Positions 1 to 53,656 of a stretch of DNA of 53,656 nt are shown here, in pieces. The position numbers and the translations under genes were made by a program. A model generated the notes under the pieces. It saw only the letters and a program-made list of their open reading frames with translations, ran no database searches and was not told the origin of the DNA. Position 1 is the stretch's first letter, and every line of letters begins with the position of its first letter. Source of the DNA: a virus; IMG/VR virus record IMGVR_UViG_3300042731_006363, positions 1 to 53,656 of that record; one strand, 5' to 3'.

Positions 1-676
1 CTGTCAATCCTTTTAATGAATCTTTAAATCCTGCTTGTTTTATCGCTTTGACTGCTTTTGGTAATGTGTCAATGAATAATTTTAACTTCTTTTTTGTCCA
101 ATCATCGGTATCCCTATCTGTTGTTATCAGAAGATTTATACCTGCAATGTTTATTTGTTCTCTTTTATCGGGAGTAACCAATTCGAATTGATATTTTATT
201 AATTCTTCCATTGCAACAAAAGCTTTTTTAAATGCTTTTTGATATACTATTATCTTATTTTTTCTTGTATCCCCTCTATCATATCTTGGATAATCTAATA
301 AATCGGGTCTTGGTATGAATTTACCTTCATAGTAATCATCTGGAAATAGAGAACCTATTGAAGTTTCTGCTTGCCATCCCTTCACCCTTGCTTCTTTTGA
401 ATATATGGATTCTGTATTGTCTCCACCGGGAACAAATTTCTTTTTTATGAATTGAGTATACCATCTTTCCCAATTTTGTCTGAATGTAATGAATAGTTTT
501 TGTGCTTCTTTAAACTGCTTAACAGCTTGAGGGGTATTTTCTGATTTAAGAGATTTATATATTTTTGTCATTTTCCTTAAATCAGTCTTCCATTTTTCAA
601 CCTCTTTTAACCATTTATCCTTTTCCCTTTCACCTGTTAATTCTATTTTTTCATTTAGATATCGTTTTAGTTTCAT
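1..676 (-). CDS. Tagged hypothetical protein, 3' end outside the window
   Basis: This reading frame opens at an ATG at 676, preceded by a GAGGAA ribosome binding site, and stays open to the left edge, so the C-terminus is missing. The first nine residues, MKLKRYLNE, match the tag seen on many other proteins here (MKLKSYLNE, MRLKTFLNE) and end in an LxE site of the kind cut by T4 gp21-type prohead proteases. The body is charged and has no recognised domain. I infer a capsid-targeted internal protein; its function is unknown. Confidence 0.7.
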   Translation of the reverse strand, partial: MKLKRYLNEKIELTGEREKDKWLKEVEKWKTDLRKMTKIYKSLKSENTPQAVKQFKEAQKLFITFRQNWERWYTQFIKKKFVPGGDNTESIYSKEARVKGWQAETSIGSLFPDDYYEGKFIPRPDLLDYPRYDRGDTRKNKIIVYQKAFKKAFVAMEELIKYQFELVTPDKREQINIAGINLLITTDRDTDDWTKKKLKLFIDTLPKAVKAIKQAGFKDSLKGLT

Positions 677-684
677 GCTTCCTC

Positions 685-711
685 TTAGGTAATTTTATAA
701 ATAGCTTTACC
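685..711 (-). repeat. Intergenic remnant of a neighbour's C-terminus
   Basis: These bases read GKAIYKIT and stop, in frame just after the TAA and TGA that end the upstream gene. The same peptide (GKAIYKLT, stop) is the true C-terminus of the protein encoded at 1017-1499, and the bases are nearly identical (compare 1017-1043). I infer a leftover of a duplicated gene whose body was replaced, consistent with module shuffling in this block. Confidence 0.55.
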
Positions 712-714
712 TCA

Positions 715-1005
715 TTATCCCATATCTCCTATTATCTTTGAAGAATCAGGTAACTTATCAACATATTTTGTTAATGCCATAGATGCATCTTTAGCTGATT
801 TCATTGGTTTCATTTTTTTTCCACCATGAATAGGTATCCATTTACCGTTTTTGTTCACAATGGTAAGATCATATCCATGATATCTTCTTATATATACAGC
901 TTCCCCATCATTATAAAATATGTCTTTGGTTCTTTCATCGGCATAATTCCAACCCATCAGATATGGATATTTACCTTCGCCTAAATATTTTTCTATTAAA
1001 CCCAT
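715..1005 (-). CDS. Small tagged protein, unknown function
   Basis: A 96-residue protein with start ATG at 1005 behind an AAGGAGAT site. It begins MGLIEKYLGE, a close variant of the tags MDLIDKYLGE and MDLTDKYLGE elsewhere in the window, with a predicted prohead-protease cut after LGE. The rest contains aromatic and basic residues and no domain I recognise. It sits in a run of tagged genes between the neck protein genes and the left edge. Function unknown; a co-packaged head protein is the inference. Confidence 0.7.
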   Translation of the reverse strand: MGLIEKYLGEGKYPYLMGWNYADERTKDIFYNDGEAVYIRRYHGYDLTIVNKNGKWIPIHGGKKMKPMKSAKDASMALTKYVDKLPDSSKIIGDMG

Positions 1006-1016
1006 AATACATCTCC

Positions 1017-1499
1017 TTAAGTAAGTTTATAAATAGCCTTACCTCTTTTTATACTTTCTCTTGCTTTGCCTTTTTTAACTAACTCTCGCATATGAGCTTC
1101 CATTCCCATTTTTGCCATAGGAAAACCAACAGCTTTTTTAGCTATATCATCAATACTCATCCATTCACCACTTGCTAATGCTTTTGTAAGAGCACCAAAA
1201 ACTTGTTTTTTTGTTAATTCATCTAAACTAGTAGATTCAAATTTTTTTATCATTCTCATAAAATCTTCAAAGTTATTTGATTTTTTAAGAGCATCTTGAA
1301 TATGTGGAGATTGATACTTATATCCACTATATTTTTTCTCAAATTCTTTAAAATATTTACCACTTGTATCTTTAGCCATATTATAGAATTTTTCCCATTC
1401 TTTTTTAATTCCTTTAGGAGAAAGTCTAGTAGATTTCCCTTGTAAAGGTTCTCCTATTGATGGTGCTCTTTCGCCTAAATATTTGTCTATTAAGTCCAT
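1017..1499 (-). CDS. Tagged protein with possible C-terminal winged helix
   Basis: A 160-residue protein starting MDLIDKYLGE, the same tag type as the genes ending at 715 and 23052. An AAGGAGA site precedes the start. The C-terminal third (about residues 100-160) has a repeating helix pattern followed by KGKARESIKRGKAIYKLT, which resembles the recognition helix and wing of small winged-helix proteins; this is a weak resemblance. A near-copy of its last eight codons lies between the next two genes (685-711). Function unknown. Confidence 0.7.
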   Translation of the reverse strand: MDLIDKYLGERAPSIGEPLQGKSTRLSPKGIKKEWEKFYNMAKDTSGKYFKEFEKKYSGYKYQSPHIQDALKKSNNFEDFMRMIKKFESTSLDELTKKQVFGALTKALASGEWMSIDDIAKKAVGFPMAKMGMEAHMRELVKKGKARESIKRGKAIYKLT

Positions 1500-1969
1500 A
1501 ATTGTCTCCTTTCAACTATTATATGATCTCCCTTAGTTACTTTCCAATTCTTTTTCCTTTGAATAGTCATAGGTAGAATCATAGCTGTTCCTTTTTTATT
1601 TCTATCTTGTTTAAGAACAAACACAAGATTTACTTTACTTGATGTACTTGTTACAGTAAATTCATATTCATTATTAGGTATTGCTTTTTTGTTAAATCCT
1701 CTTTTTTTTGCTGTATGATTAGCAACATTTTCAATATCTTTTATAAATTGGGAACCAAATTTTCTCATAAATCCATCCATTATAGAATCTAGTTCTTCAA
1801 TTTCTATTGGTGGATTATTACGTTTATCATTTAATCTATCTTCAATAAAATGAGTTGAAAATTCAACATGAGTAAGTCCAATACCCTTCAATTTGTTTTT
1901 CCATCTATTTACAAATTCTTGTGCTTCACTCTTTTCTATCCTTTCCATCAAATAATTTTTAAATCTCAT
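1490..1969 (-). CDS. Tagged protein with HFIEDRLND motif, possible RelE/EndoU-like fold
   Basis: A 159-residue protein that begins MRFKNYLME, strongly like the T4 capsid-targeting sequence MKTYQEFIAE in layout. The body has a conserved-looking segment, HFIEDRLNDKRNNPP, then a basic beta-rich C-terminus (LVFVLKQDRNKKGTA, HIIVERRQLWT). I recall similar H..R-N-P-P proteins in other large phages but cannot assign an activity; a small nuclease-like fold is only a guess. It overlaps the next start by 10 bases, so the genes are co-translated. Confidence 0.7.
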   Translation of the reverse strand: MRFKNYLMERIEKSEAQEFVNRWKNKLKGIGLTHVEFSTHFIEDRLNDKRNNPPIEIEELDSIMDGFMRKFGSQFIKDIENVANHTAKKRGFNKKAIPNNEYEFTVTSTSSKVNLVFVLKQDRNKKGTAMILPMTIQRKKNWKVTKGDHIIVERRQLWT

Positions 1970-2013
1970 TGCATCAGCCTTTTGTTTTTGTTACTTCTTT
2001 TATATAGTTTATT

Positions 2014-2280
2014 TTAATCCTTCCTAGCATATTTTAATACTTTCTTTTCGTAATCAATAAGACTTCTATAAAAATCAGAAAAAAATGTATTTATTTCTCT
2101 AGCTAATTTTTTATCATATATTCTAACAAAATCTACTAACCTGTTTATATGTTGTTCACCGTTTTGGAATTCGATTTTTTTAAACATATCCTTTATATAT
2201 TGAGAATTAACTCCACCTTCATTAACTTTTGGTTGATCTTTTAACGCTTTTTCTAAAAATTCATTTAATGTGCTTGCCAT
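2014..2280 (-). CDS. Small tagged protein (STLNEFLEK tag), copy 1
   Basis: An 88-residue protein starting at 2280 behind a GGGGGG site. Its first 21 residues are the same as those of the gene at 22608-22811 except for one residue after the Met (A versus P), and the two tags are near-identical at base level. After the tag (…QPKVNE) the proteins have nothing in common. The body is helical and charged. The tag ends in a VNE site suited to a prohead protease. Function unknown. Confidence 0.72.
   Translation of the reverse strand: MASTLNEFLEKALKDQPKVNEGGVNSQYIKDMFKKIEFQNGEQHINRLVDFVRIYDKKLAREINTFFSDFYRSLIDYEKKVLKYARKD
2217..2280 (-). repeat. 64-base tag repeat, copy 1
   Basis: This stretch encodes the start of the 2014-2280 protein and matches 22748-22811 with three mismatches in 64 bases by direct comparison. 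The match stops exactly where the shared tag stops. Confidence 0.9.
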
Positions 2281-2289
2281 ATTCCCCCC

Positions 2290-2946
2290 TTAATATCCAT
2301 ATACATTAGAATCATAATCTCCCCCATAATCAAATATATCATCACTCTCATCTTCTAATTCTTCATTATCACCAAATGCCGTGATTGCCGCAGTAAGAGT
2401 TGATTTATTATCATTAACAACACTATCAGGAGTAGGTTCTCTTGTACCTCTGAAGATTTGTCTTGCAGAACTTGATTCATCTGAAAATCTGTAAGGTCTA
2501 AGAACAAAACCCCAAATCATTTTCTTTAATTGGAATATTTTTTCTTCCTCATGTATATCTGCAATCTCATATGCTCTATCATTCCAAATCGTTACCACAA
2601 CATCACCGGGTTTAGGATGATATCCTGCCGAAACATCTCTTGTGAATGTCCATTTAGGTAAGCTTGTAAATGAAATAACGTCTTCTGAGTTTATTCCAAA
2701 TCCTGTTGTTAAAGTAGGTTCTTCAGTAGGTTCATATATCAATCTTGTCTCATAAGGCCCAAAATAACTTGATGCTACACCTTCTCCATAAAGATAATCT
2801 GTTTCTCTTGCAGAGTTTCTAATATAATAATTTGCTTTTATACCTGATATATCTGTAAACTCTACTATAACATTCTCAAAAAGATCATGTTCTACATTAC
2901 CGTCAAGCTGATGTAAATCCCATAGTGGTTTAGTAAACTTATCCAT
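2290..2946 (-). CDS. 14: Neck protein, T4 gp14-like
   Basis: A 218-residue protein. The middle region, PGDVVVTIWNDRAYEIADI, followed by FQLKKMIWGFVLRPYRFSDE, fits the T4 gp14 neck (head completion) family, where a G-D-x-hydrophobic segment precedes a FxL...F...F.YSDE-type segment. T4 gp14 is 256 residues. In T4, gp13 and gp14 join the filled head to the tail. A gp13-like gene lies just upstream. The C-terminus is acidic and aromatic. No strong ribosome binding site is visible; the start overlaps the end of the upstream gene region. Family call is by recall of motif order. Confidence 0.65.
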   Translation of the reverse strand: MDKFTKPLWDLHQLDGNVEHDLFENVIVEFTDISGIKANYYIRNSARETDYLYGEGVASSYFGPYETRLIYEPTEEPTLTTGFGINSEDVISFTSLPKWTFTRDVSAGYHPKPGDVVVTIWNDRAYEIADIHEEEKIFQLKKMIWGFVLRPYRFSDESSSARQIFRGTREPTPDSVVNDNKSTLTAAITAFGDNEELEDESDDIFDYGGDYDSNVYGY

Positions 2947-2948
2947 GA

Positions 2949-3242
2949 TTATGCCGTTTCAGTCCAATCATATATGTCTAATTTAACAAGTAATTTAGCT
3001 ATTTCTTTATATGTATTTTTTTTCTCATGTCCAAGTTGCTTCATGGATTTCATTGATAATTCAGCGGTTTTATTTAACATTTCCATTGTTTTTTTATCTT
3101 TCTTTAAATGGGATGCATCAACTCCATGTTTAAGAATATAATGTTGAGCTAAATCCGACACATCAACCCAATCCCTTCTTTTTAATTTTTTCCCTACATC
3201 ATAGGTTTCATTCATACCTATATATTTTTCAACTAAATCCAT
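2949..3242 (-). CDS. Small tagged protein, unknown function
   Basis: A 97-residue protein with a GGGGGGAATT site before ATG 3242. The N-terminus MDLVEKYIGMNE is a divergent relative of the MDL.DKYLGE tag, with the likely cleavage glutamate shifted to residue 12. The body is a short helical protein rich in Lys and Met. It lies between the gp14-like neck gene and another tagged gene. Function unknown. Confidence 0.62.
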   Translation of the reverse strand: MDLVEKYIGMNETYDVGKKLKRRDWVDVSDLAQHYILKHGVDASHLKKDKKTMEMLNKTAELSMKSMKQLGHEKKNTYKEIAKLLVKLDIYDWTETA

Positions 3243-3251
3243 AATTCCCCC

Positions 3252-3662
3252 CTATCCTAGAAGCTGTTCATGAGTCTCCATAACTAATGTTAAAGCTTCC
3301 TCTAATCTTTTTACTCTTGTTTTTAAGGATATAAATTCTTTTTGAGAAATAGTTACTGTTCCCCCTGAATTTCCTCTAGTTCCACCTTTTTTTCCTTGCA
3401 TTTTATTTCTTAATGAATTCATCCTTTGCTCCATTACTGAATCAAATTCTGAATAATTTCCTGAATCTTCTTCATATTCATTTATAGGTTGACCCATAGG
3501 ATTATCTGATATCTGAGGAATGGGTTCTCCCCCTCTTGCTCCTGTAGCTTCTCCTAAATCGGGTTCAGTATGCATTGTTAAATCTACTTCTTTAAATGCA
3601 CTTCCATCTTTTAACATTTGTTCATATGCATTAATTATATTTCTATTTTTTTCTTTTGACAT
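3252..3662 (-). CDS. Tagged coiled-coil protein, possible core component
   Basis: A 136-residue protein. The N-terminus reads NIINAYEQMLKDGSAF, the second tag type in this window (compare EKILSAYDKMLLEDA). A low-complexity Gly/Ser/Pro/Glu middle follows, then a C-terminal coiled coil (about residues 100-136, KRLEEALTLVMETHEQLL). No enzymatic motif is visible. Position among head genes and the tag suggest a head-internal or core protein; not proven. Confidence 0.65.
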   Translation of the reverse strand: MSKEKNRNIINAYEQMLKDGSAFKEVDLTMHTEPDLGEATGARGGEPIPQISDNPMGQPINEYEEDSGNYSEFDSVMEQRMNSLRNKMQGKKGGTRGNSGGTVTISQKEFISLKTRVKRLEEALTLVMETHEQLLG

Positions 3663-3663
3663 A

Positions 3664-4041
3664 TTAATGTTCTCCTTCCATTTTTAACAATCTTGTATAA
3701 TAATCAGGCAATTCAGCTAAATGATCTAAAGCTATTCGTTTAGCTATTGCTTTATTTTTGGTATGTTCCATCTCCACCTTGATTCCCATCTTTAACTCTT
3801 TAGAATCAACGTCTTTTTCTGTAAGCTTTTTCTTTTTAGCTTGTCCTGTACCCAAGATAGAACCCAAAATAGCATAGATATAGGTCTCAAACTTATGAGA
3901 ATCCATGCCCAATTTCTCTGCTAATTCATGAACTTCATCATCACTTGGTTTCGGATTATCAGCAAAAAAATCCATAATCTCATCATAGATTTTGTTATCC
4001 TTTTCCGAACCTTCAACCATGAATTCCCTAAATTTTCTCAT
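3664..4041 (-). CDS. Tagged DUF5661-type protein
   Basis: A 125-residue protein. MRKFREFMVE at the start is one of the closest matches here to the T4 targeting sequence MKTYQEFIAE. The C-terminal half, KMGIKVEMEHTKNKAIAKRI followed by ALDHLAELPDYYTRLLKME, is the signature of the DUF5661 family (G-x-x-V-E-x-E-H-T ... A-x-D-H-L ... Y-Y-x-R-L), a widespread domain of unknown function. The combination suggests a DUF5661 domain delivered inside the capsid. The biochemical role is unknown. Confidence 0.72.
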   Translation of the reverse strand: MRKFREFMVEGSEKDNKIYDEIMDFFADNPKPSDDEVHELAEKLGMDSHKFETYIYAILGSILGTGQAKKKKLTEKDVDSKELKMGIKVEMEHTKNKAIAKRIALDHLAELPDYYTRLLKMEGEH

Positions 4042-4053
4042 CTTCCCTATCTC

Positions 4054-4902
4054 CTATCCTTGTATGATTCCATACCCTTCATGAGCTTCCTCAAGTCTAA
4101 GGGTCTCATCAAGTTTATCTTTTTCTTCCTTCCCTTCAGATATCAATTGATCACCATCCAAAGAAATACCAATATTACCTATTGATGCAAACTGAGCAAA
4201 TTTACTTCTAATTCTTCCTAGTAATATCTTACATTCTGCTAATGAATAATCAAAAATCCAATCTGATACATAAAAATTCTCATCAGAATCCCCTCTTTTC
4301 CAAGAACTTTGAGATGGGTCTGATTCCATTCCACCATAATGACTACCTTCAATCATATATGATCTTACTAGGATAAATCCCGGAGAATCATAGGTTACAC
4401 CATTTACTTCCATTGCATTTCCTGAAGGTGGAGCAGGTTGAACTTCTATTTGATTTGTATATTTGTGATATTTATAATTGTAGATTGATGGAGTATATCT
4501 ATCAACAGTTTTTAAGAAGTCTCTAGCTATATGATAATTTACAAGATTATATCCATATCCACCTGTCCATATCATAGGATCATAAACCCCTCTTGAATAT
4601 AGAAAATTATCAACGGTAAATAAAGTATTGATTCCCCAATTTGCTCCTTGATCTTCATATTGAACAATGTCATAAACACCAATAGGAAGATCATAAAAAT
4701 TGGTATTAGCTACAAGCATCACGGTAAAATAAGTTTCAACAATACCATTTCCTGCTCCCCATTTTATCCATTTATCTCTTGCATAATCAATACAATCAAA
4801 AATTTGTTGTGTGGTTAATTCAACCTTAATAACAGGAGCACCTAATCTCCTTTTGATTAAATCAGCTAAATCAGATTTACTTTTTCTAATATCTAATGCC
4901 AT
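4054..4902 (-). CDS. 13: Neck protein, T4 gp13-like
   Basis: A 282-residue protein (T4 gp13 is 309). The N-terminus, SDLADLIKRRLGAPVIKVEL then a D-Y-A-x-x-K-W segment, matches the gp13 neck family, which typically opens with L..Y..R.LGAPV....D..Q...RID.A. The C-terminus (LLGRIRSKFAQ..., DGDQLISEGKEEKDKL) also fits. gp13 helps close the packaged head for tail joining. A T4-type late promoter box lies at 4921-4928 and an AGGAG site precedes the start. Confidence 0.7.
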   Translation of the reverse strand: MALDIRKSKSDLADLIKRRLGAPVIKVELTTQQIFDCIDYARDKWIKWGAGNGIVETYFTVMLVANTNFYDLPIGVYDIVQYEDQGANWGINTLFTVDNFLYSRGVYDPMIWTGGYGYNLVNYHIARDFLKTVDRYTPSIYNYKYHKYTNQIEVQPAPPSGNAMEVNGVTYDSPGFILVRSYMIEGSHYGGMESDPSQSSWKRGDSDENFYVSDWIFDYSLAECKILLGRIRSKFAQFASIGNIGISLDGDQLISEGKEEKDKLDETLRLEEAHEGYGIIQG

Positions 4903-4920
4903 TTATTTTTCTCCTATCTA

Positions 4921-4928
4921 TATTTATA
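4921..4928 (-). promoter_or_regulatory. T4-type late promoter box for the gp13-like gene
   Basis: The minus strand reads TATAAATA here, the T4 late promoter consensus, about 20 bases upstream of the neck gene start. Similar boxes precede the terminase, scaffold and the gene upstream of the protease. Confidence 0.6.
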
Positions 4929-4930
4929 TT

Positions 4931-6505
4931 TTATTGATCAAAAACGCTTGAATTTGTTAACCAACTCCAATCATCAATATCGTCTTCAATATCAGATAAG
5001 AATCCCCATGCATCATCATCTTTATTTGATTCTTCTTCTCTGCCTTTAAAAGACCAATCTTCATCAATAATATTCATCTCAAACAAATAACATGCCCAAA
5101 ATAAAGCATCAACCAAATCATCATCCTTATCTTTACCAAAGAACTTTCCTTCTTCCTCTATATATGAACCTAACTGTTCGATGGTTTCTCTGTCTTGTAG
5201 CTCAACTGAACCATCCTCAATGAGCTTTTTCATCAATAGTACTGCTTTAGGTTTAGTATTCTTATTTGATCTGATTCCAAGATTAGCTTCTTTCGAACCT
5301 GAATTAACAAGATTTTCATTTTCGAAAGTCCACCAAATTTGACTTATAACGGCTGAACCTTCACCATTATTCTCACATAAGATATAAGCATTATTATAAT
5401 AATAAGATAATCTATGAATAATTTGTGAGAATTCATATACATCTGTCATATTATCTTCAAAAACAGCTACTTGTGTCATATCAATAGGAGTAACAGAGTT
5501 AATTCTAAGTACTTGAATAGTTGAGAAGTGTTCTCCTGTACCTTTAGCAGGATCAACACCAATTACATATTTAGCACCGTCAATTGGTTTCTCCCAAACT
5601 CTCATTCTATCTTTAAGATCATAGAATTTTGGTTCTTTATCCATATTCAAAAGAGTTCTTAGGGTCTCAGGATTAATAACAGTATTAGTTGAACCAAGGA
5701 ATTTACATGCAAATTCTTGATTGAATCCATGAATACCAAGATTCTTAATTTGTTCCTTGGCCCAAGCATTATCTCTGCCAGGAACTCTTTCCCAAGTAAC
5801 CTTTTGAGGAATAAAAGAATTCCCACCTTCTCCTTCAACATTAGCACCTACCCATAATCTATGAAAAATATTAAACATACCATTCGGAGTTGATATGATT
5901 ATAATTCTAGATTTAGTAGATGAAGAAATTGTAGGATAATTACTTGCCCAAAAATCTTCTGCATTATTGGAAGGTACAAATGCAAACTCATCACAAATAA
6001 CAATATTCATAGGCCACCCTCTAAAAGCATCTTGAGTTGTAGCCGAAATAATTAATTGAGTACCATTATCAAATTTAATTGAAGTTTTTGCATATTCAGT
6101 GACCCCAGGTTTCATCCAAACAGGTAATGCTTCATACATTTTTTTGATATTATCCAAAATACGTTTAGCTGAAGATTCCTTATTGGATACAATTCCAATG
6201 TTTTTGTTGCTGTTAAATATTGCATACCAAAGAGCAAAATCAGAAACGATTGTTGTTTTTCCTGATTGTCTTGCCCATAAACCAATAAAAAATCTATTAT
6301 CTTGAAGAAGGTCTAAAGTTTCAATTTGATATTCATATGGATCAAATAGAATTTCTCCATGATCAAGTGTAACAATTTTTACATAGTTTTTGGTAAAATA
6401 CAGAACATCATCTCTGCATTTCATAAGTTCCATGATCTGATCTTCTGTATACTCTATTTCAATATTTGGTCTTTTGATATAATCGTCATCATATCGGATA
6501 GCCAT
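4931..6505 (-). CDS. terL: Terminase large subunit (packaging ATPase and nuclease)
   Basis: A 524-residue T4 gp17-type packaging motor. The ATPase domain has Walker A ARQSGKTT at about 78-85 and Walker B IVICDEFAF with the acidic pair at about 172-173. The RNase H-type nuclease domain has VIGVDPAKGTGEHFS near 314-328, with later acidic residues in DKDDDLVDALFW. It drives ATP-dependent DNA translocation into the prohead and cuts the concatemer. No small terminase is evident next to it; the gene upstream is a J-domain protein. A late promoter box sits at 6540-6547 and an AAGGGGTG site precedes ATG 6505. Confidence 0.95.
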   Translation of the reverse strand: MAIRYDDDYIKRPNIEIEYTEDQIMELMKCRDDVLYFTKNYVKIVTLDHGEILFDPYEYQIETLDLLQDNRFFIGLWARQSGKTTIVSDFALWYAIFNSNKNIGIVSNKESSAKRILDNIKKMYEALPVWMKPGVTEYAKTSIKFDNGTQLIISATTQDAFRGWPMNIVICDEFAFVPSNNAEDFWASNYPTISSSTKSRIIIISTPNGMFNIFHRLWVGANVEGEGGNSFIPQKVTWERVPGRDNAWAKEQIKNLGIHGFNQEFACKFLGSTNTVINPETLRTLLNMDKEPKFYDLKDRMRVWEKPIDGAKYVIGVDPAKGTGEHFSTIQVLRINSVTPIDMTQVAVFEDNMTDVYEFSQIIHRLSYYYNNAYILCENNGEGSAVISQIWWTFENENLVNSGSKEANLGIRSNKNTKPKAVLLMKKLIEDGSVELQDRETIEQLGSYIEEEGKFFGKDKDDDLVDALFWACYLFEMNIIDEDWSFKGREEESNKDDDAWGFLSDIEDDIDDWSWLTNSSVFDQ

Positions 6506-6539
6506 AATTCACCCCTTAATACAAGTAATCTATTACTTA

Positions 6540-6547
6540 TATTTATA
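6540..6547 (-). promoter_or_regulatory. T4-type late promoter box for terminase
   Basis: TATAAATA on the minus strand, about 35 bases upstream of the terminase start and downstream of the 6635-6692 terminator, so it is well placed to start a separate late transcript. Confidence 0.6.
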
Positions 6548-6634
6548 AAAATTAAGGTAAATTATTTACAATAGATGTGAAATAAGGAAGGCAATAAAAA
6601 TGAATGCAGAACCACCAAGACAACTCGCAACAGT

Positions 6635-6692
6635 AAAAAGCATCAGATAATAAACAATTTTCTCAATGAATTCTATTATTCTGATGCTTTTT
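6635..6692 (-). terminator. Bidirectional intrinsic terminator
   Basis: A 13-base perfect stem (AAAAAGCATCAGA with TCTGATGCTTTTT), extended with one bulge, ends two bases after the stop of the J-domain gene. A/T runs flank both sides. Confidence 0.8.
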
Positions 6693-6693
6693 C

Positions 6694-7011
6694 TTAATCT
6701 TTTGTATTTATCTTTTGACCTCTGAATTTTATCCATCTCTTTTTGCTTTTACTATAAATACTTCCATCTGCATAAAAGATAAGGTCTTTATTATTATAAA
6801 ATTTTTTATTTTGTTGTTTTATAAAATCATTTCTAAGATTTATCAAATATTTATATGCATCATGAACAAACCTAAATTGATTTTCTGTTCCACCTTTATC
6901 AGGATGATATTTCTTAGAAAGAATTCTATATCTTCTTTTCAATTCCTGATGAGTAATAATTTTTATAGAAGTAATTTTGAATGCTTTAAAATATTTATCA
7001 ACAGTTTCCAT
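6694..7011 (-). CDS. J-domain (DnaJ-like) protein
   Basis: A protein of about 105 residues that is essentially one J-domain. The helix II basic patch, the loop HPD in KKYHPDKGG, and helix III (FRFVHDAYKYLINLR) are clear. J-domains stimulate the ATPase of DnaK-type chaperones, so this probably recruits host DnaK. I chose ATG 7011 over the upstream ATG 7029 because it follows an AGGTTGAAG stretch and reduces overlap with the upstream gene. The short basic tail after the J-domain has no zinc-finger region. Confidence 0.82.
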   Translation of the reverse strand: METVDKYFKAFKITSIKIITHQELKRRYRILSKKYHPDKGGTENQFRFVHDAYKYLINLRNDFIKQQNKKFYNNKDLIFYADGSIYSKSKKRWIKFRGQKINTKD

Positions 7012-7546
7012 CTTCAACCTCAAAAACATAGCAACATACTTTACACATTACATCATAAGACCATTCAATAGCATTAGAACATTCCATATTCCAATGTTGA
7101 GTACTTGACCGATAATTGTATATATGTTGGATAGGGTAAGCATCGACTTTAGGACAATCACAATTATTTTCAATTTTTTCAACAACAAAACTTAAATCAT
7201 CTAAAAAATTTTTATAATCATAATATGAATTGAACTTACGTTTGCTGACATGATCATCTTCAGGGTTATTTTGTCTTTTTTGTTTTTCTAAACAAGAAGT
7301 TGTATGTTTCTTAATTTTTATGGTAACAGGAGCAAGTTCATTATCAGGGTCATGTTCCCATCCACACATTGGACAACAATATCCATAATCATTTTTTACA
7401 TGATCACAAATATCACATGCCCAATTTTCAGGATACCGAACTTTATCAACATACCCATTGTAAGTATGTGGAGTCAATAATTCACATTCAGGACAATATT
7501 GATATCCTTCAGGTATTTCAATTTGATATGGATGTTGTTTATCCAT
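6998..7546 (-). CDS. Cysteine-rich zinc-ribbon-like protein
   Basis: A 182-residue protein with repeated CxxC pairs: YCPEC near the start, CDIC and CCPMC around residues 42-60, and further Cys near the C-terminus (CDC, CKVCC). These could form two or three zinc ribbons. Its last bases overlap the J-domain gene, so the two are co-translated. I do not recognise the family and assign no function. Confidence 0.65.
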   Translation of the reverse strand: MDKQHPYQIEIPEGYQYCPECELLTPHTYNGYVDKVRYPENWACDICDHVKNDYGYCCPMCGWEHDPDNELAPVTIKIKKHTTSCLEKQKRQNNPEDDHVSKRKFNSYYDYKNFLDDLSFVVEKIENNCDCPKVDAYPIQHIYNYRSSTQHWNMECSNAIEWSYDVMCKVCCYVFEVEDGNC

Positions 7547-7550
7547 TTAT

Positions 7551-7754
7551 TTATCCATTTATATACGCATCCCATTCATTAGGATTATATTCTTTGTCCT
7601 TCCACCATCGAACACAACAGTTAGGACAATAAATATGAGATATCTTTTTTGTATCTCCAAATGATTCATAATATGAGAAATCATTTGTGAATTCATGTTT
7701 ACAAGTAGAATAAATTTTTTTATATCTCAACATTCTTGAGCTAATGAAATTCAT
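7551..7754 (-). CDS. Small Cys-containing hypothetical protein
   Basis: A 67-residue protein just upstream of the zinc-ribbon-like gene. It has a CPNCCVRWW segment and a single CKHE, possibly a small metal site. It is the first gene after the promoter at 7808-7836. Function unknown. Confidence 0.55.
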   Translation of the reverse strand: MNFISSRMLRYKKIYSTCKHEFTNDFSYYESFGDTKKISHIYCPNCCVRWWKDKEYNPNEWDAYING

Positions 7755-7807
7755 TTATAACCCCATTCATTTCGAATTTTTTTGCTTTGGATGTAATTTC
7801 TAATATT

Positions 7808-7836
7808 ATACTCTCACATTATTAAGTGAATGTCAA
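7808..7836 (-). promoter_or_regulatory. Probable sigma70-type promoter
   Basis: The minus strand has a perfect -35 TTGACA at 7836-7831 preceded by an A-rich run, as in the promoters at 8190 and 9473. A -10 is less clear: GAGTAT at 17-base spacing with an upstream TG, overlapping TATAAT at 20-base spacing. A short inverted repeat (TCAC...GTGA) lies in the spacer. Confidence 0.5.
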
Positions 7837-7843
7837 GTCTTTT

Positions 7844-8155
7844 TTACCAACGCTTCAATATCACAAGTTCCATATTTTTATTTTTTTTCATGCCACAATG
7901 ATCACATTCAGTAGTTCTAAGATAATTCATAATCATTTCATTCATCAAATGATTGCATAATCCCCTTGCAATTTCTATCTCAATTTCAACCATTTCCTTT
8001 TCTTGATCTAAATTTACATCATCAAGAAATCCAAAGAATTTTCTCTTGTAAATGGCAAGCTTTTCAGGACTGATATCAAGTTCTTTAGTTTTTTTTATGA
8101 ATTTCTTTTTAACTTTTTCTGCTTTTTCTCTTGTATTTTTTTGCCAAGATTTCAT
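7844..8155 (-). CDS. Hypothetical protein with C-terminal CxxC
   Basis: A 103-residue, Lys/Glu-rich, mostly helical protein with a single ECDHCGMKK pair near its end. It follows the promoter at 8190-8218 and ends just before the next promoter. I do not recognise it. Confidence 0.6.
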   Translation of the reverse strand: MKSWQKNTREKAEKVKKKFIKKTKELDISPEKLAIYKRKFFGFLDDVNLDQEKEMVEIEIEIARGLCNHLMNEMIMNYLRTTECDHCGMKKNKNMELVILKRW

Positions 8156-8189
8156 TTTTTTAATCCTTTTTGTTTGAGTGTTTAATTAT

Positions 8190-8218
8190 ATTATCTCATA
8201 TAAGATAAAGGTTGTCAA
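8190..8218 (-). promoter_or_regulatory. Sigma70-type promoter with inverted repeat in spacer
   Basis: On the minus strand: -35 TTGACA (8218-8213), 17-base spacer, -10 GATAAT (8195-8190). An A-run precedes the -35. An inverted repeat TTATCT-N6-AGATAA (8191-8208) covers the spacer and the -10, the same element as at 9472-9493, suggesting a shared operator. Confidence 0.78.
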
Positions 8219-8226
8219 GCTTTTTT

Positions 8227-8442
8227 TTATTTTGGAAATATTTGGAAATATCCATGAATTGCTTCATGTAAATCCTTTAAGGATTCTTCAAATTCGTTAT
8301 TATCAATACATCCATCTTCTTCATAAAGAAACTCACAGATATCCAATATTGTTTCCTCACAAATTTCTTTGATATCATTTTTAATTTTTTTGATTTTATT
8401 TTCAAGCTTATCAGATTTTTTTTCGAGAAAATTTATAACCAT
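8227..8442 (-). CDS. Small helical hypothetical protein
   Basis: A 71-residue protein: a Lys-rich N-terminal helix and an acidic second half (EFLYEEDGCIDNNEFEESL) that loosely resembles a single EF-hand-like loop, not enough for a call. No good ribosome binding site is visible; a 10-base-pair hairpin lies about 20 bases upstream. Confidence 0.5.
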   Translation of the reverse strand: MVINFLEKKSDKLENKIKKIKNDIKEICEETILDICEFLYEEDGCIDNNEFEESLKDLHEAIHGYFQIFPK

Positions 8443-8460
8443 TTCATTTACTTTAGTTTG

Positions 8461-8486
8461 GGTAGAGGGGCATCTTCCCCTCTACC
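8461..8486 (-). other. Perfect 10-base-pair hairpin
   Basis: GGTAGAGGGG and CCCCTCTACC are exact inverted repeats around a 6-base loop. There is no following T-run on the minus strand, so it is not a classic terminator. It may be an RNA-processing or stabilising hairpin between the genes at 8545 and 8442. Confidence 0.6.
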
Positions 8487-8529
8487 GCAGTTAGTTAACC
8501 CTAACTCTAATGGTTAGGCAACCCCGACT

Positions 8530-8545
8530 ATGCCACCATTGGCAT
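8530..8545 (-). other. Short hairpin at a gene end
   Basis: ATGCCA/TGGCAT inverted repeat with a 4-base loop touching the stop codon of the gene at 8545-8811. It lies in a roughly 100-base non-coding stretch containing the larger hairpin. Confidence 0.4.
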
Positions 8546-8811
8546 CAGGAGCAAGCATTTATATATCCTTTTCCTTTACAGGTTTGGCAAGGTGGAAAAA
8601 CAGAATTAATTGCCTGTTCTATTTTATCAGGCCCCAAATCAAAGAATAACATAACACCACCTTTACTTTGACTTCCAACACCTTTACAATCAGGACATTT
8701 ATTACCAAGACAAGGAGTAGGTTGATTTAATTTATTACGAGCATGACATAACCAATGTACACCATCCTCATTTAATCTTCCTGCATCTCCACCACAAAGT
8801 TTACATTTCAT
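8545..8811 (-). CDS. DnaJ-type zinc-finger-like protein
   Basis: An 88-residue protein with three Cys clusters: CKLCGGDAG, CPDCKGVG and CQTCKGKGY. The last two match the CxxCxGxG repeats of the DnaJ cysteine-rich domain. There is no J-domain in it; one is in a separate gene nearby. Similar stand-alone zinc-finger proteins occur in many phages. The role is unknown. Confidence 0.65.
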   Translation of the reverse strand: MKCKLCGGDAGRLNEDGVHWLCHARNKLNQPTPCLGNKCPDCKGVGSQSKGGVMLFFDLGPDKIEQAINSVFPPCQTCKGKGYINACS

Positions 8812-8815
8812 TTTT

Positions 8816-9193
8816 TTAATCCTTTAATAGTTCTTTGGTAAATTGTTTTTGTAATTCATATGATAAACCATGACCCCAAAAGAAATATTCAAGATCATAA
8901 GCATGGAATTCAAGACATTCACCATCTACTAACCATCTAATAGCAGTCTCCCTATCTCCTGCTCCATACGCAATGGTTTCCTCAATAAGTTTATTGAAGT
9001 CTAACAATGCCTGATGTTCCCTAGCTTCTTCCATGATACGGTTTTCTTCACAAACTTTGGCAAGATAATGATATTCTGTTTCTAATTCAGCTTCAGTCCA
9101 CCATTCCTTATAGATTCCTCTAGGTCGAAAACCATGAGCAGATTTATAAAAATCACTTAAATCAGTTTCGGAGATGTGAATTAAATTTGCCAT
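8816..9193 (-). CDS. Conserved-looking phage hypothetical protein
   Basis: A 125-residue acidic, aromatic protein with FYKSAHGFRPRGIYKEWWTE near the start. I recall this GFRPRG...WW pattern from small accessory proteins of other T4-like phages but know no function. An AAGGA site precedes ATG 9193; transcription probably comes from the promoter at 9473-9501. Confidence 0.62.
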   Translation of the reverse strand: MANLIHISETDLSDFYKSAHGFRPRGIYKEWWTEAELETEYHYLAKVCEENRIMEEAREHQALLDFNKLIEETIAYGAGDRETAIRWLVDGECLEFHAYDLEYFFWGHGLSYELQKQFTKELLKD

Positions 9194-9194
9194 T

Positions 9195-9293
9195 GTGTGG
9201 ATTCCTTTTTAGGGTTTAAGGTTTAGTGTTTCGCCTTTTAAGGAATAGCCTTTTTAAGGTCTCTGCTAATTGACCCGCTATCCCTTCGGTGGA
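9195..9293 (-). other. Short intergenic stretch with AGG-type repeats
   Basis: About 100 bases between the 38-residue gene and the 9193 start. It contains two near-copies of CCTTAAAAAGG on the minus strand that could form small hairpins. No gene seen. Confidence 0.35.
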
Positions 9294-9410
9294 TTATTTC
9301 AATCCAAAATGAGAATCAATTCGGGAAGTCCAATAAGACCTACGTTTCTTATTGGCTTTTTTGCGTAGGGCTTGAAGTTTTTCTAATTCTTTGTTGGTTA
9401 ATTTTTTCAT
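9294..9410 (-). CDS. Very small basic protein (38 residues)
   Basis: A short frame from ATG 9410 to TAA 9294, preceded by an AAGGAAA site. It encodes MKKLTNKELEKLQALRKK followed by a Lys/Arg-rich stretch and ends in SHFGLK. It is the first frame downstream of the promoter at 9473-9501. Translation is likely given the site and position; function unknown. Confidence 0.5.
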   Translation of the reverse strand: MKKLTNKELEKLQALRKKANKKRRSYWTSRIDSHFGLK

Positions 9411-9471
9411 TTTAATTTCCTTTCTTTTTTTGTCCTAGTTTAAGGTAGATGGTTTCTTATCTTTTTAAGTA

Positions 9472-9501
9472 CATTATCTCATATAAGATAATGCTTGTCA
9501 A
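9472..9501 (-). promoter_or_regulatory. Strong sigma70-type promoter with palindromic operator
   Basis: On the minus strand: A-run, -35 TTGACA (9501-9496), 17-base spacer, -10 GATAAT (9478-9473). A perfect inverted repeat CATTATCT-N6-AGATAATG (9472-9493) spans the spacer and -10, shared with the 8190 promoter. A bound dimeric repressor would block RNA polymerase. Confidence 0.82.
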
Positions 9502-9509
9502 GTCTTTTT

Positions 9510-9941
9510 TTATCCGATTACAGTAGGTTTATCAGTATTTAAAGGTATAAGGTATTCACCAAAATTATCACTTTTAATCATGTGAGTTGCAAGTGCTTTT
9601 GACCATTCAACTTTACTCCATCCGACACCACAACACAACCAAAGTTGTCCATCTTCATCCTCAACCAAATCACCAACTGATGTTGATCGACTTTCTTCAT
9701 GCCAAAGAACTTCAGGATTTTCCCACCATGCTACATTAATGTGATTTGTAATTCTGAAAACATCACCAAGACTTTCACTTAGAACTTGAGCAACTTCTTT
9801 ATAGTTTTCTTTTACAGGAACATAACCGTCTGAAAATTCAGGACAAAGTTCTTTGGTACTTGCAGGGTCTTCAGGATCAAAAAAATGAAGTTTGGTATTC
9901 AGGCCCCAATTTCTTGTGTGATATACGGTGAATTTTTTCAT
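9510..9941 (-). CDS. Hypothetical protein, 143 residues
   Basis: I place the start at ATG 9941 (MKKFTVYHTRNWGLNTK), which has an AGGAGA site 8 bases upstream; an in-frame ATG at 9974 lacks one. The protein is Trp-rich (NHINVAWWENPEVLW, QLWLCCGVGWSKVEW) and acidic. I do not recognise the family. It is a single-gene unit with a possible promoter in the TTGGCA...TATAGG region near 9985-10006. Confidence 0.6.
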   Translation of the reverse strand: MKKFTVYHTRNWGLNTKLHFFDPEDPASTKELCPEFSDGYVPVKENYKEVAQVLSESLGDVFRITNHINVAWWENPEVLWHEESRSTSVGDLVEDEDGQLWLCCGVGWSKVEWSKALATHMIKSDNFGEYLIPLNTDKPTVIG

Positions 9942-9984
9942 TGTGTTTTCTCCTATGTTTTTTGTTGTTTGCATTTGCCTATAT

Positions 9985-10006
9985 AGTAGTGCAATCGGTA
10001 TGCCAA
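9985..10006 (-). promoter_or_regulatory. Possible promoter for the 9941 gene
   Basis: On the minus strand, TTGGCA (10006-10001) could be a -35; TATAGG at 17-base spacing or TATATA at 15 could be the -10. Weak match, supported mainly by its position. Confidence 0.35.
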
Positions 10007-10063
10007 ACTTAAAAAAATAGAAAAAAAATGAAAAAAAAGTTATAAATATGTGGATTTATTGAA

Positions 10064-10105
10064 AATATGAGTATATACATATATGAATGTGTATATACTC
10101 ATATT
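10064..10105 (-). terminator. Long AT hairpin ending the SpoVR operon
   Basis: A perfect 16-base inverted repeat (AATATGAGTATATACA with its complement) around a 10-base loop, followed on the minus strand by long T-runs (10010-10040). It lies about 50 bases after the SpoVR stop. Between them are two TGACAA..TTGTCA palindromes (about 10126-10160). Terminator is the simplest reading. Confidence 0.55.
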
Positions 10106-10157
10106 ATTGAAATTGATAATATATTGACAATTTTTGTCACTTTACTGACAATTGTTG

Positions 10158-11723
10158 TCATTTAATCCTTGTTTCACTTGTAGGAGCATATTCTAAATCT
10201 TCTGTTTCATTCGAGTCTAAAGCTAAATTATAATCATGTTTACTTTTTTTAGCTATATATTTTTTTTCAACCCCACCCAATTTGGTATGAAGAATACAAT
10301 CATTTCCCCAAAGAAACTCTATATGCTCTAATGTTTTTTGAGCATACTCAGAATCTAATTCTGCTCCAATAAACTCATGTCTAAGAAATAAATGCCCCTT
10401 GTCATCAAAATTACCATTAGTTATTACTACCTTTGGAATTCCACTGTGGGAAAAACTTTTAATAATAATATCTTTAACTTCCTCTGCTTTTTTATCTGTT
10501 ATAACAAGTTCCTCAACAAATATGTTTTCTTTTCTTACATATAAATAAAGTTGAAGTTCTTTAATAAGGTCTACTGTTAAAAAATTATGCATGAACATCC
10601 AATCATTAGAAGTTCTCAAAACTTCAAGCATTTTTTCATGCCCTTTCATAGAACTATCATCATAATTTTGTTTTTCTTCATGATCTTGGATTTCTTCCCA
10701 TTTTTTTCCATGCTGTCCTTTATCCCATCTTTTAACAATGTCTGTCCATATCTCAAATCCAATAAGATATGGATTCATCGAATAAGGATTTTTAGCTTTA
10801 ACCAAGGAATTTGCATAATTACATTCAGCATGTTCATCATGATTTAAAAGACCTTCTTTGAAAAGTTGACGTAATATTTTTTCATGCCAATATGTTGCAA
10901 ATCCTTCATTCATAAATTTGGTTTTAATATTAGGCCAATAATATTGACCAATAGAACGGATTGTTTCAAGAATATCTTTCTGCCAATCAGCAATATTTCT
11001 TGAATGATCTATGAGAAAACGTAAAAGGTCTTCTTGTTCTTCAACAGGAAATTTATTTTTTAATGTCATATAAATTTGATGATTCCATTGTTCTCTGTCC
11101 ATTTCTGCTTGTTGATCTTCTTCTTCAAAGAAATCACCAAATTCTGTAATAGCTTTATCATGTTTCTTTTTCTTCATTTTTTCAAAGATTCTTTCAAGCT
11201 TTTCCTGTTCTGTTTCTTCTGGTATCCACGGATTAGAATGAAACATAAGAGAATGACCTGCATCAACTGTTGATTCAACAATATCAATACCATATTTTCT
11301 TTCATATTCTTCAAATCGTTTTGATGCATTAATTAATCTACTTGCAATATCAGAATCATTTTCTTCATGATATTTGTTCATTGTAAAAAATGCAACATGA
11401 CCAACAACATGAGCTATGATTAAAGCTTGTAAAGCAAGTGTATTATCTTTCATTAAATATGCTCTTGCAGGATTAGTATTAACAACAACCTCATATGGTA
11501 AACCAACACCCATTTGTTCATAAATGGTTCTTGTTTTTTCATAATCCCTACCGAATTTCCAATTTGAAATCTGCCCTGGCATTCCATAACTCATCATTTC
11601 AAACATTTTTTCTTGAGGAACAACATCAAATTCAATATCACAAAATTTAAGCCCATTTTCTTCTGCAATTTGATATATTCTATTCTCAAGTTTCTTTAAT
11701 CTTTTAAGTTCTTTATTTCTCAT
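10158..11723 (-). CDS. spoVR: SpoVR family protein
   Basis: A 521-residue protein, close to the size of E. coli YcgB (about 510). Typical family features are present: an N-terminal helical region with the H-x-x-G-H-V segment near residue 130, MFHSNPW, the FMNEGFATYWHEKIL segment, and NPYSMNPYLIGFEIW. SpoVR is linked in Bacillus to spore cortex formation, but its molecular activity is unknown. It overlaps the upstream YeaH-type gene by 4 bases, so the pair is translationally coupled. In bacteria this gene travels with prkA and yeaH, as here. Confidence 0.93.
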   Translation of the reverse strand: MRNKELKRLKKLENRIYQIAEENGLKFCDIEFDVVPQEKMFEMMSYGMPGQISNWKFGRDYEKTRTIYEQMGVGLPYEVVVNTNPARAYLMKDNTLALQALIIAHVVGHVAFFTMNKYHEENDSDIASRLINASKRFEEYERKYGIDIVESTVDAGHSLMFHSNPWIPEETEQEKLERIFEKMKKKKHDKAITEFGDFFEEEDQQAEMDREQWNHQIYMTLKNKFPVEEQEDLLRFLIDHSRNIADWQKDILETIRSIGQYYWPNIKTKFMNEGFATYWHEKILRQLFKEGLLNHDEHAECNYANSLVKAKNPYSMNPYLIGFEIWTDIVKRWDKGQHGKKWEEIQDHEEKQNYDDSSMKGHEKMLEVLRTSNDWMFMHNFLTVDLIKELQLYLYVRKENIFVEELVITDKKAEEVKDIIIKSFSHSGIPKVVITNGNFDDKGHLFLRHEFIGAELDSEYAQKTLEHIEFLWGNDCILHTKLGGVEKKYIAKKSKHDYNLALDSNETEDLEYAPTSETRIK

Positions 11724-13069
11724 TTTTTCTCCTTAAGAGTGTCATTCATTCCCAACATATGTTTTAAGCAAGGCCAAATATGTCTCTTACTTTTTAAGAT
11801 TGATAATAAGAAATGATTTTTTTCATTAATCCAAAACTCACCACCACCTTCAATCTTTTTTTCTTCAAAATTCCATTTCTTTTTACATTCAGGAAGTAAA
11901 GTTGAATATCCATATTCATATTTAACTGATTTATCATCTTCATCTTCAGAAGGTTTAACTTCAATATAAGATAACATATTAATTTTTTTTGCAACCATAT
12001 CTTCCATAGAATCAACTGCTGATTTGGGTTCGAAATCTTCACCATCAGAACAGTATATAGTATATACATTCCATTCATCTAATGGATATTCTGTATCAAT
12101 AATGTAATTGGCTTTTCTAAATGCTGAACTTGCCATTGTTCCACCTGTTTCACCACCATAAAAGAAAGTTTGTTCATCAACTTCTGTAGCTATTTCAGTA
12201 TGTTGTATAAATCTTATATCAACATATTCATATTGTTTTCGTAACCAATTTACTAACCAAAACAATAATGATTTAACCAAATATTTCTTATCCCTAGTCA
12301 TTGAACCTGAAACATCCATTAAAGCAAACACAACAGCTTTAGAGCAGATTTCAATATCTTCTTCAATAACCTTAAATCTAAGATCATCATCATGAATTAA
12401 AAAACCTGCTGATGGAATATCCTCATCTAATGTTGATTTATTAATAATTTCAATAGCAGTATCAATATCACCTTTAGCTTGCTGAAGTGCTTTACCTGCC
12501 ATATCAATGTCACATCCTGTTTGTTCCACAATTTCTTGTGTAAAAAGAACACTTCGTTTAATAGCTTCTTTTATTGTCCTTTTTTTATGGATTCTAGAAA
12601 ATACTCCCTTTTTAGAAATTGTTTCAAACTTCCATCCTTTGGGTATTTCAATTGATTTCTTTTTCTTAGGGTCTAACCAAGGCAATCCAAGGTCTTCAAA
12701 CATTATATCAAGTAAATAATCAAGATCAACTTCAGCTTCCATGTCTCCACCATGACCACACCCACCACCTTTACCTTCTCCACCTTCTTGACCACCTGTA
12801 GGTCTTCTACCAATTACATCTCCTGCTTCACCATCTCCTTGACCTATACCACCACCACCTTTACCACTTTGACCATGAATAAATCTATAATCTTTTAATC
12901 CCTTAACACTAACTCTAACTTTTTTCTTTCCTTCATTAGTGATAATTTCTTCATTTCCAATTACATCTTTAACACCTTTACGGATTACATCATCAATTTT
13001 CTCTTGATGACGTTTAGCATCTTTTAGACCTTTTTTTATCTCCCAATCATCATGATAAACTATTGTCAT
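11720..13069 (-). CDS. yeaH: YeaH/YhbH (DUF444) VWA-like protein
   Basis: A 449-residue DUF444 protein. Visible parts: a Gly-rich linker (about 68-108), a VWA-type domain with the metal-site motif MDVSGSM (about 251-257), and FFYGGETGGTMASSAF, a family signature. Between these, residues about 177-212 (EQTGCDIDMAGKALQQAKGD then an I..AI..I helix) look like a UBA/TS-N-type three-helix module, which I do not recall in YeaH or YhbH. The family works with PrkA in stress signalling in E. coli. Gene order prkA-yeaH-spoVR matches bacterial operons. Confidence 0.93.
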   Translation of the reverse strand: MTIVYHDDWEIKKGLKDAKRHQEKIDDVIRKGVKDVIGNEEIITNEGKKKVRVSVKGLKDYRFIHGQSGKGGGGIGQGDGEAGDVIGRRPTGGQEGGEGKGGGCGHGGDMEAEVDLDYLLDIMFEDLGLPWLDPKKKKSIEIPKGWKFETISKKGVFSRIHKKRTIKEAIKRSVLFTQEIVEQTGCDIDMAGKALQQAKGDIDTAIEIINKSTLDEDIPSAGFLIHDDDLRFKVIEEDIEICSKAVVFALMDVSGSMTRDKKYLVKSLLFWLVNWLRKQYEYVDIRFIQHTEIATEVDEQTFFYGGETGGTMASSAFRKANYIIDTEYPLDEWNVYTIYCSDGEDFEPKSAVDSMEDMVAKKINMLSYIEVKPSEDEDDKSVKYEYGYSTLLPECKKKWNFEEKKIEGGGEFWINEKNHFLLSILKSKRHIWPCLKHMLGMNDTLKEKK

Positions 13070-13081
13070 AATATCTCCCTA

Positions 13082-13158
13082 TGGTGGAAAGTGGGGGATT
13101 TGAACCCCCAATCCCTAGCTTGCAAAGCTAATGCTCTCCCAAATTGAGCTAACTCCCC
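13082..13158 (-). tRNA. tRNA-Ala (anticodon UGC)
   Basis: A full cloverleaf on the minus strand: 5' GGGGAGT pairs with ACTTTCC (two wobbles), D-arm GCTC...GAGC, anticodon loop TTTGCAA, T-arm GGGGGTTCAAATCCCCC. CCA is encoded. It lies between the PrkA and YeaH genes and is probably cut from their transcript. Confidence 0.95.
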
Positions 13159-13181
13159 ACTAACCTATTGATTTTATTCAA

Positions 13182-15170
13182 TTAGTTCTCGCGTCTCAAA
13201 ATCTCTCCAACGAACCCAAGTAAAGCTTTTGCACAATGATCACAATATCCTTTTTCTTTTAAAGTTTTAAGAGCTTTAGTTCTTCTGCTCTTAATCTTAG
13301 GTGAAGTGGAAACTGTATTAGCAATTGATAATGTAACAACATTTTTAAGATCATTCATAAGTTTCTTTTCAATTGCTAATGCTAATGGTTTATAAGTATT
13401 CCATTTCCATTCTTTACCTTGTTCAAGACAATCAGATTTATAAACATAGACACCCTTACGAAATTCAGTTTTTGATTCTTTAGGAACTGGAATGAGTTCT
13501 TCTATTGCTCTCATAATTTTTTCATCAGGGTCTTTATGTTCACCTGTAATTTCATCCCATACGGTCTCATTTTTACAATCTGCTTTACAGTTAAGATCAT
13601 ATCTGAAGAAAAGTTCATTTGCTTGATCATCAAAAGCATGAATAAATGCTTTTGAAACTTCTTTTCTAGCAAATTCCATGTATTCAGAGACAACAGATTC
13701 TTCTTTTGCAGATAATAGCTTCATATAGTTTTCTTTATCTTTCTCTTGACCACCCATATGATGCTCAAAGTTATCTCTCAATGCTCTGATCATGTCAAGA
13801 CCTGTAACACAACCCTTATACCTATCATCACCTGTCTCAACATTTTCTTTTTGACCTAAAGCAATATTAATAGCATTGGTGATAAATCTAGGATCAATAC
13901 CTGCCATACATTCATCATTATTTCTACCTTCTTCTCTTAAGAGTTTTATATCTTTATCTTTACCCTTATTAAATTCCTCTATATAATCACCATTATAGAG
14001 TTTCATTTTCTTAATTAAATTGATTTTTTTGGATGGATAAAGTCTTGTTAAAATTGCAAATTGAGCAGCAACTTCAAGAGCACCCGGTGGAAGATGAACA
14101 TCACGAAATTCCGATTCTTTGATGAGTTTTTTATAAATTTCGATTTCATCAGAAATGGTATCATTCCAAGGTACTTTTACATAATAAATTCTTGAATGTA
14201 AAGCTTCATTTGCTTTATCTGAATGAAATTTATCAAACTCAGTTTGATTTGTATGTGAAAGAATAAGTTCATCTAAGTTCATCATTGGGAAACCAGGGGA
14301 TTTAATAACACCTTCTTGAGCAAGATTGATAAGAACATGGTGAAATTTGGTATCAGCTTTCAAAATTTCAATATATTCAATTATACCTCTATTGGCAACC
14401 TGCAACTCACCATCAAATTGATATGATCTAGGATCACTTTCTGAATACATATGAAGCTTAGACATATTAACTTTACCAATAAGTTCAGATACATCTTGAC
14501 TTTTCGGGTCTGAAGGTGTGAAAGTTCCAATTCCTTGTCTTTTTTGTTCAGACAATACGAACTGTTCCACTTCAACATCATACCACCTTAAATTTCCTTT
14601 TTCATCAGTATATCTTTTATCAATATTTAATTGACAAGTAGGACAAAGATTTGCGGTAATTCTAACACCCAATCTTTCTCCCCATTCATCCCTGTATTGA
14701 AGTGGAATTGCATTCAATGGGTCTTCATTAATAGGACAACCTTTAATTCGGAAGATAGGAGTATCATCCATCTCTAATCCTCTTTTAATTAAATATGAAA
14801 TGGTTGATTTTCCTGAAGAAACAGGCCCCATCATCATAAGAATTCGTTTCCCTGTTTCAGTCCTATATGCCGCAGCTTTCAAAAATTTCATGATATCATG
14901 AATTGCTTCATAAGTTCCAAAAATTTTTCCATCGAAAAAATTATACCTAACAAGGTCTTCATAACCTTTTGTTTTTCGATTTTCTGGAATAGGACTTGTT
15001 CCTTTTTTCATAATCATGTTATAGATTCTTGCAGGAGCAAGCATAGAAATATCTGGATTTTTTTTAACTAAATCCATATAATCCACCAAATTTCCCTGAA
15101 AATTTCTAGGCCCAATTACATTTTGTTGTTCCATAACAATTTTTCTAAAATCATCAATATTATTGTTCAT
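13182..15170 (-). CDS. prkA: PrkA-type serine protein kinase
   Basis: A 662-residue PrkA homologue (E. coli YeaG is 644). The N-terminal AAA-type domain has the P-loop GPVSSGKS at 115-122; the C-terminal part carries the PrkA kinase-like region. It also has a Cys-rich stretch, NLCPTCQLN and later CKADCKNE. PrkA phosphorylates proteins on serine, and in enterobacteria it acts with YeaH in nitrogen-starvation and other stress adaptation. Start ATG 15170 has an AGGGAGA site and overlaps the upstream gene. Confidence 0.93.
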   Translation of the reverse strand: MNNNIDDFRKIVMEQQNVIGPRNFQGNLVDYMDLVKKNPDISMLAPARIYNMIMKKGTSPIPENRKTKGYEDLVRYNFFDGKIFGTYEAIHDIMKFLKAAAYRTETGKRILMMMGPVSSGKSTISYLIKRGLEMDDTPIFRIKGCPINEDPLNAIPLQYRDEWGERLGVRITANLCPTCQLNIDKRYTDEKGNLRWYDVEVEQFVLSEQKRQGIGTFTPSDPKSQDVSELIGKVNMSKLHMYSESDPRSYQFDGELQVANRGIIEYIEILKADTKFHHVLINLAQEGVIKSPGFPMMNLDELILSHTNQTEFDKFHSDKANEALHSRIYYVKVPWNDTISDEIEIYKKLIKESEFRDVHLPPGALEVAAQFAILTRLYPSKKINLIKKMKLYNGDYIEEFNKGKDKDIKLLREEGRNNDECMAGIDPRFITNAINIALGQKENVETGDDRYKGCVTGLDMIRALRDNFEHHMGGQEKDKENYMKLLSAKEESVVSEYMEFARKEVSKAFIHAFDDQANELFFRYDLNCKADCKNETVWDEITGEHKDPDEKIMRAIEELIPVPKESKTEFRKGVYVYKSDCLEQGKEWKWNTYKPLALAIEKKLMNDLKNVVTLSIANTVSTSPKIKSRRTKALKTLKEKGYCDHCAKALLGFVGEILRREN

Positions 15171-15639
15171 TAGAATCTCCCTTCATTATTAATTCTTTCG
15201 GTTTTTTATTTTCTAAAACTTTTAATAGATCTTCTCTTGATGTTACAAGTACATTTGTTTGATTTCTAGGAGTTGAATATTTTTGCTCCTTAATTTCAAT
15301 TTCTTTAGCTTTTAATTGTACTAATGCCTTTCTAATTACCAAATATTCCCCATAATTCCTATCGGAGATTATTTCCTTTGATGCTGAAGTAACTGAATTG
15401 ATAATAGTTCCTGCTACTTCAGCTAATCTTGCAGAAAAATTACCATTATTCATCTCATATTGAATTTTCTCAAGTAATTGATTAGCATTATATATATTAC
15501 TTTTTAATGCTTCTATTGCATCATCATAGTCTATATTTGTTTGAAAGTCAACTGTTTTTTCAGTTAATTCTCTATCTATTTGATCTGCACCTTGAAAAAT
15601 CTCATCAAGGTTATCTAAATTTAATTCATCTGTAGGCAT
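15160..15639 (-). CDS. Hypothetical helical protein leading the PrkA operon
   Basis: I place the start at ATG 15639 (MPTDELNLDNLDEIFQG), which has an AAGGAGAG site; the longer frame from 15702 starts inside the promoter region. About 159 residues, helical, with MNNGNFSARLAEVAGTIINS in the middle. This resembles small terminase-like proteins of phages in pattern (helical, repeated A-E-V-A-G), but the position with PrkA rather than terminase makes that uncertain. It overlaps prkA by 11 bases. Confidence 0.62.
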   Translation of the reverse strand: MPTDELNLDNLDEIFQGADQIDRELTEKTVDFQTNIDYDDAIEALKSNIYNANQLLEKIQYEMNNGNFSARLAEVAGTIINSVTSASKEIISDRNYGEYLVIRKALVQLKAKEIEIKEQKYSTPRNQTNVLVTSREDLLKVLENKKPKELIMKGDSNEQ

Positions 15640-15692
15640 AAAAATACTCTCCTTATAAACTCCATCTATAAGGTATTTATGATTTTGTTTAT

Positions 15693-15721
15693 GTTCTATC
15701 ATTTTTTTGTAAAGTTGTCAA
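15693..15721 (-). promoter_or_regulatory. Promoter of the prkA-yeaH-spoVR operon
   Basis: On the minus strand: perfect -35 TTGACA (15721-15716), 17-base spacer, extended -10 TGATAGAAC (hexamer TAGAAC at 15698-15693). It lies back-to-back with the plus-strand promoter at 15730-15738. Confidence 0.75.
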
Positions 15722-15729
15722 GGATTTTA

Positions 15730-15738
15730 TGGTATAAT
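15730..15738 (+). promoter_or_regulatory. Extended -10 promoter of the dCMP deaminase operon
   Basis: TGGTATAAT is a full extended -10 (TGn plus consensus TATAAT). No good -35 lies at 17 bases; TTGTCA at 15715 is too close and is the reverse of the minus-strand -35. It is about 30 bases before the start at 15768. Confidence 0.65.
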
Positions 15739-15767
15739 ATATGCAAAATATTATTATAGGGGGAATA

Positions 15768-16403
15768 ATGATTAATCATTATACAGTAAATACAGAAAAT
15801 CCCAAATCATGGGATGAATATTTTTATAATATATGTAAGGTAGTTGCATCAAACTCAAAATGCCTTTCAAGGAAAATTGGAGCAGCAATTGTTTATGATA
15901 AGACAATAATTTCGACTGGTTATAATGGCCCACCAAGAGGGGTTCAAACATGTGATAATAGATGGTTAAATGATTCATCTATCAGAAATTATATCATCAA
16001 GAAAACTGATGATAAAAAATGGCTATATGTTTCACCAAAAGGCAAATTTTTTCAAAATAAACTAAAGGGTAAATGTCCAAGATATATTTCTGATATGGGA
16101 TTTCAATCAGGACAAGGACTTGAATGGTGTGTAGCGGGTCATGCAGAAAGAAACGCTATTGTCAATGCTGCTAGATTGGGTCTACATAAATTAAAAGGAA
16201 CAAAAATCTATATGACGTGTGGTGTGCCATGTACACCTTGTTTGATTGAAATTATAAATGCAGGTATTGAAGAAATAATTGTTACAGCATATCGTAATGC
16301 ATTTTACGATCAATCATCAAAATATTTATTAGATCAAAGTCAGATAGCTATTAGAACCTATGATTTCATAGAGGACGAAAAATCAACAGACAAGGATATT
16401 TGA
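15768..16403 (+). CDS. Deoxycytidylate deaminase
   Basis: A 211-residue zinc-dependent deaminase. The motifs are GHAERNAIVNAA (His ligand and catalytic Glu) and CGVPCTPC (Cys ligands). It converts dCMP to dUMP for thymidylate synthesis. I chose ATG 15768 (MINHYTVN) because AGGGGG sits just upstream. It is one of only two plus-strand genes and has its own promoter. An insertion (about residues 65-110, WLNDSSIRNYIIKKTDDKKW and after) lies between the N-terminal strand region and the zinc motif, as in T4-type dCMP deaminases. Confidence 0.92.
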   Translation: MINHYTVNTENPKSWDEYFYNICKVVASNSKCLSRKIGAAIVYDKTIISTGYNGPPRGVQTCDNRWLNDSSIRNYIIKKTDDKKWLYVSPKGKFFQNKLKGKCPRYISDMGFQSGQGLEWCVAGHAERNAIVNAARLGLHKLKGTKIYMTCGVPCTPCLIEIINAGIEEIIVTAYRNAFYDQSSKYLLDQSQIAIRTYDFIEDEKSTDKDI

Positions 16404-16404
16404 T

Positions 16405-16818
16405 ATGCCAAAAAAATTTTCTGATTTAGAAAGTGATGAAAAAAGGTTAATGGAAGATGAATTAGCTTCAAAATCTCAAGCATTAGGAATGAGTAGTTAT
16501 GAATCCTATGGAATAAACGAAAGACAAAATTTATTAGAGGATATGATAGGTTTATGTGCAACCTGTAAATCATTACAATATTGTAAAACTGAATTTGGAA
16601 ATGTTTTTGCAAAATGTATGGAATTTAAAATTAAATTAACTGGTCAAAATAGAATAACAGAATGTAATCTTCATTCGCCTATGAGAATGTTGACATTAGA
16701 GGAAATGTATTCTATTGCATATTTGATAGAATCAGATAATTCTATTATAAAAGGATTTATATCTAACGATAAAAAATTGAAGGGTAAACCAAAGAAAACA
16801 GGAATACCAACATCTTAA
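16405..16818 (+). CDS. Cys-containing hypothetical protein
   Basis: A 137-residue protein starting two bases after the deaminase stop, so co-transcribed. A CATCKSLQYCKTEFG...KCMEFKI...ECNLHSP set of cysteines (around residues 51-90) could bind zinc or an iron-sulfur cluster. The N-terminus is acidic and helical. I do not recognise the family. Confidence 0.65.
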   Translation: MPKKFSDLESDEKRLMEDELASKSQALGMSSYESYGINERQNLLEDMIGLCATCKSLQYCKTEFGNVFAKCMEFKIKLTGQNRITECNLHSPMRMLTLEEMYSIAYLIESDNSIIKGFISNDKKLKGKPKKTGIPTS

Positions 16819-16820
16819 AT

Positions 16821-16859
16821 AAAAAGGGTCTCCTTTTTAGAAGACCCCTTTTGATTTTT
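16821..16859. terminator. Bidirectional intrinsic terminator
   Basis: AAAAAGGGTCT pairs with AGACCCCTTTT with one mismatch, flanked by T-runs on both strands. It separates the convergent plus-strand deaminase operon and the minus-strand capsid gene. Confidence 0.82.
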
Positions 16860-16882
16860 ATTTGTAGCTATCTCAATAATGA

Positions 16883-18118
16883 TTATTGAGGAATATTGCT
16901 CAACTGAATCAATTGGTAATACTCTCTTGCCCCAAATAGGTGATTATGGATAGCATATCTACTCATCAAACCAACTGTTGGATGGAATGAATTTTCGAAA
17001 ACTGCTCTACTTGCCAATAACTGAATATAAGGCAAGTAAATAACACCTGTATCATATTCCGATGGGCCTTTATAACCAACAATTAGCTGATCTCTCGATT
17101 CAAATGTATCCCTGTAAACAACAAGTCTACCATCAAGAGAACCAATTCTGCTAACACCTGTAGGTTGTGTGGTTACATCACCCGGAACGGGAGCAATAGC
17201 AAAAGCCGCTAGAGTTTCAAGAATTGCAACTGCTCTTGGATTACCAACAATCCAATTACCACTTCCTCTACGAGTATTGATTGCGATATCCTGAGTACGT
17301 CTAAGAATATGATGATATAGTTCTCTATATCTTTCCATTTCCCATCTACCCTTGACACCTTGAGCACTCGCAAGAAAATCCCATGTGGTATCATAACCTG
17401 AAACACCACGAACTGTTGCATCAATAGCTGCAATAAGTTCACGATCAATCTCTTGTGTGATTTCATATGCAAGGATATCCATCATTTCTTCTTCTAAATC
17501 CAATCCATGCATAGCTTTCAGGTCTTGAGCAATTTCAAGAGACCATCTGCTTCTTAATTTTCTAGTCTTTGCTTCTACTTGAGTTTTTTCAACTGTCAGA
17601 TTGACTTCACGAATATGGGTTCCAGCACCGACACCAAGACCAATATCATTACCAACACCCGAACCTGCTTTAGAACCTAAAGCTTCACCTGCTGATGTGA
17701 TATATGACCCTGAATAAGTGCTATCAATATTATTATACCCTAATTCTGTGGTATTAGCTACATAGGTTCCTGCTGTTGTACCTGCTCTAAATCTTAAAGC
17801 AAATGCAAGACCAACCGGGCCTGTAAGAGGTTGAACACCAACTAGTTGATGTGCCACCAATTCAGGGAAAGTTCTCCTAACCATAGGAACTGCAATCTTG
17901 TGAAACATACCTGAAGTAGGATAAGTTGTACCACTAATACCTCTACCATCACCTGCTCCAAGTGAATCTGCTCCATCAGACCATCCAATGGTTTCCATTA
18001 GGAAATTATGTTGGTTTTCAAGCATGATTGCTGTTGACTTTCTAACTCTGTCAGAATCTATTACTTTTCCCTCTTGCAGAACAGCATCCCACTTTTTAAC
18101 TAAATCACGAATATTCAT
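16883..18118 (-). CDS. 23: Major capsid protein, T4 gp23-like
   Basis: About 411 residues. I start at ATG 18118 (MNIRDLVKKW), 8 bases after AGGAGG; ATG 18124 is only 2 bases from it. The N-terminus aligns with T4 gp23: L-x-x-K-W-x-x-x-L near 6-15, ENQ at about 35, then a likely prohead-protease site at FLME. The region VPMVRRTFPELVAHQLVGVQ matches gp23 VMGMVRRAIPNLIAFDICGVQ. It forms the head lattice. T4 gp23 is 521 residues, so this lacks some insertion-domain sequence. Confidence 0.92.
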   Translation of the reverse strand: MNIRDLVKKWDAVLQEGKVIDSDRVRKSTAIMLENQHNFLMETIGWSDGADSLGAGDGRGISGTTYPTSGMFHKIAVPMVRRTFPELVAHQLVGVQPLTGPVGLAFALRFRAGTTAGTYVANTTELGYNNIDSTYSGSYITSAGEALGSKAGSGVGNDIGLGVGAGTHIREVNLTVEKTQVEAKTRKLRSRWSLEIAQDLKAMHGLDLEEEMMDILAYEITQEIDRELIAAIDATVRGVSGYDTTWDFLASAQGVKGRWEMERYRELYHHILRRTQDIAINTRRGSGNWIVGNPRAVAILETLAAFAIAPVPGDVTTQPTGVSRIGSLDGRLVVYRDTFESRDQLIVGYKGPSEYDTGVIYLPYIQLLASRAVFENSFHPTVGLMSRYAIHNHLFGAREYYQLIQLSNIPQ

Positions 18119-18170
18119 AGTCATATCCTCCTAGTTTTTTATTATAAATACTGCAAACAGGTTTTTTTCA

Positions 18171-18977
18171 TTACATTTTGTTTTCTTTCAATACTGAAAG
18201 ATATCTGTCAAGATGTTGTTTGAAAGGACTATCATCTTCATCAAGTTGATCATCATCATCTTGATTATCATCTTCATTAATGAGTTTACCCTTACCATCT
18301 ACATCATGAGATTCATCTTTCTTTTTCTTTTTCTTTTTTTTGTCGTTATCATCATCATCATCTTCATCATCATCATCATTTCCATTGTAAGCTTCCAAAA
18401 TAACGTCAAATTTGCGGTCAATCTCTGTTCTATCCGTAATACCCTCAAGCATTGAAAGAACATGATTTTTTTGATTTTCTGTAAGTCCATCAGATTTACG
18501 TCTGACGTACAATTCAGCCGCTAAGTCTTGAGCATCTTTTCTAGTCTCAAGTTTTTCAGAAATTGTCTTGTCGAGTTCCCTTTTCAATTCAACTATTTCA
18601 GTCTTAGCTTCCTTCAATAGTGATTTTATTTCCTCATCTAGCAACCCTTCATCTACACCAAGTCTAACTTTGAACTGCTCAATTAAATCGGCATAAAGTT
18701 CACCCTTACGAGCATATTCAAGAACCTTATCAGGAATTTGCATTTCATTCTCAAGAATTTCATCTACAAAATTAGAGAATTTAGATGTGATATCTTCCTT
18801 ATAGGCATCAAATTTTTGCTCATATTCTTCAATAAGTTTCTCTTTAGCTTCTTTAAGCATTTCGTCCAGGTTTTCTTTGGCTTTAAGCTCAATCAAAGTT
18901 TCCAATTTTTCTTTGATAGCTTCCTGTTCTTTTTCTTCCAATTTCTGAACACCTAACATTTCAAGAAGTTTGTCCAT
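18171..18977 (-). CDS. 22: Prohead scaffold protein, T4 gp22-like
   Basis: A 268-residue, highly charged, coiled-coil protein directly upstream of the capsid gene, as gene 22 is in T4. The N-terminal two-thirds is long helix (EKEQEAIKEKLETLIELKAK); the C-terminal third has long Asp/Glu runs and a Lys run (about residues 200-225), then a helical end (HLDRYLSVLKENKM). It builds the core around which the capsid assembles and is normally digested by the gp21-type protease. A late promoter box lies at 19031-19038. Confidence 0.85.
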   Translation of the reverse strand: MDKLLEMLGVQKLEEKEQEAIKEKLETLIELKAKENLDEMLKEAKEKLIEEYEQKFDAYKEDITSKFSNFVDEILENEMQIPDKVLEYARKGELYADLIEQFKVRLGVDEGLLDEEIKSLLKEAKTEIVELKRELDKTISEKLETRKDAQDLAAELYVRRKSDGLTENQKNHVLSMLEGITDRTEIDRKFDVILEAYNGNDDDDEDDDDDNDKKKKKKKKDESHDVDGKGKLINEDDNQDDDDQLDEDDSPFKQHLDRYLSVLKENKM

Positions 18978-19030
18978 AAGCTATATATCCTCCTAGAGAT
19001 GGATTTGATTCCATTACTATTTTCTATTAT

Positions 19031-19038
19031 TATTTATA
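19031..19038 (-). promoter_or_regulatory. T4-type late promoter box for scaffold and capsid
   Basis: TATAAATA on the minus strand about 55 bases before the scaffold start and just after the terminator at 19055-19099. This gives the scaffold-capsid pair an independent late transcript. Confidence 0.68.
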
Positions 19039-19054
19039 TAGATTATACAAAATA

Positions 19055-19099
19055 TACAAAAAAAGCCCAAATTACAGAATATATCTATAATTTGGGCTT
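19055..19099 (-). terminator. Intrinsic terminator after the tagged-gene block
   Basis: A perfect 12-base-pair stem (AAGCCCAAATTA with TAATTTGGGCTT) followed on the minus strand by seven T. It ends the transcript carrying the tagged genes 19127-22572. Confidence 0.88.
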
Positions 19100-19126
19100 C
19101 AAAAATTTTTGATTATATCTTAGAAT

Positions 19127-19636
19127 TTAAAAATTCTTACTAATTAACTCCATATCCCTTTCAGGTATCCGATCTCTATTATCATTTAGAGTTTTCTTCA
19201 TTTTCTTGAAATAATCTTGCATTCCTTTGATCATCTTTTCAGGAGTTGCCGTTTTCTTTCTCCATCCGATCTTGACCTTACCAAATGCCATATGTGAACC
19301 CGGTTCAGGGTCAACTTTTATTCCACCACCAACAGAAAGTTCAGCAACAATTTTATCCTTGATAAAATGCCCTTCAGTAAATGAATTCCATCCTATCATC
19401 CATGAGTGAAATACAGGGTCATTTTGAATAATTCCATTTTGAAATTGAGATTTATCTTTACCAAGAGCAAATTGTAAATGAATTGATGATCCTAAACTAG
19501 TAGATGCATGGCATCTAACAAAAGATTTAGGGAATACTTTTTTAATTGCAGATTCCATATTTTTACAAAATTCATCAACTGTCATTGTTGCTTCATTTAT
19601 CGTATTGTTTTCATTTAAAAAGGTTTTCAGTCTCAT
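19127..19636 (-). CDS. Tagged protein, unknown function
   Basis: A 169-residue protein starting MRLKTFLNE, the LNE-type tag, with an AGGAGA site before ATG 19636. The body contains AIKKVFPKSFV, similar to AIEKVFPTKV in the protein at 21470-21748, and a beta-rich middle (SIHLQFALG, AELSVGGGIKV). These two may share a domain. Last gene before the terminator at 19055. Function unknown; capsid-targeted by inference. Confidence 0.72.
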   Translation of the reverse strand: MRLKTFLNENNTINEATMTVDEFCKNMESAIKKVFPKSFVRCHASTSLGSSIHLQFALGKDKSQFQNGIIQNDPVFHSWMIGWNSFTEGHFIKDKIVAELSVGGGIKVDPEPGSHMAFGKVKIGWRKKTATPEKMIKGMQDYFKKMKKTLNDNRDRIPERDMELISKNF

Positions 19637-20197
19637 TTATTTCTCCTTGTCTACATTATATCCCATTCCAATAGATTCTACATCTATCCATCTGATATCT
19701 TTATTTTTAGCAAGATTTTTTATATCTGACATTGATAGTCTCATTGCAGGTCTCATACCATCATGTAGACTAACAATGGTTCCATGAATACCTGAGAAGT
19801 AGGTTTGTTTGTTCATGTTGGATTTCCCAACTAATTTAGCAATAAAATCCTGTTTTTTCTTATCAAAGTCTGTAAATTCAACTTCAGAAGCTTCATTTAG
19901 ATCATTATCCACACTCTCTTTAAAGACCTTTCCTGATTGAGTTGCAGATATATTTGGATTATTGCCTTTAGCAATCTTCTCAATATAATCTTTAACCTGT
20001 TTAGGTGGATTCTTTATATAATAAGTAACTTTGCGGTTTCTATCAATATGAGCTATCTTTTCATAGTCTCCATGAACTTCTTTTGCTTTGTTATATACAG
20101 ATATACCATTTCCTAAATGTCCTGAACCAAGATCAAATTTCCTTTCAAGAATGGTTTCTATATAAACTTTTTGAATCTTTTCATTTATTTCATCCAT
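19637..20197 (-). CDS. Tagged protein, unknown function
   Basis: A 186-residue protein whose start is NEKIQKVYIETILERKF, the second tag type (ending ILE). A segment LGNGISVYNKAKEVHGDYEK followed by IAHIDRNRKVTYY looks like a conserved domain that I recall from other phage head regions without a known activity. The C-terminal part has GIHGTIVSLHDGMRPAMRLS. A second possible cut site lies at VDNDLNEAS near residue 115. Function unknown. Confidence 0.68.
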   Translation of the reverse strand: MDEINEKIQKVYIETILERKFDLGSGHLGNGISVYNKAKEVHGDYEKIAHIDRNRKVTYYIKNPPKQVKDYIEKIAKGNNPNISATQSGKVFKESVDNDLNEASEVEFTDFDKKKQDFIAKLVGKSNMNKQTYFSGIHGTIVSLHDGMRPAMRLSMSDIKNLAKNKDIRWIDVESIGMGYNVDKEK

Positions 20198-20688
20198 TAT
20201 TCATCTCCCATCAGCATATTTAGAAATTCTTGACCTTTTTTTCCCATTTTTTTTGCAATTTTCATGGTATCGGGTCTAATTGACATACCTTTATATGTAT
20301 CTTTGCCGATTGTTTTCCAATATTCATTAAACCATTTTTTATCACTTGATATAAAAGTTCTTAAAAGACTCAAATCAGAAGGCATATGACCTAATTTTTG
20401 ATGTTCTTTTGCAATTAAAAGCAATAAATCAGCCTCTTTTTTATTACCTTTTACAAGTTGATTCAAAATTGCATATTCAGTATGGTAATTTATATCTTCA
20501 AGAAAATCCATGATCTCTTTAGGAGTAAAACTTCTATCTTCTTTCTCATAGCCTGTTGTTTTTTTTATATAATCAGAGAATCCTTTATGTGCAAGTATCC
20601 CACCTTTACCAATAACATTAGCCAAAGACTGCATATACTTACCAAACTCTTCATCTGATTGTTCATTTAGGTAACTTTTTAATTTCAT
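20197..20688 (-). CDS. Tagged helical protein, unknown function
   Basis: A 163-residue protein starting MKLKSYLNE, nearly the same tag as the partial gene at the left edge. The rest is helical and Lys-rich with KGGILAHKGFSDYI and YWKTIGKDTYKGMSIRPDTM. No family recognised. The gene ends on the first base of the next start. Confidence 0.7.
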   Translation of the reverse strand: MKLKSYLNEQSDEEFGKYMQSLANVIGKGGILAHKGFSDYIKKTTGYEKEDRSFTPKEIMDFLEDINYHTEYAILNQLVKGNKKEADLLLLIAKEHQKLGHMPSDLSLLRTFISSDKKWFNEYWKTIGKDTYKGMSIRPDTMKIAKKMGKKGQEFLNMLMGDE

Positions 20689-20724
20689 TGCTAATTATCT
20701 CCATCCATCTATTTTTTTAATTTT

Positions 20725-21171
20725 TTATAATCTATGTTTCAAAATAGTTTTCTCATAAATATTTTGAATTGTTCTTATTTCTGTCTGTTCTTCTGTTTCC
20801 TCAGACATTTTTTTAATTTGTTTATCAGTATATCCTATCTTTTTCAAAAAGTCAATAGCTTCTTTCTTTGTCATTCCCCCCATGATATTAGCACCTGCAT
20901 CAGACATTTTAAGTGTCTTTTTAGCTATTTTAAGCTGATGTTTTTCAGGAACAGAAAGTTTTTTAGCTTCACCCATTATTTTTTTTGCCATTTTTTGATG
21001 AAATTGACAATATTTCTTTGATTTAGCAACCTTTTCATCACAATCCGGGGCCGCACACTTAACTAAGTTCTTTGAAGCTTCATTCTGAATAACCTTATCA
21101 TAAGCACTTAAAATCTTTTCATTTTCATCTGAATTCCTAAAATCTCTATTTAATCTATCTCTTAATTTCAT
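20725..21171 (-). CDS. Double-tagged zinc-site protein
   Basis: A 148-residue protein. The N-terminus carries a degenerate first-type tag (MKLRDRLNR) followed by the second type (NEKILSAYDKVIQNEASK). Residues about 38-62 hold CAAPDCDEKVAKSKKYCQFH, a probable C-C-C-H zinc site. The C-terminus, TIQNIYEKTILK, echoes the second-type tag. The base sequence coding the second tag is close to that in the next upstream gene (21382-21420). Function unknown. Confidence 0.68.
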   Translation of the reverse strand: MKLRDRLNRDFRNSDENEKILSAYDKVIQNEASKNLVKCAAPDCDEKVAKSKKYCQFHQKMAKKIMGEAKKLSVPEKHQLKIAKKTLKMSDAGANIMGGMTKKEAIDFLKKIGYTDKQIKKMSEETEEQTEIRTIQNIYEKTILKHRL

Positions 21172-21191
21172 AATAAATATATCCTCTTTTT

Positions 21192-21467
21192 TTATTTTTT
21201 AAATAAAGCTTTAGCTGTATTATAAATCCATTTGGCTTGATCTTTAGAAAATCCTTTATTTTTCTCATATGATTTTTCCATACCTTTTGCCATTTTATAG
21301 ATTTCATTGTCCTCTTTGTCTTTAAACATATTCATAATGGCTTTAAGAGTTCCGTGAGCTTTTTTAGTGGCATCTTCCAATAGCATCTTATCATATGCAC
21401 TTAGAATTTTCTCATTTATTTCCTTATTTGTTGCTTCTCTTTCTATAATATCTTTATATAATGTCAT
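21192..21467 (-). CDS. Double-tagged small protein
   Basis: A 91-residue protein starting MTLYKDIIEREA (possible IIE cut) and then NEKILSAYDKMLLEDATKK, the second tag type. The remaining 55 residues are helical and Lys-rich (GFSKDQAKWIYNTAKALFKK). It looks like a minimal passenger behind two tags. Function unknown. Confidence 0.66.
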   Translation of the reverse strand: MTLYKDIIEREATNKEINEKILSAYDKMLLEDATKKAHGTLKAIMNMFKDKEDNEIYKMAKGMEKSYEKNKGFSKDQAKWIYNTAKALFKK

Positions 21468-21469
21468 TT

Positions 21470-21748
21470 TTATAATTCCTCAATTTCTATTGTAGTTCCT
21501 TTCCATTTTACAATAGAATCTTTTATTTTTTTCTTAATAAAATTTTCGATGGCATCAATTTTACTAAAATTGTCCATATCCTCATCATCCACAAAGCTTG
21601 AAAGATGGAGTATGAACTTCTGTTTAGTCTCCACCTTTTTAACTTTTGTGGGAAAGACCTTCTCGATGGCTTTTTTTATCTGTATATCAGAAGACTCATT
21701 AAGAATAGAATCCTCATAAGCTTCTTGAATTTTTTCCTTTTCAAACAT
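21470..21748 (-). CDS. Tagged small protein
   Basis: A 92-residue protein starting EKEKIQEAYEDSILNESS, second tag type with an LNE cut site. The body (AIEKVFPTKVKKVETKQKF then IENFIKKKIKDSIVKW) may be a small alpha/beta domain related to part of the 19127-19636 protein. It follows the protease gene directly. Function unknown. Confidence 0.66.
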   Translation of the reverse strand: MFEKEKIQEAYEDSILNESSDIQIKKAIEKVFPTKVKKVETKQKFILHLSSFVDDEDMDNFSKIDAIENFIKKKIKDSIVKWKGTTIEIEEL

Positions 21749-21750
21749 AA

Positions 21751-22572
21751 TTACACGTCCAAATATTTAATTATCATACTTGCTATTCCATCGAATAGTT
21801 TATCATATAATTTGTTATAATCTTTTGGGTCTGAAGGAATAGAAATCTTAAGGTCATACCATCTGTTCAAACCTGATAATGCCTTTTGTCTGTCTCCAAT
21901 AAGAAATCTAACAAAATCATCAACTACATAACTAACATCTCTATTCTTAAAAGATTTAGCTTCAGGTATCATAGAGTCAATAGTTTTCATCAGATAATCA
22001 AAGTATACTTTTTGAGCTTCTTTGATCTTAGCTTCATCAGGAACAACAGTCTGATTTGGTGAACCAATACCCACCATCTGAAATTCTTGACCCTCATAGA
22101 TACCATTCACCCATGAAGGATTATTACTTGGGTCTGTCACCAAATCCCATGTAATCAGGTGAAAATCCTCATTGACATATCCATCATCCCCAACTGTTCC
22201 CAATCCTCTTGAACTAATTCCCATTTGACCTTCTTTAACAAGAGTCTTTGCAATATTACCCATTGGAGTATCAAGAATCTTTGCCTTTCCATAAAGGTCA
22301 TTTCCTCTCCATTCCAATTTGGTTGTTCTAATTGCAATCTTATCAGGATTCACTTCAGGATTAGGTGGATGACCTAATTCACCCCAAAGACATTTCTTGG
22401 AAACTTTCTCATTGACCTTTTCAACTTCTCTTTCCAAAAGATTCTTTTTATAGACTCTCTTGTTATTGTTTTTTAGTTCAGCACTTGAGAAAATACCGAC
22501 TGCAAACATATCTTTGGTATTTTTATCCTCATGTAGCTCAAAATCATAGCTCATTTCTGTAATCAACTTCAT
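21751..22572 (-). CDS. 21: Prohead core protease, T4 gp21-like
   Basis: A 273-residue serine protease of the herpesvirus assemblin-like fold. The catalytic His is in WGELGHP (His about 68) and the catalytic Ser in GQMGISSRG (Ser about 120). The region IRTTKLEWRGNDLYGKAKIL and TPMGNIAKTLVKEG also fit. It cuts scaffold, capsid and internal proteins after a (I/L)xE motif during head maturation. T4 gp21 is 212 residues; the longer C-terminus here may be self-processed. It sits between the portal-linked genes and the scaffold, as in T4. Confidence 0.93.
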   Translation of the reverse strand: MKLITEMSYDFELHEDKNTKDMFAVGIFSSAELKNNNKRVYKKNLLEREVEKVNEKVSKKCLWGELGHPPNPEVNPDKIAIRTTKLEWRGNDLYGKAKILDTPMGNIAKTLVKEGQMGISSRGLGTVGDDGYVNEDFHLITWDLVTDPSNNPSWVNGIYEGQEFQMVGIGSPNQTVVPDEAKIKEAQKVYFDYLMKTIDSMIPEAKSFKNRDVSYVVDDFVRFLIGDRQKALSGLNRWYDLKISIPSDPKDYNKLYDKLFDGIASMIIKYLDV

Positions 22573-22607
22573 ATCATTATCTCCTTATTGTATTAAAAAT
22601 TAATACC

Positions 22608-22811
22608 TTACCCTAATTTATCTAATATTTTTTGAAGTCCTTTTGCATCTTTAGATGTAATATATGGAGAACCTTCTTGATCAATAGCAAGGGCAATTGC
22701 ACGTTTTAAAAGCTTTTCATCTTCACTTGAAAGATTTAATTTTTTAGCTTCATTAACTTTTGGTTGATCTTTTAAAGCTTTTTCTAAAAATTCATTTAAT
22801 GTACTTGGCAT
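22608..22811 (-). CDS. Small tagged protein (STLNEFLEK tag), copy 2
   Basis: I start at ATG 22811 (MPSTLNEFLEK), after an AAGGATAAT site; a longer frame from 22868 would run through the upstream gene. 67 residues. The first 21 match the 2014-2280 protein; the rest (SSEDEKLLKRAIALAIDQEG) is unrelated. It lies between the portal and protease genes, where T4 has genes 67 and 68. Function unknown. Confidence 0.7.
   Translation of the reverse strand: MPSTLNEFLEKALKDQPKVNEAKKLNLSSEDEKLLKRAIALAIDQEGSPYITSKDAKGLQKILDKLG
22748..22811 (-). repeat. 64-base tag repeat, copy 2
   Basis: Matches 2217-2280 with three mismatches. The boundary falls at the end of the shared tag (…KVNE). Confidence 0.9.
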
Positions 22812-22812
22812 A

Positions 22813-23034
22813 TTATCCTTCCCCTTCTTCTCCTGCATCTCCTTCATTCCCATCAATACCACCATCATTATTATCTTGAGAAGTAGCAGGATTAATATTT
22901 TGTTTTAATCCTAATTTATCTTTTAAGAAAACATCTCTTTTTCCTGCAATTTCTTGTTTTATAATGTCTTTTGCATCCACATACTCATCATTTTCAAAAT
23001 GATCTAATGCTTTTCTTATCTTATCTCTATCCAT
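22813..23034 (-). CDS. Small acidic prohead core-like protein
   Basis: A 73-residue protein. RKALDHFENDEYVDAKDIIK then KRDVFLKDKLGL resembles the small core proteins found beside the protease gene in T4-like phages, typically A...F..DDF..AK......KRD.FL..KLGL. The C-terminus is very acidic and Gly-rich. I infer a minor core or scaffold component comparable in position to T4 gp67/gp68. An AAAGGAG site lies before ATG 23034. Confidence 0.62.
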   Translation of the reverse strand: MDRDKIRKALDHFENDEYVDAKDIIKQEIAGKRDVFLKDKLGLKQNINPATSQDNNDGGIDGNEGDAGEEGEG

Positions 23035-23051
23035 TTTACATTTTCTCCTTT

Positions 23052-23294
23052 TTAATATTTTTTCACCAAATATTTAGCATAATCATTTGCATCTTTTTCA
23101 TTTGGGAATATTTTGGTTATATCCAAAAACTTATTGGCATCAGTATCTTTCAGTTTAACTCCATATCCTTCCATATTTTCCCTTCCCCATACGGCATAAA
23201 CATGAGCTTCAATACCATACTCTTTGTTCTTGAAAACACTAATAGGTTTTTTGTCTTTACTTGCTTCACCTAAATATTTGTCTGTTAAGTCCAT
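23052..23294 (-). CDS. Small tagged protein, unknown function
   Basis: An 80-residue protein starting MDLTDKYLGEASKDKK, the LGE-type tag. The passenger, about 70 residues, contains EYGIEAHVYAVWGRENMEGYG and looks like a compact alpha/beta domain. Two late promoter boxes precede it (23314-23331), so it begins a late transcript with the core and protease genes. Function unknown. Confidence 0.7.
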   Translation of the reverse strand: MDLTDKYLGEASKDKKPISVFKNKEYGIEAHVYAVWGRENMEGYGVKLKDTDANKFLDITKIFPNEKDANDYAKYLVKKY

Positions 23295-23313
23295 AATAAA
23301 TTCTCCTAATAAT

Positions 23314-23331
23314 TATTTATATATATTTATA
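23314..23331 (-). promoter_or_regulatory. Tandem T4-type late promoter boxes
   Basis: Two TATAAATA boxes 10 bases apart on the minus strand (23321-23314 and 23331-23324), between the portal stop and the small tagged gene at 23294. Confidence 0.62.
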
Positions 23332-23336
23332 AAAAA

Positions 23337-24911
23337 TTACCATTTTGAACCACCTTCTTCTTCAGAAAAACCATATTTAACATCTTTAGTTTTACCTTCA
23401 GAATTAGATTTGATTTCTTCTTCATCCCATTTTAGAAATCTTTTCATTAAATAATACTTAGAAAATTCTGGTCTATCTGCAAGTTGTTGATAATTAGAAA
23501 ACCTTGAATCGTTAAACATTTGCTCCATTTGTTCTTTATACTGAGATGGTGGATTCATAGTAATTCGTATTTTTTTGGAAGTTAGTTCATAAGGTTTTTT
23601 CATTCCTCTGAATTCTAAGTGAAGAAGAAACATATCTGTAAAATCTCTACAAGCTTTTTTCTGTTGTCTTTCCAAGAATTTAGCCCATTTAATTTCATCT
23701 CTTGAAATCTCTGAAGTTTGTCCTTGACCATACATTATATCGCTTTCTCTGCCTTCTTGAGTTGCAGTTATTCTTGACCCCGGATACTTAAGTGCTCTGT
23801 AAAGTTTCTTTTGGAAATAATAAACATCATCCAATTCACTAAACATATTTGTATTACCACCAATTGTATCAATCTGTGAACCTCTACCGTCTGCCGATTG
23901 AGGTAGATAAAAGTTTTCCAATATTCCCATTAATTCAGGTTCATGTGTAAGTTGCCCTGTCCTTGGGTCATAGGTTTGTTTCTTGGACATTTTCATTTTT
24001 ATTTTTTCAACATACTTTAAGGCTTTTTCCCTTGGCATATTTCCAGTATCAATTCTAAAAACGTATCTTTCGGGAGCACGAACAACCCTCATAATAATTA
24101 CTGAGGTTTCTAATAATTTTAATTGATTAAATGGAACTCTTGCTTTCTCTAAATATCCTATTATTTCAAATCTTGTTTTGCCATATATACCATAATCAAA
24201 AAATCCTATCTGATTTGGATCAAAAAAGATTAAATCTTTACCATCTCTCTTTCTTGCTTCTTCAACATTAATAGGTTTTTTACTTTTAGGTTTGGTATAT
24301 TGAACAAAAGCCTCAATTTGACCTGAAATTGGATTATAAAAGAAATCCATTGTTTCTGTAGGAAGTTTTTTGATGTTAATTATACCCTGTTTTGGTTTGT
24401 TCTTATCAATAACCCTTTCGTAATAGACACGCCCATCTATAAAATAAGTCCAAAGCAAATCCCATGCTTTATTTTTCATATCAAGTCTTTCAGTAAATAA
24501 TTCTTTAAATTCTTTTTTAAGATTATTGACTATATTATCATTCTTTTTTAATTCTTGATCAATAATATCTAAATGAAAAACGTCACCAACATCATCTTCT
24601 TGTGTGGATTCATTCACGGCATCCTCAATAACATCAGATATTTCAGGAGTTGTTGCCATAGTTCTATATTCTTCAATTCTTTGTAATTCATGTTCAAAAA
24701 CTCTATTGATATAGGTATTATAAAATAAATTAAACCCTTGAAGTTGTGTAGAACCGAAACCAGGAATATCCGCAAGAGTCTCCCATCCTTCCCCCTTTTG
24801 TGAAAGAATAGTTTTCAATCCTCTATTATATTTTCCCATTCCCGAAAAAGCTTTTATTTCTTCTTGAACCACATCTTTTTTCTTATTTCTAAATCCAGAT
24901 AAGATTCCCAT
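23337..24911 (-). CDS. 20: Portal protein, T4 gp20-like
   Basis: A 524-residue protein, the same length as T4 gp20. Family features include GFGSTQLQGFNLFYNTYINR near the start, VINRIDTG-type RYVFRIDTGNMPREKALKYV near the middle, the GGNTNMFSELDDVYYFQKKLYRAL segment, and an acidic C-terminus. The dodecameric ring forms the unique vertex through which DNA enters. Neighbours (core proteins, protease, scaffold, capsid) are in T4 order. Confidence 0.93.
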   Translation of the reverse strand: MGILSGFRNKKKDVVQEEIKAFSGMGKYNRGLKTILSQKGEGWETLADIPGFGSTQLQGFNLFYNTYINRVFEHELQRIEEYRTMATTPEISDVIEDAVNESTQEDDVGDVFHLDIIDQELKKNDNIVNNLKKEFKELFTERLDMKNKAWDLLWTYFIDGRVYYERVIDKNKPKQGIINIKKLPTETMDFFYNPISGQIEAFVQYTKPKSKKPINVEEARKRDGKDLIFFDPNQIGFFDYGIYGKTRFEIIGYLEKARVPFNQLKLLETSVIIMRVVRAPERYVFRIDTGNMPREKALKYVEKIKMKMSKKQTYDPRTGQLTHEPELMGILENFYLPQSADGRGSQIDTIGGNTNMFSELDDVYYFQKKLYRALKYPGSRITATQEGRESDIMYGQGQTSEISRDEIKWAKFLERQQKKACRDFTDMFLLHLEFRGMKKPYELTSKKIRITMNPPSQYKEQMEQMFNDSRFSNYQQLADRPEFSKYYLMKRFLKWDEEEIKSNSEGKTKDVKYGFSEEEGGSKW

Positions 24912-24921
24912 AATTTACTCC

Positions 24922-25311
24922 TTAAGAAACAACCATATTTAAATCGTATCTATCTAATGGGTCTTCAACACTTCCTGCTCCTGCCGCAATTACTTGACCC
25001 ACCATCTTCATATATCTTCCTTTATCATTTTCCCAATGTATTTCAAAATCCCATACTTTAGAACTTGGCATTTTATCTTCTTTTTGTTTACGGTATTCTG
25101 ATTTTATAATATTCCAATTAAGGTTAAGTTTATTGAATGTATCCCATATACATTGTGGCCCATTCCATCCTGTATCTTTATATAGTTTGTTATAAGTACA
25201 TTTTTTAGTTTCTTTATACAAAAGAGTTTTCAATTTTTGTTTCGATAAACCGTCTGCTCCTAATCCTGTTGAACTATCTCTTTTTTCATTTAAAAATTTT
25301 ATTAGTCTCAT
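24922..25311 (-). CDS. Tagged protein, unknown function
   Basis: A 129-residue protein starting MRLIKFLNE, the LNE-type tag, with an AGGGGGT site before ATG 25311. The middle has KCTYNKLYKDTGWNGPQCIW with two cysteines; the end is GAGSVEDPLDRYDLNMVVS. It lies between the sugar/radical SAM operon and the portal gene. No family recognised. Confidence 0.68.
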   Translation of the reverse strand: MRLIKFLNEKRDSSTGLGADGLSKQKLKTLLYKETKKCTYNKLYKDTGWNGPQCIWDTFNKLNLNWNIIKSEYRKQKEDKMPSSKVWDFEIHWENDKGRYMKMVGQVIAAGAGSVEDPLDRYDLNMVVS

Positions 25312-25350
25312 ATGAGAAATACCCCCTAATTAATAGCTTCCTGTTTATAT

Positions 25351-26892
25351 TTAGATTTTTTTATCGTTTTTTTTATTATTTTCAATCTCTTTATTCCTTA
25401 ATTGATAAAAAAATGTTTGATCGGTTAATTTTCTCATTATATCTTCATCTACTATTTCAAAATCGCTATCAAGTATATTCCCATATTTATCAATTCTTTC
25501 ATATGGTAGATCATTATGTTCTGCCCATCCATAAGGTAGATCAACATATTTTTGTAACTCTTTAACCAACCTTACTTTTCCTGAGAGTTCTTTTCCTTGT
25601 TCTGCTCTCTTTATATGTCCTAAAGCTTCAAATTCACTCATCATTTTTTCATTATCTATGGCAAGTATGCTTATAGTATGTATAACTTTCATATTATGAG
25701 ATTCTAAGTCTTGTTTTAAATCCAAAAGTCTTCTATAATTTAAATTCGCATCTTCAATAGATTCAACAGGCCCATCAACTATAATATTTGTTGTAAATGT
25801 ATTATTATTATAGTATTTTTTTAGGTTTTCATGTGCTTTCTGTATATCTTTCCATGTAATTCCTTTATTAAATTGCTTCAATGTAAAATCACTTGCACTT
25901 TCAAGTCCAATAGAAAACATATAAAAATATTTCATGGCTTTTTCGGCATATCTTTCATTTGCTAGTAATTTAATGCCTGATTGACATATAAATCTACATC
26001 CTCTATCAACAAGAGTACTAATTACTTTCTCTCTTTTTTTATTAAAATAAAGATAATCATCAGCAAAAAATATAGTATAACAATTTGTATTCCGGCATGT
26101 TTCCCATACAGCATCAATTATTTCTTCTGCCGATAAATTCTTTATGAAATCTATATCGTCAAGAACATTATACATACAAAACCTACATTTACCCCAAAGA
26201 CATTTGCTACTAAAGATTATACTTAAAACACCATTAGGCCAAACATATTCTTTAAATACATCAGAATCTATATGCTTATCCACTATTTTTTTAATTCTTA
26301 GCATTGGTTTTGTTCTTAGATAATCATTTTTAGCTAAATAAATATCTTCTAATCTCTCATTAGGTATACATGTATCTTTCCAACTTTTTACAATATTATA
26401 TAATTCTGTTCTAGGTGTAATTGTTCCTTTAATAAGAAGTAGGTTTTTAAGATTTTTTTCTTTAGTTCCCCAAAGGACAAATTTTTTTCTTGTATCTTCA
26501 AAACTATTCATATTCACTTCACATCCACCTGCCACAACTCTTACTCCTGCATTTAAAATTTTAGATATAATTGTAAAATCAAATTGAGACATGGAATAAA
26601 ATAAATAATCTCCTTTTATAGTATTCAACAAATCATCACTATATCTCTGAGCAATAACATGTTTTAAGAATTTCATATAACTACTCTCAAGATATCTTTC
26701 TTTACCCCTTTTCTCAACATTTAGAATTGTAGATTTAAGATATTTCAAAACTTTTGGTGGAATTGTTAATATAGCAGGTGAAAAACTATGATCAAACCTA
26801 TCATTATCCATTAAATTTTGTGTTAATGCTCTTGATGATAATGTTGAAAGAACAAATCCATTACCAACAGAGTCACTATATGTTACCTTCAT
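25351..26892 (-). CDS. Radical SAM protein with CX4CX2C motif
   Basis: A 513-residue protein. Residues about 1-200 form a Rossmann-like N-terminal region (VRVVAGGCEVNM) like the cobalamin-binding-type domains of radical SAM families. The cluster motif CLWGKCRFC (Cys 231, 236, 239) has CX4CX2C spacing instead of CX3CX2C and resembles the CWWG type of RiPP-maturase-linked radical SAM enzymes. Its paralogue is the gene at 28387-29889. It is the last gene of the island and overlaps the one before it by 4 bases. Substrate unknown. Confidence 0.75.
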   Translation of the reverse strand: MKVTYSDSVGNGFVLSTLSSRALTQNLMDNDRFDHSFSPAILTIPPKVLKYLKSTILNVEKRGKERYLESSYMKFLKHVIAQRYSDDLLNTIKGDYLFYSMSQFDFTIISKILNAGVRVVAGGCEVNMNSFEDTRKKFVLWGTKEKNLKNLLLIKGTITPRTELYNIVKSWKDTCIPNERLEDIYLAKNDYLRTKPMLRIKKIVDKHIDSDVFKEYVWPNGVLSIIFSSKCLWGKCRFCMYNVLDDIDFIKNLSAEEIIDAVWETCRNTNCYTIFFADDYLYFNKKREKVISTLVDRGCRFICQSGIKLLANERYAEKAMKYFYMFSIGLESASDFTLKQFNKGITWKDIQKAHENLKKYYNNNTFTTNIIVDGPVESIEDANLNYRRLLDLKQDLESHNMKVIHTISILAIDNEKMMSEFEALGHIKRAEQGKELSGKVRLVKELQKYVDLPYGWAEHNDLPYERIDKYGNILDSDFEIVDEDIMRKLTDQTFFYQLRNKEIENNKKNDKKI

Positions 26893-27932
26893 TTTACTCT
26901 CCTTACATATTTAGTATATAAATATAAACTTTTGAAATCTTTTATTTTTCCTTCGGAAAATAATCTTGAGCCGGGTTCAGGAACAATAGGCCCAATTCTA
27001 CAATGTTCTTCCCCAATCCTTTGAACCAAATCAGAAATATCATCATCAGGGAAATTATTTGCCAAATAAATTTTAAAATTAACTCTCTTTTTTCTTATAT
27101 AATCTATAGTTTCAAGTAGTTCATCATCAGAAAAAGGCATACCCTTATGTTTAAATCTTAGTTTCTCACCTATTCTTGGTGATATTGATATCTCTCCCTC
27201 ATCAAATGTCTCTGCAAATTTATCAATAAATCGTTTGTTTGGTAATCCCCAACAATCAAACATACATTTTATATCAAAATCAATAAGATTAAACAGGTCA
27301 ATATAATAGGGATTATCAGGATTAGGGTCAAAACTCACTAACCAAGTCTCTATTCCATAGTGTAATGCATTTCTTAATTCAGATATAGACTTTTCAAGGT
27401 CTAACCATATAGGTTCAGTCAACCCACAATTTTCCTGAACATCAACTCCACCACCACAATAGGTACAATTTACAGGACAACCTCTGCCCGGATTAAAAAC
27501 AAACAGCTTATTCTCAAGGTACTTCTCATAATTCCTAATGATTTCAAACTTTGAGTACTCCAATTCATTGATATCAACATGAATATGCATAAGTTTGGAT
27601 TGTAATATCTCTAATAATTGGGATTCTGCATATCCTTCTATCACATGATCTACAGGATAATTAAATAAGATATCCTCTGCAAAATATGTAGCTGTAAACC
27701 CACCAAGAATCTTTGTTCCTGATATCTCTTTGCATTTATCAATAACAACCGCACATTGATCATGCCAATGCAGGTCAAATAACACCGTTTCCTCATTGGA
27801 AAGGTCAATAGGGTCAATGCCATAGTGAATTATTTCGGCATCATGACCATATTTCTTAACCAAATTAGCTAATGGAATAAGGCCAATAGGCATTAACCAA
27901 GTTCTCTCTGTTGGAATATGCACAAATTTCAT
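26889..27932 (-). CDS. Radical SAM protein with B12-binding-like N-terminus
   Basis: A 347-residue protein. The N-terminal domain has TKILGGFTATYFAEDILF followed by VDHVIEGYAESQLLEIL, the usual layout of B12-binding radical SAM enzymes (I-x-G-G ... D-x-x-x-x-G-x-x-E). The cluster motif GCPVNCTYCGG gives Cys 152, 156, 159. The usual DxHxxG cobalamin motif is not evident, so cobalamin binding is unproven. It overlaps both neighbouring genes by 4 bases. Confidence 0.75.
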   Translation of the reverse strand: MKFVHIPTERTWLMPIGLIPLANLVKKYGHDAEIIHYGIDPIDLSNEETVLFDLHWHDQCAVVIDKCKEISGTKILGGFTATYFAEDILFNYPVDHVIEGYAESQLLEILQSKLMHIHVDINELEYSKFEIIRNYEKYLENKLFVFNPGRGCPVNCTYCGGGVDVQENCGLTEPIWLDLEKSISELRNALHYGIETWLVSFDPNPDNPYYIDLFNLIDFDIKCMFDCWGLPNKRFIDKFAETFDEGEISISPRIGEKLRFKHKGMPFSDDELLETIDYIRKKRVNFKIYLANNFPDDDISDLVQRIGEEHCRIGPIVPEPGSRLFSEGKIKDFKSLYLYTKYVRRVK

Positions 27933-28396
27933 CTTCTCTCCTTTACAGCAAAATAATTTTCTCCATATATTGACTTTACTTTACCAGTTACTATAAATCC
28001 ATTCTTTAGATAAAATCCTAAAGAATTTTCTCTAGGTATAGTCCAAATATACCTTTCTTTACTCTTTTTCTCAAACCATTTAACTAATTCTGTAGCTATG
28101 CCCTTCTTTCTATGGTTCTCATTAACCCATAATCCTCTGATTCTATAATAATCTATATTAGTTTTATATCCACTTTCAACACCTACTATTTTACTATCAA
28201 TAAAACAAGCAATATAAATAGGTTTCAAAATTTTTAGCTTTCCATCTTCACTAAGATATTCTAATGATTTATAACAATAATTCTTTTGAGTCCATAAATT
28301 TACTTTGCTGATTCCACATCCTTCATCAACATAAGTCTTCCATAAAATTCTCCAATAAGGAAGAATTTCTTCAAATTTTATTTCTCTTATATCCAT
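27929..28396 (-). CDS. GNAT-family N-acetyltransferase
   Basis: A 155-residue GNAT protein. The acetyl-CoA loop is in IRGLWVNENHRKKGIATELV, and FYLKNGFIVTG is the typical C-terminal strand. GNAT enzymes acetylate amines; beside a PLP aminotransferase it could acetylate an amino sugar made by that enzyme, as in dTDP-amino-sugar pathways. That link is inferred from context. Overlaps its neighbours. Confidence 0.82.
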   Translation of the reverse strand: MDIREIKFEEILPYWRILWKTYVDEGCGISKVNLWTQKNYCYKSLEYLSEDGKLKILKPIYIACFIDSKIVGVESGYKTNIDYYRIRGLWVNENHRKKGIATELVKWFEKKSKERYIWTIPRENSLGFYLKNGFIVTGKVKSIYGENYFAVKERR

Positions 28397-29889
28397 TTTG
28401 AAAATTCTCTTATCAATTCTTTATCAACAAAATATAAGTCAGACTCTAATCTCTCTCCATTCAAAAGATATCTAACTAATGGTTTATTGGTTTTCATATC
28501 GAATTTTTCTAAACTAATCCCTGATACCTTACTCATATAAAGATATAAAGCCCAAATACCTGTTAATGTTTCTAAATTAAATTCATCTTTTTTAGCTTCT
28601 CTTATAAGACCATCTTCAGAAATTAAGGTATTCATTGGAAGGTGTCTAAGTGATTTTAAATCAGGTTGAAATCCAATTCCATTCGATAATCCTTCCTTGG
28701 TAAATAAATCCTTTTTCTGTTTTATATAATTATAATTGTCTTTTATTATTTTTATTGCTTCATCTCTTGAATCTGTCACTATAGGTAAGTCTGCCATAAT
28801 ACATATTACAGGTCTTATTGTCTTACTCATATATCTTAACATATTATCAAAGGCAATCTCAATTTGATTGAAATCATATCCTTTATCAATAGCTCTTAAA
28901 GTATCTGTATTAGTATGCTCAAGTCCTATGAATGGGTCTATCTGAGCTTTGTTTAGAAAGCTTATATATTTTTCATTGAGAAGATGTATTCCTGTATAAA
29001 TACTTAGTTTATATCCTTCGTCTTTCAAAGCATACATAATTTTCTTGATTCTTTTTGAAGCTTTCATGTAACTATCGAAAAAATATATATTTTTGCTATC
29101 ATATAGATTTCCAAGAACCAAGATTTTCTTAACAACTTCTTCAGCACTCATGCCTTCTGTGAAATCTGTTACAGGCACACATGGAAAGGTACAATATTTA
29201 CATCTCCCCCACCAACAGGACGTGTTCAGCACTATTCCCAAATTGGTATTAAATAACCTATCATATATTTTCTTATTTTTTAAAGACCAATCATCCATAC
29301 AATCCCATATACTATTAAGATCATTAGATTGTATGATATGATCTTCCCATTTTTCATATATGCTCTTTATAGAAGTCGATTTATCAACATAACCCTGAAC
29401 TATACATAAGTTCTTTAGCTGTTCCTCTGTTGTTCCTAATTCTCTTAAACTGCTTCGAATACTTTCAATACCATAAATCAAAGTAACTGTTCCACCTAAA
29501 AGAATTCTTTTTCCTTTATCTAATAGAAGTTTTATCAATCTAAAGTCTTGAGCAAATGGAGCACTATAAAAAATAATATCAGTTTTTATTGAGTTTATTA
29601 TAAAATCATCAAGTTCCCCTGCTCCTACATAAAAATGTGGAAATCTACTAAAATTAGAAGTAGCTCCACCAACAGCATTATTAGTTAATATAGAATGAGA
29701 AGAATCAAGTTCTATTTTTATATCATTTCTAAATTTGGAAACTGCTTTTGCATAACAAAGCAAAGAAGCATCAAAAAATTCAATATTAAATCCTTCATTT
29801 TCTAATACTGTAGTAAGAACTCTTGTAGATATAGACCATCGAGTGAAGAATGACATTGGAGAAGACATATATGTTATTTTTTCTCTCAT
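28387..29889 (-). CDS. Radical SAM protein with CWWG-type CX4CX2C motif
   Basis: A 500-residue paralogue of the 25351-26892 protein: Rossmann-like N-terminus (KRILLGGTVTL), then CWWGRCKYC (Cys 225, 230, 233) with unusual CX4CX2C spacing, and a TIM-barrel domain (GLEHTNTDTLRAIDKGYD). Similar motifs occur in radical SAM enzymes linked to ribosomal peptide modification, but no small precursor is beside it. Overlaps both neighbours by a few bases. Confidence 0.75.
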   Translation of the reverse strand: MREKITYMSSPMSFFTRWSISTRVLTTVLENEGFNIEFFDASLLCYAKAVSKFRNDIKIELDSSHSILTNNAVGGATSNFSRFPHFYVGAGELDDFIINSIKTDIIFYSAPFAQDFRLIKLLLDKGKRILLGGTVTLIYGIESIRSSLRELGTTEEQLKNLCIVQGYVDKSTSIKSIYEKWEDHIIQSNDLNSIWDCMDDWSLKNKKIYDRLFNTNLGIVLNTSCWWGRCKYCTFPCVPVTDFTEGMSAEEVVKKILVLGNLYDSKNIYFFDSYMKASKRIKKIMYALKDEGYKLSIYTGIHLLNEKYISFLNKAQIDPFIGLEHTNTDTLRAIDKGYDFNQIEIAFDNMLRYMSKTIRPVICIMADLPIVTDSRDEAIKIIKDNYNYIKQKKDLFTKEGLSNGIGFQPDLKSLRHLPMNTLISEDGLIREAKKDEFNLETLTGIWALYLYMSKVSGISLEKFDMKTNKPLVRYLLNGERLESDLYFVDKELIREFSKWI

Positions 29890-30749
29890 ATCATATTCCT
29901 TACCTTAAAGAATGTCTCTATTTCATTACCACTCATTTTTCCTGCATATAATCTTGTGCATGAATCACATTTAGTTTGGAAACTGAAAGTTCTATTTGGA
30001 AATTTGCGTATCCTTTCTAAAAGATTATTCCTATTCAAGGGAATAGTTACTCCTTGTGACCTATGACAAAACATTATATTCTCATTTACCATATCAATAA
30101 CTGCCGTTTGATTAAATTTTTTACATAATGACCTTAGATTTTCTCTCTCATTTAGCCTTCCTCTGATAATATCTCTTGCTCCCTCTGTAACATTATCTAA
30201 ATTTATATTTTCTAATAGGTCTCTATACATAGAATCGTCTTTAATTCGCTTTCCTTCCATAGGAAATTCAAATTCCACATAATTAAACTCTATATGTTTG
30301 TTTTCATTAATAAAATCTATCATCTCCTGTACATTATCATGTACAATTCCCTTGTTGATGAATATTTCAGAATCTATGTAGTCCTTGACCTTAACTTTGT
30401 GTGGTTTCGGGTGAACATGCCATTGGATTTCTTTGATGAAGGGTCTTATTTCAGGGTCATGATGATATCCCTTGTCCATAAAAACACCATTTGTACTCAC
30501 AACAATCTTTCTGTTCAAAATCTTGAAGAAGTATCTTAATATTTCAGAGTTAAGTAATCCAACTTCACCACCTGCTATATCAATATGATACACAAATTGA
30601 TCAATTTGATTAATTATTTCAACAATATATGGTAAATGTGTCTCAAGAATAGACAAAGTTGTTGATTTCGGGTCTTTTATTTTAGGAAAATCACAATAAT
30701 CACATTTCCAATTACATTCTTCTGTAACTATAAAACAAAAACTAGGCAT
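29886..30749 (-). CDS. Radical SAM protein with C-terminal Cys pair
   Basis: A 287-residue protein. The cluster motif is ECNWKCDYC (Cys 12, 16, 19); the SAM-binding GGE is in DIAGGEVGLL. A C-terminal KCDSC pair with IMFCHRSQG may hold an auxiliary iron-sulfur cluster. It resembles the 31753-32607 protein (ELTGGEIGLI). The two flank the aminotransferase gene, suggesting one pathway. Substrate unknown. Confidence 0.77.
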   Translation of the reverse strand: MPSFCFIVTEECNWKCDYCDFPKIKDPKSTTLSILETHLPYIVEIINQIDQFVYHIDIAGGEVGLLNSEILRYFFKILNRKIVVSTNGVFMDKGYHHDPEIRPFIKEIQWHVHPKPHKVKVKDYIDSEIFINKGIVHDNVQEMIDFINENKHIEFNYVEFEFPMEGKRIKDDSMYRDLLENINLDNVTEGARDIIRGRLNERENLRSLCKKFNQTAVIDMVNENIMFCHRSQGVTIPLNRNNLLERIRKFPNRTFSFQTKCDSCTRLYAGKMSGNEIETFFKVRNMI

Positions 30750-31756
30750 TAGAAATCTCTCTTTATTATCTCACATATGATTTTAATTTTGTTTTCATCT
30801 AATTCATGATGCATAGGTAAATCAATTATTTCATTTCTAACTTCATTAGAAACTGGTAAATTTTCAATACATGGATAGTATCTATATCTATGTTCTATTC
30901 CAAATAAAGATAACTTTTTAGATATTTGTTCTGCTTTTGGATGTAAAAACATGATTGCTCCATGTCTATTAGTCGAACAATAATGTTCTTTAAATATATT
31001 TAAATGTTTACTATATTCATTATGTACTCTCTCCCTCATTTCTATGATTTCATCAGCATAATCAAATTGAGGAAGTAAATATGCTGCTAAAAATGAAGAC
31101 ATTTGAAAATTTAATGAAGTTGTTAAGTTATTATAATTTCCGATATATCTAAAATTCTTTAAATCATGATATAAGTCTTCATTATCTGTTACTATAACAG
31201 ACCCTTCCCCCGCACAAAAAGGCTTAGTTGGACTAAATGAAAACATTGCTACATCCCCAAATGAACCTGCTTTATCTTGTAAAATAGATGGAGCAGAATC
31301 CTCTATAAAGAGACAATGTTCATCCCCTATTATTTCCTTTATACCTTTTGCATTTCCAATCACACCATTACTTTCCACATGAACAACTGCAAGAGTTTCA
31401 TTTTTAAGATTTTTCCATAAATCTTCTAAATTCATACTTAAAGTATATCTTTGTATATCAATTGGAATTGGAATAAGACCTAAAACATTACATGCTTTAT
31501 ATGCAGCAGGATAACCATAATTTGGAATAATAACTTCTTTTCTATCAGGAAATTTTTTAGACCAAACATATAAACACATGAAGATTGAATTAGTTGTAGA
31601 ATTAGTTGCTAACCCATATTTCCTACCAACAAATTCTTCAACTCTACTTTCTAACTTTTGTAAAATACCTTCCTTCCAAAAATCCCAATCTTCAAGAAAT
31701 CTTCCTACATTTTCTAACCATTCTTTTTTCAAATTTGGTTTCACACGTTTAATCAT
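30749..31756 (-). CDS. DegT/DnrJ/StrS-type PLP aminotransferase
   Basis: A 335-residue PLP enzyme of the sugar-aminotransferase family. The PLP lysine is in SFSPTKPFCAGEGSVIVT; upstream are LATNSTTNSIF (phosphate binding) and FIEDSAPSILQ (Asp holding the pyridine nitrogen). These enzymes aminate NDP-keto-sugars. Its place between two radical SAM genes and near a GNAT supports amino-sugar synthesis. The ATG overlaps the preceding stop (ATGA). Confidence 0.88.
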   Translation of the reverse strand: MIKRVKPNLKKEWLENVGRFLEDWDFWKEGILQKLESRVEEFVGRKYGLATNSTTNSIFMCLYVWSKKFPDRKEVIIPNYGYPAAYKACNVLGLIPIPIDIQRYTLSMNLEDLWKNLKNETLAVVHVESNGVIGNAKGIKEIIGDEHCLFIEDSAPSILQDKAGSFGDVAMFSFSPTKPFCAGEGSVIVTDNEDLYHDLKNFRYIGNYNNLTTSLNFQMSSFLAAYLLPQFDYADEIIEMRERVHNEYSKHLNIFKEHYCSTNRHGAIMFLHPKAEQISKKLSLFGIEHRYRYYPCIENLPVSNEVRNEIIDLPMHHELDENKIKIICEIIKRDF

Positions 31757-32607
31757 TGTTCATAACTCCTATTTCTAAATTTACTTCTGTTCTTACCGTT
31801 ATCGAATGAATAACATCTCGCACAATAATTATTTTCATTCACACCATCCATAACTTTCTCTAAATTTTCTTTATTAAACTCATCTTTTAAAGACATTTTA
31901 ACATTCATAGCACAATGACCTAATTCTCTTGTTTGTAAGTCAACATATATGTTTGGTGGAAATCTTTGACATAATATCTTTTCATTCACCATATGTCTTT
32001 GAGGTTCAAGATAATGAATTAACATTTTTAAGAAGTATTCATTATCCAATCTTTTATATAGCTCAAATAAATCATTCCAATAGCTTTGAATAGTGTTATT
32101 TTCGAAATTTATAATTGTCTTATGATTCATTAATTTATAAAAAAAGTTATCTCTAAACATTCCTAATTCTCTAAAATACTTCCAATTAGCTAATAACGAT
32201 CTTGTAGTTGATTCAGTAGTAACTATCACATAAGTATGATCTTCTTGTAACCCCAAATCAGTATAAAATCTTATGATCTCTTTACCTTTGATTTCATAAA
32301 TTAAATGCTCCCAATATTCATCGAGTTCATCTATCCAATCTACTTTCTTTCTTAACAGTCCATTTGATAATGCTTTAATATAGTTTACATGAGGATGTTT
32401 TCTCACATTATAATAAAAATCATCAATGTTACTAATGAGTCCGATTTCTCCCCCTGTTAATTCAACAGCAAGATCATCAGGACATGTATCAAGCACATAA
32501 TTCAAAAAATCAATATCTACTTCTATATTATCAGTATTATTATTAGTAGTACAATAATAGCAATCCTTATTACATTTTTTTGTTCCCATTAACTGCATCC
32601 AATACAT
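31753..32607 (-). CDS. Radical SAM protein with C-terminal Cys pair
   Basis: A 284-residue protein: KCNKDCYYC (Cys 12, 16, 19), AVELTGGEIGLI for SAM binding, and a C-terminal CARCYSFDNGKN motif with CQRFPP upstream. It is close in size and layout to the 29886-30749 protein. The start overlaps the end of the preceding gene by 38 bases; no strong ribosome binding site is seen, so a downstream ATG (32586) is possible. Confidence 0.75.
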   Translation of the reverse strand: MYWMQLMGTKKCNKDCYYCTTNNNTDNIEVDIDFLNYVLDTCPDDLAVELTGGEIGLISNIDDFYYNVRKHPHVNYIKALSNGLLRKKVDWIDELDEYWEHLIYEIKGKEIIRFYTDLGLQEDHTYVIVTTESTTRSLLANWKYFRELGMFRDNFFYKLMNHKTIINFENNTIQSYWNDLFELYKRLDNEYFLKMLIHYLEPQRHMVNEKILCQRFPPNIYVDLQTRELGHCAMNVKMSLKDEFNKENLEKVMDGVNENNYCARCYSFDNGKNRSKFRNRSYEQ

Positions 32608-33631
32608 TATCTGTTTTATCTCCCCTTATTGGTTTAAATTCATTTATCCCCCAAACTTTTGCATAGCTGTACCATATCCCATCACATATCCTCAGATATT
32701 TACACGCTAAACACTTAGTTGAGTGATTTGCAACATGCTTGATGGATTTATGAAGGGCATTTATTTCAAGTTCCCATTTGTCTGTATGAAGATCAAGAGG
32801 ATGAATATCTCTATTGTGTCTTGCTTCTTCAAAAGCCCGAATTGTATACTCACTCCATTCATATTCATCGAATATTCTCTGAAGGTATCCTGCAATATAT
32901 TTTTCATAATTTTCGAATAAACAAAATGGAACATATCTTATCGCAATTTTAGTATCTCTATCAAGTATATCAATAGCTTCTTTAATATATGGTGCTATTT
33001 CAGAATAACGAACCATGTTTTCCTTTGTTGCAGAATTTTCCAATCTGAATGGAAGAAAATTAAAGGCAGTAGGTTTAATTAAGCCATTAGAAAAATTTGC
33101 TATATTCGGTAGGTCTTTATAATTATGATTTGTAACAACAACATTTATTCTAATTTTCATATCCATATAGACAGCATTAGAAATTGCTCTCATGAGATGA
33201 TCATATGAGCCATTTACACCTGTCATTGTATCATGAAGTTGTCTATTACTTCCATGAATAGAAAACAAAATTTCATTGAGTCCATCTAATTTACTGTGCA
33301 TCATAAATTCTGGATTTGCAAATTTATATCCGTTAGTTATACAAGCGATATTTCTAAATCCATAATTATTCTTCATATCTCTCAAAAGTTCTCTCCAATA
33401 TGGTAATATAGATGGTTCACCACCTGAAATATCCCAATCTTTTATACCATATCTTAAACCATGCTCTAATTGTTGATAAATTCTATCTCTTATATCAACA
33501 TGTTTCTTATTCTTATAAAAACAAAATCCACATTTAATATTACATGCATATCCTGTAAACAATCTTGTTCTTTTAGTTATTTCAGAACAAGGTTTTAAAT
33601 CTCTAAAATCCACAAAATTATATAGTTTCAT
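32570..33631 (-). CDS. Radical SAM/SPASM-like protein
   Basis: A 353-residue protein. YACNIKCGFCFYK gives Cys 30, 34, 37; DISGGEPSILPYW binds SAM. The C-terminus, CLACKYLRICDGIWYSY, is typical of a partial SPASM/twitch auxiliary-cluster region. The family spans peptide and sugar modifiers; nothing in the sequence decides which. Confidence 0.78.
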   Translation of the reverse strand: MKLYNFVDFRDLKPCSEITKRTRLFTGYACNIKCGFCFYKNKKHVDIRDRIYQQLEHGLRYGIKDWDISGGEPSILPYWRELLRDMKNNYGFRNIACITNGYKFANPEFMMHSKLDGLNEILFSIHGSNRQLHDTMTGVNGSYDHLMRAISNAVYMDMKIRINVVVTNHNYKDLPNIANFSNGLIKPTAFNFLPFRLENSATKENMVRYSEIAPYIKEAIDILDRDTKIAIRYVPFCLFENYEKYIAGYLQRIFDEYEWSEYTIRAFEEARHNRDIHPLDLHTDKWELEINALHKSIKHVANHSTKCLACKYLRICDGIWYSYAKVWGINEFKPIRGDKTDNVLDAVNGNKKM

Positions 33632-33633
33632 AA

Positions 33634-34587
33634 TTACCTCATTAAAACTTTCTTTCCGTATAAAGTATCACTTCCCTTATAAAATAGATGATTCATAATT
33701 TCATCTTTTTTAATACCTGTTATAGTTTGCTCTTTTTCAGCATCTATACCGAATAAATTTAGATAAAACCACAATCCATCTTTAGTAAACATTCCATCGG
33801 GTTTATAATGAACAGGTTTGGAGTAAAAAAGATGTTCAAATATACCTTTTCCCATATTTTCAAAATGATATTCTCCTATTTTGGTTTTTTCTTTATTTGT
33901 TCGATTAAAAGTATATTCATCTTTTAATCTTCCACTTAATTTTAATGAATTTAATCTCCTTAAACTAAGCTTATGATAATATTCAATTTGTTCAAATTTT
34001 GTTTCTCTGAAATTAGCAGGATTTGATAACTGAGTAACATGTGTATTCTTAAACATTGTCTTAAATAAATCATCAAAATTAGGAAAAATACCAACTTTAC
34101 TTTTATATGTATCTAAACTATCCAAAACAATTAATCTTTTACATTTGATTTCTATATCTGCTCCCATTAAAATTTCATATATAAGTCTTGCAGAACATAC
34201 AACAACATATCCTTCAAATTTATTTTCATTTTGTGTAATACTATGTAAAAGATTAAAATCACCAAAATTTCTATTAAATCTCAAAAATGGAACTGAAGAA
34301 GTAATTTCATTTTTATATGCTCTTATTCCTCTATTCATTAAACTTTCATTATGGTCATATGGTTTGACTTCCAATCCTTTTTTGTTTTTATACTCATACC
34401 ATTGAGTTTCCTCTAATGGAATATCGTAATAATCATCAACATCTAAAAAATATAATTCAGGGCAAATTATTTTCATTTTAACATCCCAATAACCACAAAA
34501 TCCTCTTCTCATATTAAAAAAGGTATCAATAAGGGAAGTCATTACACCATCTACTGTACTTTTATAATAATGTAATATTAATATCAA
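33634..34587 (-). CDS. Glycosyltransferase-like protein
   Basis: A 317-residue protein with a GT-B-like layout. The N-terminus (HYYKSTVDGVMTSLI) is like the opening of GT4-type enzymes; a DGLWFYLNLFGID segment near the C-terminus sits where GT-B enzymes bind the nucleotide. The E-x7-E donor motif is not clear. I call it glycosyltransferase-like from size, layout and neighbours; it could also be a non-catalytic partner. Confidence 0.5.
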   Translation of the reverse strand: MILILHYYKSTVDGVMTSLIDTFFNMRRGFCGYWDVKMKIICPELYFLDVDDYYDIPLEETQWYEYKNKKGLEVKPYDHNESLMNRGIRAYKNEITSSVPFLRFNRNFGDFNLLHSITQNENKFEGYVVVCSARLIYEILMGADIEIKCKRLIVLDSLDTYKSKVGIFPNFDDLFKTMFKNTHVTQLSNPANFRETKFEQIEYYHKLSLRRLNSLKLSGRLKDEYTFNRTNKEKTKIGEYHFENMGKGIFEHLFYSKPVHYKPDGMFTKDGLWFYLNLFGIDAEKEQTITGIKKDEIMNHLFYKGSDTLYGKKVLMR

Positions 34588-35630
34588 TTTTCTATTATTC
34601 TCCTATTTCCATTATCTATAGTATCATTGCAGTATAATTGACAAGCAAAATTAACCATCGTTCCAGGGTGTCTCGCTAAACAACCATTATATGGATTTCT
34701 ATACATAACAGGTTTATTAATATTCACAAAGAATGACCGATCTAAATCATCATCATGGGGAACCGATTCATCATTCATATGATCAAATACATGCTTAAAC
34801 ATTTTGGATTTTTCTACTATTTCATCCAATGGAGTATTTAAAACATTATGAAATTTTTCTTGTTCTTTAAAAAGTCTTCTCACAGAACTATTAGGATATG
34901 ATCTTTCTTTAAATCCAAAATGGCATCTCATAAAACAGCAAGGCCAAACCCCACCATTAACATCTATATAAACTCTTTCTCCCATGTGAAATCTACATAT
35001 TATATTTTTTGGTTTATCTTCTAAGAGTATATCTTCTTTGGTTTTTCCATATTCCTTTTTTGGTTTTCTATACTTCGAATTATAATACCTTGAATTTATA
35101 ATCCATGTTTCAGTACATCCCAAACTTTTTGATAGATTCTCTACTATTTCTCTCTGCCATTCATTATGCTCAAAAAGAATCATCTGCCATATAGCAGTTC
35201 CACCACCTGCTATGAATGCCTTTAAATTTTCGATTACTTTTAACCAACTTGTGTTTCTGTAATATTCATGAGTATTTTTAAGACCATCTAAAGCAAATAT
35301 AACTTGATCTCCTTCAGTCATTTTTTGGCCCAAATCATACCACCAATTTGAATTAAATCTTGATCCATTCGTATTCATCTCAAACCTTGACCCACTTGAC
35401 TTTATCATATTAATTATGGTGTCAATTTCAGGATGAAAGATAGCTTCACCCCTATTACAGCATAATTGTATATCCTTAATATCTTGTTGAATTATTTTTT
35501 CGATCCCTTCAATAGGAAAATCAATGTTGCCTTCCTTTCTTCCTGCTCTTTTTAATTCTTCTCTGAAACAAAAGAAGCAATTGCTGTTGCATCTTGTTGT
35601 AAGTCCAACTTGAACTGCCATAACTTTCAT
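34584..35630 (-). CDS. Twitch-domain radical SAM protein
   Basis: A 348-residue protein. I start at ATG 35630, 7 bases after a GAGG site and overlapping the previous stop as ATGA. The motif TTRCNSNCFFC (Cys 14, 18, 21) is followed by CCNRGEAIFHPEI, WWYDLG, FALDGLKNTHEYYR, and a GGVWPCCFMRC auxiliary-cluster region. It is clearly paralogous to the genes at 35627 and 37469 (same DGLxxTHxxxR, HNExQ and PCC order). Function unknown. Confidence 0.8.
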   Translation of the reverse strand: MKVMAVQVGLTTRCNSNCFFCFREELKRAGRKEGNIDFPIEGIEKIIQQDIKDIQLCCNRGEAIFHPEIDTIINMIKSSGSRFEMNTNGSRFNSNWWYDLGQKMTEGDQVIFALDGLKNTHEYYRNTSWLKVIENLKAFIAGGGTAIWQMILFEHNEWQREIVENLSKSLGCTETWIINSRYYNSKYRKPKKEYGKTKEDILLEDKPKNIICRFHMGERVYIDVNGGVWPCCFMRCHFGFKERSYPNSSVRRLFKEQEKFHNVLNTPLDEIVEKSKMFKHVFDHMNDESVPHDDDLDRSFFVNINKPVMYRNPYNGCLARHPGTMVNFACQLYCNDTIDNGNRRIIEN

Positions 35631-36547
35631 AAACATTCCTCATCAACTATATCATTAAATGTAGCTCTACATTTTTGATTACATCTAAATAAATATTTGT
35701 AGTTTTTATGTATCCACATATAATATCTAGAATCCATTATCTCCATAAATGAATTAAAATATAAATTAATGGATTTTGGGTCTCTTAAGTAATTAATTAA
35801 ATGCTGTGGATACCTAATATCTTCTTGAAAATGAGTTTTAAAGTTTCCTTTGTAGTTATCATCTGCCATAAAACAACAAGGTCTTATTTCTCCATCAATC
35901 GTTAAAACAAAACTTGGTTTTTCAAGATGTACACAATGAATTTTAGATTTTTTTTGTCTATTAATCTCATGTCTTGTTCTTGCTCCATTAGGTCTTTGTA
36001 GATTTTCATTAAATCCTCTTGATTTTCTAACCCATAATCTTTGAGTACCAATTGATTTTGTTAGTTTTCTAATATCATCAATTTGATGCTCATTATGTTT
36101 GAATTTTAAAAATTGACAAGTACTGAATCCACCTTTTTCATTAAAATGTTTTATATTTTCCACTATTTTATGGAAATTTGTACCAATTCTATGCATTTTA
36201 TGTGTATCTTCTAAACCATCTAAAGCATAAACAACTGTTCCGTTTCCATTTAACAAATCAGCTAATTCCCCCCACCATTCACTCCCATGAGCAGAAGCAT
36301 TTGTATGTATAGTAATCCAATTTCTATCAAACTGACTTACATACTCTATCAATTCGAATAGTTGTGGATAAAATATACAGTCTCCCTTATTACCCAACAG
36401 AAGCACATTCTTAATGTCATCAAATGGTAGCTTTTTAATTATATCAAGTTTAAGGTGCTTTGGTGTAAACTCCATATTAGTCCTGTTGCAAAATGGACAT
36501 TTTGCATTACAGTGGCTTGTGGTTTCTATATCTACGAACTCAAACAT
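35627..36547 (-). CDS. Twitch-domain radical SAM protein
   Basis: A 306-residue protein: TSHCNAKCPFC (Cys 13, 17, 20), LLGNKGDCIFYPQL, EWWGELADLL, YALDGLEDTHKMHR, KHNEHQ, then GEIRPCCFMADD and a final RCNQKC. It shares every one of these landmarks with its two neighbours. The auxiliary cluster site suggests redox chemistry on a substrate. Overlaps the genes on both sides. Confidence 0.8.
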   Translation of the reverse strand: MFEFVDIETTSHCNAKCPFCNRTNMEFTPKHLKLDIIKKLPFDDIKNVLLLGNKGDCIFYPQLFELIEYVSQFDRNWITIHTNASAHGSEWWGELADLLNGNGTVVYALDGLEDTHKMHRIGTNFHKIVENIKHFNEKGGFSTCQFLKFKHNEHQIDDIRKLTKSIGTQRLWVRKSRGFNENLQRPNGARTRHEINRQKKSKIHCVHLEKPSFVLTIDGEIRPCCFMADDNYKGNFKTHFQEDIRYPQHLINYLRDPKSINLYFNSFMEIMDSRYYMWIHKNYKYLFRCNQKCRATFNDIVDEECL

Positions 36548-37479
36548 TTATCAATATGCTCCATAATTTCATCATCTCTTTTCAGCCAAAGCTTTAACCA
36601 ATCATCTTTCATTGTATCTTTCCATCGGTAATAACCACCCGATTTAATATTCTCATATCCTTTATTGTAATAATGAACTTCTTTATTATAATAAACACAT
36701 TCAGGGATTAGTCTAGGAGTAGCATCTGAACCATCTTTATAAGGAATATAAATGAAATCTCTAAAAAGGCCCATAAATTCATCAACAGGTGGAATAATAA
36801 GCTCTACACCATCTAAATCATTCAACCATGCATAATAACCCTCATTTTTGTGTCCTGTATAAGCACCAAACTTTACATGTTTATATCCAAAGTACTTAAA
36901 TAAATCCATCATCCACTCCTTGGAGAACCTTCTTTCTACCAAAGAAAGATTTAGCATGTAATCATATTTGGTTATAGAATAATCTTTGGAAATATACCGA
37001 TCAAACAGAATTTTTTTTCGATAAGGCAACCAATTACATGAATCATCGTAATTATATATTCTCTCATCTGCAAGTACCAAGTGATTCTTGTAATATTTGT
37101 TCTGTTTCGGGTGAATATCAGGCCAATCTCCTAAACCAATATACCACTTTGCCGCTTGAATATTTCCGTTTTCTAAGAACCAATAGATTGCAGAATTAGT
37201 GGCACAAATCAATACATCTATAACTAATGGGTCTCTATAAAATTTATTTACAGTATGAGGAACAACTTCAATGTCTTTCCAAACTTTATTTTCAATTCTT
37301 TCATACTTATCTTGTAAAAGTTTAAGAACTTCTTCTCTTGAATGAGTAGTTATACATCTCCATTTAACATCACAAGTCTTAAAGACTTGTTTGACTCTAT
37401 AATAATACTCGAAATTATCAAAGAATCCCCCATGAACAATACATCTGTCATACATTAAAAAATATATTTTAGGTTTCAT
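36532..37479 (-). CDS. Glycosyltransferase-like protein
   Basis: A 315-residue GT-B-like protein. The C-terminal segment DATPRLIPECVYYNKEVHYY has the Pro-Arg-x-x-x-E-C layout also seen in the 39082 protein (DPHPRLFLECKFYGKK) and in the 39897 protein (DPFPHSVLEAVQTGKT), matching the donor-binding Glu region of GT-B enzymes. It lies between radical SAM genes and overlaps both. Donor and acceptor unknown. Confidence 0.62.
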   Translation of the reverse strand: MKPKIYFLMYDRCIVHGGFFDNFEYYYRVKQVFKTCDVKWRCITTHSREEVLKLLQDKYERIENKVWKDIEVVPHTVNKFYRDPLVIDVLICATNSAIYWFLENGNIQAAKWYIGLGDWPDIHPKQNKYYKNHLVLADERIYNYDDSCNWLPYRKKILFDRYISKDYSITKYDYMLNLSLVERRFSKEWMMDLFKYFGYKHVKFGAYTGHKNEGYYAWLNDLDGVELIIPPVDEFMGLFRDFIYIPYKDGSDATPRLIPECVYYNKEVHYYNKGYENIKSGGYYRWKDTMKDDWLKLWLKRDDEIMEHIDKCLSS

Positions 37480-39085
37480 AAAAAATCCTATCTAATGTCT
37501 TTGGTTGATCTTCATTACCTTTAACCATTATTCCACCACACATTTCATTGCATATGTGTAAGTTATTAAAATTGTCATATATATATTTAAAATATGGATT
37601 ATTTATAATATCATCAATATTATTATTATAAAGATTTATTTTATCTTTATTCTCATTGAATAATTCTTTAAGTTCAGTATAAGTAGAATGATTAATAAAA
37701 AAAGGAGCATAAAAAGATATATGACAACATGGATGAACATATCCACATACATCAATAGCTATACTTCTAAATGGTCTATTATCTCTTGATTTCCAATAGC
37801 AGTATTCTAATTTACTTCTTTTTTTTATTATATCATCTCTTGAGTTTATATTCTTAGGTTTGCCAAATTCAGAATTATAAGCATTTGAACGAATAACTTT
37901 AAACTCTTTACATCCTAATTTTTTAGCCAACTCAGAAGCTTTTTTAACTTGATGCTCATTATAATCAAATATTATATATTGCCATATAGCTTTCCCACCA
38001 CTTTCAATATATGTCACCATGTTATCAATAACTTTTTTGAAATTCGTATGTCTATATCTATAATGAGTATCTTCTAGCCCATCAATACCAAAGATAACAG
38101 TAACATTTGTCATTTTACCTAACTCTGTCCATATATTTTTAGCTCCACCATTTGTTGCTATTTCTACTTTTAAATATGGATTTTTTTTCAAGAATTCCAT
38201 AAGAGTTGGGTTATGAATAGCATCTCCAAATGAACCATTAAGAGATAAAAAATCTATTCTACTAGAAAAATGGTTTAATACATTTAAATCTAAATTTATT
38301 GAACCTATTTTTTTCATATCAAAATGTTCTCTAGTACAAAAATAACATTTTGCATTACATATGGTTGTACAGCAAACGGAAACTAAATTAAATCTTTTTT
38401 TAATAGTCTCCATTACTTTGTTGAATTCTTCATTAACTCTCTTTGTAAACAATCCTTTCCATTGTTCAGGTTTCGCATGTCTTATATGATGATAAATGTT
38501 TTTTCTTCTACCATTTATAACAACATCATTTAAATCTGTTGGATTAGAAACAGAAAATATACTATTCTTCCATGCTATATTTAATAAGTCTTCCATCCAT
38601 TCACTAGGAAATTCAAGAAATTTAAATATTTTAGTAAATAGTTCTAAATTATTATCAATTATTAGTTCTTCATATTTAACTTCAAGAAATTTAGGATTTT
38701 TCTCCCATGTTTGAATTTCTGAAATTGTAACCTTTCCTACATGATTCATCTCAAATATCAGTTTATCTTCTAAATTATCAATACTATTAATTTTTTCTTG
38801 ATATGACATTCCACCAAATTTTTGATTTGGTTTACTCAACCATTTTTCATTAGCTGTAGAATTATAAAAACATCCTGATATTATAATATCCCTAAAATCT
38901 CTAGTTAAATGTATTCCCCTATAATCATCATCTAAATTAAATTTTGAATCATCTTGAACCAATATATCGAAATCTATAGGATCATTATATTTAAATCTTA
39001 AACCAAACTTATCACAAACATCTTCAAATATGTTTCTCATCCATACTGAACCTGTCTTTCTATGTGTGCCAATCAACCTTTTCAT
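37469..39085 (-). CDS. Sulfotransferase-radical SAM fusion protein
   Basis: A 538-residue two-domain protein. Residues about 1-230 form a PAPS-dependent sulfotransferase: GTHRKTGSVWM (phosphosulfate loop), LTRDFRDIIISGC (3'-phosphate loop) and AKPEQWKGLFTKRVNEEFN at the end. Residues about 235-538 form a twitch-type radical SAM domain: TTICNAKCYFC (Cys 243, 247, 250), GSFGDAIHNP, GIDGLEDTHYRYR, and CGYVHPCCHIS. The join is in one open frame with no frameshift. I do not recall this fusion. It suggests that radical chemistry and sulfation act on one substrate. Confidence 0.82.
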   Translation of the reverse strand: MKRLIGTHRKTGSVWMRNIFEDVCDKFGLRFKYNDPIDFDILVQDDSKFNLDDDYRGIHLTRDFRDIIISGCFYNSTANEKWLSKPNQKFGGMSYQEKINSIDNLEDKLIFEMNHVGKVTISEIQTWEKNPKFLEVKYEELIIDNNLELFTKIFKFLEFPSEWMEDLLNIAWKNSIFSVSNPTDLNDVVINGRRKNIYHHIRHAKPEQWKGLFTKRVNEEFNKVMETIKKRFNLVSVCCTTICNAKCYFCTREHFDMKKIGSINLDLNVLNHFSSRIDFLSLNGSFGDAIHNPTLMEFLKKNPYLKVEIATNGGAKNIWTELGKMTNVTVIFGIDGLEDTHYRYRHTNFKKVIDNMVTYIESGGKAIWQYIIFDYNEHQVKKASELAKKLGCKEFKVIRSNAYNSEFGKPKNINSRDDIIKKRSKLEYCYWKSRDNRPFRSIAIDVCGYVHPCCHISFYAPFFINHSTYTELKELFNENKDKINLYNNNIDDIINNPYFKYIYDNFNNLHICNEMCGGIMVKGNEDQPKTLDRIFYET

Positions 39086-39900
39086 ATTAATTGTCTTATA
39101 ATTTCATCATCTTTATTTAATGTTCTTTCATGGAGTCCATTTTCTTCTATATCTTTATATCTAAACCAACTTCCATCTTTTATCTGTTTAGGATTTATAT
39201 AAAAAATCTTTTTTCCATAAAACTTACATTCAAGAAATAATCTTGGATGTGGATCAAACCACTTATCAGCATGATAATATAAATAATGAGTGAATTTTTC
39301 AAATAAATTTTCTTCATGTTTCGTTTTACTTTTAACTATAAATGGTAAGGGTATATTAAATCCTACTAAATTATGAAGGAAATCAAAATTACTATTTCTT
39401 GGTGAATTAACATAAGTGCCTTTCTTAACCTCACCAAGTTTCCTATACCGATCAAACAAACACTTCATTCTATAATCATGATCTTTATAATGAAATGGCA
39501 TCTCACCAAAATACTCCGCATTGTATAGTGATTTATCGTAATAAATTGAATCTGTATATTTCTCTGATATAACAAGTATTTTATTAGCTCTTAAAATCCC
39601 CCTTGTTTCGCTTATCGTAACATAATCCAATACTAAAATTTTATCAAAAGCTATACTTGGCAAACGATATTTAGATATAAGCTCTATATTTGTGACTGCT
39701 TTTTCCCATTCTCCTTTATAGAAGACATATCTATCAGAAAGAAGATTCTGAATTTTTCTTTTGAAACTATTGTTTCCATTTATAAACAATAATTTAAGTT
39801 CAGGATTATGTTCAAGTCCTGCTAAATAGTATTCTATAGCATTTATTGTTGAACCTGTCAATCTGAATGTAGGTACAACATAAAATAAAATTGCATTCAT
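39082..39900 (-). CDS. Glycosyltransferase-like protein
   Basis: I start at ATG 39900 (MNAILFYVVPTFRLTGSTIN), 4 bases after a strong AAGGAGAAG site; a longer frame begins inside that site. About 272 residues. The N-terminus is a GT4-type opening, and DPHPRLFLECKFYGKKIFY near the end is the donor-binding region. The start overlaps the previous stop (ATGA) and the end overlaps the fusion gene (ATGA). Confidence 0.65.
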   Translation of the reverse strand: MNAILFYVVPTFRLTGSTINAIEYYLAGLEHNPELKLLFINGNNSFKRKIQNLLSDRYVFYKGEWEKAVTNIELISKYRLPSIAFDKILVLDYVTISETRGILRANKILVISEKYTDSIYYDKSLYNAEYFGEMPFHYKDHDYRMKCLFDRYRKLGEVKKGTYVNSPRNSNFDFLHNLVGFNIPLPFIVKSKTKHEENLFEKFTHYLYYHADKWFDPHPRLFLECKFYGKKIFYINPKQIKDGSWFRYKDIEENGLHERTLNKDDEIIRQLI

Positions 39901-40787
39901 AAAACTTCTCCTTGTATCCATTCATACAAGTTTTTGTATCTATTCATACTTATTTTATAATTCCAATCACAATCAAATACTTTTTTATAGAAATTCTTGA
40001 AATTTGAGGCAGTTAAAGGTTGATCTTTATTAAGATTATCAGTCATTGGATAATAATTTTCATGCCAATGAATTATATCTTTTAAATCATCAATTCCATC
40101 CTTATGTGTTCTTTCTATTTTAGGAAAAATTATGGTCTTACCTGTTTGTACAGCTTCTAATACAGAATGTGGAAATGGGTCTACAAAATATCTTGAAGTA
40201 GGATAAAAATAATGTGTTATTTCACTAAAAAATTGCACATTATCATTTGTATGGTTATAATGCAAAACATTAGGATGGTTTTCTATTTCAGGAGAAGGGT
40301 CTCCCATAATTGTTACATTAACTTTAAATCTTTTAAAATTATTTAATATATCTATAAAACAATCAAAAGAATCAGGAGTTAACCATTTTCTTACATAAAA
40401 TCCCCAAGTTTCTTGTTTTGGATAATTTTCTTGAACAGGAAAATCAGTTATCATAGGAATGTATCTATCATATCCCTTATGTTCCTTAAAATAATAAAAT
40501 CCATTTGTACAATTTTCATACAATGGATTAAGAAACTTTGCTCTGAGATAAAATAGATGATTAATTTTGCGTAGTTTAACAAAATTAACCTGTTGATTGT
40601 AGCATCTTGGAACTTGTGTTCTAAATATTAATCTCTTGTACCGATCATTTAAATCCTCTAATTTAAGAAATTTTCTATCATCTTTAAATTCACAATATTC
40701 TTTGTGCTCATCGCAAAATCTCTTTGATATATGATATCCCCCTCTACCAAGAGCACCAAATCTATGACCTATTATTAGATACTTCAT
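39897..40787 (-). CDS. Glycosyltransferase (GT-B)
   Basis: A 296-residue protein. DPFPHSVLEAVQTGKTIIFP near residue 210 is the classic GT4-like E-x-hydrophobic donor site (with a D-x-F-x-x-S-V-L-E motif). Upstream is NVTIMGDPSPEIENHPNVLHYNHT, typical of the second Rossmann domain. It is the best supported of the glycosyltransferases here. Sugar and acceptor (DNA, capsid or lipid) unknown. Confidence 0.75.
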   Translation of the reverse strand: MKYLIIGHRFGALGRGGYHISKRFCDEHKEYCEFKDDRKFLKLEDLNDRYKRLIFRTQVPRCYNQQVNFVKLRKINHLFYLRAKFLNPLYENCTNGFYYFKEHKGYDRYIPMITDFPVQENYPKQETWGFYVRKWLTPDSFDCFIDILNNFKRFKVNVTIMGDPSPEIENHPNVLHYNHTNDNVQFFSEITHYFYPTSRYFVDPFPHSVLEAVQTGKTIIFPKIERTHKDGIDDLKDIIHWHENYYPMTDNLNKDQPLTASNFKNFYKKVFDCDWNYKISMNRYKNLYEWIQGEVL

Positions 40788-40792
40788 ACATA

Positions 40793-41401
40793 TTAATTAA
40801 TTAACCATCCTTTATTGGATTCAATAACATCTTTTAATTCCTCATCTGTTTCTGCATCATCAATTTCTCTGAAATATTGTTTTATATTTCTATATTTTCT
40901 CATCATTTTCTCAAAGGTATCTTTAGTCTCAAGAAATCTTTCTAGTTCTGATATGAGATATTCGTTTCCTGTTTCAATAATCGAAAGATAAACTTCCTCT
41001 TTCTTATCAGGATCAAAAATATTAAACCCACCTGCTTGAAGTTTGGCTGATATAATAAAAAACTCAAACATATCATATGCATTGATTAATGCAGTATAAG
41101 CAGAAATTCTTTGTTTAGCTTTTGCTTTCACCGATGATTTTTTCATCGCAAGTGTATCTGGTTCTTTTATTTCAAAATCATCTAATGGAATATCTTTACT
41201 TTTAGGATTATCAGCCAATTCTTTTTTAATAGTAATAAGCTTTCCATTATTTAATTCATATTTTAATTTCAATGCAACTTGATTTGGTAATGCGATATAT
41301 TTAGCATTAGGTAAAATATATTTAGCATCAGAAAATATGATATTATTAATTTGATAAAATTCACCGAACTCTGATATCTGAGCATTAAAAACTGAAGGCA
41401 T
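40793..41401 (-). CDS. Hypothetical protein, 202 residues
   Basis: A protein with a beta-rich N-terminal part (INNIIFSDAKYILPNAKYIA) and a helical, charged C-terminus. An AAGGGGG site precedes it. It lies between the Cys-rich protein and the first glycosyltransferase. I do not recognise a family; a structural or virion protein is possible because the neighbouring gene has virion-like repeats. Confidence 0.6.
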   Translation of the reverse strand: MPSVFNAQISEFGEFYQINNIIFSDAKYILPNAKYIALPNQVALKLKYELNNGKLITIKKELADNPKSKDIPLDDFEIKEPDTLAMKKSSVKAKAKQRISAYTALINAYDMFEFFIISAKLQAGGFNIFDPDKKEEVYLSIIETGNEYLISELERFLETKDTFEKMMRKYRNIKQYFREIDDAETDEELKDVIESNKGWLIN

Positions 41402-41426
41402 AACAATTTCCCCCTTTTAACAATCT

Positions 41427-42002
41427 TTATGGATAATATGTTGAATAATAATCATCTGAAGGACATTCACCATTACAACCGCAATCAGAAGGATCACAAT
41501 TACAATGTGAATCACAAATACATACATTTCTAGTTTGATTTATTTTTGTTTGTAAATCTGCAATAGCCACTGCATATATAACACTAGTTATAGGATTAGA
41601 AGCTTGATCTACAAAACTTCCAGTAACTAAAACACCATAACCAGAATCATTAGTGACTTCATTATTAGCATCTTTAACATCATCATAATCTTGAGCACGA
41701 ATTATTTCACCTGCTTCCCCACCTGAAAACCCATATGATGAAAAATCATTATTTGTACATGCTAAATCACCCGGTGTATGGAGTGAACAAAGAGAAGGTT
41801 CAGAAGCATTAAATCTCCTACCTGAATCATTTCTTTCATTATCTATAGCAGATTCTAATTCTCTTAAATGAGATGCTAAAATTATTGTTCCTATACCTAT
41901 GCTTGTAAAACTGAAACTATTAGAACATGCAGGAACATGACCTGTACATAAAGTATTGGAAGCACAATCATTTGTGCAAATTGCATTACATGTGCAAGGC
42001 AT
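41427..42002 (-). CDS. Cys-rich protein, candidate radical SAM substrate
   Basis: A 191-residue protein with 15 Cys: six in the first 26 residues (CTCNAICTNDC then more), two in the middle, and seven in NVCICDSHCNCDPSDCGCNG and just after. The tail ends YYSTYYP. The middle has two copies of a phage-structural type segment (ASHLRELESAIDNERNDSG and RAQDYDDVKDANNEVTNDSG). The gene starts 4 bases after the SPASM radical SAM gene, the layout of a maturase and its peptide. I infer Cys-based crosslinks (thioethers); a metal-binding or disulfide-rich virion protein is the alternative. Confidence 0.7.
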   Translation of the reverse strand: MPCTCNAICTNDCASNTLCTGHVPACSNSFSFTSIGIGTIILASHLRELESAIDNERNDSGRRFNASEPSLCSLHTPGDLACTNNDFSSYGFSGGEAGEIIRAQDYDDVKDANNEVTNDSGYGVLVTGSFVDQASNPITSVIYAVAIADLQTKINQTRNVCICDSHCNCDPSDCGCNGECPSDDYYSTYYP

Positions 42003-42006
42003 AATA

Positions 42007-43140
42007 TTACTCCTTTAATAGAGACCTCATCGAAGCACCTATTTTACCAACTAATTTATAATATTCACATAAATCCCTTTGAGCAGGATAATCGAACCAT
42101 CTTTCTTTAAAGGTCTCTTTGTTGCTTTCCTCATATTTTTTCACATTGCACCTTAAACAAGATGTTGCAACACACAATCTGCATTCATTAGGTTCAATAT
42201 AGTTATTATAAAAGAATTTATTAGCGTTCTTAATACTATTTATAAAATTTTTACTAAAAATATTCGTATATTTAAGCTCATTGGAACATTTTGAATAAAT
42301 TGCTCCATGACAATAAAATACATTTCCATCTGTATTTATAACTGCCATGCTTTTTCCTGTAGCACAAAAAGCTCTATTAAACTTAAAAATATTAGATAAA
42401 TAATATCCATATTTTTTATAAAATTTTATTTCTTTCTGAGCTACTTTAATAAGAGATTCTTCAACAATTTTTTTATATTTTTCAAATTGAACATCATAAT
42501 AATCAACAGTTAGTGCATATCTAATTTTTTCTCCAAATATTTTATGTAGATCATCAAAATCATCCCATGCTTGAGGTAACATATGATAACAATTCCAAGG
42601 CATAGTAGCTTTTAAACCAAAATCAATTCCCCATTGATTTAATTGAGTCATTGCATTAATAGCTATTTTTGATGTTGATCTATCTTTTTTATCTTTTCTG
42701 TTAATATCATGAATTGGATTACCGTCATATGATACTTGAACAGTAACTTTAGGTGTTTTTTTTATAAATCTTTTCTTCTTAAGTTCTCGTAAGATATCAA
42801 TTAAATTATGTATTTTAGAACCATTTGTATAAATAAAAAAACAAACTCTTTCGTCATACATGAAAGCATTCATTAAATTTCTACATAAACCTAAATTCAA
42901 AGTAGGTTCACCACCCCAAAGAATTAATTTAATTCCAGAATATTGTTCTTTAAACCAATTAGCTTGAAATAGTTCATCAACTCTATCTTGAATAATTGAA
43001 GCTGTTAAAACTTTTTCTGTAGGAATATGATTTCTTTCAAAACAATATTTACAATTCCAATTACATGCTTCTGTTGTGGTGATTTCTAATCCAAAAACAC
43101 CCTTTTCTATTTCACAATCCCTCTTTGATTCTTTCTTCAA
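42007..43140 (-). CDS. Radical SAM/SPASM maturase-type enzyme
   Basis: A 377-residue protein. TEACNWNCKYC gives Cys 26, 30, 33; LILWGGEPTLNLGLC is the SAM-binding GGE. The SPASM region has FCATGKSMAVINTDGNVFYC (a GX4C unit) and ECRLCVATSCLRC, enough for two auxiliary clusters. This set is typical of peptide and protein modifiers such as anSME and RiPP maturases. It is directly upstream of the Cys-rich protein, its likely substrate. The start overlaps the previous gene end. Confidence 0.82.
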   Translation of the reverse strand: MKKESKRDCEIEKGVFGLEITTTEACNWNCKYCFERNHIPTEKVLTASIIQDRVDELFQANWFKEQYSGIKLILWGGEPTLNLGLCRNLMNAFMYDERVCFFIYTNGSKIHNLIDILRELKKKRFIKKTPKVTVQVSYDGNPIHDINRKDKKDRSTSKIAINAMTQLNQWGIDFGLKATMPWNCYHMLPQAWDDFDDLHKIFGEKIRYALTVDYYDVQFEKYKKIVEESLIKVAQKEIKFYKKYGYYLSNIFKFNRAFCATGKSMAVINTDGNVFYCHGAIYSKCSNELKYTNIFSKNFINSIKNANKFFYNNYIEPNECRLCVATSCLRCNVKKYEESNKETFKERWFDYPAQRDLCEYYKLVGKIGASMRSLLKE

Positions 43141-43306
43141 AGTTCTTTACCTCTTTTTCGAGTTCTTCATCTATCTCAATTTGATTTTTAAATTCCTCTG
43201 CTTTATCTAGTAATTCAATTGCATATTCAGAATCAATAGGTTTAACAAACTTCGCCGCTTCAACTAATGCTAATGATGCATTATATAACAATGTATTTCT
43301 AATCAT
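43112..43306 (-). CDS. Small helical hypothetical protein
   Basis: About 64 residues from ATG 43306 (MIRNTLLYNASLALVEAAK) with an AGGAGA site. A longer frame from 43348 would run through tRNA-Gly, and its extra residues are just translated tRNA, so I reject it. Helical, amphipathic, ending in an acidic coiled coil that overlaps the radical SAM gene start. It may open the 18-kb operon. Function unknown. Confidence 0.6.
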   Translation of the reverse strand: MIRNTLLYNASLALVEAAKFVKPIDSEYAIELLDKAEEFKNQIEIDEELEKEVKNFEERIKEGL

Positions 43307-43318
43307 AATATCTCCTAG

Positions 43319-43392
43319 AGCGGAAAGGGGGATTCGAACCCCCAACATCTTGCTTGGAAGGCAAGAACTCTGCCAAATTGAGCTATTCCCGC
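43319..43392 (-). tRNA. tRNA-Gly (anticodon UCC)
   Basis: On the minus strand: acceptor GCGGGAA/TTTCCGC, D-arm GCTC...GAG, anticodon loop CTTCCAA, T-arm GGGGGTTCGAATCCCCC. CCA is not encoded (CTA follows the discriminator). It lies just upstream of the 43306 gene. Confidence 0.95.
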
Positions 43393-43474
43393 TATGAATA
43401 GGGATTCTTTTTACTTGTCTTTATTGCTCTATTCTTAAAAAGGTATCCCAAAACGTAAAAATCTCAAGAGCAAA

Positions 43475-43711
43475 TTAAACTTTAAGCTCATCCTCACCAA
43501 TAAACATTTCTTCCATCATTTGTTTAAGATGTTCAGTGTTCTTTGATTCCACAATAACTTTTTGTACACTATTTATATCAAGACTATTAACAATTGATTC
43601 AGCTATATTATATCTTTCTGTTTTAGTCGGTGGATTTTTCCAGTTACTAAATGCATTGCCATTTAAAATAGAAGATATATATGCACTTAATACCTTTGTA
43701 TTATTATTCAT
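43475..43711 (-). CDS. Small tagged protein
   Basis: A 78-residue protein starting TKVLSAYISSILNGNAF, a second-type tag variant far from the head genes. The remainder is helical and acidic (KNTEHLKQMMEEMFIGED). This shows the tag set is not confined to the head region. Function unknown. Confidence 0.62.
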   Translation of the reverse strand: MNNNTKVLSAYISSILNGNAFSNWKNPPTKTERYNIAESIVNSLDINSVQKVIVESKNTEHLKQMMEEMFIGEDELKV

Positions 43712-43754
43712 TTTTTAATTCCTTTAATGATTAACACGAATCATCTTTATTTCC

Positions 43755-44195
43755 TCATCCCTTTCCTTCTGGAAAATCAAAGTCTATATTAAGTTCTTGA
43801 GGTTCTAACCCTGCTTCTATAAATTCTTCCTCTGTTGGTTGATAACATGCAAATATATGATGATGTAGCATGTCTCCTTCTCTTTCAAAGTATGTTTCTT
43901 GTTTTTTAAAATCATAAGATGTTTTTTTACTGCATTCTTTACATCTCCAAACTAATCTATCTCCTTCTCTTTGAACCCATGTATAATGTGTTCCTTTCAT
44001 TTTTGGAGTTATTAGTTCTTCTAATTCATCATGTAATTTTATTAATTTTTCAATTTCTTCTTTAGTAAGGTCTACTTTAAAATTATTCTTTCTTAAAAAT
44101 CTACACGTACTAAATAAAGTATAAATATAATTACTAGTAGGCATGACATTTAATTTATTTTCTGATTTATTTTTTAATTCTAATAATTTACCCAT
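43755..44195 (-). CDS. Hypothetical protein with CxxC and His/Cys motif
   Basis: A 146-residue protein with an AAAGGGG site before ATG 44195. RCKECSKK around residue 84 and HHHIFACYQP near residue 112 may bind a metal. The N-terminal part is helical. No family recognised. It lies between two tRNA sites. Confidence 0.6.
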   Translation of the reverse strand: MGKLLELKNKSENKLNVMPTSNYIYTLFSTCRFLRKNNFKVDLTKEEIEKLIKLHDELEELITPKMKGTHYTWVQREGDRLVWRCKECSKKTSYDFKKQETYFEREGDMLHHHIFACYQPTEEEFIEAGLEPQELNIDFDFPEGKG

Positions 44196-44226
44196 AATAA
44201 TAATCCCCTTTGCTCTTTTATTTTTT

Positions 44227-44304
44227 TGGGGTGACAGGTGGAATTCGAATCCACAATCACAAGAGCCACAATCTTGCGGCTTAACCTATTTGCCTACTGC
44301 CACC
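44227..44304 (-). tRNA. tRNA-His (anticodon GUG)
   Basis: On the minus strand: acceptor GTGGCAG/CTGTCAC with the extra 5' G(-1) facing C73, the mark of tRNA-His. Anticodon loop TTGTGGC, T-arm TGTGGATTCGAATTCCAC. CCA is encoded. Confidence 0.94.
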
Positions 44305-44309
44305 ATAAG

Positions 44310-44382
44310 AGCCACTATTCCGATTCGAACGGAAGACCTGATGCTTACAAGGCAACTGCTCTGCCAACTGAGCTATAGTGGC
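44310..44382 (-). tRNA. tRNA-Thr (anticodon UGU)
   Basis: On the minus strand: perfect acceptor GCCACTA/TAGTGGC, D-arm GCTCAGTTGGCAGAGC, anticodon loop CTTGTAA (one T-T mismatch in its stem), T-arm with TTCGAAT. CCA is not encoded. Five bases from tRNA-His; its first base overlaps the epimerase stop. Confidence 0.94.
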
Positions 44383-45554
44383 TAGTTTTTTCTCTTAAAA
44401 TCAATATACGGTGTGCAAACATGTATATATTTACGCAAATAATCCTTAAAAGGCAATAAAGTTTCAATGACATACTTAATTTCTTGTTTTATTGTCCTTG
44501 TAGGAACATATCCTTTACTTGTTAATTTCTCTGTGATGAAATTGTAATAATGGTCTCCTGTATATTCTGCTCTTGGAGTATCTATCCATTGAGCAGACAC
44601 ATTCAAACCTATTTCCTTTCCAACTTCCATAACCATTGTTGCAATATCATTCATAGAATGCCATTCAGAAAGTTGATTCCATGTCTGGACAACCATTTCT
44701 TGAGCAGGATTTTTCAAGGCAATCATTAATGCTTGAATAGAATCATTTAAGCTTAGAAAGCTTCTTTTATGCTCTCCTTGCCCATAAATTGTCAAAGGCA
44801 TATCCAATATTGCTTGAATGCAAAATCTATTTATAACTGTTCCACCTGCTTCATCAAAATCAAATCTTGAGTATATGTTATGTCTATCAATTTCAGGTGT
44901 ATATGCACCAAAAACTATTCCCTGCATTACATCTGTACATTTTAAATTCCATGCTCTCGAAAGATAATCAATTAAATAAGTAGAACAGGTTTTTGAACAA
45001 TGATAGATTGAACCCGGTTTTCTTGGAAATATCATTCTATTTGATTTTCTACCTTTATGTTCAAAAGAGAAAAATCCTTCTTCAATATCAATGTTTCCAT
45101 AATGATCATATTCCCCTGCCGTACCTATAGTTATATAATGACATTCAGGACAATATTTCTTAATATACCATAAAATGTTATTTGTTCCAATAATATTATT
45201 CACTAAAACCATATTAGCAAGAGGTCTTGATTTCATAGAAAATGGAGCACTTGGATTATGAGCTAAATTAAATACAACATTAGGTCTATATTGTCTAAAA
45301 TATTCCTCTATCAAAATATTATCATCTACAATATCAAGAGAAATAAAAGAAAATTGAGGTTTATAATATCGCCCAAATCTTAAAACCTTTTCATTCATCT
45401 TTTTTATTGGAGTTGCAGATTTTGACCCCATATCATCTTTAATCCATTGTCTTCTCCAAAAATTGTCAAATCCCATAACATCATAACCATTATTTAATAG
45501 TCTTTGTGTTAATGCATTACCAATATATCCATCACAACCTAGAACAAAAATCAT
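44382..45554 (-). CDS. UDP-sulfoquinovose synthase-like NDP-sugar epimerase family
   Basis: About 390 residues. I start at ATG 45554 (MIFVLGCDGYIGN), 5 bases after GGGGAGTG. It follows plant SQD1 and cyanobacterial SqdB along its length: GCDGYIG NAD site, FDNFWRRQW (SQD1 has VDSLVRRQW), NPSAPFSM, VNNIIGTNNILW, IKKYCPECHYITIGTAGEY, DIEEG, YHCSKT catalytic Tyr/Lys, QGIVFG, RFDFDEAGGTVINRFC, and HYYN near the end. SQD1 converts UDP-glucose and sulfite to UDP-sulfoquinovose. A related short-chain dehydratase/epimerase is the fallback. Confidence 0.8.
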   Translation of the reverse strand: MIFVLGCDGYIGNALTQRLLNNGYDVMGFDNFWRRQWIKDDMGSKSATPIKKMNEKVLRFGRYYKPQFSFISLDIVDDNILIEEYFRQYRPNVVFNLAHNPSAPFSMKSRPLANMVLVNNIIGTNNILWYIKKYCPECHYITIGTAGEYDHYGNIDIEEGFFSFEHKGRKSNRMIFPRKPGSIYHCSKTCSTYLIDYLSRAWNLKCTDVMQGIVFGAYTPEIDRHNIYSRFDFDEAGGTVINRFCIQAILDMPLTIYGQGEHKRSFLSLNDSIQALMIALKNPAQEMVVQTWNQLSEWHSMNDIATMVMEVGKEIGLNVSAQWIDTPRAEYTGDHYYNFITEKLTSKGYVPTRTIKQEIKYVIETLLPFKDYLRKYIHVCTPYIDFKRKN

Positions 45555-46638
45555 TTTCACTCCCCACATAACCTTTTAATAGTTTGACTTTGGCATTATC
45601 GGTCATGTTATCAATTATATTATGGATTTTTTGTTTTTTATTTCTCATGCCAAAGAGTATATTCTTAGCATGACAATCTTTAATTGCCATTGCAAATTCC
45701 TTTTGATCTTTTATATCTTTTGCTTTCATCCAATACCAATCTATTTCTAAAATCATATTCTTGTATGCATTTATATATGGATCAAATTCTTTTTGATCTT
45801 CAGGAAAATAATTTAAATATTCTTCATGATCATTCATTAAAATCAATAGAATTATTCGTTTTTCATTTATAACACCATTCCTTCTTAAATTGGATATAGC
45901 TAAATAGGCCGGATTTTTTATTTTTATTCTCCATCCATCCAAATTTGCTACATATCCTTCATCCATAGCAGGAAGTTTTTTTGTAGCTAAAATACAATCA
46001 TCCCAAGTTTCAAATTCATATGAATTCGGATATTTCCACCTAACTCCTTCAGGTATATCCCAATAATAACTAATTTCTCTACCATAAAATACACCCATAT
46101 CTTTAGCCATTATATCTAAAATATAAACGGTAGGTTTTTCATATAATTTAACAACTCTTGATTCGGGAGATACCAATTCACATACAATAACCATTTCTTT
46201 ACTGATTTGACTGAAAACATCATTCGGGTCTCCACCTAAAGCATCAATGAAAACTTCTCTAAAGGTTCTACCTGAATTTGTTTCTCCTTCAGCAAATGCC
46301 ATTGATCTTGTTGCTACTTGCCATTTATTACCATCATAATATACACTAGCTAAACTACCATCTATTTTTTCATCAATGACAGCTTTGCTTATATCAAATC
46401 TTGCTGTTTCGGGGTCTTCTCCATAATTATAGAATCTATCAAACGATCTACATAAAACTTTATGATCTGGTTTGCTTAAAATTAATCCTCTGCATTCCTT
46501 GACAATAGGATGATGTTTAGGTGAATTAATTTGATCATAATTCAAAACAACTCTATCATCATATTCATTAACTTTAATACCAAGTTCTTCTGTTAAATCA
46601 TCATATGTTTTAGATTTCAGATATGCTATCGTTTTCAA
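45532..46638 (-). CDS. RNA ligase, T4 Rnl1-like
   Basis: A 368-residue nucleotidyltransferase. Motif I with the AMP-binding lysine is EKIDGS (Lys about 91); upstream is IVKECRGLIL, downstream EGETNSGRTFREVF and EGYVANLDGWRIKIKNPAY (motif IV-V region). It seals RNA ends, as T4 RNA ligase 1 repairs tRNAs cut by host defence nucleases; four phage tRNAs are nearby. The start is TTG 46638, after an AGAGGAAAT stretch and inside the lipoprotein gene end. Confidence 0.85.
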   Translation of the reverse strand: MKTIAYLKSKTYDDLTEELGIKVNEYDDRVVLNYDQINSPKHHPIVKECRGLILSKPDHKVLCRSFDRFYNYGEDPETARFDISKAVIDEKIDGSLASVYYDGNKWQVATRSMAFAEGETNSGRTFREVFIDALGGDPNDVFSQISKEMVIVCELVSPESRVVKLYEKPTVYILDIMAKDMGVFYGREISYYWDIPEGVRWKYPNSYEFETWDDCILATKKLPAMDEGYVANLDGWRIKIKNPAYLAISNLRRNGVINEKRIILLILMNDHEEYLNYFPEDQKEFDPYINAYKNMILEIDWYWMKAKDIKDQKEFAMAIKDCHAKNILFGMRNKKQKIHNIIDNMTDNAKVKLLKGYVGSENDFCSRL

Positions 46639-47047
46639 ATTTTTTTATTTCCTCTAATATGTTCTTACCTTCTTTTAAAATCCATCCACCTACATAACTA
46701 TTTTCAATTCCCCTTAAAATCACTCCAACTGTTATAACATAAAAATATTTTCCTTCTTCATGTATACCCCTATATTTTTTAATCATAACAAAATAATTAT
46801 CAAATGTAAGGCCATTATCTTTTAAAATATTTTCTATTTCAGTAACTTCAATTGTATAATCATCTCCATTAAAATCCCACACATGATCTACAATATAATC
46901 GCTTACATCTTTGGATAGTATTTTTTCCATATTCTCATCTGATAATACAGAATCTTTCTTATCACCATTTGATGATACACAAGAAATTGTTAATAAAAAC
47001 AAAACAAAAATTATTATTTTATTCGCCTTCTTCAGGTAATCTAACAT
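46610..47047 (-). CDS. Predicted lipoprotein
   Basis: A 145-residue protein with a signal peptide (KKANKIIIFVLFLLTISC) ending in a lipobox-type LLTISC, so Cys at about residue 23 would be lipidated. The mature part is acidic and may form an alpha/beta domain. Phage lipoproteins are known as superinfection exclusion factors or outer spanins; which, if either, cannot be told. Overlaps the RNA ligase start and the FmdB gene end. Confidence 0.72.
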   Translation of the reverse strand: MLDYLKKANKIIIFVLFLLTISCVSSNGDKKDSVLSDENMEKILSKDVSDYIVDHVWDFNGDDYTIEVTEIENILKDNGLTFDNYFVMIKKYRGIHEEGKYFYVITVGVILRGIENSYVGGWILKEGKNILEEIKKFENDSISEI

Positions 47048-47282
47048 TTTCCCCCCTTGCTTTCGCTTCGTTATAAGCTCTATAATATTGCGATGTATTA
47101 CCGTTCCAATCCACCATATCAGATTTAGGATTATATGTCAACTTAAATTTTTGACCTTTTGCAGAAAAAATTTTACTTGCTGTTGCACCACATTTCTCAC
47201 ATATGGTATCATCTGTATCTAATGATACAATCTGTTCAAATTCATGATCACATGCACCACATTTATATTCATAGATAGGCAT
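47019..47282 (-). CDS. FmdB-type zinc ribbon protein, copy 1
   Basis: An 87-residue protein with MPIYEYKCGACDHEFE and later CEKCGATASKIF, the standard FmdB/CxxC-CxxC regulatory-protein zinc ribbon. It shares the MPIYE start with the next upstream gene. The C-terminus (NEAKARGENVRLPEEGE) is charged. Function in phages is unknown; it may bind nucleic acid. Confidence 0.8.
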   Translation of the reverse strand: MPIYEYKCGACDHEFEQIVSLDTDDTICEKCGATASKIFSAKGQKFKLTYNPKSDMVDWNGNTSQYYRAYNEAKARGENVRLPEEGE

Positions 47283-47473
47283 TATTTATCCCCCTTAGAA
47301 TATCCATTTTTAGCTGAATATCCTTTTATCTCAAACCCACTTGGAGCAGATATTATTCTTTTAGCTTTTTTTTCACACCAATCACATTTTGTATTTTTTT
47401 TATTCGATGTAATAGGTAAACTTTCAACTGTAATTTTAAAGCAACTTTCACACATAAATTCATAAATTGGCAT
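47282..47473 (-). CDS. FmdB-type zinc ribbon protein, copy 2
   Basis: A 63-residue protein: MPIYEFMCESCFKITVE, CDWCEKKAKRIISAPSG. The second FmdB-like ribbon in tandem with the one at 47019-47282, sharing one base with it. Tandem duplication followed by divergence is likely. Confidence 0.78.
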   Translation of the reverse strand: MPIYEFMCESCFKITVESLPITSNKKNTKCDWCEKKAKRIISAPSGFEIKGYSAKNGYSKGDK

Positions 47474-47475
47474 TT

Positions 47476-48141
47476 TTATTTTCTCCTAATTAATCCTGTG
47501 TTTCCTAATCTTAAATTTGGTAACATTGGAGCACTATACATCATCTGCTCATAAAAAATTGGCTTAACAATATTACTTTCAATTTCAAAAAGTTTTACAT
47601 GACAATATCTATCTATAATCTTAATATTTAAATCATCAAAAACCTTTTCGAGAAAAGTATGATATTCAATGTTAGGTATGTAATCTAATACAAGATAGTC
47701 CTTTCCCTGTTTAGGTTCTATATGCCGTAAACTCCTTGGAAAATCTTTTTCATTATTACTAACAACTGTTAATGTTCCCAAGGGTAAATAAATTTTTCCT
47801 TTTTTTTCTTTTTTAATTTTTCTTATCAGAACTGATATTGAGGATATATTACTAAGTGAATATATAGTAAGGTATGGGTTCACAGCTTCAAAAGGAATTT
47901 TATATCTTATCAACCAACTTTTAATATAATCAAAAATTCTTTTTAATGCTTTTTTACTTAAACCATATCCAAGATAAGATTCGATATCATTTATTTTACT
48001 TCCATCGGGATTTTCCCTCAAAACATTTTTCAAAAATTCTTCTTCAGTAAATCCAAGATTAGTTTGAACTACCTTTTTCTTTTTGATCTTTTTTTGTATT
48101 TCCTCTACCTTTTCTTCTCCTACAAATTGTCTGAACTTCAT
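47476..48141 (-). CDS. Tagged protein, unknown function, 221 residues
   Basis: The N-terminus MKFRQFVGE is a first-type tag (with a GE cut site) outside the head region. AAGGAG precedes ATG 48141. The body has FTEEEFLKNVLRENPDGSKI near the start, a helical domain, then a beta-rich region (YLPLGTLTVVSNNEKDF). Its start overlaps the upstream gene by 83 bases in another frame. Function unknown. Confidence 0.68.
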   Translation of the reverse strand: MKFRQFVGEEKVEEIQKKIKKKKVVQTNLGFTEEEFLKNVLRENPDGSKINDIESYLGYGLSKKALKRIFDYIKSWLIRYKIPFEAVNPYLTIYSLSNISSISVLIRKIKKEKKGKIYLPLGTLTVVSNNEKDFPRSLRHIEPKQGKDYLVLDYIPNIEYHTFLEKVFDDLNIKIIDRYCHVKLFEIESNIVKPIFYEQMMYSAPMLPNLRLGNTGLIRRK

Positions 48142-48961
48142 GGATAAAGCTCCTTATACTTTTTATTATTATTTCAGGACTCGTATCATCATTAGTTGGT
48201 ATTATTGTGGATTTTTCATTTCCAAATCCATAAATTCCATTATATCTGTATTGACCTGGATTCTCTCCCCAACTAAAAACGTATTTTGCCTGTAAATTAA
48301 CTATTCCTGTCCAATAACTTAATGGACAAATTACAGCTTTAGCTTTAGTTATATATTGAATAATATATTTCCATCCATTTTCAAAATAATCTATTTGATT
48401 TAGAACTACATTATCCTTAGAGAACCATGTATCCGTATTACCAACAACTATAACATCATAATTTTTTTTCAACCACTCATAGATATATGCAATCTTTTCT
48501 ATCTTTTCTTGTTTAGAAGGAATTAAAACTATTTTGTTCTCATATTCCTCTGGAATTTCTATTGAGACTTCGGGAATATTTTCAAAAATCTTATTATATA
48601 TACTGTAAGGTGGAGTTGTTTTAGTATATGATAAATGATGTATTTCAATATCTTTCCTATTACAACACTCTCTTTCAATTATTTTTTCTTTAAAATTTTT
48701 TAAAATTAATCTAAAATCTTTTTTACTTAATTTTTTATGTATATATCCCCTTTGTCCTTTTTCATCCCTTGAAAATTGTTGGTAAACAGGTATAATATTT
48801 TCTTCTGGAATAAAATCATAAAGAAATAACCTATTTACATGAGTAGAAAGATATATTTTATCCCACTTTACAGCTTCAGATAACCATCTTGCATATGGTC
48901 TAAAAGTGAATATTTCTTCCTGCCATGAACCTATATATGGGCCGATAGCTAAAATTTTCAT
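48059..48961 (-). CDS. Glycosyltransferase-like protein
   Basis: A 300-residue protein. MKILAIGPYIGSWQEEIFTF is a GT-B-like opening; the second domain has NYDVIVVGNTDTWFSKDN and KAKAVICPLSYWTGIVNLQA, the layout of heptosyltransferase-like (GT9-type) enzymes. The last 25 residues (very basic) lie in the overlap with the next gene and may be a read-through extension. Role unknown. Confidence 0.6.
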   Translation of the reverse strand: MKILAIGPYIGSWQEEIFTFRPYARWLSEAVKWDKIYLSTHVNRLFLYDFIPEENIIPVYQQFSRDEKGQRGYIHKKLSKKDFRLILKNFKEKIIERECCNRKDIEIHHLSYTKTTPPYSIYNKIFENIPEVSIEIPEEYENKIVLIPSKQEKIEKIAYIYEWLKKNYDVIVVGNTDTWFSKDNVVLNQIDYFENGWKYIIQYITKAKAVICPLSYWTGIVNLQAKYVFSWGENPGQYRYNGIYGFGNEKSTIIPTNDDTSPEIIIKSIRSFIHEVQTICRRRKGRGNTKKDQKEKGSSN

Positions 48962-49437
48962 TATATTTTTTCAGATTCATCTAAGATAATACAGTTTCCT
49001 TTCCACTTATCAAGAACTTCTATTTTTTCATCATAGATTTTCTTTGTTAGTGCAATAACTTCTGTGTTCTTCAAAACATCTTCAAATACACCATCCATTA
49101 AAAAGAAGTCTCTTTCTTCTTTTGTAAGATTCATGAAATTTAAAAGTATTTTATTATTTTTTCTAAAGAAGCTTATTATTTCTGCTCCTTCTTTATTCAT
49201 AACATAATACTTTTTTTCTGTTCTTCTTAATATAGAATTATAATCTCTAATATTATCCTCAACAATAAATCTATTTGTCTTTGGAAAAAGATGTAATACT
49301 TCCCTTACTAATTCATAAGTTGGCATCACAAAATCTAATTTAATCAAATGAACCCTTGGTATATTTTGAAATTCTCTTAAAGCATAGTTATCTTCATTAA
49401 CACTAATTAAGTCAGTTCCAATAGCTGTTATTCTCAT
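48961..49437 (-). CDS. Hypothetical protein, 158 residues
   Basis: A protein with an AAGGGGG site before its ATG. Residues 1-80 look like a Rossmann-type half-domain (MRITAIGTDLISV, IPRVHLIKLDF) and the rest is helical. It is coupled to the glycosyltransferase-like gene (one-base overlap). No family recognised. Confidence 0.58.
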   Translation of the reverse strand: MRITAIGTDLISVNEDNYALREFQNIPRVHLIKLDFVMPTYELVREVLHLFPKTNRFIVEDNIRDYNSILRRTEKKYYVMNKEGAEIISFFRKNNKILLNFMNLTKEERDFFLMDGVFEDVLKNTEVIALTKKIYDEKIEVLDKWKGNCIILDESEKI

Positions 49438-49439
49438 TT

Positions 49440-50471
49440 CTAATTCCCCCTTAACATATTTGATATAGATAATTTAGTATAGGCTTGTGAATAGTTTACT
49501 GAATTAAGGGTAATTAAATTATACATATCTATACCCTCATTCTCACTTTTTACAATATTATTTATATCATTATTGTTCTTATATTTAGAAGGATATAAAA
49601 AATATTTGACTTTTTTAGCGTAGCGATTCTTTCTGAAAAGTTTAGCTAGAGCTTTATATGCTTCAGCATCATTGTCTAAAGCAATAATCACATATTCATC
49701 AGTTAATTTTAATAACTCTTTTATTAATTCCTCAGATATCTCCTTTCCCAAACAAGAAGTACCTTGATAGCCTATCATAAAAGCATCAATTAATCCTTCA
49801 CAAACTATAATAGATTTTTTTCTATCAAATTTATGTTTATTTAAGATAATTAATTCTTTAGGAGAAACAGGATTATCATATTTTGGTTTTAATCCTGTAT
49901 TTGGTATCCTTCTTGCTTGAAAATAAATTATTTCTCTGTTTTCATTAAATATAGGTATAATTATTCGATTCCTATATTTTCCCTCATAACATATATATAA
50001 AATATAATTTGTTGGTATCTTTCTTGATTTATAAAATTTCCTCAATTCTAAAACATACCTATTATCTTCATCATATATGCTAAAGGATTTTTCTCTTATC
50101 CAATCAAAATTATCATAATTTATTTCTTTTTTAGTTAATGGATTATCAACCTTTTTACTCTTTCTTTTATACTCTTTTTTTACCTCTTCATTGTCCTTCC
50201 ATATATAAAAAAGCTCTTTTTTAGCATCATCATAATTTAACCCCTTGACTATGGAATAAATCTCGATGAAATTTCCATGTCTTCCACAATTCCAACAATG
50301 CCAACCCGGAACTCCATTATTCCAATTAAGATTAAATCTTTTTTTATATGGATTCTTTTTAGAGTCACCACAAAGTAAACATCTCGCTAGAAAATGTGTT
50401 CCATTGTTGCTTACTTTGGTTTGCTCAAAATATTGTAACATAAATTGTTGAACAAATTGTAAGTCTAACAT
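49440..50471 (-). CDS. DNA primase (zinc finger plus Toprim)
   Basis: A 343-residue primase. The N-terminal zinc ribbon is CLLCGDSKKN...WHCWNCGRHG; the Toprim domain has IIVCEGLIDAFMIGYQG and then VIIALDNDAEAYKA. It matches T4 gp61-type primases (342 residues). It would lay RNA primers for lagging-strand synthesis with a helicase encoded elsewhere. The start overlaps the stop of the small gene upstream (TAATG). Confidence 0.88.
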   Translation of the reverse strand: MLDLQFVQQFMLQYFEQTKVSNNGTHFLARCLLCGDSKKNPYKKRFNLNWNNGVPGWHCWNCGRHGNFIEIYSIVKGLNYDDAKKELFYIWKDNEEVKKEYKRKSKKVDNPLTKKEINYDNFDWIREKSFSIYDEDNRYVLELRKFYKSRKIPTNYILYICYEGKYRNRIIIPIFNENREIIYFQARRIPNTGLKPKYDNPVSPKELIILNKHKFDRKKSIIVCEGLIDAFMIGYQGTSCLGKEISEELIKELLKLTDEYVIIALDNDAEAYKALAKLFRKNRYAKKVKYFLYPSKYKNNNDINNIVKSENEGIDMYNLITLNSVNYSQAYTKLSISNMLRGN

Positions 50472-50638
50472 TATACTTCCTCATATCTAGGACAATTAAA
50501 ATCATAAGGAGTATGAAGAATAGTTCTTCCATTATCAAGTTCTTCCCATACTCCCAATTTACAATATATTTTATTTTTCTTTTTCTTGCAGTTATAACAA
50601 AATGTACAAAGTCTAATTGAATCTTTTTTTGACTGCAT
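50471..50638 (-). CDS. Small Cys-rich protein (55 residues)
   Basis: A short frame from ATG 50638, with a GAGGTAAT site, to TAA 50471. It encodes a protein with CTFCYNCKKKKNKIYC and a later NCPRY, likely one small zinc site. It is coupled to the primase (TAATG) and overlaps the HTH gene end by 26 bases. Function unknown. Confidence 0.6.
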   Translation of the reverse strand: MQSKKDSIRLCTFCYNCKKKKNKIYCKLGVWEELDNGRTILHTPYDFNCPRYEEV

Positions 50639-50990
50639 ATGATATTACCTCATTTTTTATATTAGTTGGTAATGACTGAAAATATTTTTTATACTGTGTA
50701 TCTGTTTTAACATTTAATATTTTACCAATTAAAGCCGTTAGTTCAATTGGATTTAAATCCTTATTATTTCTTTTTACTCTATAAAATAGTTTGTTTAAAG
50801 CTAACTTTAAAATTTGACAAATAGCTGACTCAGTATATCCTATTTCATCAGCAATTTCTTTTTGAGTCATATGAAAGTTCTCTTTATATAAAGTATAATG
50901 AATTTCATCATTATCATCTTTCTCTAAATATAGAATAAAATCATCAGTAAGAGAAATAGCTTCTCTACTTACAATTTTTGGATATTTCAT
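50613..50990 (-). CDS. Small HTH protein, sigma-region-4-like
   Basis: A 125-residue protein. MTQKEIADEIGYTESAICQI in the middle is a clear helix-turn-helix of the sigma region 4/LuxR type, followed by a basic helix. T4-like phages need a late sigma (gp55), and this could be a divergent factor, but it lacks a visible region 2 and is shorter. It lies between the reductase and primase genes and overlaps the reductase end (ATGA-type). Confidence 0.66.
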   Translation of the reverse strand: MKYPKIVSREAISLTDDFILYLEKDDNDEIHYTLYKENFHMTQKEIADEIGYTESAICQILKLALNKLFYRVKRNNKDLNPIELTALIGKILNVKTDTQYKKYFQSLPTNIKNEVISYAVKKRFN

Positions 50991-53656
50991 ATTTCACATT
51001 CTCCTGTTAAACAATTTTTTTCTTCTTGATCTTGTGTAGCATCTCCTTTCTGTAAATATTCTTTTGCTTGTTTTTTCGTCAATGAATTCAATATTTGTCC
51101 TTCTCTAGACCCATCAACATATAATGTTACCCCTTTTAAATCTCTTATATATTCAAGTAATAACTCTGATAATTGTTCAGCTTTAAATCCTTTAGGACAA
51201 TTAATAGTTTTAGATACAGCACTATCAACATATCTTTGAACAGCTACTTGTGTCTCAAAATGGTCTTGTGGTTTTAAATCTGTTGAATCAACATACCAAT
51301 CAGGAGTATTTTCTCCCTTCTCTATAATATTTTTGTATATTGGATGAATATAAGCTCTATCCCCTATTTCATCATGTCTTAGATATGCTTTGAATGGTAA
51401 TGGTTCTATTGAGCTTGTTACTTCAGGTAAAAGTGAAATTGTTCCAGTAGGTGCAACTGCCATTAGAGTAACATTTCTAATTCCATATTTTTTTATTTTC
51501 ATTCTAATTTCAGCAGGAAATCTTTTAATAAAATGAGCTTTCGAATATTCCCTTGAATCAAATTTAGGAAATGGTTCCTTTTCTTCTGCTAATTTAATTG
51601 AAGCTTCATATGCAAAATTTCTAATATTTTCCATTAATCTAGTAATAACTCTCGTTGCATCCTTTGAACCATATCTGACACCTTTAGAGAATAAATATTC
51701 GGATAGACCCATAACACCCAATCCAATTCGTCTACCATCAAAGGCTTTACGTTTTATATCTTCAATTACATATTTATTTATTTGTATGATATTATCAAGA
51801 AAACGGACTGCATTATGGATTGTCTTTTCCATTAATTGCCAATTTGTGTTCCTTGTTCCTGTGATAAAATTTGGTAGGACTAAACTTCCAAGGCAACAAA
51901 CCCCATGTGCTCCAAGGGGAACTTCGCCGCAGTTTGAAACATTACATCCACCTGTCCAATAAGTATGATGTTCTCCATCTACAGTTATATCAAATACTTC
52001 TTCAGTAGATATATATTTTTTATGGTTTATTTCATAGCTAAGTTTATTCTTCTTTCCTAACCATACTTTATTAACTTTTTCTAATCTTTCTTGTTTATAT
52101 TTTTGTATAAATCCAATTAACCTTTCAAAAATAAATCTTCCTTTGGTTATATTAATATCATAAGATTTTTTAGATTTATAAGGCCCATTTTTCCATTGAA
52201 CAATGACTCCTTTATTAGAAGTTATATAAGATTGAATTCCTAAAGAAGATAACATAATTTGAACATCTTCAATTATTTGATATGATGATGATTTTAACTG
52301 AATTCTTTTACTTCCACTTTCAGTTAAAACGCTACCATTAGCAGAAAATAATCCTCTTAAAAAAGACCTTACTTTATTTTGACTGCCAAATTTATAAATA
52401 TCAGGAACTTTCCTCATATAAGTTAAGGGAATATCATCTACAGTTAAATTGGTTTTAACTGTCCATGCATAATCATGAATTCCTGTTCTATTTTCTAATA
52501 AGTAATTTTTAATTTCAGAATCAAAATAGTCTTGATCATCTTTTCCTATACAAAGATATATGGTAGGATATTCAGTAGGAGAATGAACAGAACCATCACC
52601 AATAAGTAAACCATCAATAACAGCTTGTTCATCAAATTGATCAAATTCTAATTCAGGACAAACACCATTTAAAATATCTATCCAAACTGCTTTATCTACT
52701 TCGGTTTTTTCTCCTTTGTTTAATACTTTATGATTTTCTGTTCCATAAAATATACTAGCATTAGTTCTATATCTATAAACATCTTTAATACCTGAACTAA
52801 TTTTATTTATTACATTAACCCATCCATCTTCACTCCATATCTTATCTCCAATTTTAATATCACCAATAGTAGAAATTCCATTTGGTGTTAAGACTGTTGC
52901 CCAAGATGGTTGACAAGGGTTTGTCGATATGATAGGATCATAATAGTATGAATTATTGCTTCTTAGATTATCCCAATTAATAAGGCCCGGTTCAGCACAT
53001 CGAACCATGTTATTGAGAATTAAATCCCAAATTTCTCTTGCTTTTACCGTCTGCCAATTTTTGTTTTTCCAAGATAAATCCCATTCTTCATCTCCCTCTA
53101 CAGCTTCAAGGAATTCTTCATTTACTGCAACTGAAATATTAAAACAATTCAATTCACCATCAACTAATTTAGCATTAATGAACTTAATAATATCTGGATG
53201 TTGAACATGCATCATTGCTAATGCAGCAGCACGTCTAGACCCACCTGTTTTAATGCAATTTGCTCCTGCATTTGCCCATTTCAGAAAGGATATAGGCCCA
53301 CTTGATTCTCCACCTTTCTGAATAATAGGAGCATTTTCAGGTCTCAAAAAAGATGCATTACAACCAACTCCCCCACCTTCAGACCATAGAATACCACAAT
53401 TCATTTGAAACTGTCCAATCTGTCTCATTGAATCTTCTAAAGGTTCTACATAACAATTAAATAATGTTCCTCTTGGTCTACCTATATTTCTTAGAATTCT
53501 CCCGCCGGGTAAGAATCTCATATTATATATATCTTCTGCAAATTCGTCTGTCCAATCTTTTAAATGTTGTTCAACACTTGCTCCCCCATTTCCTACTCTT
53601 ATCGCTAGTTCTTCCCATGTTTCCTCTGAATGTATAGCATATCTAGCTTTAAAAAT
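50987..53656 (-). CDS. nrdJ: Class II-type ribonucleotide reductase with intein, 5' end outside the window
   Basis: The frame is open to the right edge: 45 in-frame codons (FKARYAIHSEETWEEL and on) precede ATG 53521, so the true start is outside. Landmarks: FLPGGRIL, GGGVGCNASFLRP, NPCGE, the PTGTISLLPE segment, and a C-terminal NCLTGEC Cys pair. The N-terminal R-Y-A...E-x-W pattern and overall layout suggest an adenosylcobalamin-dependent (NrdJ) enzyme, which makes deoxynucleotides without an NrdB partner; none is seen here. A 328-residue intein splits the active-site NPCGE motif. Confidence 0.85.
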   Translation of the reverse strand: MFKARYAIHSEETWEELAIRVGNGGASVEQHLKDWTDEFAEDIYNMRFLPGGRILRNIGRPRGTLFNCYVEPLEDSMRQIGQFQMNCGILWSEGGGVGCNASFLRPENAPIIQKGGESSGPISFLKWANAGANCIKTGGSRRAAALAMMHVQHPDIIKFINAKLVDGELNCFNISVAVNEEFLEAVEGDEEWDLSWKNKNWQTVKAREIWDLILNNMVRCAEPGLINWDNLRSNNSYYYDPIISTNPCQPSWATVLTPNGISTIGDIKIGDKIWSEDGWVNVINKISSGIKDVYRYRTNASIFYGTENHKVLNKGEKTEVDKAVWIDILNGVCPELEFDQFDEQAVIDGLLIGDGSVHSPTEYPTIYLCIGKDDQDYFDSEIKNYLLENRTGIHDYAWTVKTNLTVDDIPLTYMRKVPDIYKFGSQNKVRSFLRGLFSANGSVLTESGSKRIQLKSSSYQIIEDVQIMLSSLGIQSYITSNKGVIVQWKNGPYKSKKSYDINITKGRFIFERLIGFIQKYKQERLEKVNKVWLGKKNKLSYEINHKKYISTEEVFDITVDGEHHTYWTGGCNVSNCGEVPLGAHGVCCLGSLVLPNFITGTRNTNWQLMEKTIHNAVRFLDNIIQINKYVIEDIKRKAFDGRRIGLGVMGLSEYLFSKGVRYGSKDATRVITRLMENIRNFAYEASIKLAEEKEPFPKFDSREYSKAHFIKRFPAEIRMKIKKYGIRNVTLMAVAPTGTISLLPEVTSSIEPLPFKAYLRHDEIGDRAYIHPIYKNIIEKGENTPDWYVDSTDLKPQDHFETQVAVQRYVDSAVSKTINCPKGFKAEQLSELLLEYIRDLKGVTLYVDGSREGQILNSLTKKQAKEYLQKGDATQDQEEKNCLTGECEI
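51932..52915 (-). mobile_element. Intein with LAGLIDADG endonuclease in the reductase
   Basis: The intein begins at the Cys of NP|CQPSWATVL and ends at CNVSN|CGE, so splicing restores NPCGE, a known intein site in reductases. Block A (CQPSWATVLTPNG), Block B (YGTENHKVL), and the end (VFDITVDGEHHTYWTGGCN) are present. The two endonuclease motifs are VIDGLLIGDGS and FLRGLFSANGS; the second has Asn where the catalytic Asp (ADG) is expected. The penultimate residue is Ser, not His. Confidence 0.88.

Follow-up and report, generated by a model that had tools for sequence, protein, structure and literature searches.

How a phage uses an operon with ten radical SAM genes, and on what molecule the encoded enzymes act, are the questions raised by this locus. 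The window, that is, the whole stretch of 53,656 nucleotides analysed (IMG/VR record IMGVR_UViG_3300042731_006363), contains 18 minus-strand ORFs running from position 43140 to 25351 (Table 1). Their spacing of −38 to +25 bases makes them look like a single operon and bears out the tight packing described in an earlier note on this DNA. That note had counted nine radical SAM proteins; their presence was confirmed, and a tenth gene, RS_J, has to be added. The radical SAM motif is CX3CX2C in eight of these genes and CX4CX2C in two (25351 and 28387). The Pfam PF04055 cut-off (29.5 bits) is passed by 8/10, and the Cys motif is kept in the two genes scoring below it, RS_E and RS_I. The StrS-type aminotransferase, the GNAT and the sulfotransferase domain (Sulfotransfer_1) already noticed were all recovered. 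Because the gene families of the operon keep their order in unrelated phages, chance is excluded as an explanation of the arrangement.

Table 1. Operon genes and neighbouring landmarks in the window
Feature	Coordinates	Strand	Basis
RS_J, SPASM radical SAM, candidate maturase of adjoining Cys-rich protein	42007..43140	-	PF04055
Cys-rich virion-like protein, 15 Cys, proposed substrate	41427..42002	-	G001 homologue, 28-member alignment
u40, gene after Cys/fibre protein; possible fibre-associated factor	40793..41401	-	position in relatives
Glycosyltransferase-like protein	39897..40787	-	motif similarity only; homologue in L005 cassette
GT-B-like glycosyltransferase, 36532 paralogue	39082..39921	-	fold of 36532
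RS_I, sulfotransferase domain fused to radical SAM/SPASM	37469..39085	-	PF00685 E 7e-10; PF04055 22.9 bits
GT-B-like glycosyltransferase	36532..37479	-	AF2 model + Foldseek
RS_H, radical SAM, SPASM-like	35627..36547	-	profile matches
RS_G, radical SAM/SPASM	34584..35636	-	profile matches
Possible glycosyltransferase, TTG start	33634..34587	-	weak similarity to 36532 family
RS_F, radical SAM, HxsC/MoaA-like	32570..33631	-	NF038332 83.5 bits; phrog_27238 E 3e-55
RS_E, small radical SAM	31753..32607	-	CX3CX2C; PF04055 21.5 bits
DegT/DnrJ/EryC1/StrS aminotransferase	30749..31756	-	PF01041 E 1e-42
RS_D, small radical SAM	29886..30749	-	PF04055
RS_C, CX4CX2C radical SAM, weakly like RiPP C-methyltransferases	28387..29889	-	TIGR03975 30.5 bits
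GNAT acetyltransferase	27929..28396	-	PF00583 E 4e-11
RS_B, radical SAM, B12-binding-like N-terminus	26889..27932	-	TIGR04190 53 bits
RS_A, CX4CX2C radical SAM, RS_C paralogue	25351..26892	-	PF04055 E 8e-13
NAD-dependent sugar-nucleotide epimerase/dehydratase	44382..45569	-	PF01370 E 7e-25
RNA ligase / tail-fibre attachment catalyst homologue near core pair	45532..46638	-	phrog_562 E 1.5e-40
Portal protein, landmark downstream of cassette	23337..24911	-	phrog_213 E 9e-95

RS_J lies directly upstream of the gene of a Cys-rich protein, a pair overlooked when the operon was read as the source of an unusual glycan. The best NCBIfam match of RS_J is the PapB ranthipeptide maturase NF047865 (73 bits against an equivalog cut-off of 340), and the enzyme probably works like a PapB maturase while remaining below the membership score of that family. 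Its seven auxiliary-cluster cysteines, spaced CX12GX4C, CX2CX4CX2C, C, come close to the canonical SPASM pattern used here (C-X9-15-G-X4-C, CX2CX5CX3C, C), and they are invariant, together with the three radical SAM cysteines, across 11 phage RS_J homologues. The SPASM profile TIGR04085 gave 19.8 bits, under its cut-off of 27. As a single sequence RS_J found no match in the PDB (phmmer), whereas a profile of its family matched the structure of CteB (5wgg, E 7.5e-20). The PapB profile matched the phage maturases without exception (11/11 and 18/18), the SCIFF maturase profile matched 18/18 and the CXXX-repeat radical SAM profile TIGR04115 matched 9/11 and 18/18; of the maturase matches that could be compared with their profile's own cut-off, none reaches it. 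Taken together, the sequences place the phage maturases nearest to the PapB/SCIFF thioether-forming peptide maturases. Among the relatives of such core radical SAM enzymes, the best-characterised have peptide and not sugar substrates. A Pfam search of the small neighbouring genes found no RRE peptide-recognition domain and lent no support to the small gene preceding the Cys protein as a candidate; RS_J itself begins directly at the radical SAM domain.

The Cys-rich protein belongs to a family in which four cysteines are invariant in a 28-member alignment. It is a divergent member that lacks CTC(N/D)CNY heptads and, unlike several of its relatives, has no PHROG match. When IMG/VR DNA was scanned with the motif CxCNCNYC, with out-of-frame matches as the chance control, many phage fibre-like proteins built of tandem CTC(N/D)CNY heptads (up to 28) were found. 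A radical SAM gene on the same strand within 3 kb upstream accompanied 26/30 in-frame Cys-repeat loci that had sufficient upstream DNA and 0/39 out-of-frame matches (Fisher p 4e-15); counted by record, the figures were 33/35 and 0/36. In L109, L110/G036, L111, L113 and L114 the gene after the RS_J homologue encodes a protein whose tail is Cys-rich, and the pairing recurs across phages. The system was found mostly in virus contigs, a stricter form of the pattern giving 5 matches in 257 Gb of cellular genomes.

This association bears on the proposal that the repeats serve metal binding or disulfide formation, with the radical SAM genes raising fitness through the anaerobic metabolism of the host. 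Iron or zinc binding is conceivable for Cys-rich repeats, and a metabolic benefit was proposed for the radical SAM genes of Campylobacter phages CP220 and CPt10 (Timms et al., 2010; PMC2853527). Yet radical SAM genes accompany the in-frame Cys-repeat proteins and not chance DNA matches, and the immediate neighbours of these proteins are peptide-maturase-like, which leaves the proposal improbable. A secreted RiPP-type product, such as a bacteriocin or signal, made from the Cys-rich protein would agree with the kinship of the maturases to RiPP enzymes and with the typical origin of ranthipeptides from Cys-rich substrates. What makes a secreted product very improbable is the character of the family: a Peptidase_S74 chaperone domain ends several Cys-repeat proteins (three members with S74 were found), PHROG 'tail fiber' and 'virion structural' profiles match family members, the proteins span 140–530 aa, and no exporter appears among the profile matches of their neighbours.

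Comparison of close relatives separates the operon into two parts. The relative G001, with an MCP 95% identical, keeps a homologue of RS_J (60%) and, as the C-terminal domain of a protein of 409 aa, a counterpart of the Cys protein (62% identity). It lacks the 25351–41401 cassette, everything between the core pair and the gene preceding the portal being missing. Other relatives carry different cassettes at the same site. The block is absent or different in phages whose MCP is 94–95% identical; it behaves as an interchangeable, swappable cassette beside a stable core of RS_J and the Cys protein. Block-wise exchange among close relatives is what genes for diversifying a surface structure would be expected to show. 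Further, a recurrent order was found, namely maturase(s), Cys protein, u40-like gene, glycosyltransferases and further radical SAM genes, with which the window agrees. Of 21 loci with 4 kb or more of downstream sequence, 12 had all three downstream classes (u40, glycosyltransferase, radical SAM), and a u40 homologue lies downstream of 19/27 unique Cys-repeat proteins. In L003, u40, two glycosyltransferases and radical SAM genes come after an S74 fibre end; L209, L139 and L236 have the maturase and Cys protein and lack a downstream glycosyltransferase-like gene. The AF2 model of u40 (pLDDT 86) gave no confident fold match, and a role as a 'fibre chaperone' is conjectural.

The cassette contains genes of sugar type. 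Of the four glycosyltransferase-like genes proposed before, a GT-B fold is predicted for one paralogous pair, 36532/39082; the AlphaFold2 model of 36532 has a pTM of 0.81 and its top Foldseek matches are consistently, for the most part, GT-B enzymes, at a weak best E of 2.4e-3. The other two, 33634 and 39897, have no more than a C-terminal GT-like motif in common with this family (hhalign probability 83, E 9e-6 over 49 columns, and probability 21, respectively). None of the four has a Pfam match, and the family profile found no match in the PDB, so that the GT-B evidence comes from the fold search only. The PDB relatives of the aminotransferase include WbpE and perosamine synthetase, and the 44382 epimerase is kept in the cassette-lacking G001 (71% identity). 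Because of the predicted GT-B fold, the nucleotide-sugar-type aminotransferase and the nearby epimerase, a sugar-modification component of the operon is plausible, and this part of the glycan reading stands. The remaining radical SAM enzymes received no clear sugar- or peptide-specific assignment from profile scans: RS_F, RS_C and RS_B score far below their cut-offs (500, 282 and 500 bits), RS_A and RS_C share 28% identity, and no relative of RS_C was found in IMG/VR.

The same genes, with the GNAT, favour the view that radical SAM sugar chemistry produces an unusual sugar coating DNA, capsid or host surface, the Cys-rich protein being incidental. This view is unlikely, as the maturase and Cys protein persist where the cassette is absent and the core enzymes resemble peptide maturases; DNA hypermodification in particular is given low weight because profile scans recognised no dedicated base-hypermodification gene. 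Since the stable core consists of a SPASM maturase and the Cys-rich structural protein next to it, a virion protein is the indicated target, rather than DNA or the host surface.

The preferred reading, held with a probability of about 0.6, is that of a phage RiPP-like locus modifying a tail-fibre-like protein. Counting against it are the maturase scores below cut-off, the heptad-free Cys protein of the window without a PHROG match, the RRE domain not found by Pfam, the distant cassette of CP220, the three loci lacking a downstream glycosyltransferase-like gene and the indistinct assignment of the cassette radical SAM enzymes. RS_J would act on the cysteines of the adjoining protein, most likely forming thioether cross-links. 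The cassette (u40, GT-B glycosyltransferases, aminotransferase, acetyl- and sulfotransferase and nine further radical SAM enzymes) would build and attach a variable unusual glycan or modify the Cys protein further. For the window's own Cys protein we infer the role of substrate and a place in the virion, as we do the chemistry and the glycan; the gene content, the pairing of RS_J with Cys proteins, the missing cassette in G001, the recurrent order and the fibre/virion-like domains of the family are read directly from the sequences. The broader proposal, that phages of a widespread class carry a Cys-heptad tail-fibre-like protein which dedicated radical SAM maturases cross-link and the enzymes of a swappable cassette subsequently glycosylate, is an even bet. 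If true, phages apply radical chemistry to their own structural proteins, extending RiPP-type chemistry to a viral part. It would explain the long-noted radical SAM surplus in Campylobacter and other phages, provide peptide-modifying enzymes with a new class of substrate, Cys-repeat proteins of great length (up to 28 heptads), and hint at a route by which fibres could gain hardness or diversity. The core genes are carried by cultured phages (CPt10, CP21 and IBB_35), which makes the proposal testable at present.

The claim that no phage pathway of this content had been described was too strong. Clusters of five radical SAM genes with an amidinotransferase were reported in CP220 and CPt10, together with a 21-bp intragenic repeat that was not linked to radical SAM enzymes (Timms et al., 2010; PMC2853527), and the CP220 record holds two nucleotide-diphospho-sugar transferase-like genes inside the cluster. 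Like the window, this Firehammervirus module is a swappable radical SAM block in a T4-related phage, and it holds homologues of RS_D, F, G/H/I and GT36532. Unlike the window, it includes the amidinotransferase and is distant from the maturase; in CP220 about 90 kb separate the radical SAM/glycosyltransferase cassette from the RS_J homologue, which shows that the two are not always neighbours. CPt10 has a Cys-heptad protein near its RS_J homologue, with gp144 (RNA ligase / tail-fibre attachment homologue) between the two. In the open-access literature no earlier description was found of phage radical SAM enzymes with a tail fibre, RiPP or Cys-repeat protein, and their combination with sugar-transfer enzymes and a Cys-rich structural protein apparently constitutes a widespread, undescribed phage system. 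We know of no fibre family with Cys heptads and linked maturases. The SCIFF-type PapB/CteB ranthipeptide systems resemble the RS_J locus in that a SPASM enzyme adjoins its Cys-rich substrate (here a proposed one), the profile similarity covering most of the protein. They differ in that the phage enzymes score far under the family cut-offs, with no RRE found by Pfam, and in that a short leader–core peptide is replaced by a fibre-like protein with heptads. In the CXXX-repeat system (TIGR04115), a maturase likewise faces a tandem Cys-repeat target, whereas the phage repeat is CTC(N/D)CNY and turned up mostly in virus contigs. Finally, phage tail fibres with S74 chaperones have an S74 end or a fibre PHROG in common with several of the Cys-repeat proteins.

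The head and packaging genes of this 53.7-kb IMG/VR virus record, in which terminase, head-tail adaptor, major capsid, scaffold, protease and portal were all recognised, place it among T4-related myoviruses; relatives of the major capsid protein, at about 33% identity, come from cyanophages and other T4-superfamily phages. Eighteen genes form a single run on one strand, with intergenic gaps of -38 to +25 bases. The earlier note had described nine radical SAM genes here, and the set was recovered with ten genes carrying the motif (RS_A to RS_J). The aminotransferase and the GNAT that it had proposed for the operon were confirmed, and the sulfotransferase domain was found as a sulfotransferase-radical SAM fusion. 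The proposal of four glycosyltransferase-like genes held in part: the fold model of GT36 (pTM 0.81) retrieved mostly GT-B enzymes as top matches and GT39 is its paralogue, while the similarity of GT33 and of the fourth gene to glycosyltransferases is weak, and Pfam gave no support for any of the glycosyltransferase calls. The phage also carries four tRNA genes (Ala, Gly, His, Thr), and its ribonucleotide reductase large subunit has an apparent intein-like insertion, with intein-type motifs in the middle of the protein.

Coordinates of features in the window and in related loci
Feature	Record	Position	Strand	Remark
18-gene run	window	43140-25351	-	flanked by portal (23337) and a tRNA/epimerase/RNA-ligase stretch
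RS_J	window	42007-43140		SPASM, candidate maturase
Cys-rich protein	window	41427-42002	-	proposed RS_J substrate
Cassette	window	25351-41401		
u40	window	40793-41401		
GT36	window	36532		glycosyltransferase-like
GT39	window	39082		glycosyltransferase-like
GT33	window	33634		glycosyltransferase-like
Fourth GT-like gene	window	39897		glycosyltransferase-like
tRNA genes	window	13082-13158, 43318-43392, 44227-44303, 44309-44382		
Tail-fibre attachment ligase	window	45532		
Ribonucleotide reductase large subunit	window	50987-53521		
Tandem Cys-heptad proteins	L155	4685-7282		
Tandem Cys-heptad proteins	L173	7389-9455		
Cys-repeat protein	L234	8459-9409		followed by intein/hint-like segment

A search of IMG/VR with the capsid protein returned 80 related loci, and the longer of these records, many of them fragments, hold from none to seven radical SAM genes. 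The relative G001 shares 95% capsid protein identity with the window and has the order epimerase, RS_J homologue (60%), homologue of the Cys-rich protein (62%), pre-portal gene and portal; a counterpart of the cassette is entirely absent from this one relative. RS_F, RS_E, DegT and RS_D/E-like genes are present in the relatives G002 and L010, and RS_A, GNAT and RS_B in L015. Because gene content differs between G001, G002/L010 and L015, we read RS_J and the Cys-rich protein, on sequence grounds, as a stable pair and the remaining genes as exchangeable cargo. The RS_J homologue of G001 (L009/L088) contains an intein, inserted at the last of the three cysteines in its radical SAM motif, CxxxCxxC.

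In unrelated contigs, including records of 174 and 281 kb, the gene directly downstream of each RS_J homologue encodes a protein whose C-terminal tail is Cys-rich, with the exception of locus L112. As a test of the pairing independent of the enzyme, IMG/VR was scanned for DNA coding for CxCNCNYC, which biases the matches to this form. Among the matches listed, those in frame are phage proteins of 3 to 28 tandem heptads, with the consensus CTC(N/D)CNY and a spacing of 7 or 8; at least 40 are unique, and 24 of these have an SDxRLK-type motif like the one with which S74 chaperones start. Peptidase_S74 was identified by Pfam in three heptad proteins, and the PHROGs matches of the family include tail fibre and virion structural proteins. 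The window's own Cys protein is without heptads. Two loci (L155 and L173) encode three to four tandem paralogous heptad proteins in one operon, and their variable N-termini suggest fibre diversification. In L234, a Cys-repeat protein is followed by an intein/hint-like segment (CFPAGTRVLMEDG).

Among the matches listed, a same-strand radical SAM gene lies no more than 3 kb upstream in 26 of the 30 in-frame loci that have at least 1.5 kb of upstream DNA, and in none of 39 control loci, which match the DNA pattern but not within an open frame. Some in-frame loci are near-duplicates; distinct tails number 30 among the matches listed. Counted over whole records, again among the matches listed, radical SAM genes occur in 33 of 35 in-frame records versus 0 of 36 controls, the control records being shorter on average; the two exceptions are short fragments with an identical Cys tail. 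A stringent heptad pattern gave few matches in cellular genomes, of which L240, L242 (Thermoplasmata MAG) and L243 (Chloroflexi MAG) also carry radical SAM genes. These are possibly phage contigs binned with their hosts, and may point to what those hosts are.

In the informative loci, one to three maturases come first, then the Cys protein(s), then u40 and homologues of GT36, GT39 and GT33, and last more radical SAM genes, among which DegT and epimerase are occasionally found. This is also the gene order of the window. In locus L003, the end of an S74 fibre is followed by u40, glycosyltransferases and radical SAM genes.

Across 11 RS_J homologues, none of the three radical SAM cysteines and none of the seven SPASM cysteines varies. 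The NCBIfam PapB ranthipeptide maturase profile matched each of the 11, and the PapB and SCIFF profiles matched all 18 partner maturases, with scores below the cut-off wherever one was shown. The RS_J profile also aligns over most of its length to 5wgg (CteB, the SCIFF maturase). These similarities and the invariant cysteines make thioether formation the leading guess for the reaction that RS_J would catalyse. The nine radical SAM enzymes of the cassette are more diverse: RS_F is HxsC/MoaA-like, RS_B is B12-like, RS_C weakly so, and RS_G, RS_H and RS_I are SPASM-like. Substrate, cross-link chemistry and glycan are each putative assignments.

In the Campylobacter phage CPt10, a tail-fibre attachment ligase comes after the Cys-heptad protein gp145 and before the RS_J homologue. 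A 21-bp repeat inside the CPt10 Cys-heptad gene and, separately, a surplus of radical SAM genes were noted in its description (Timms et al., 2010; PMC2853527). As in CPt10, a tail-fibre attachment ligase lies near the core in the window.
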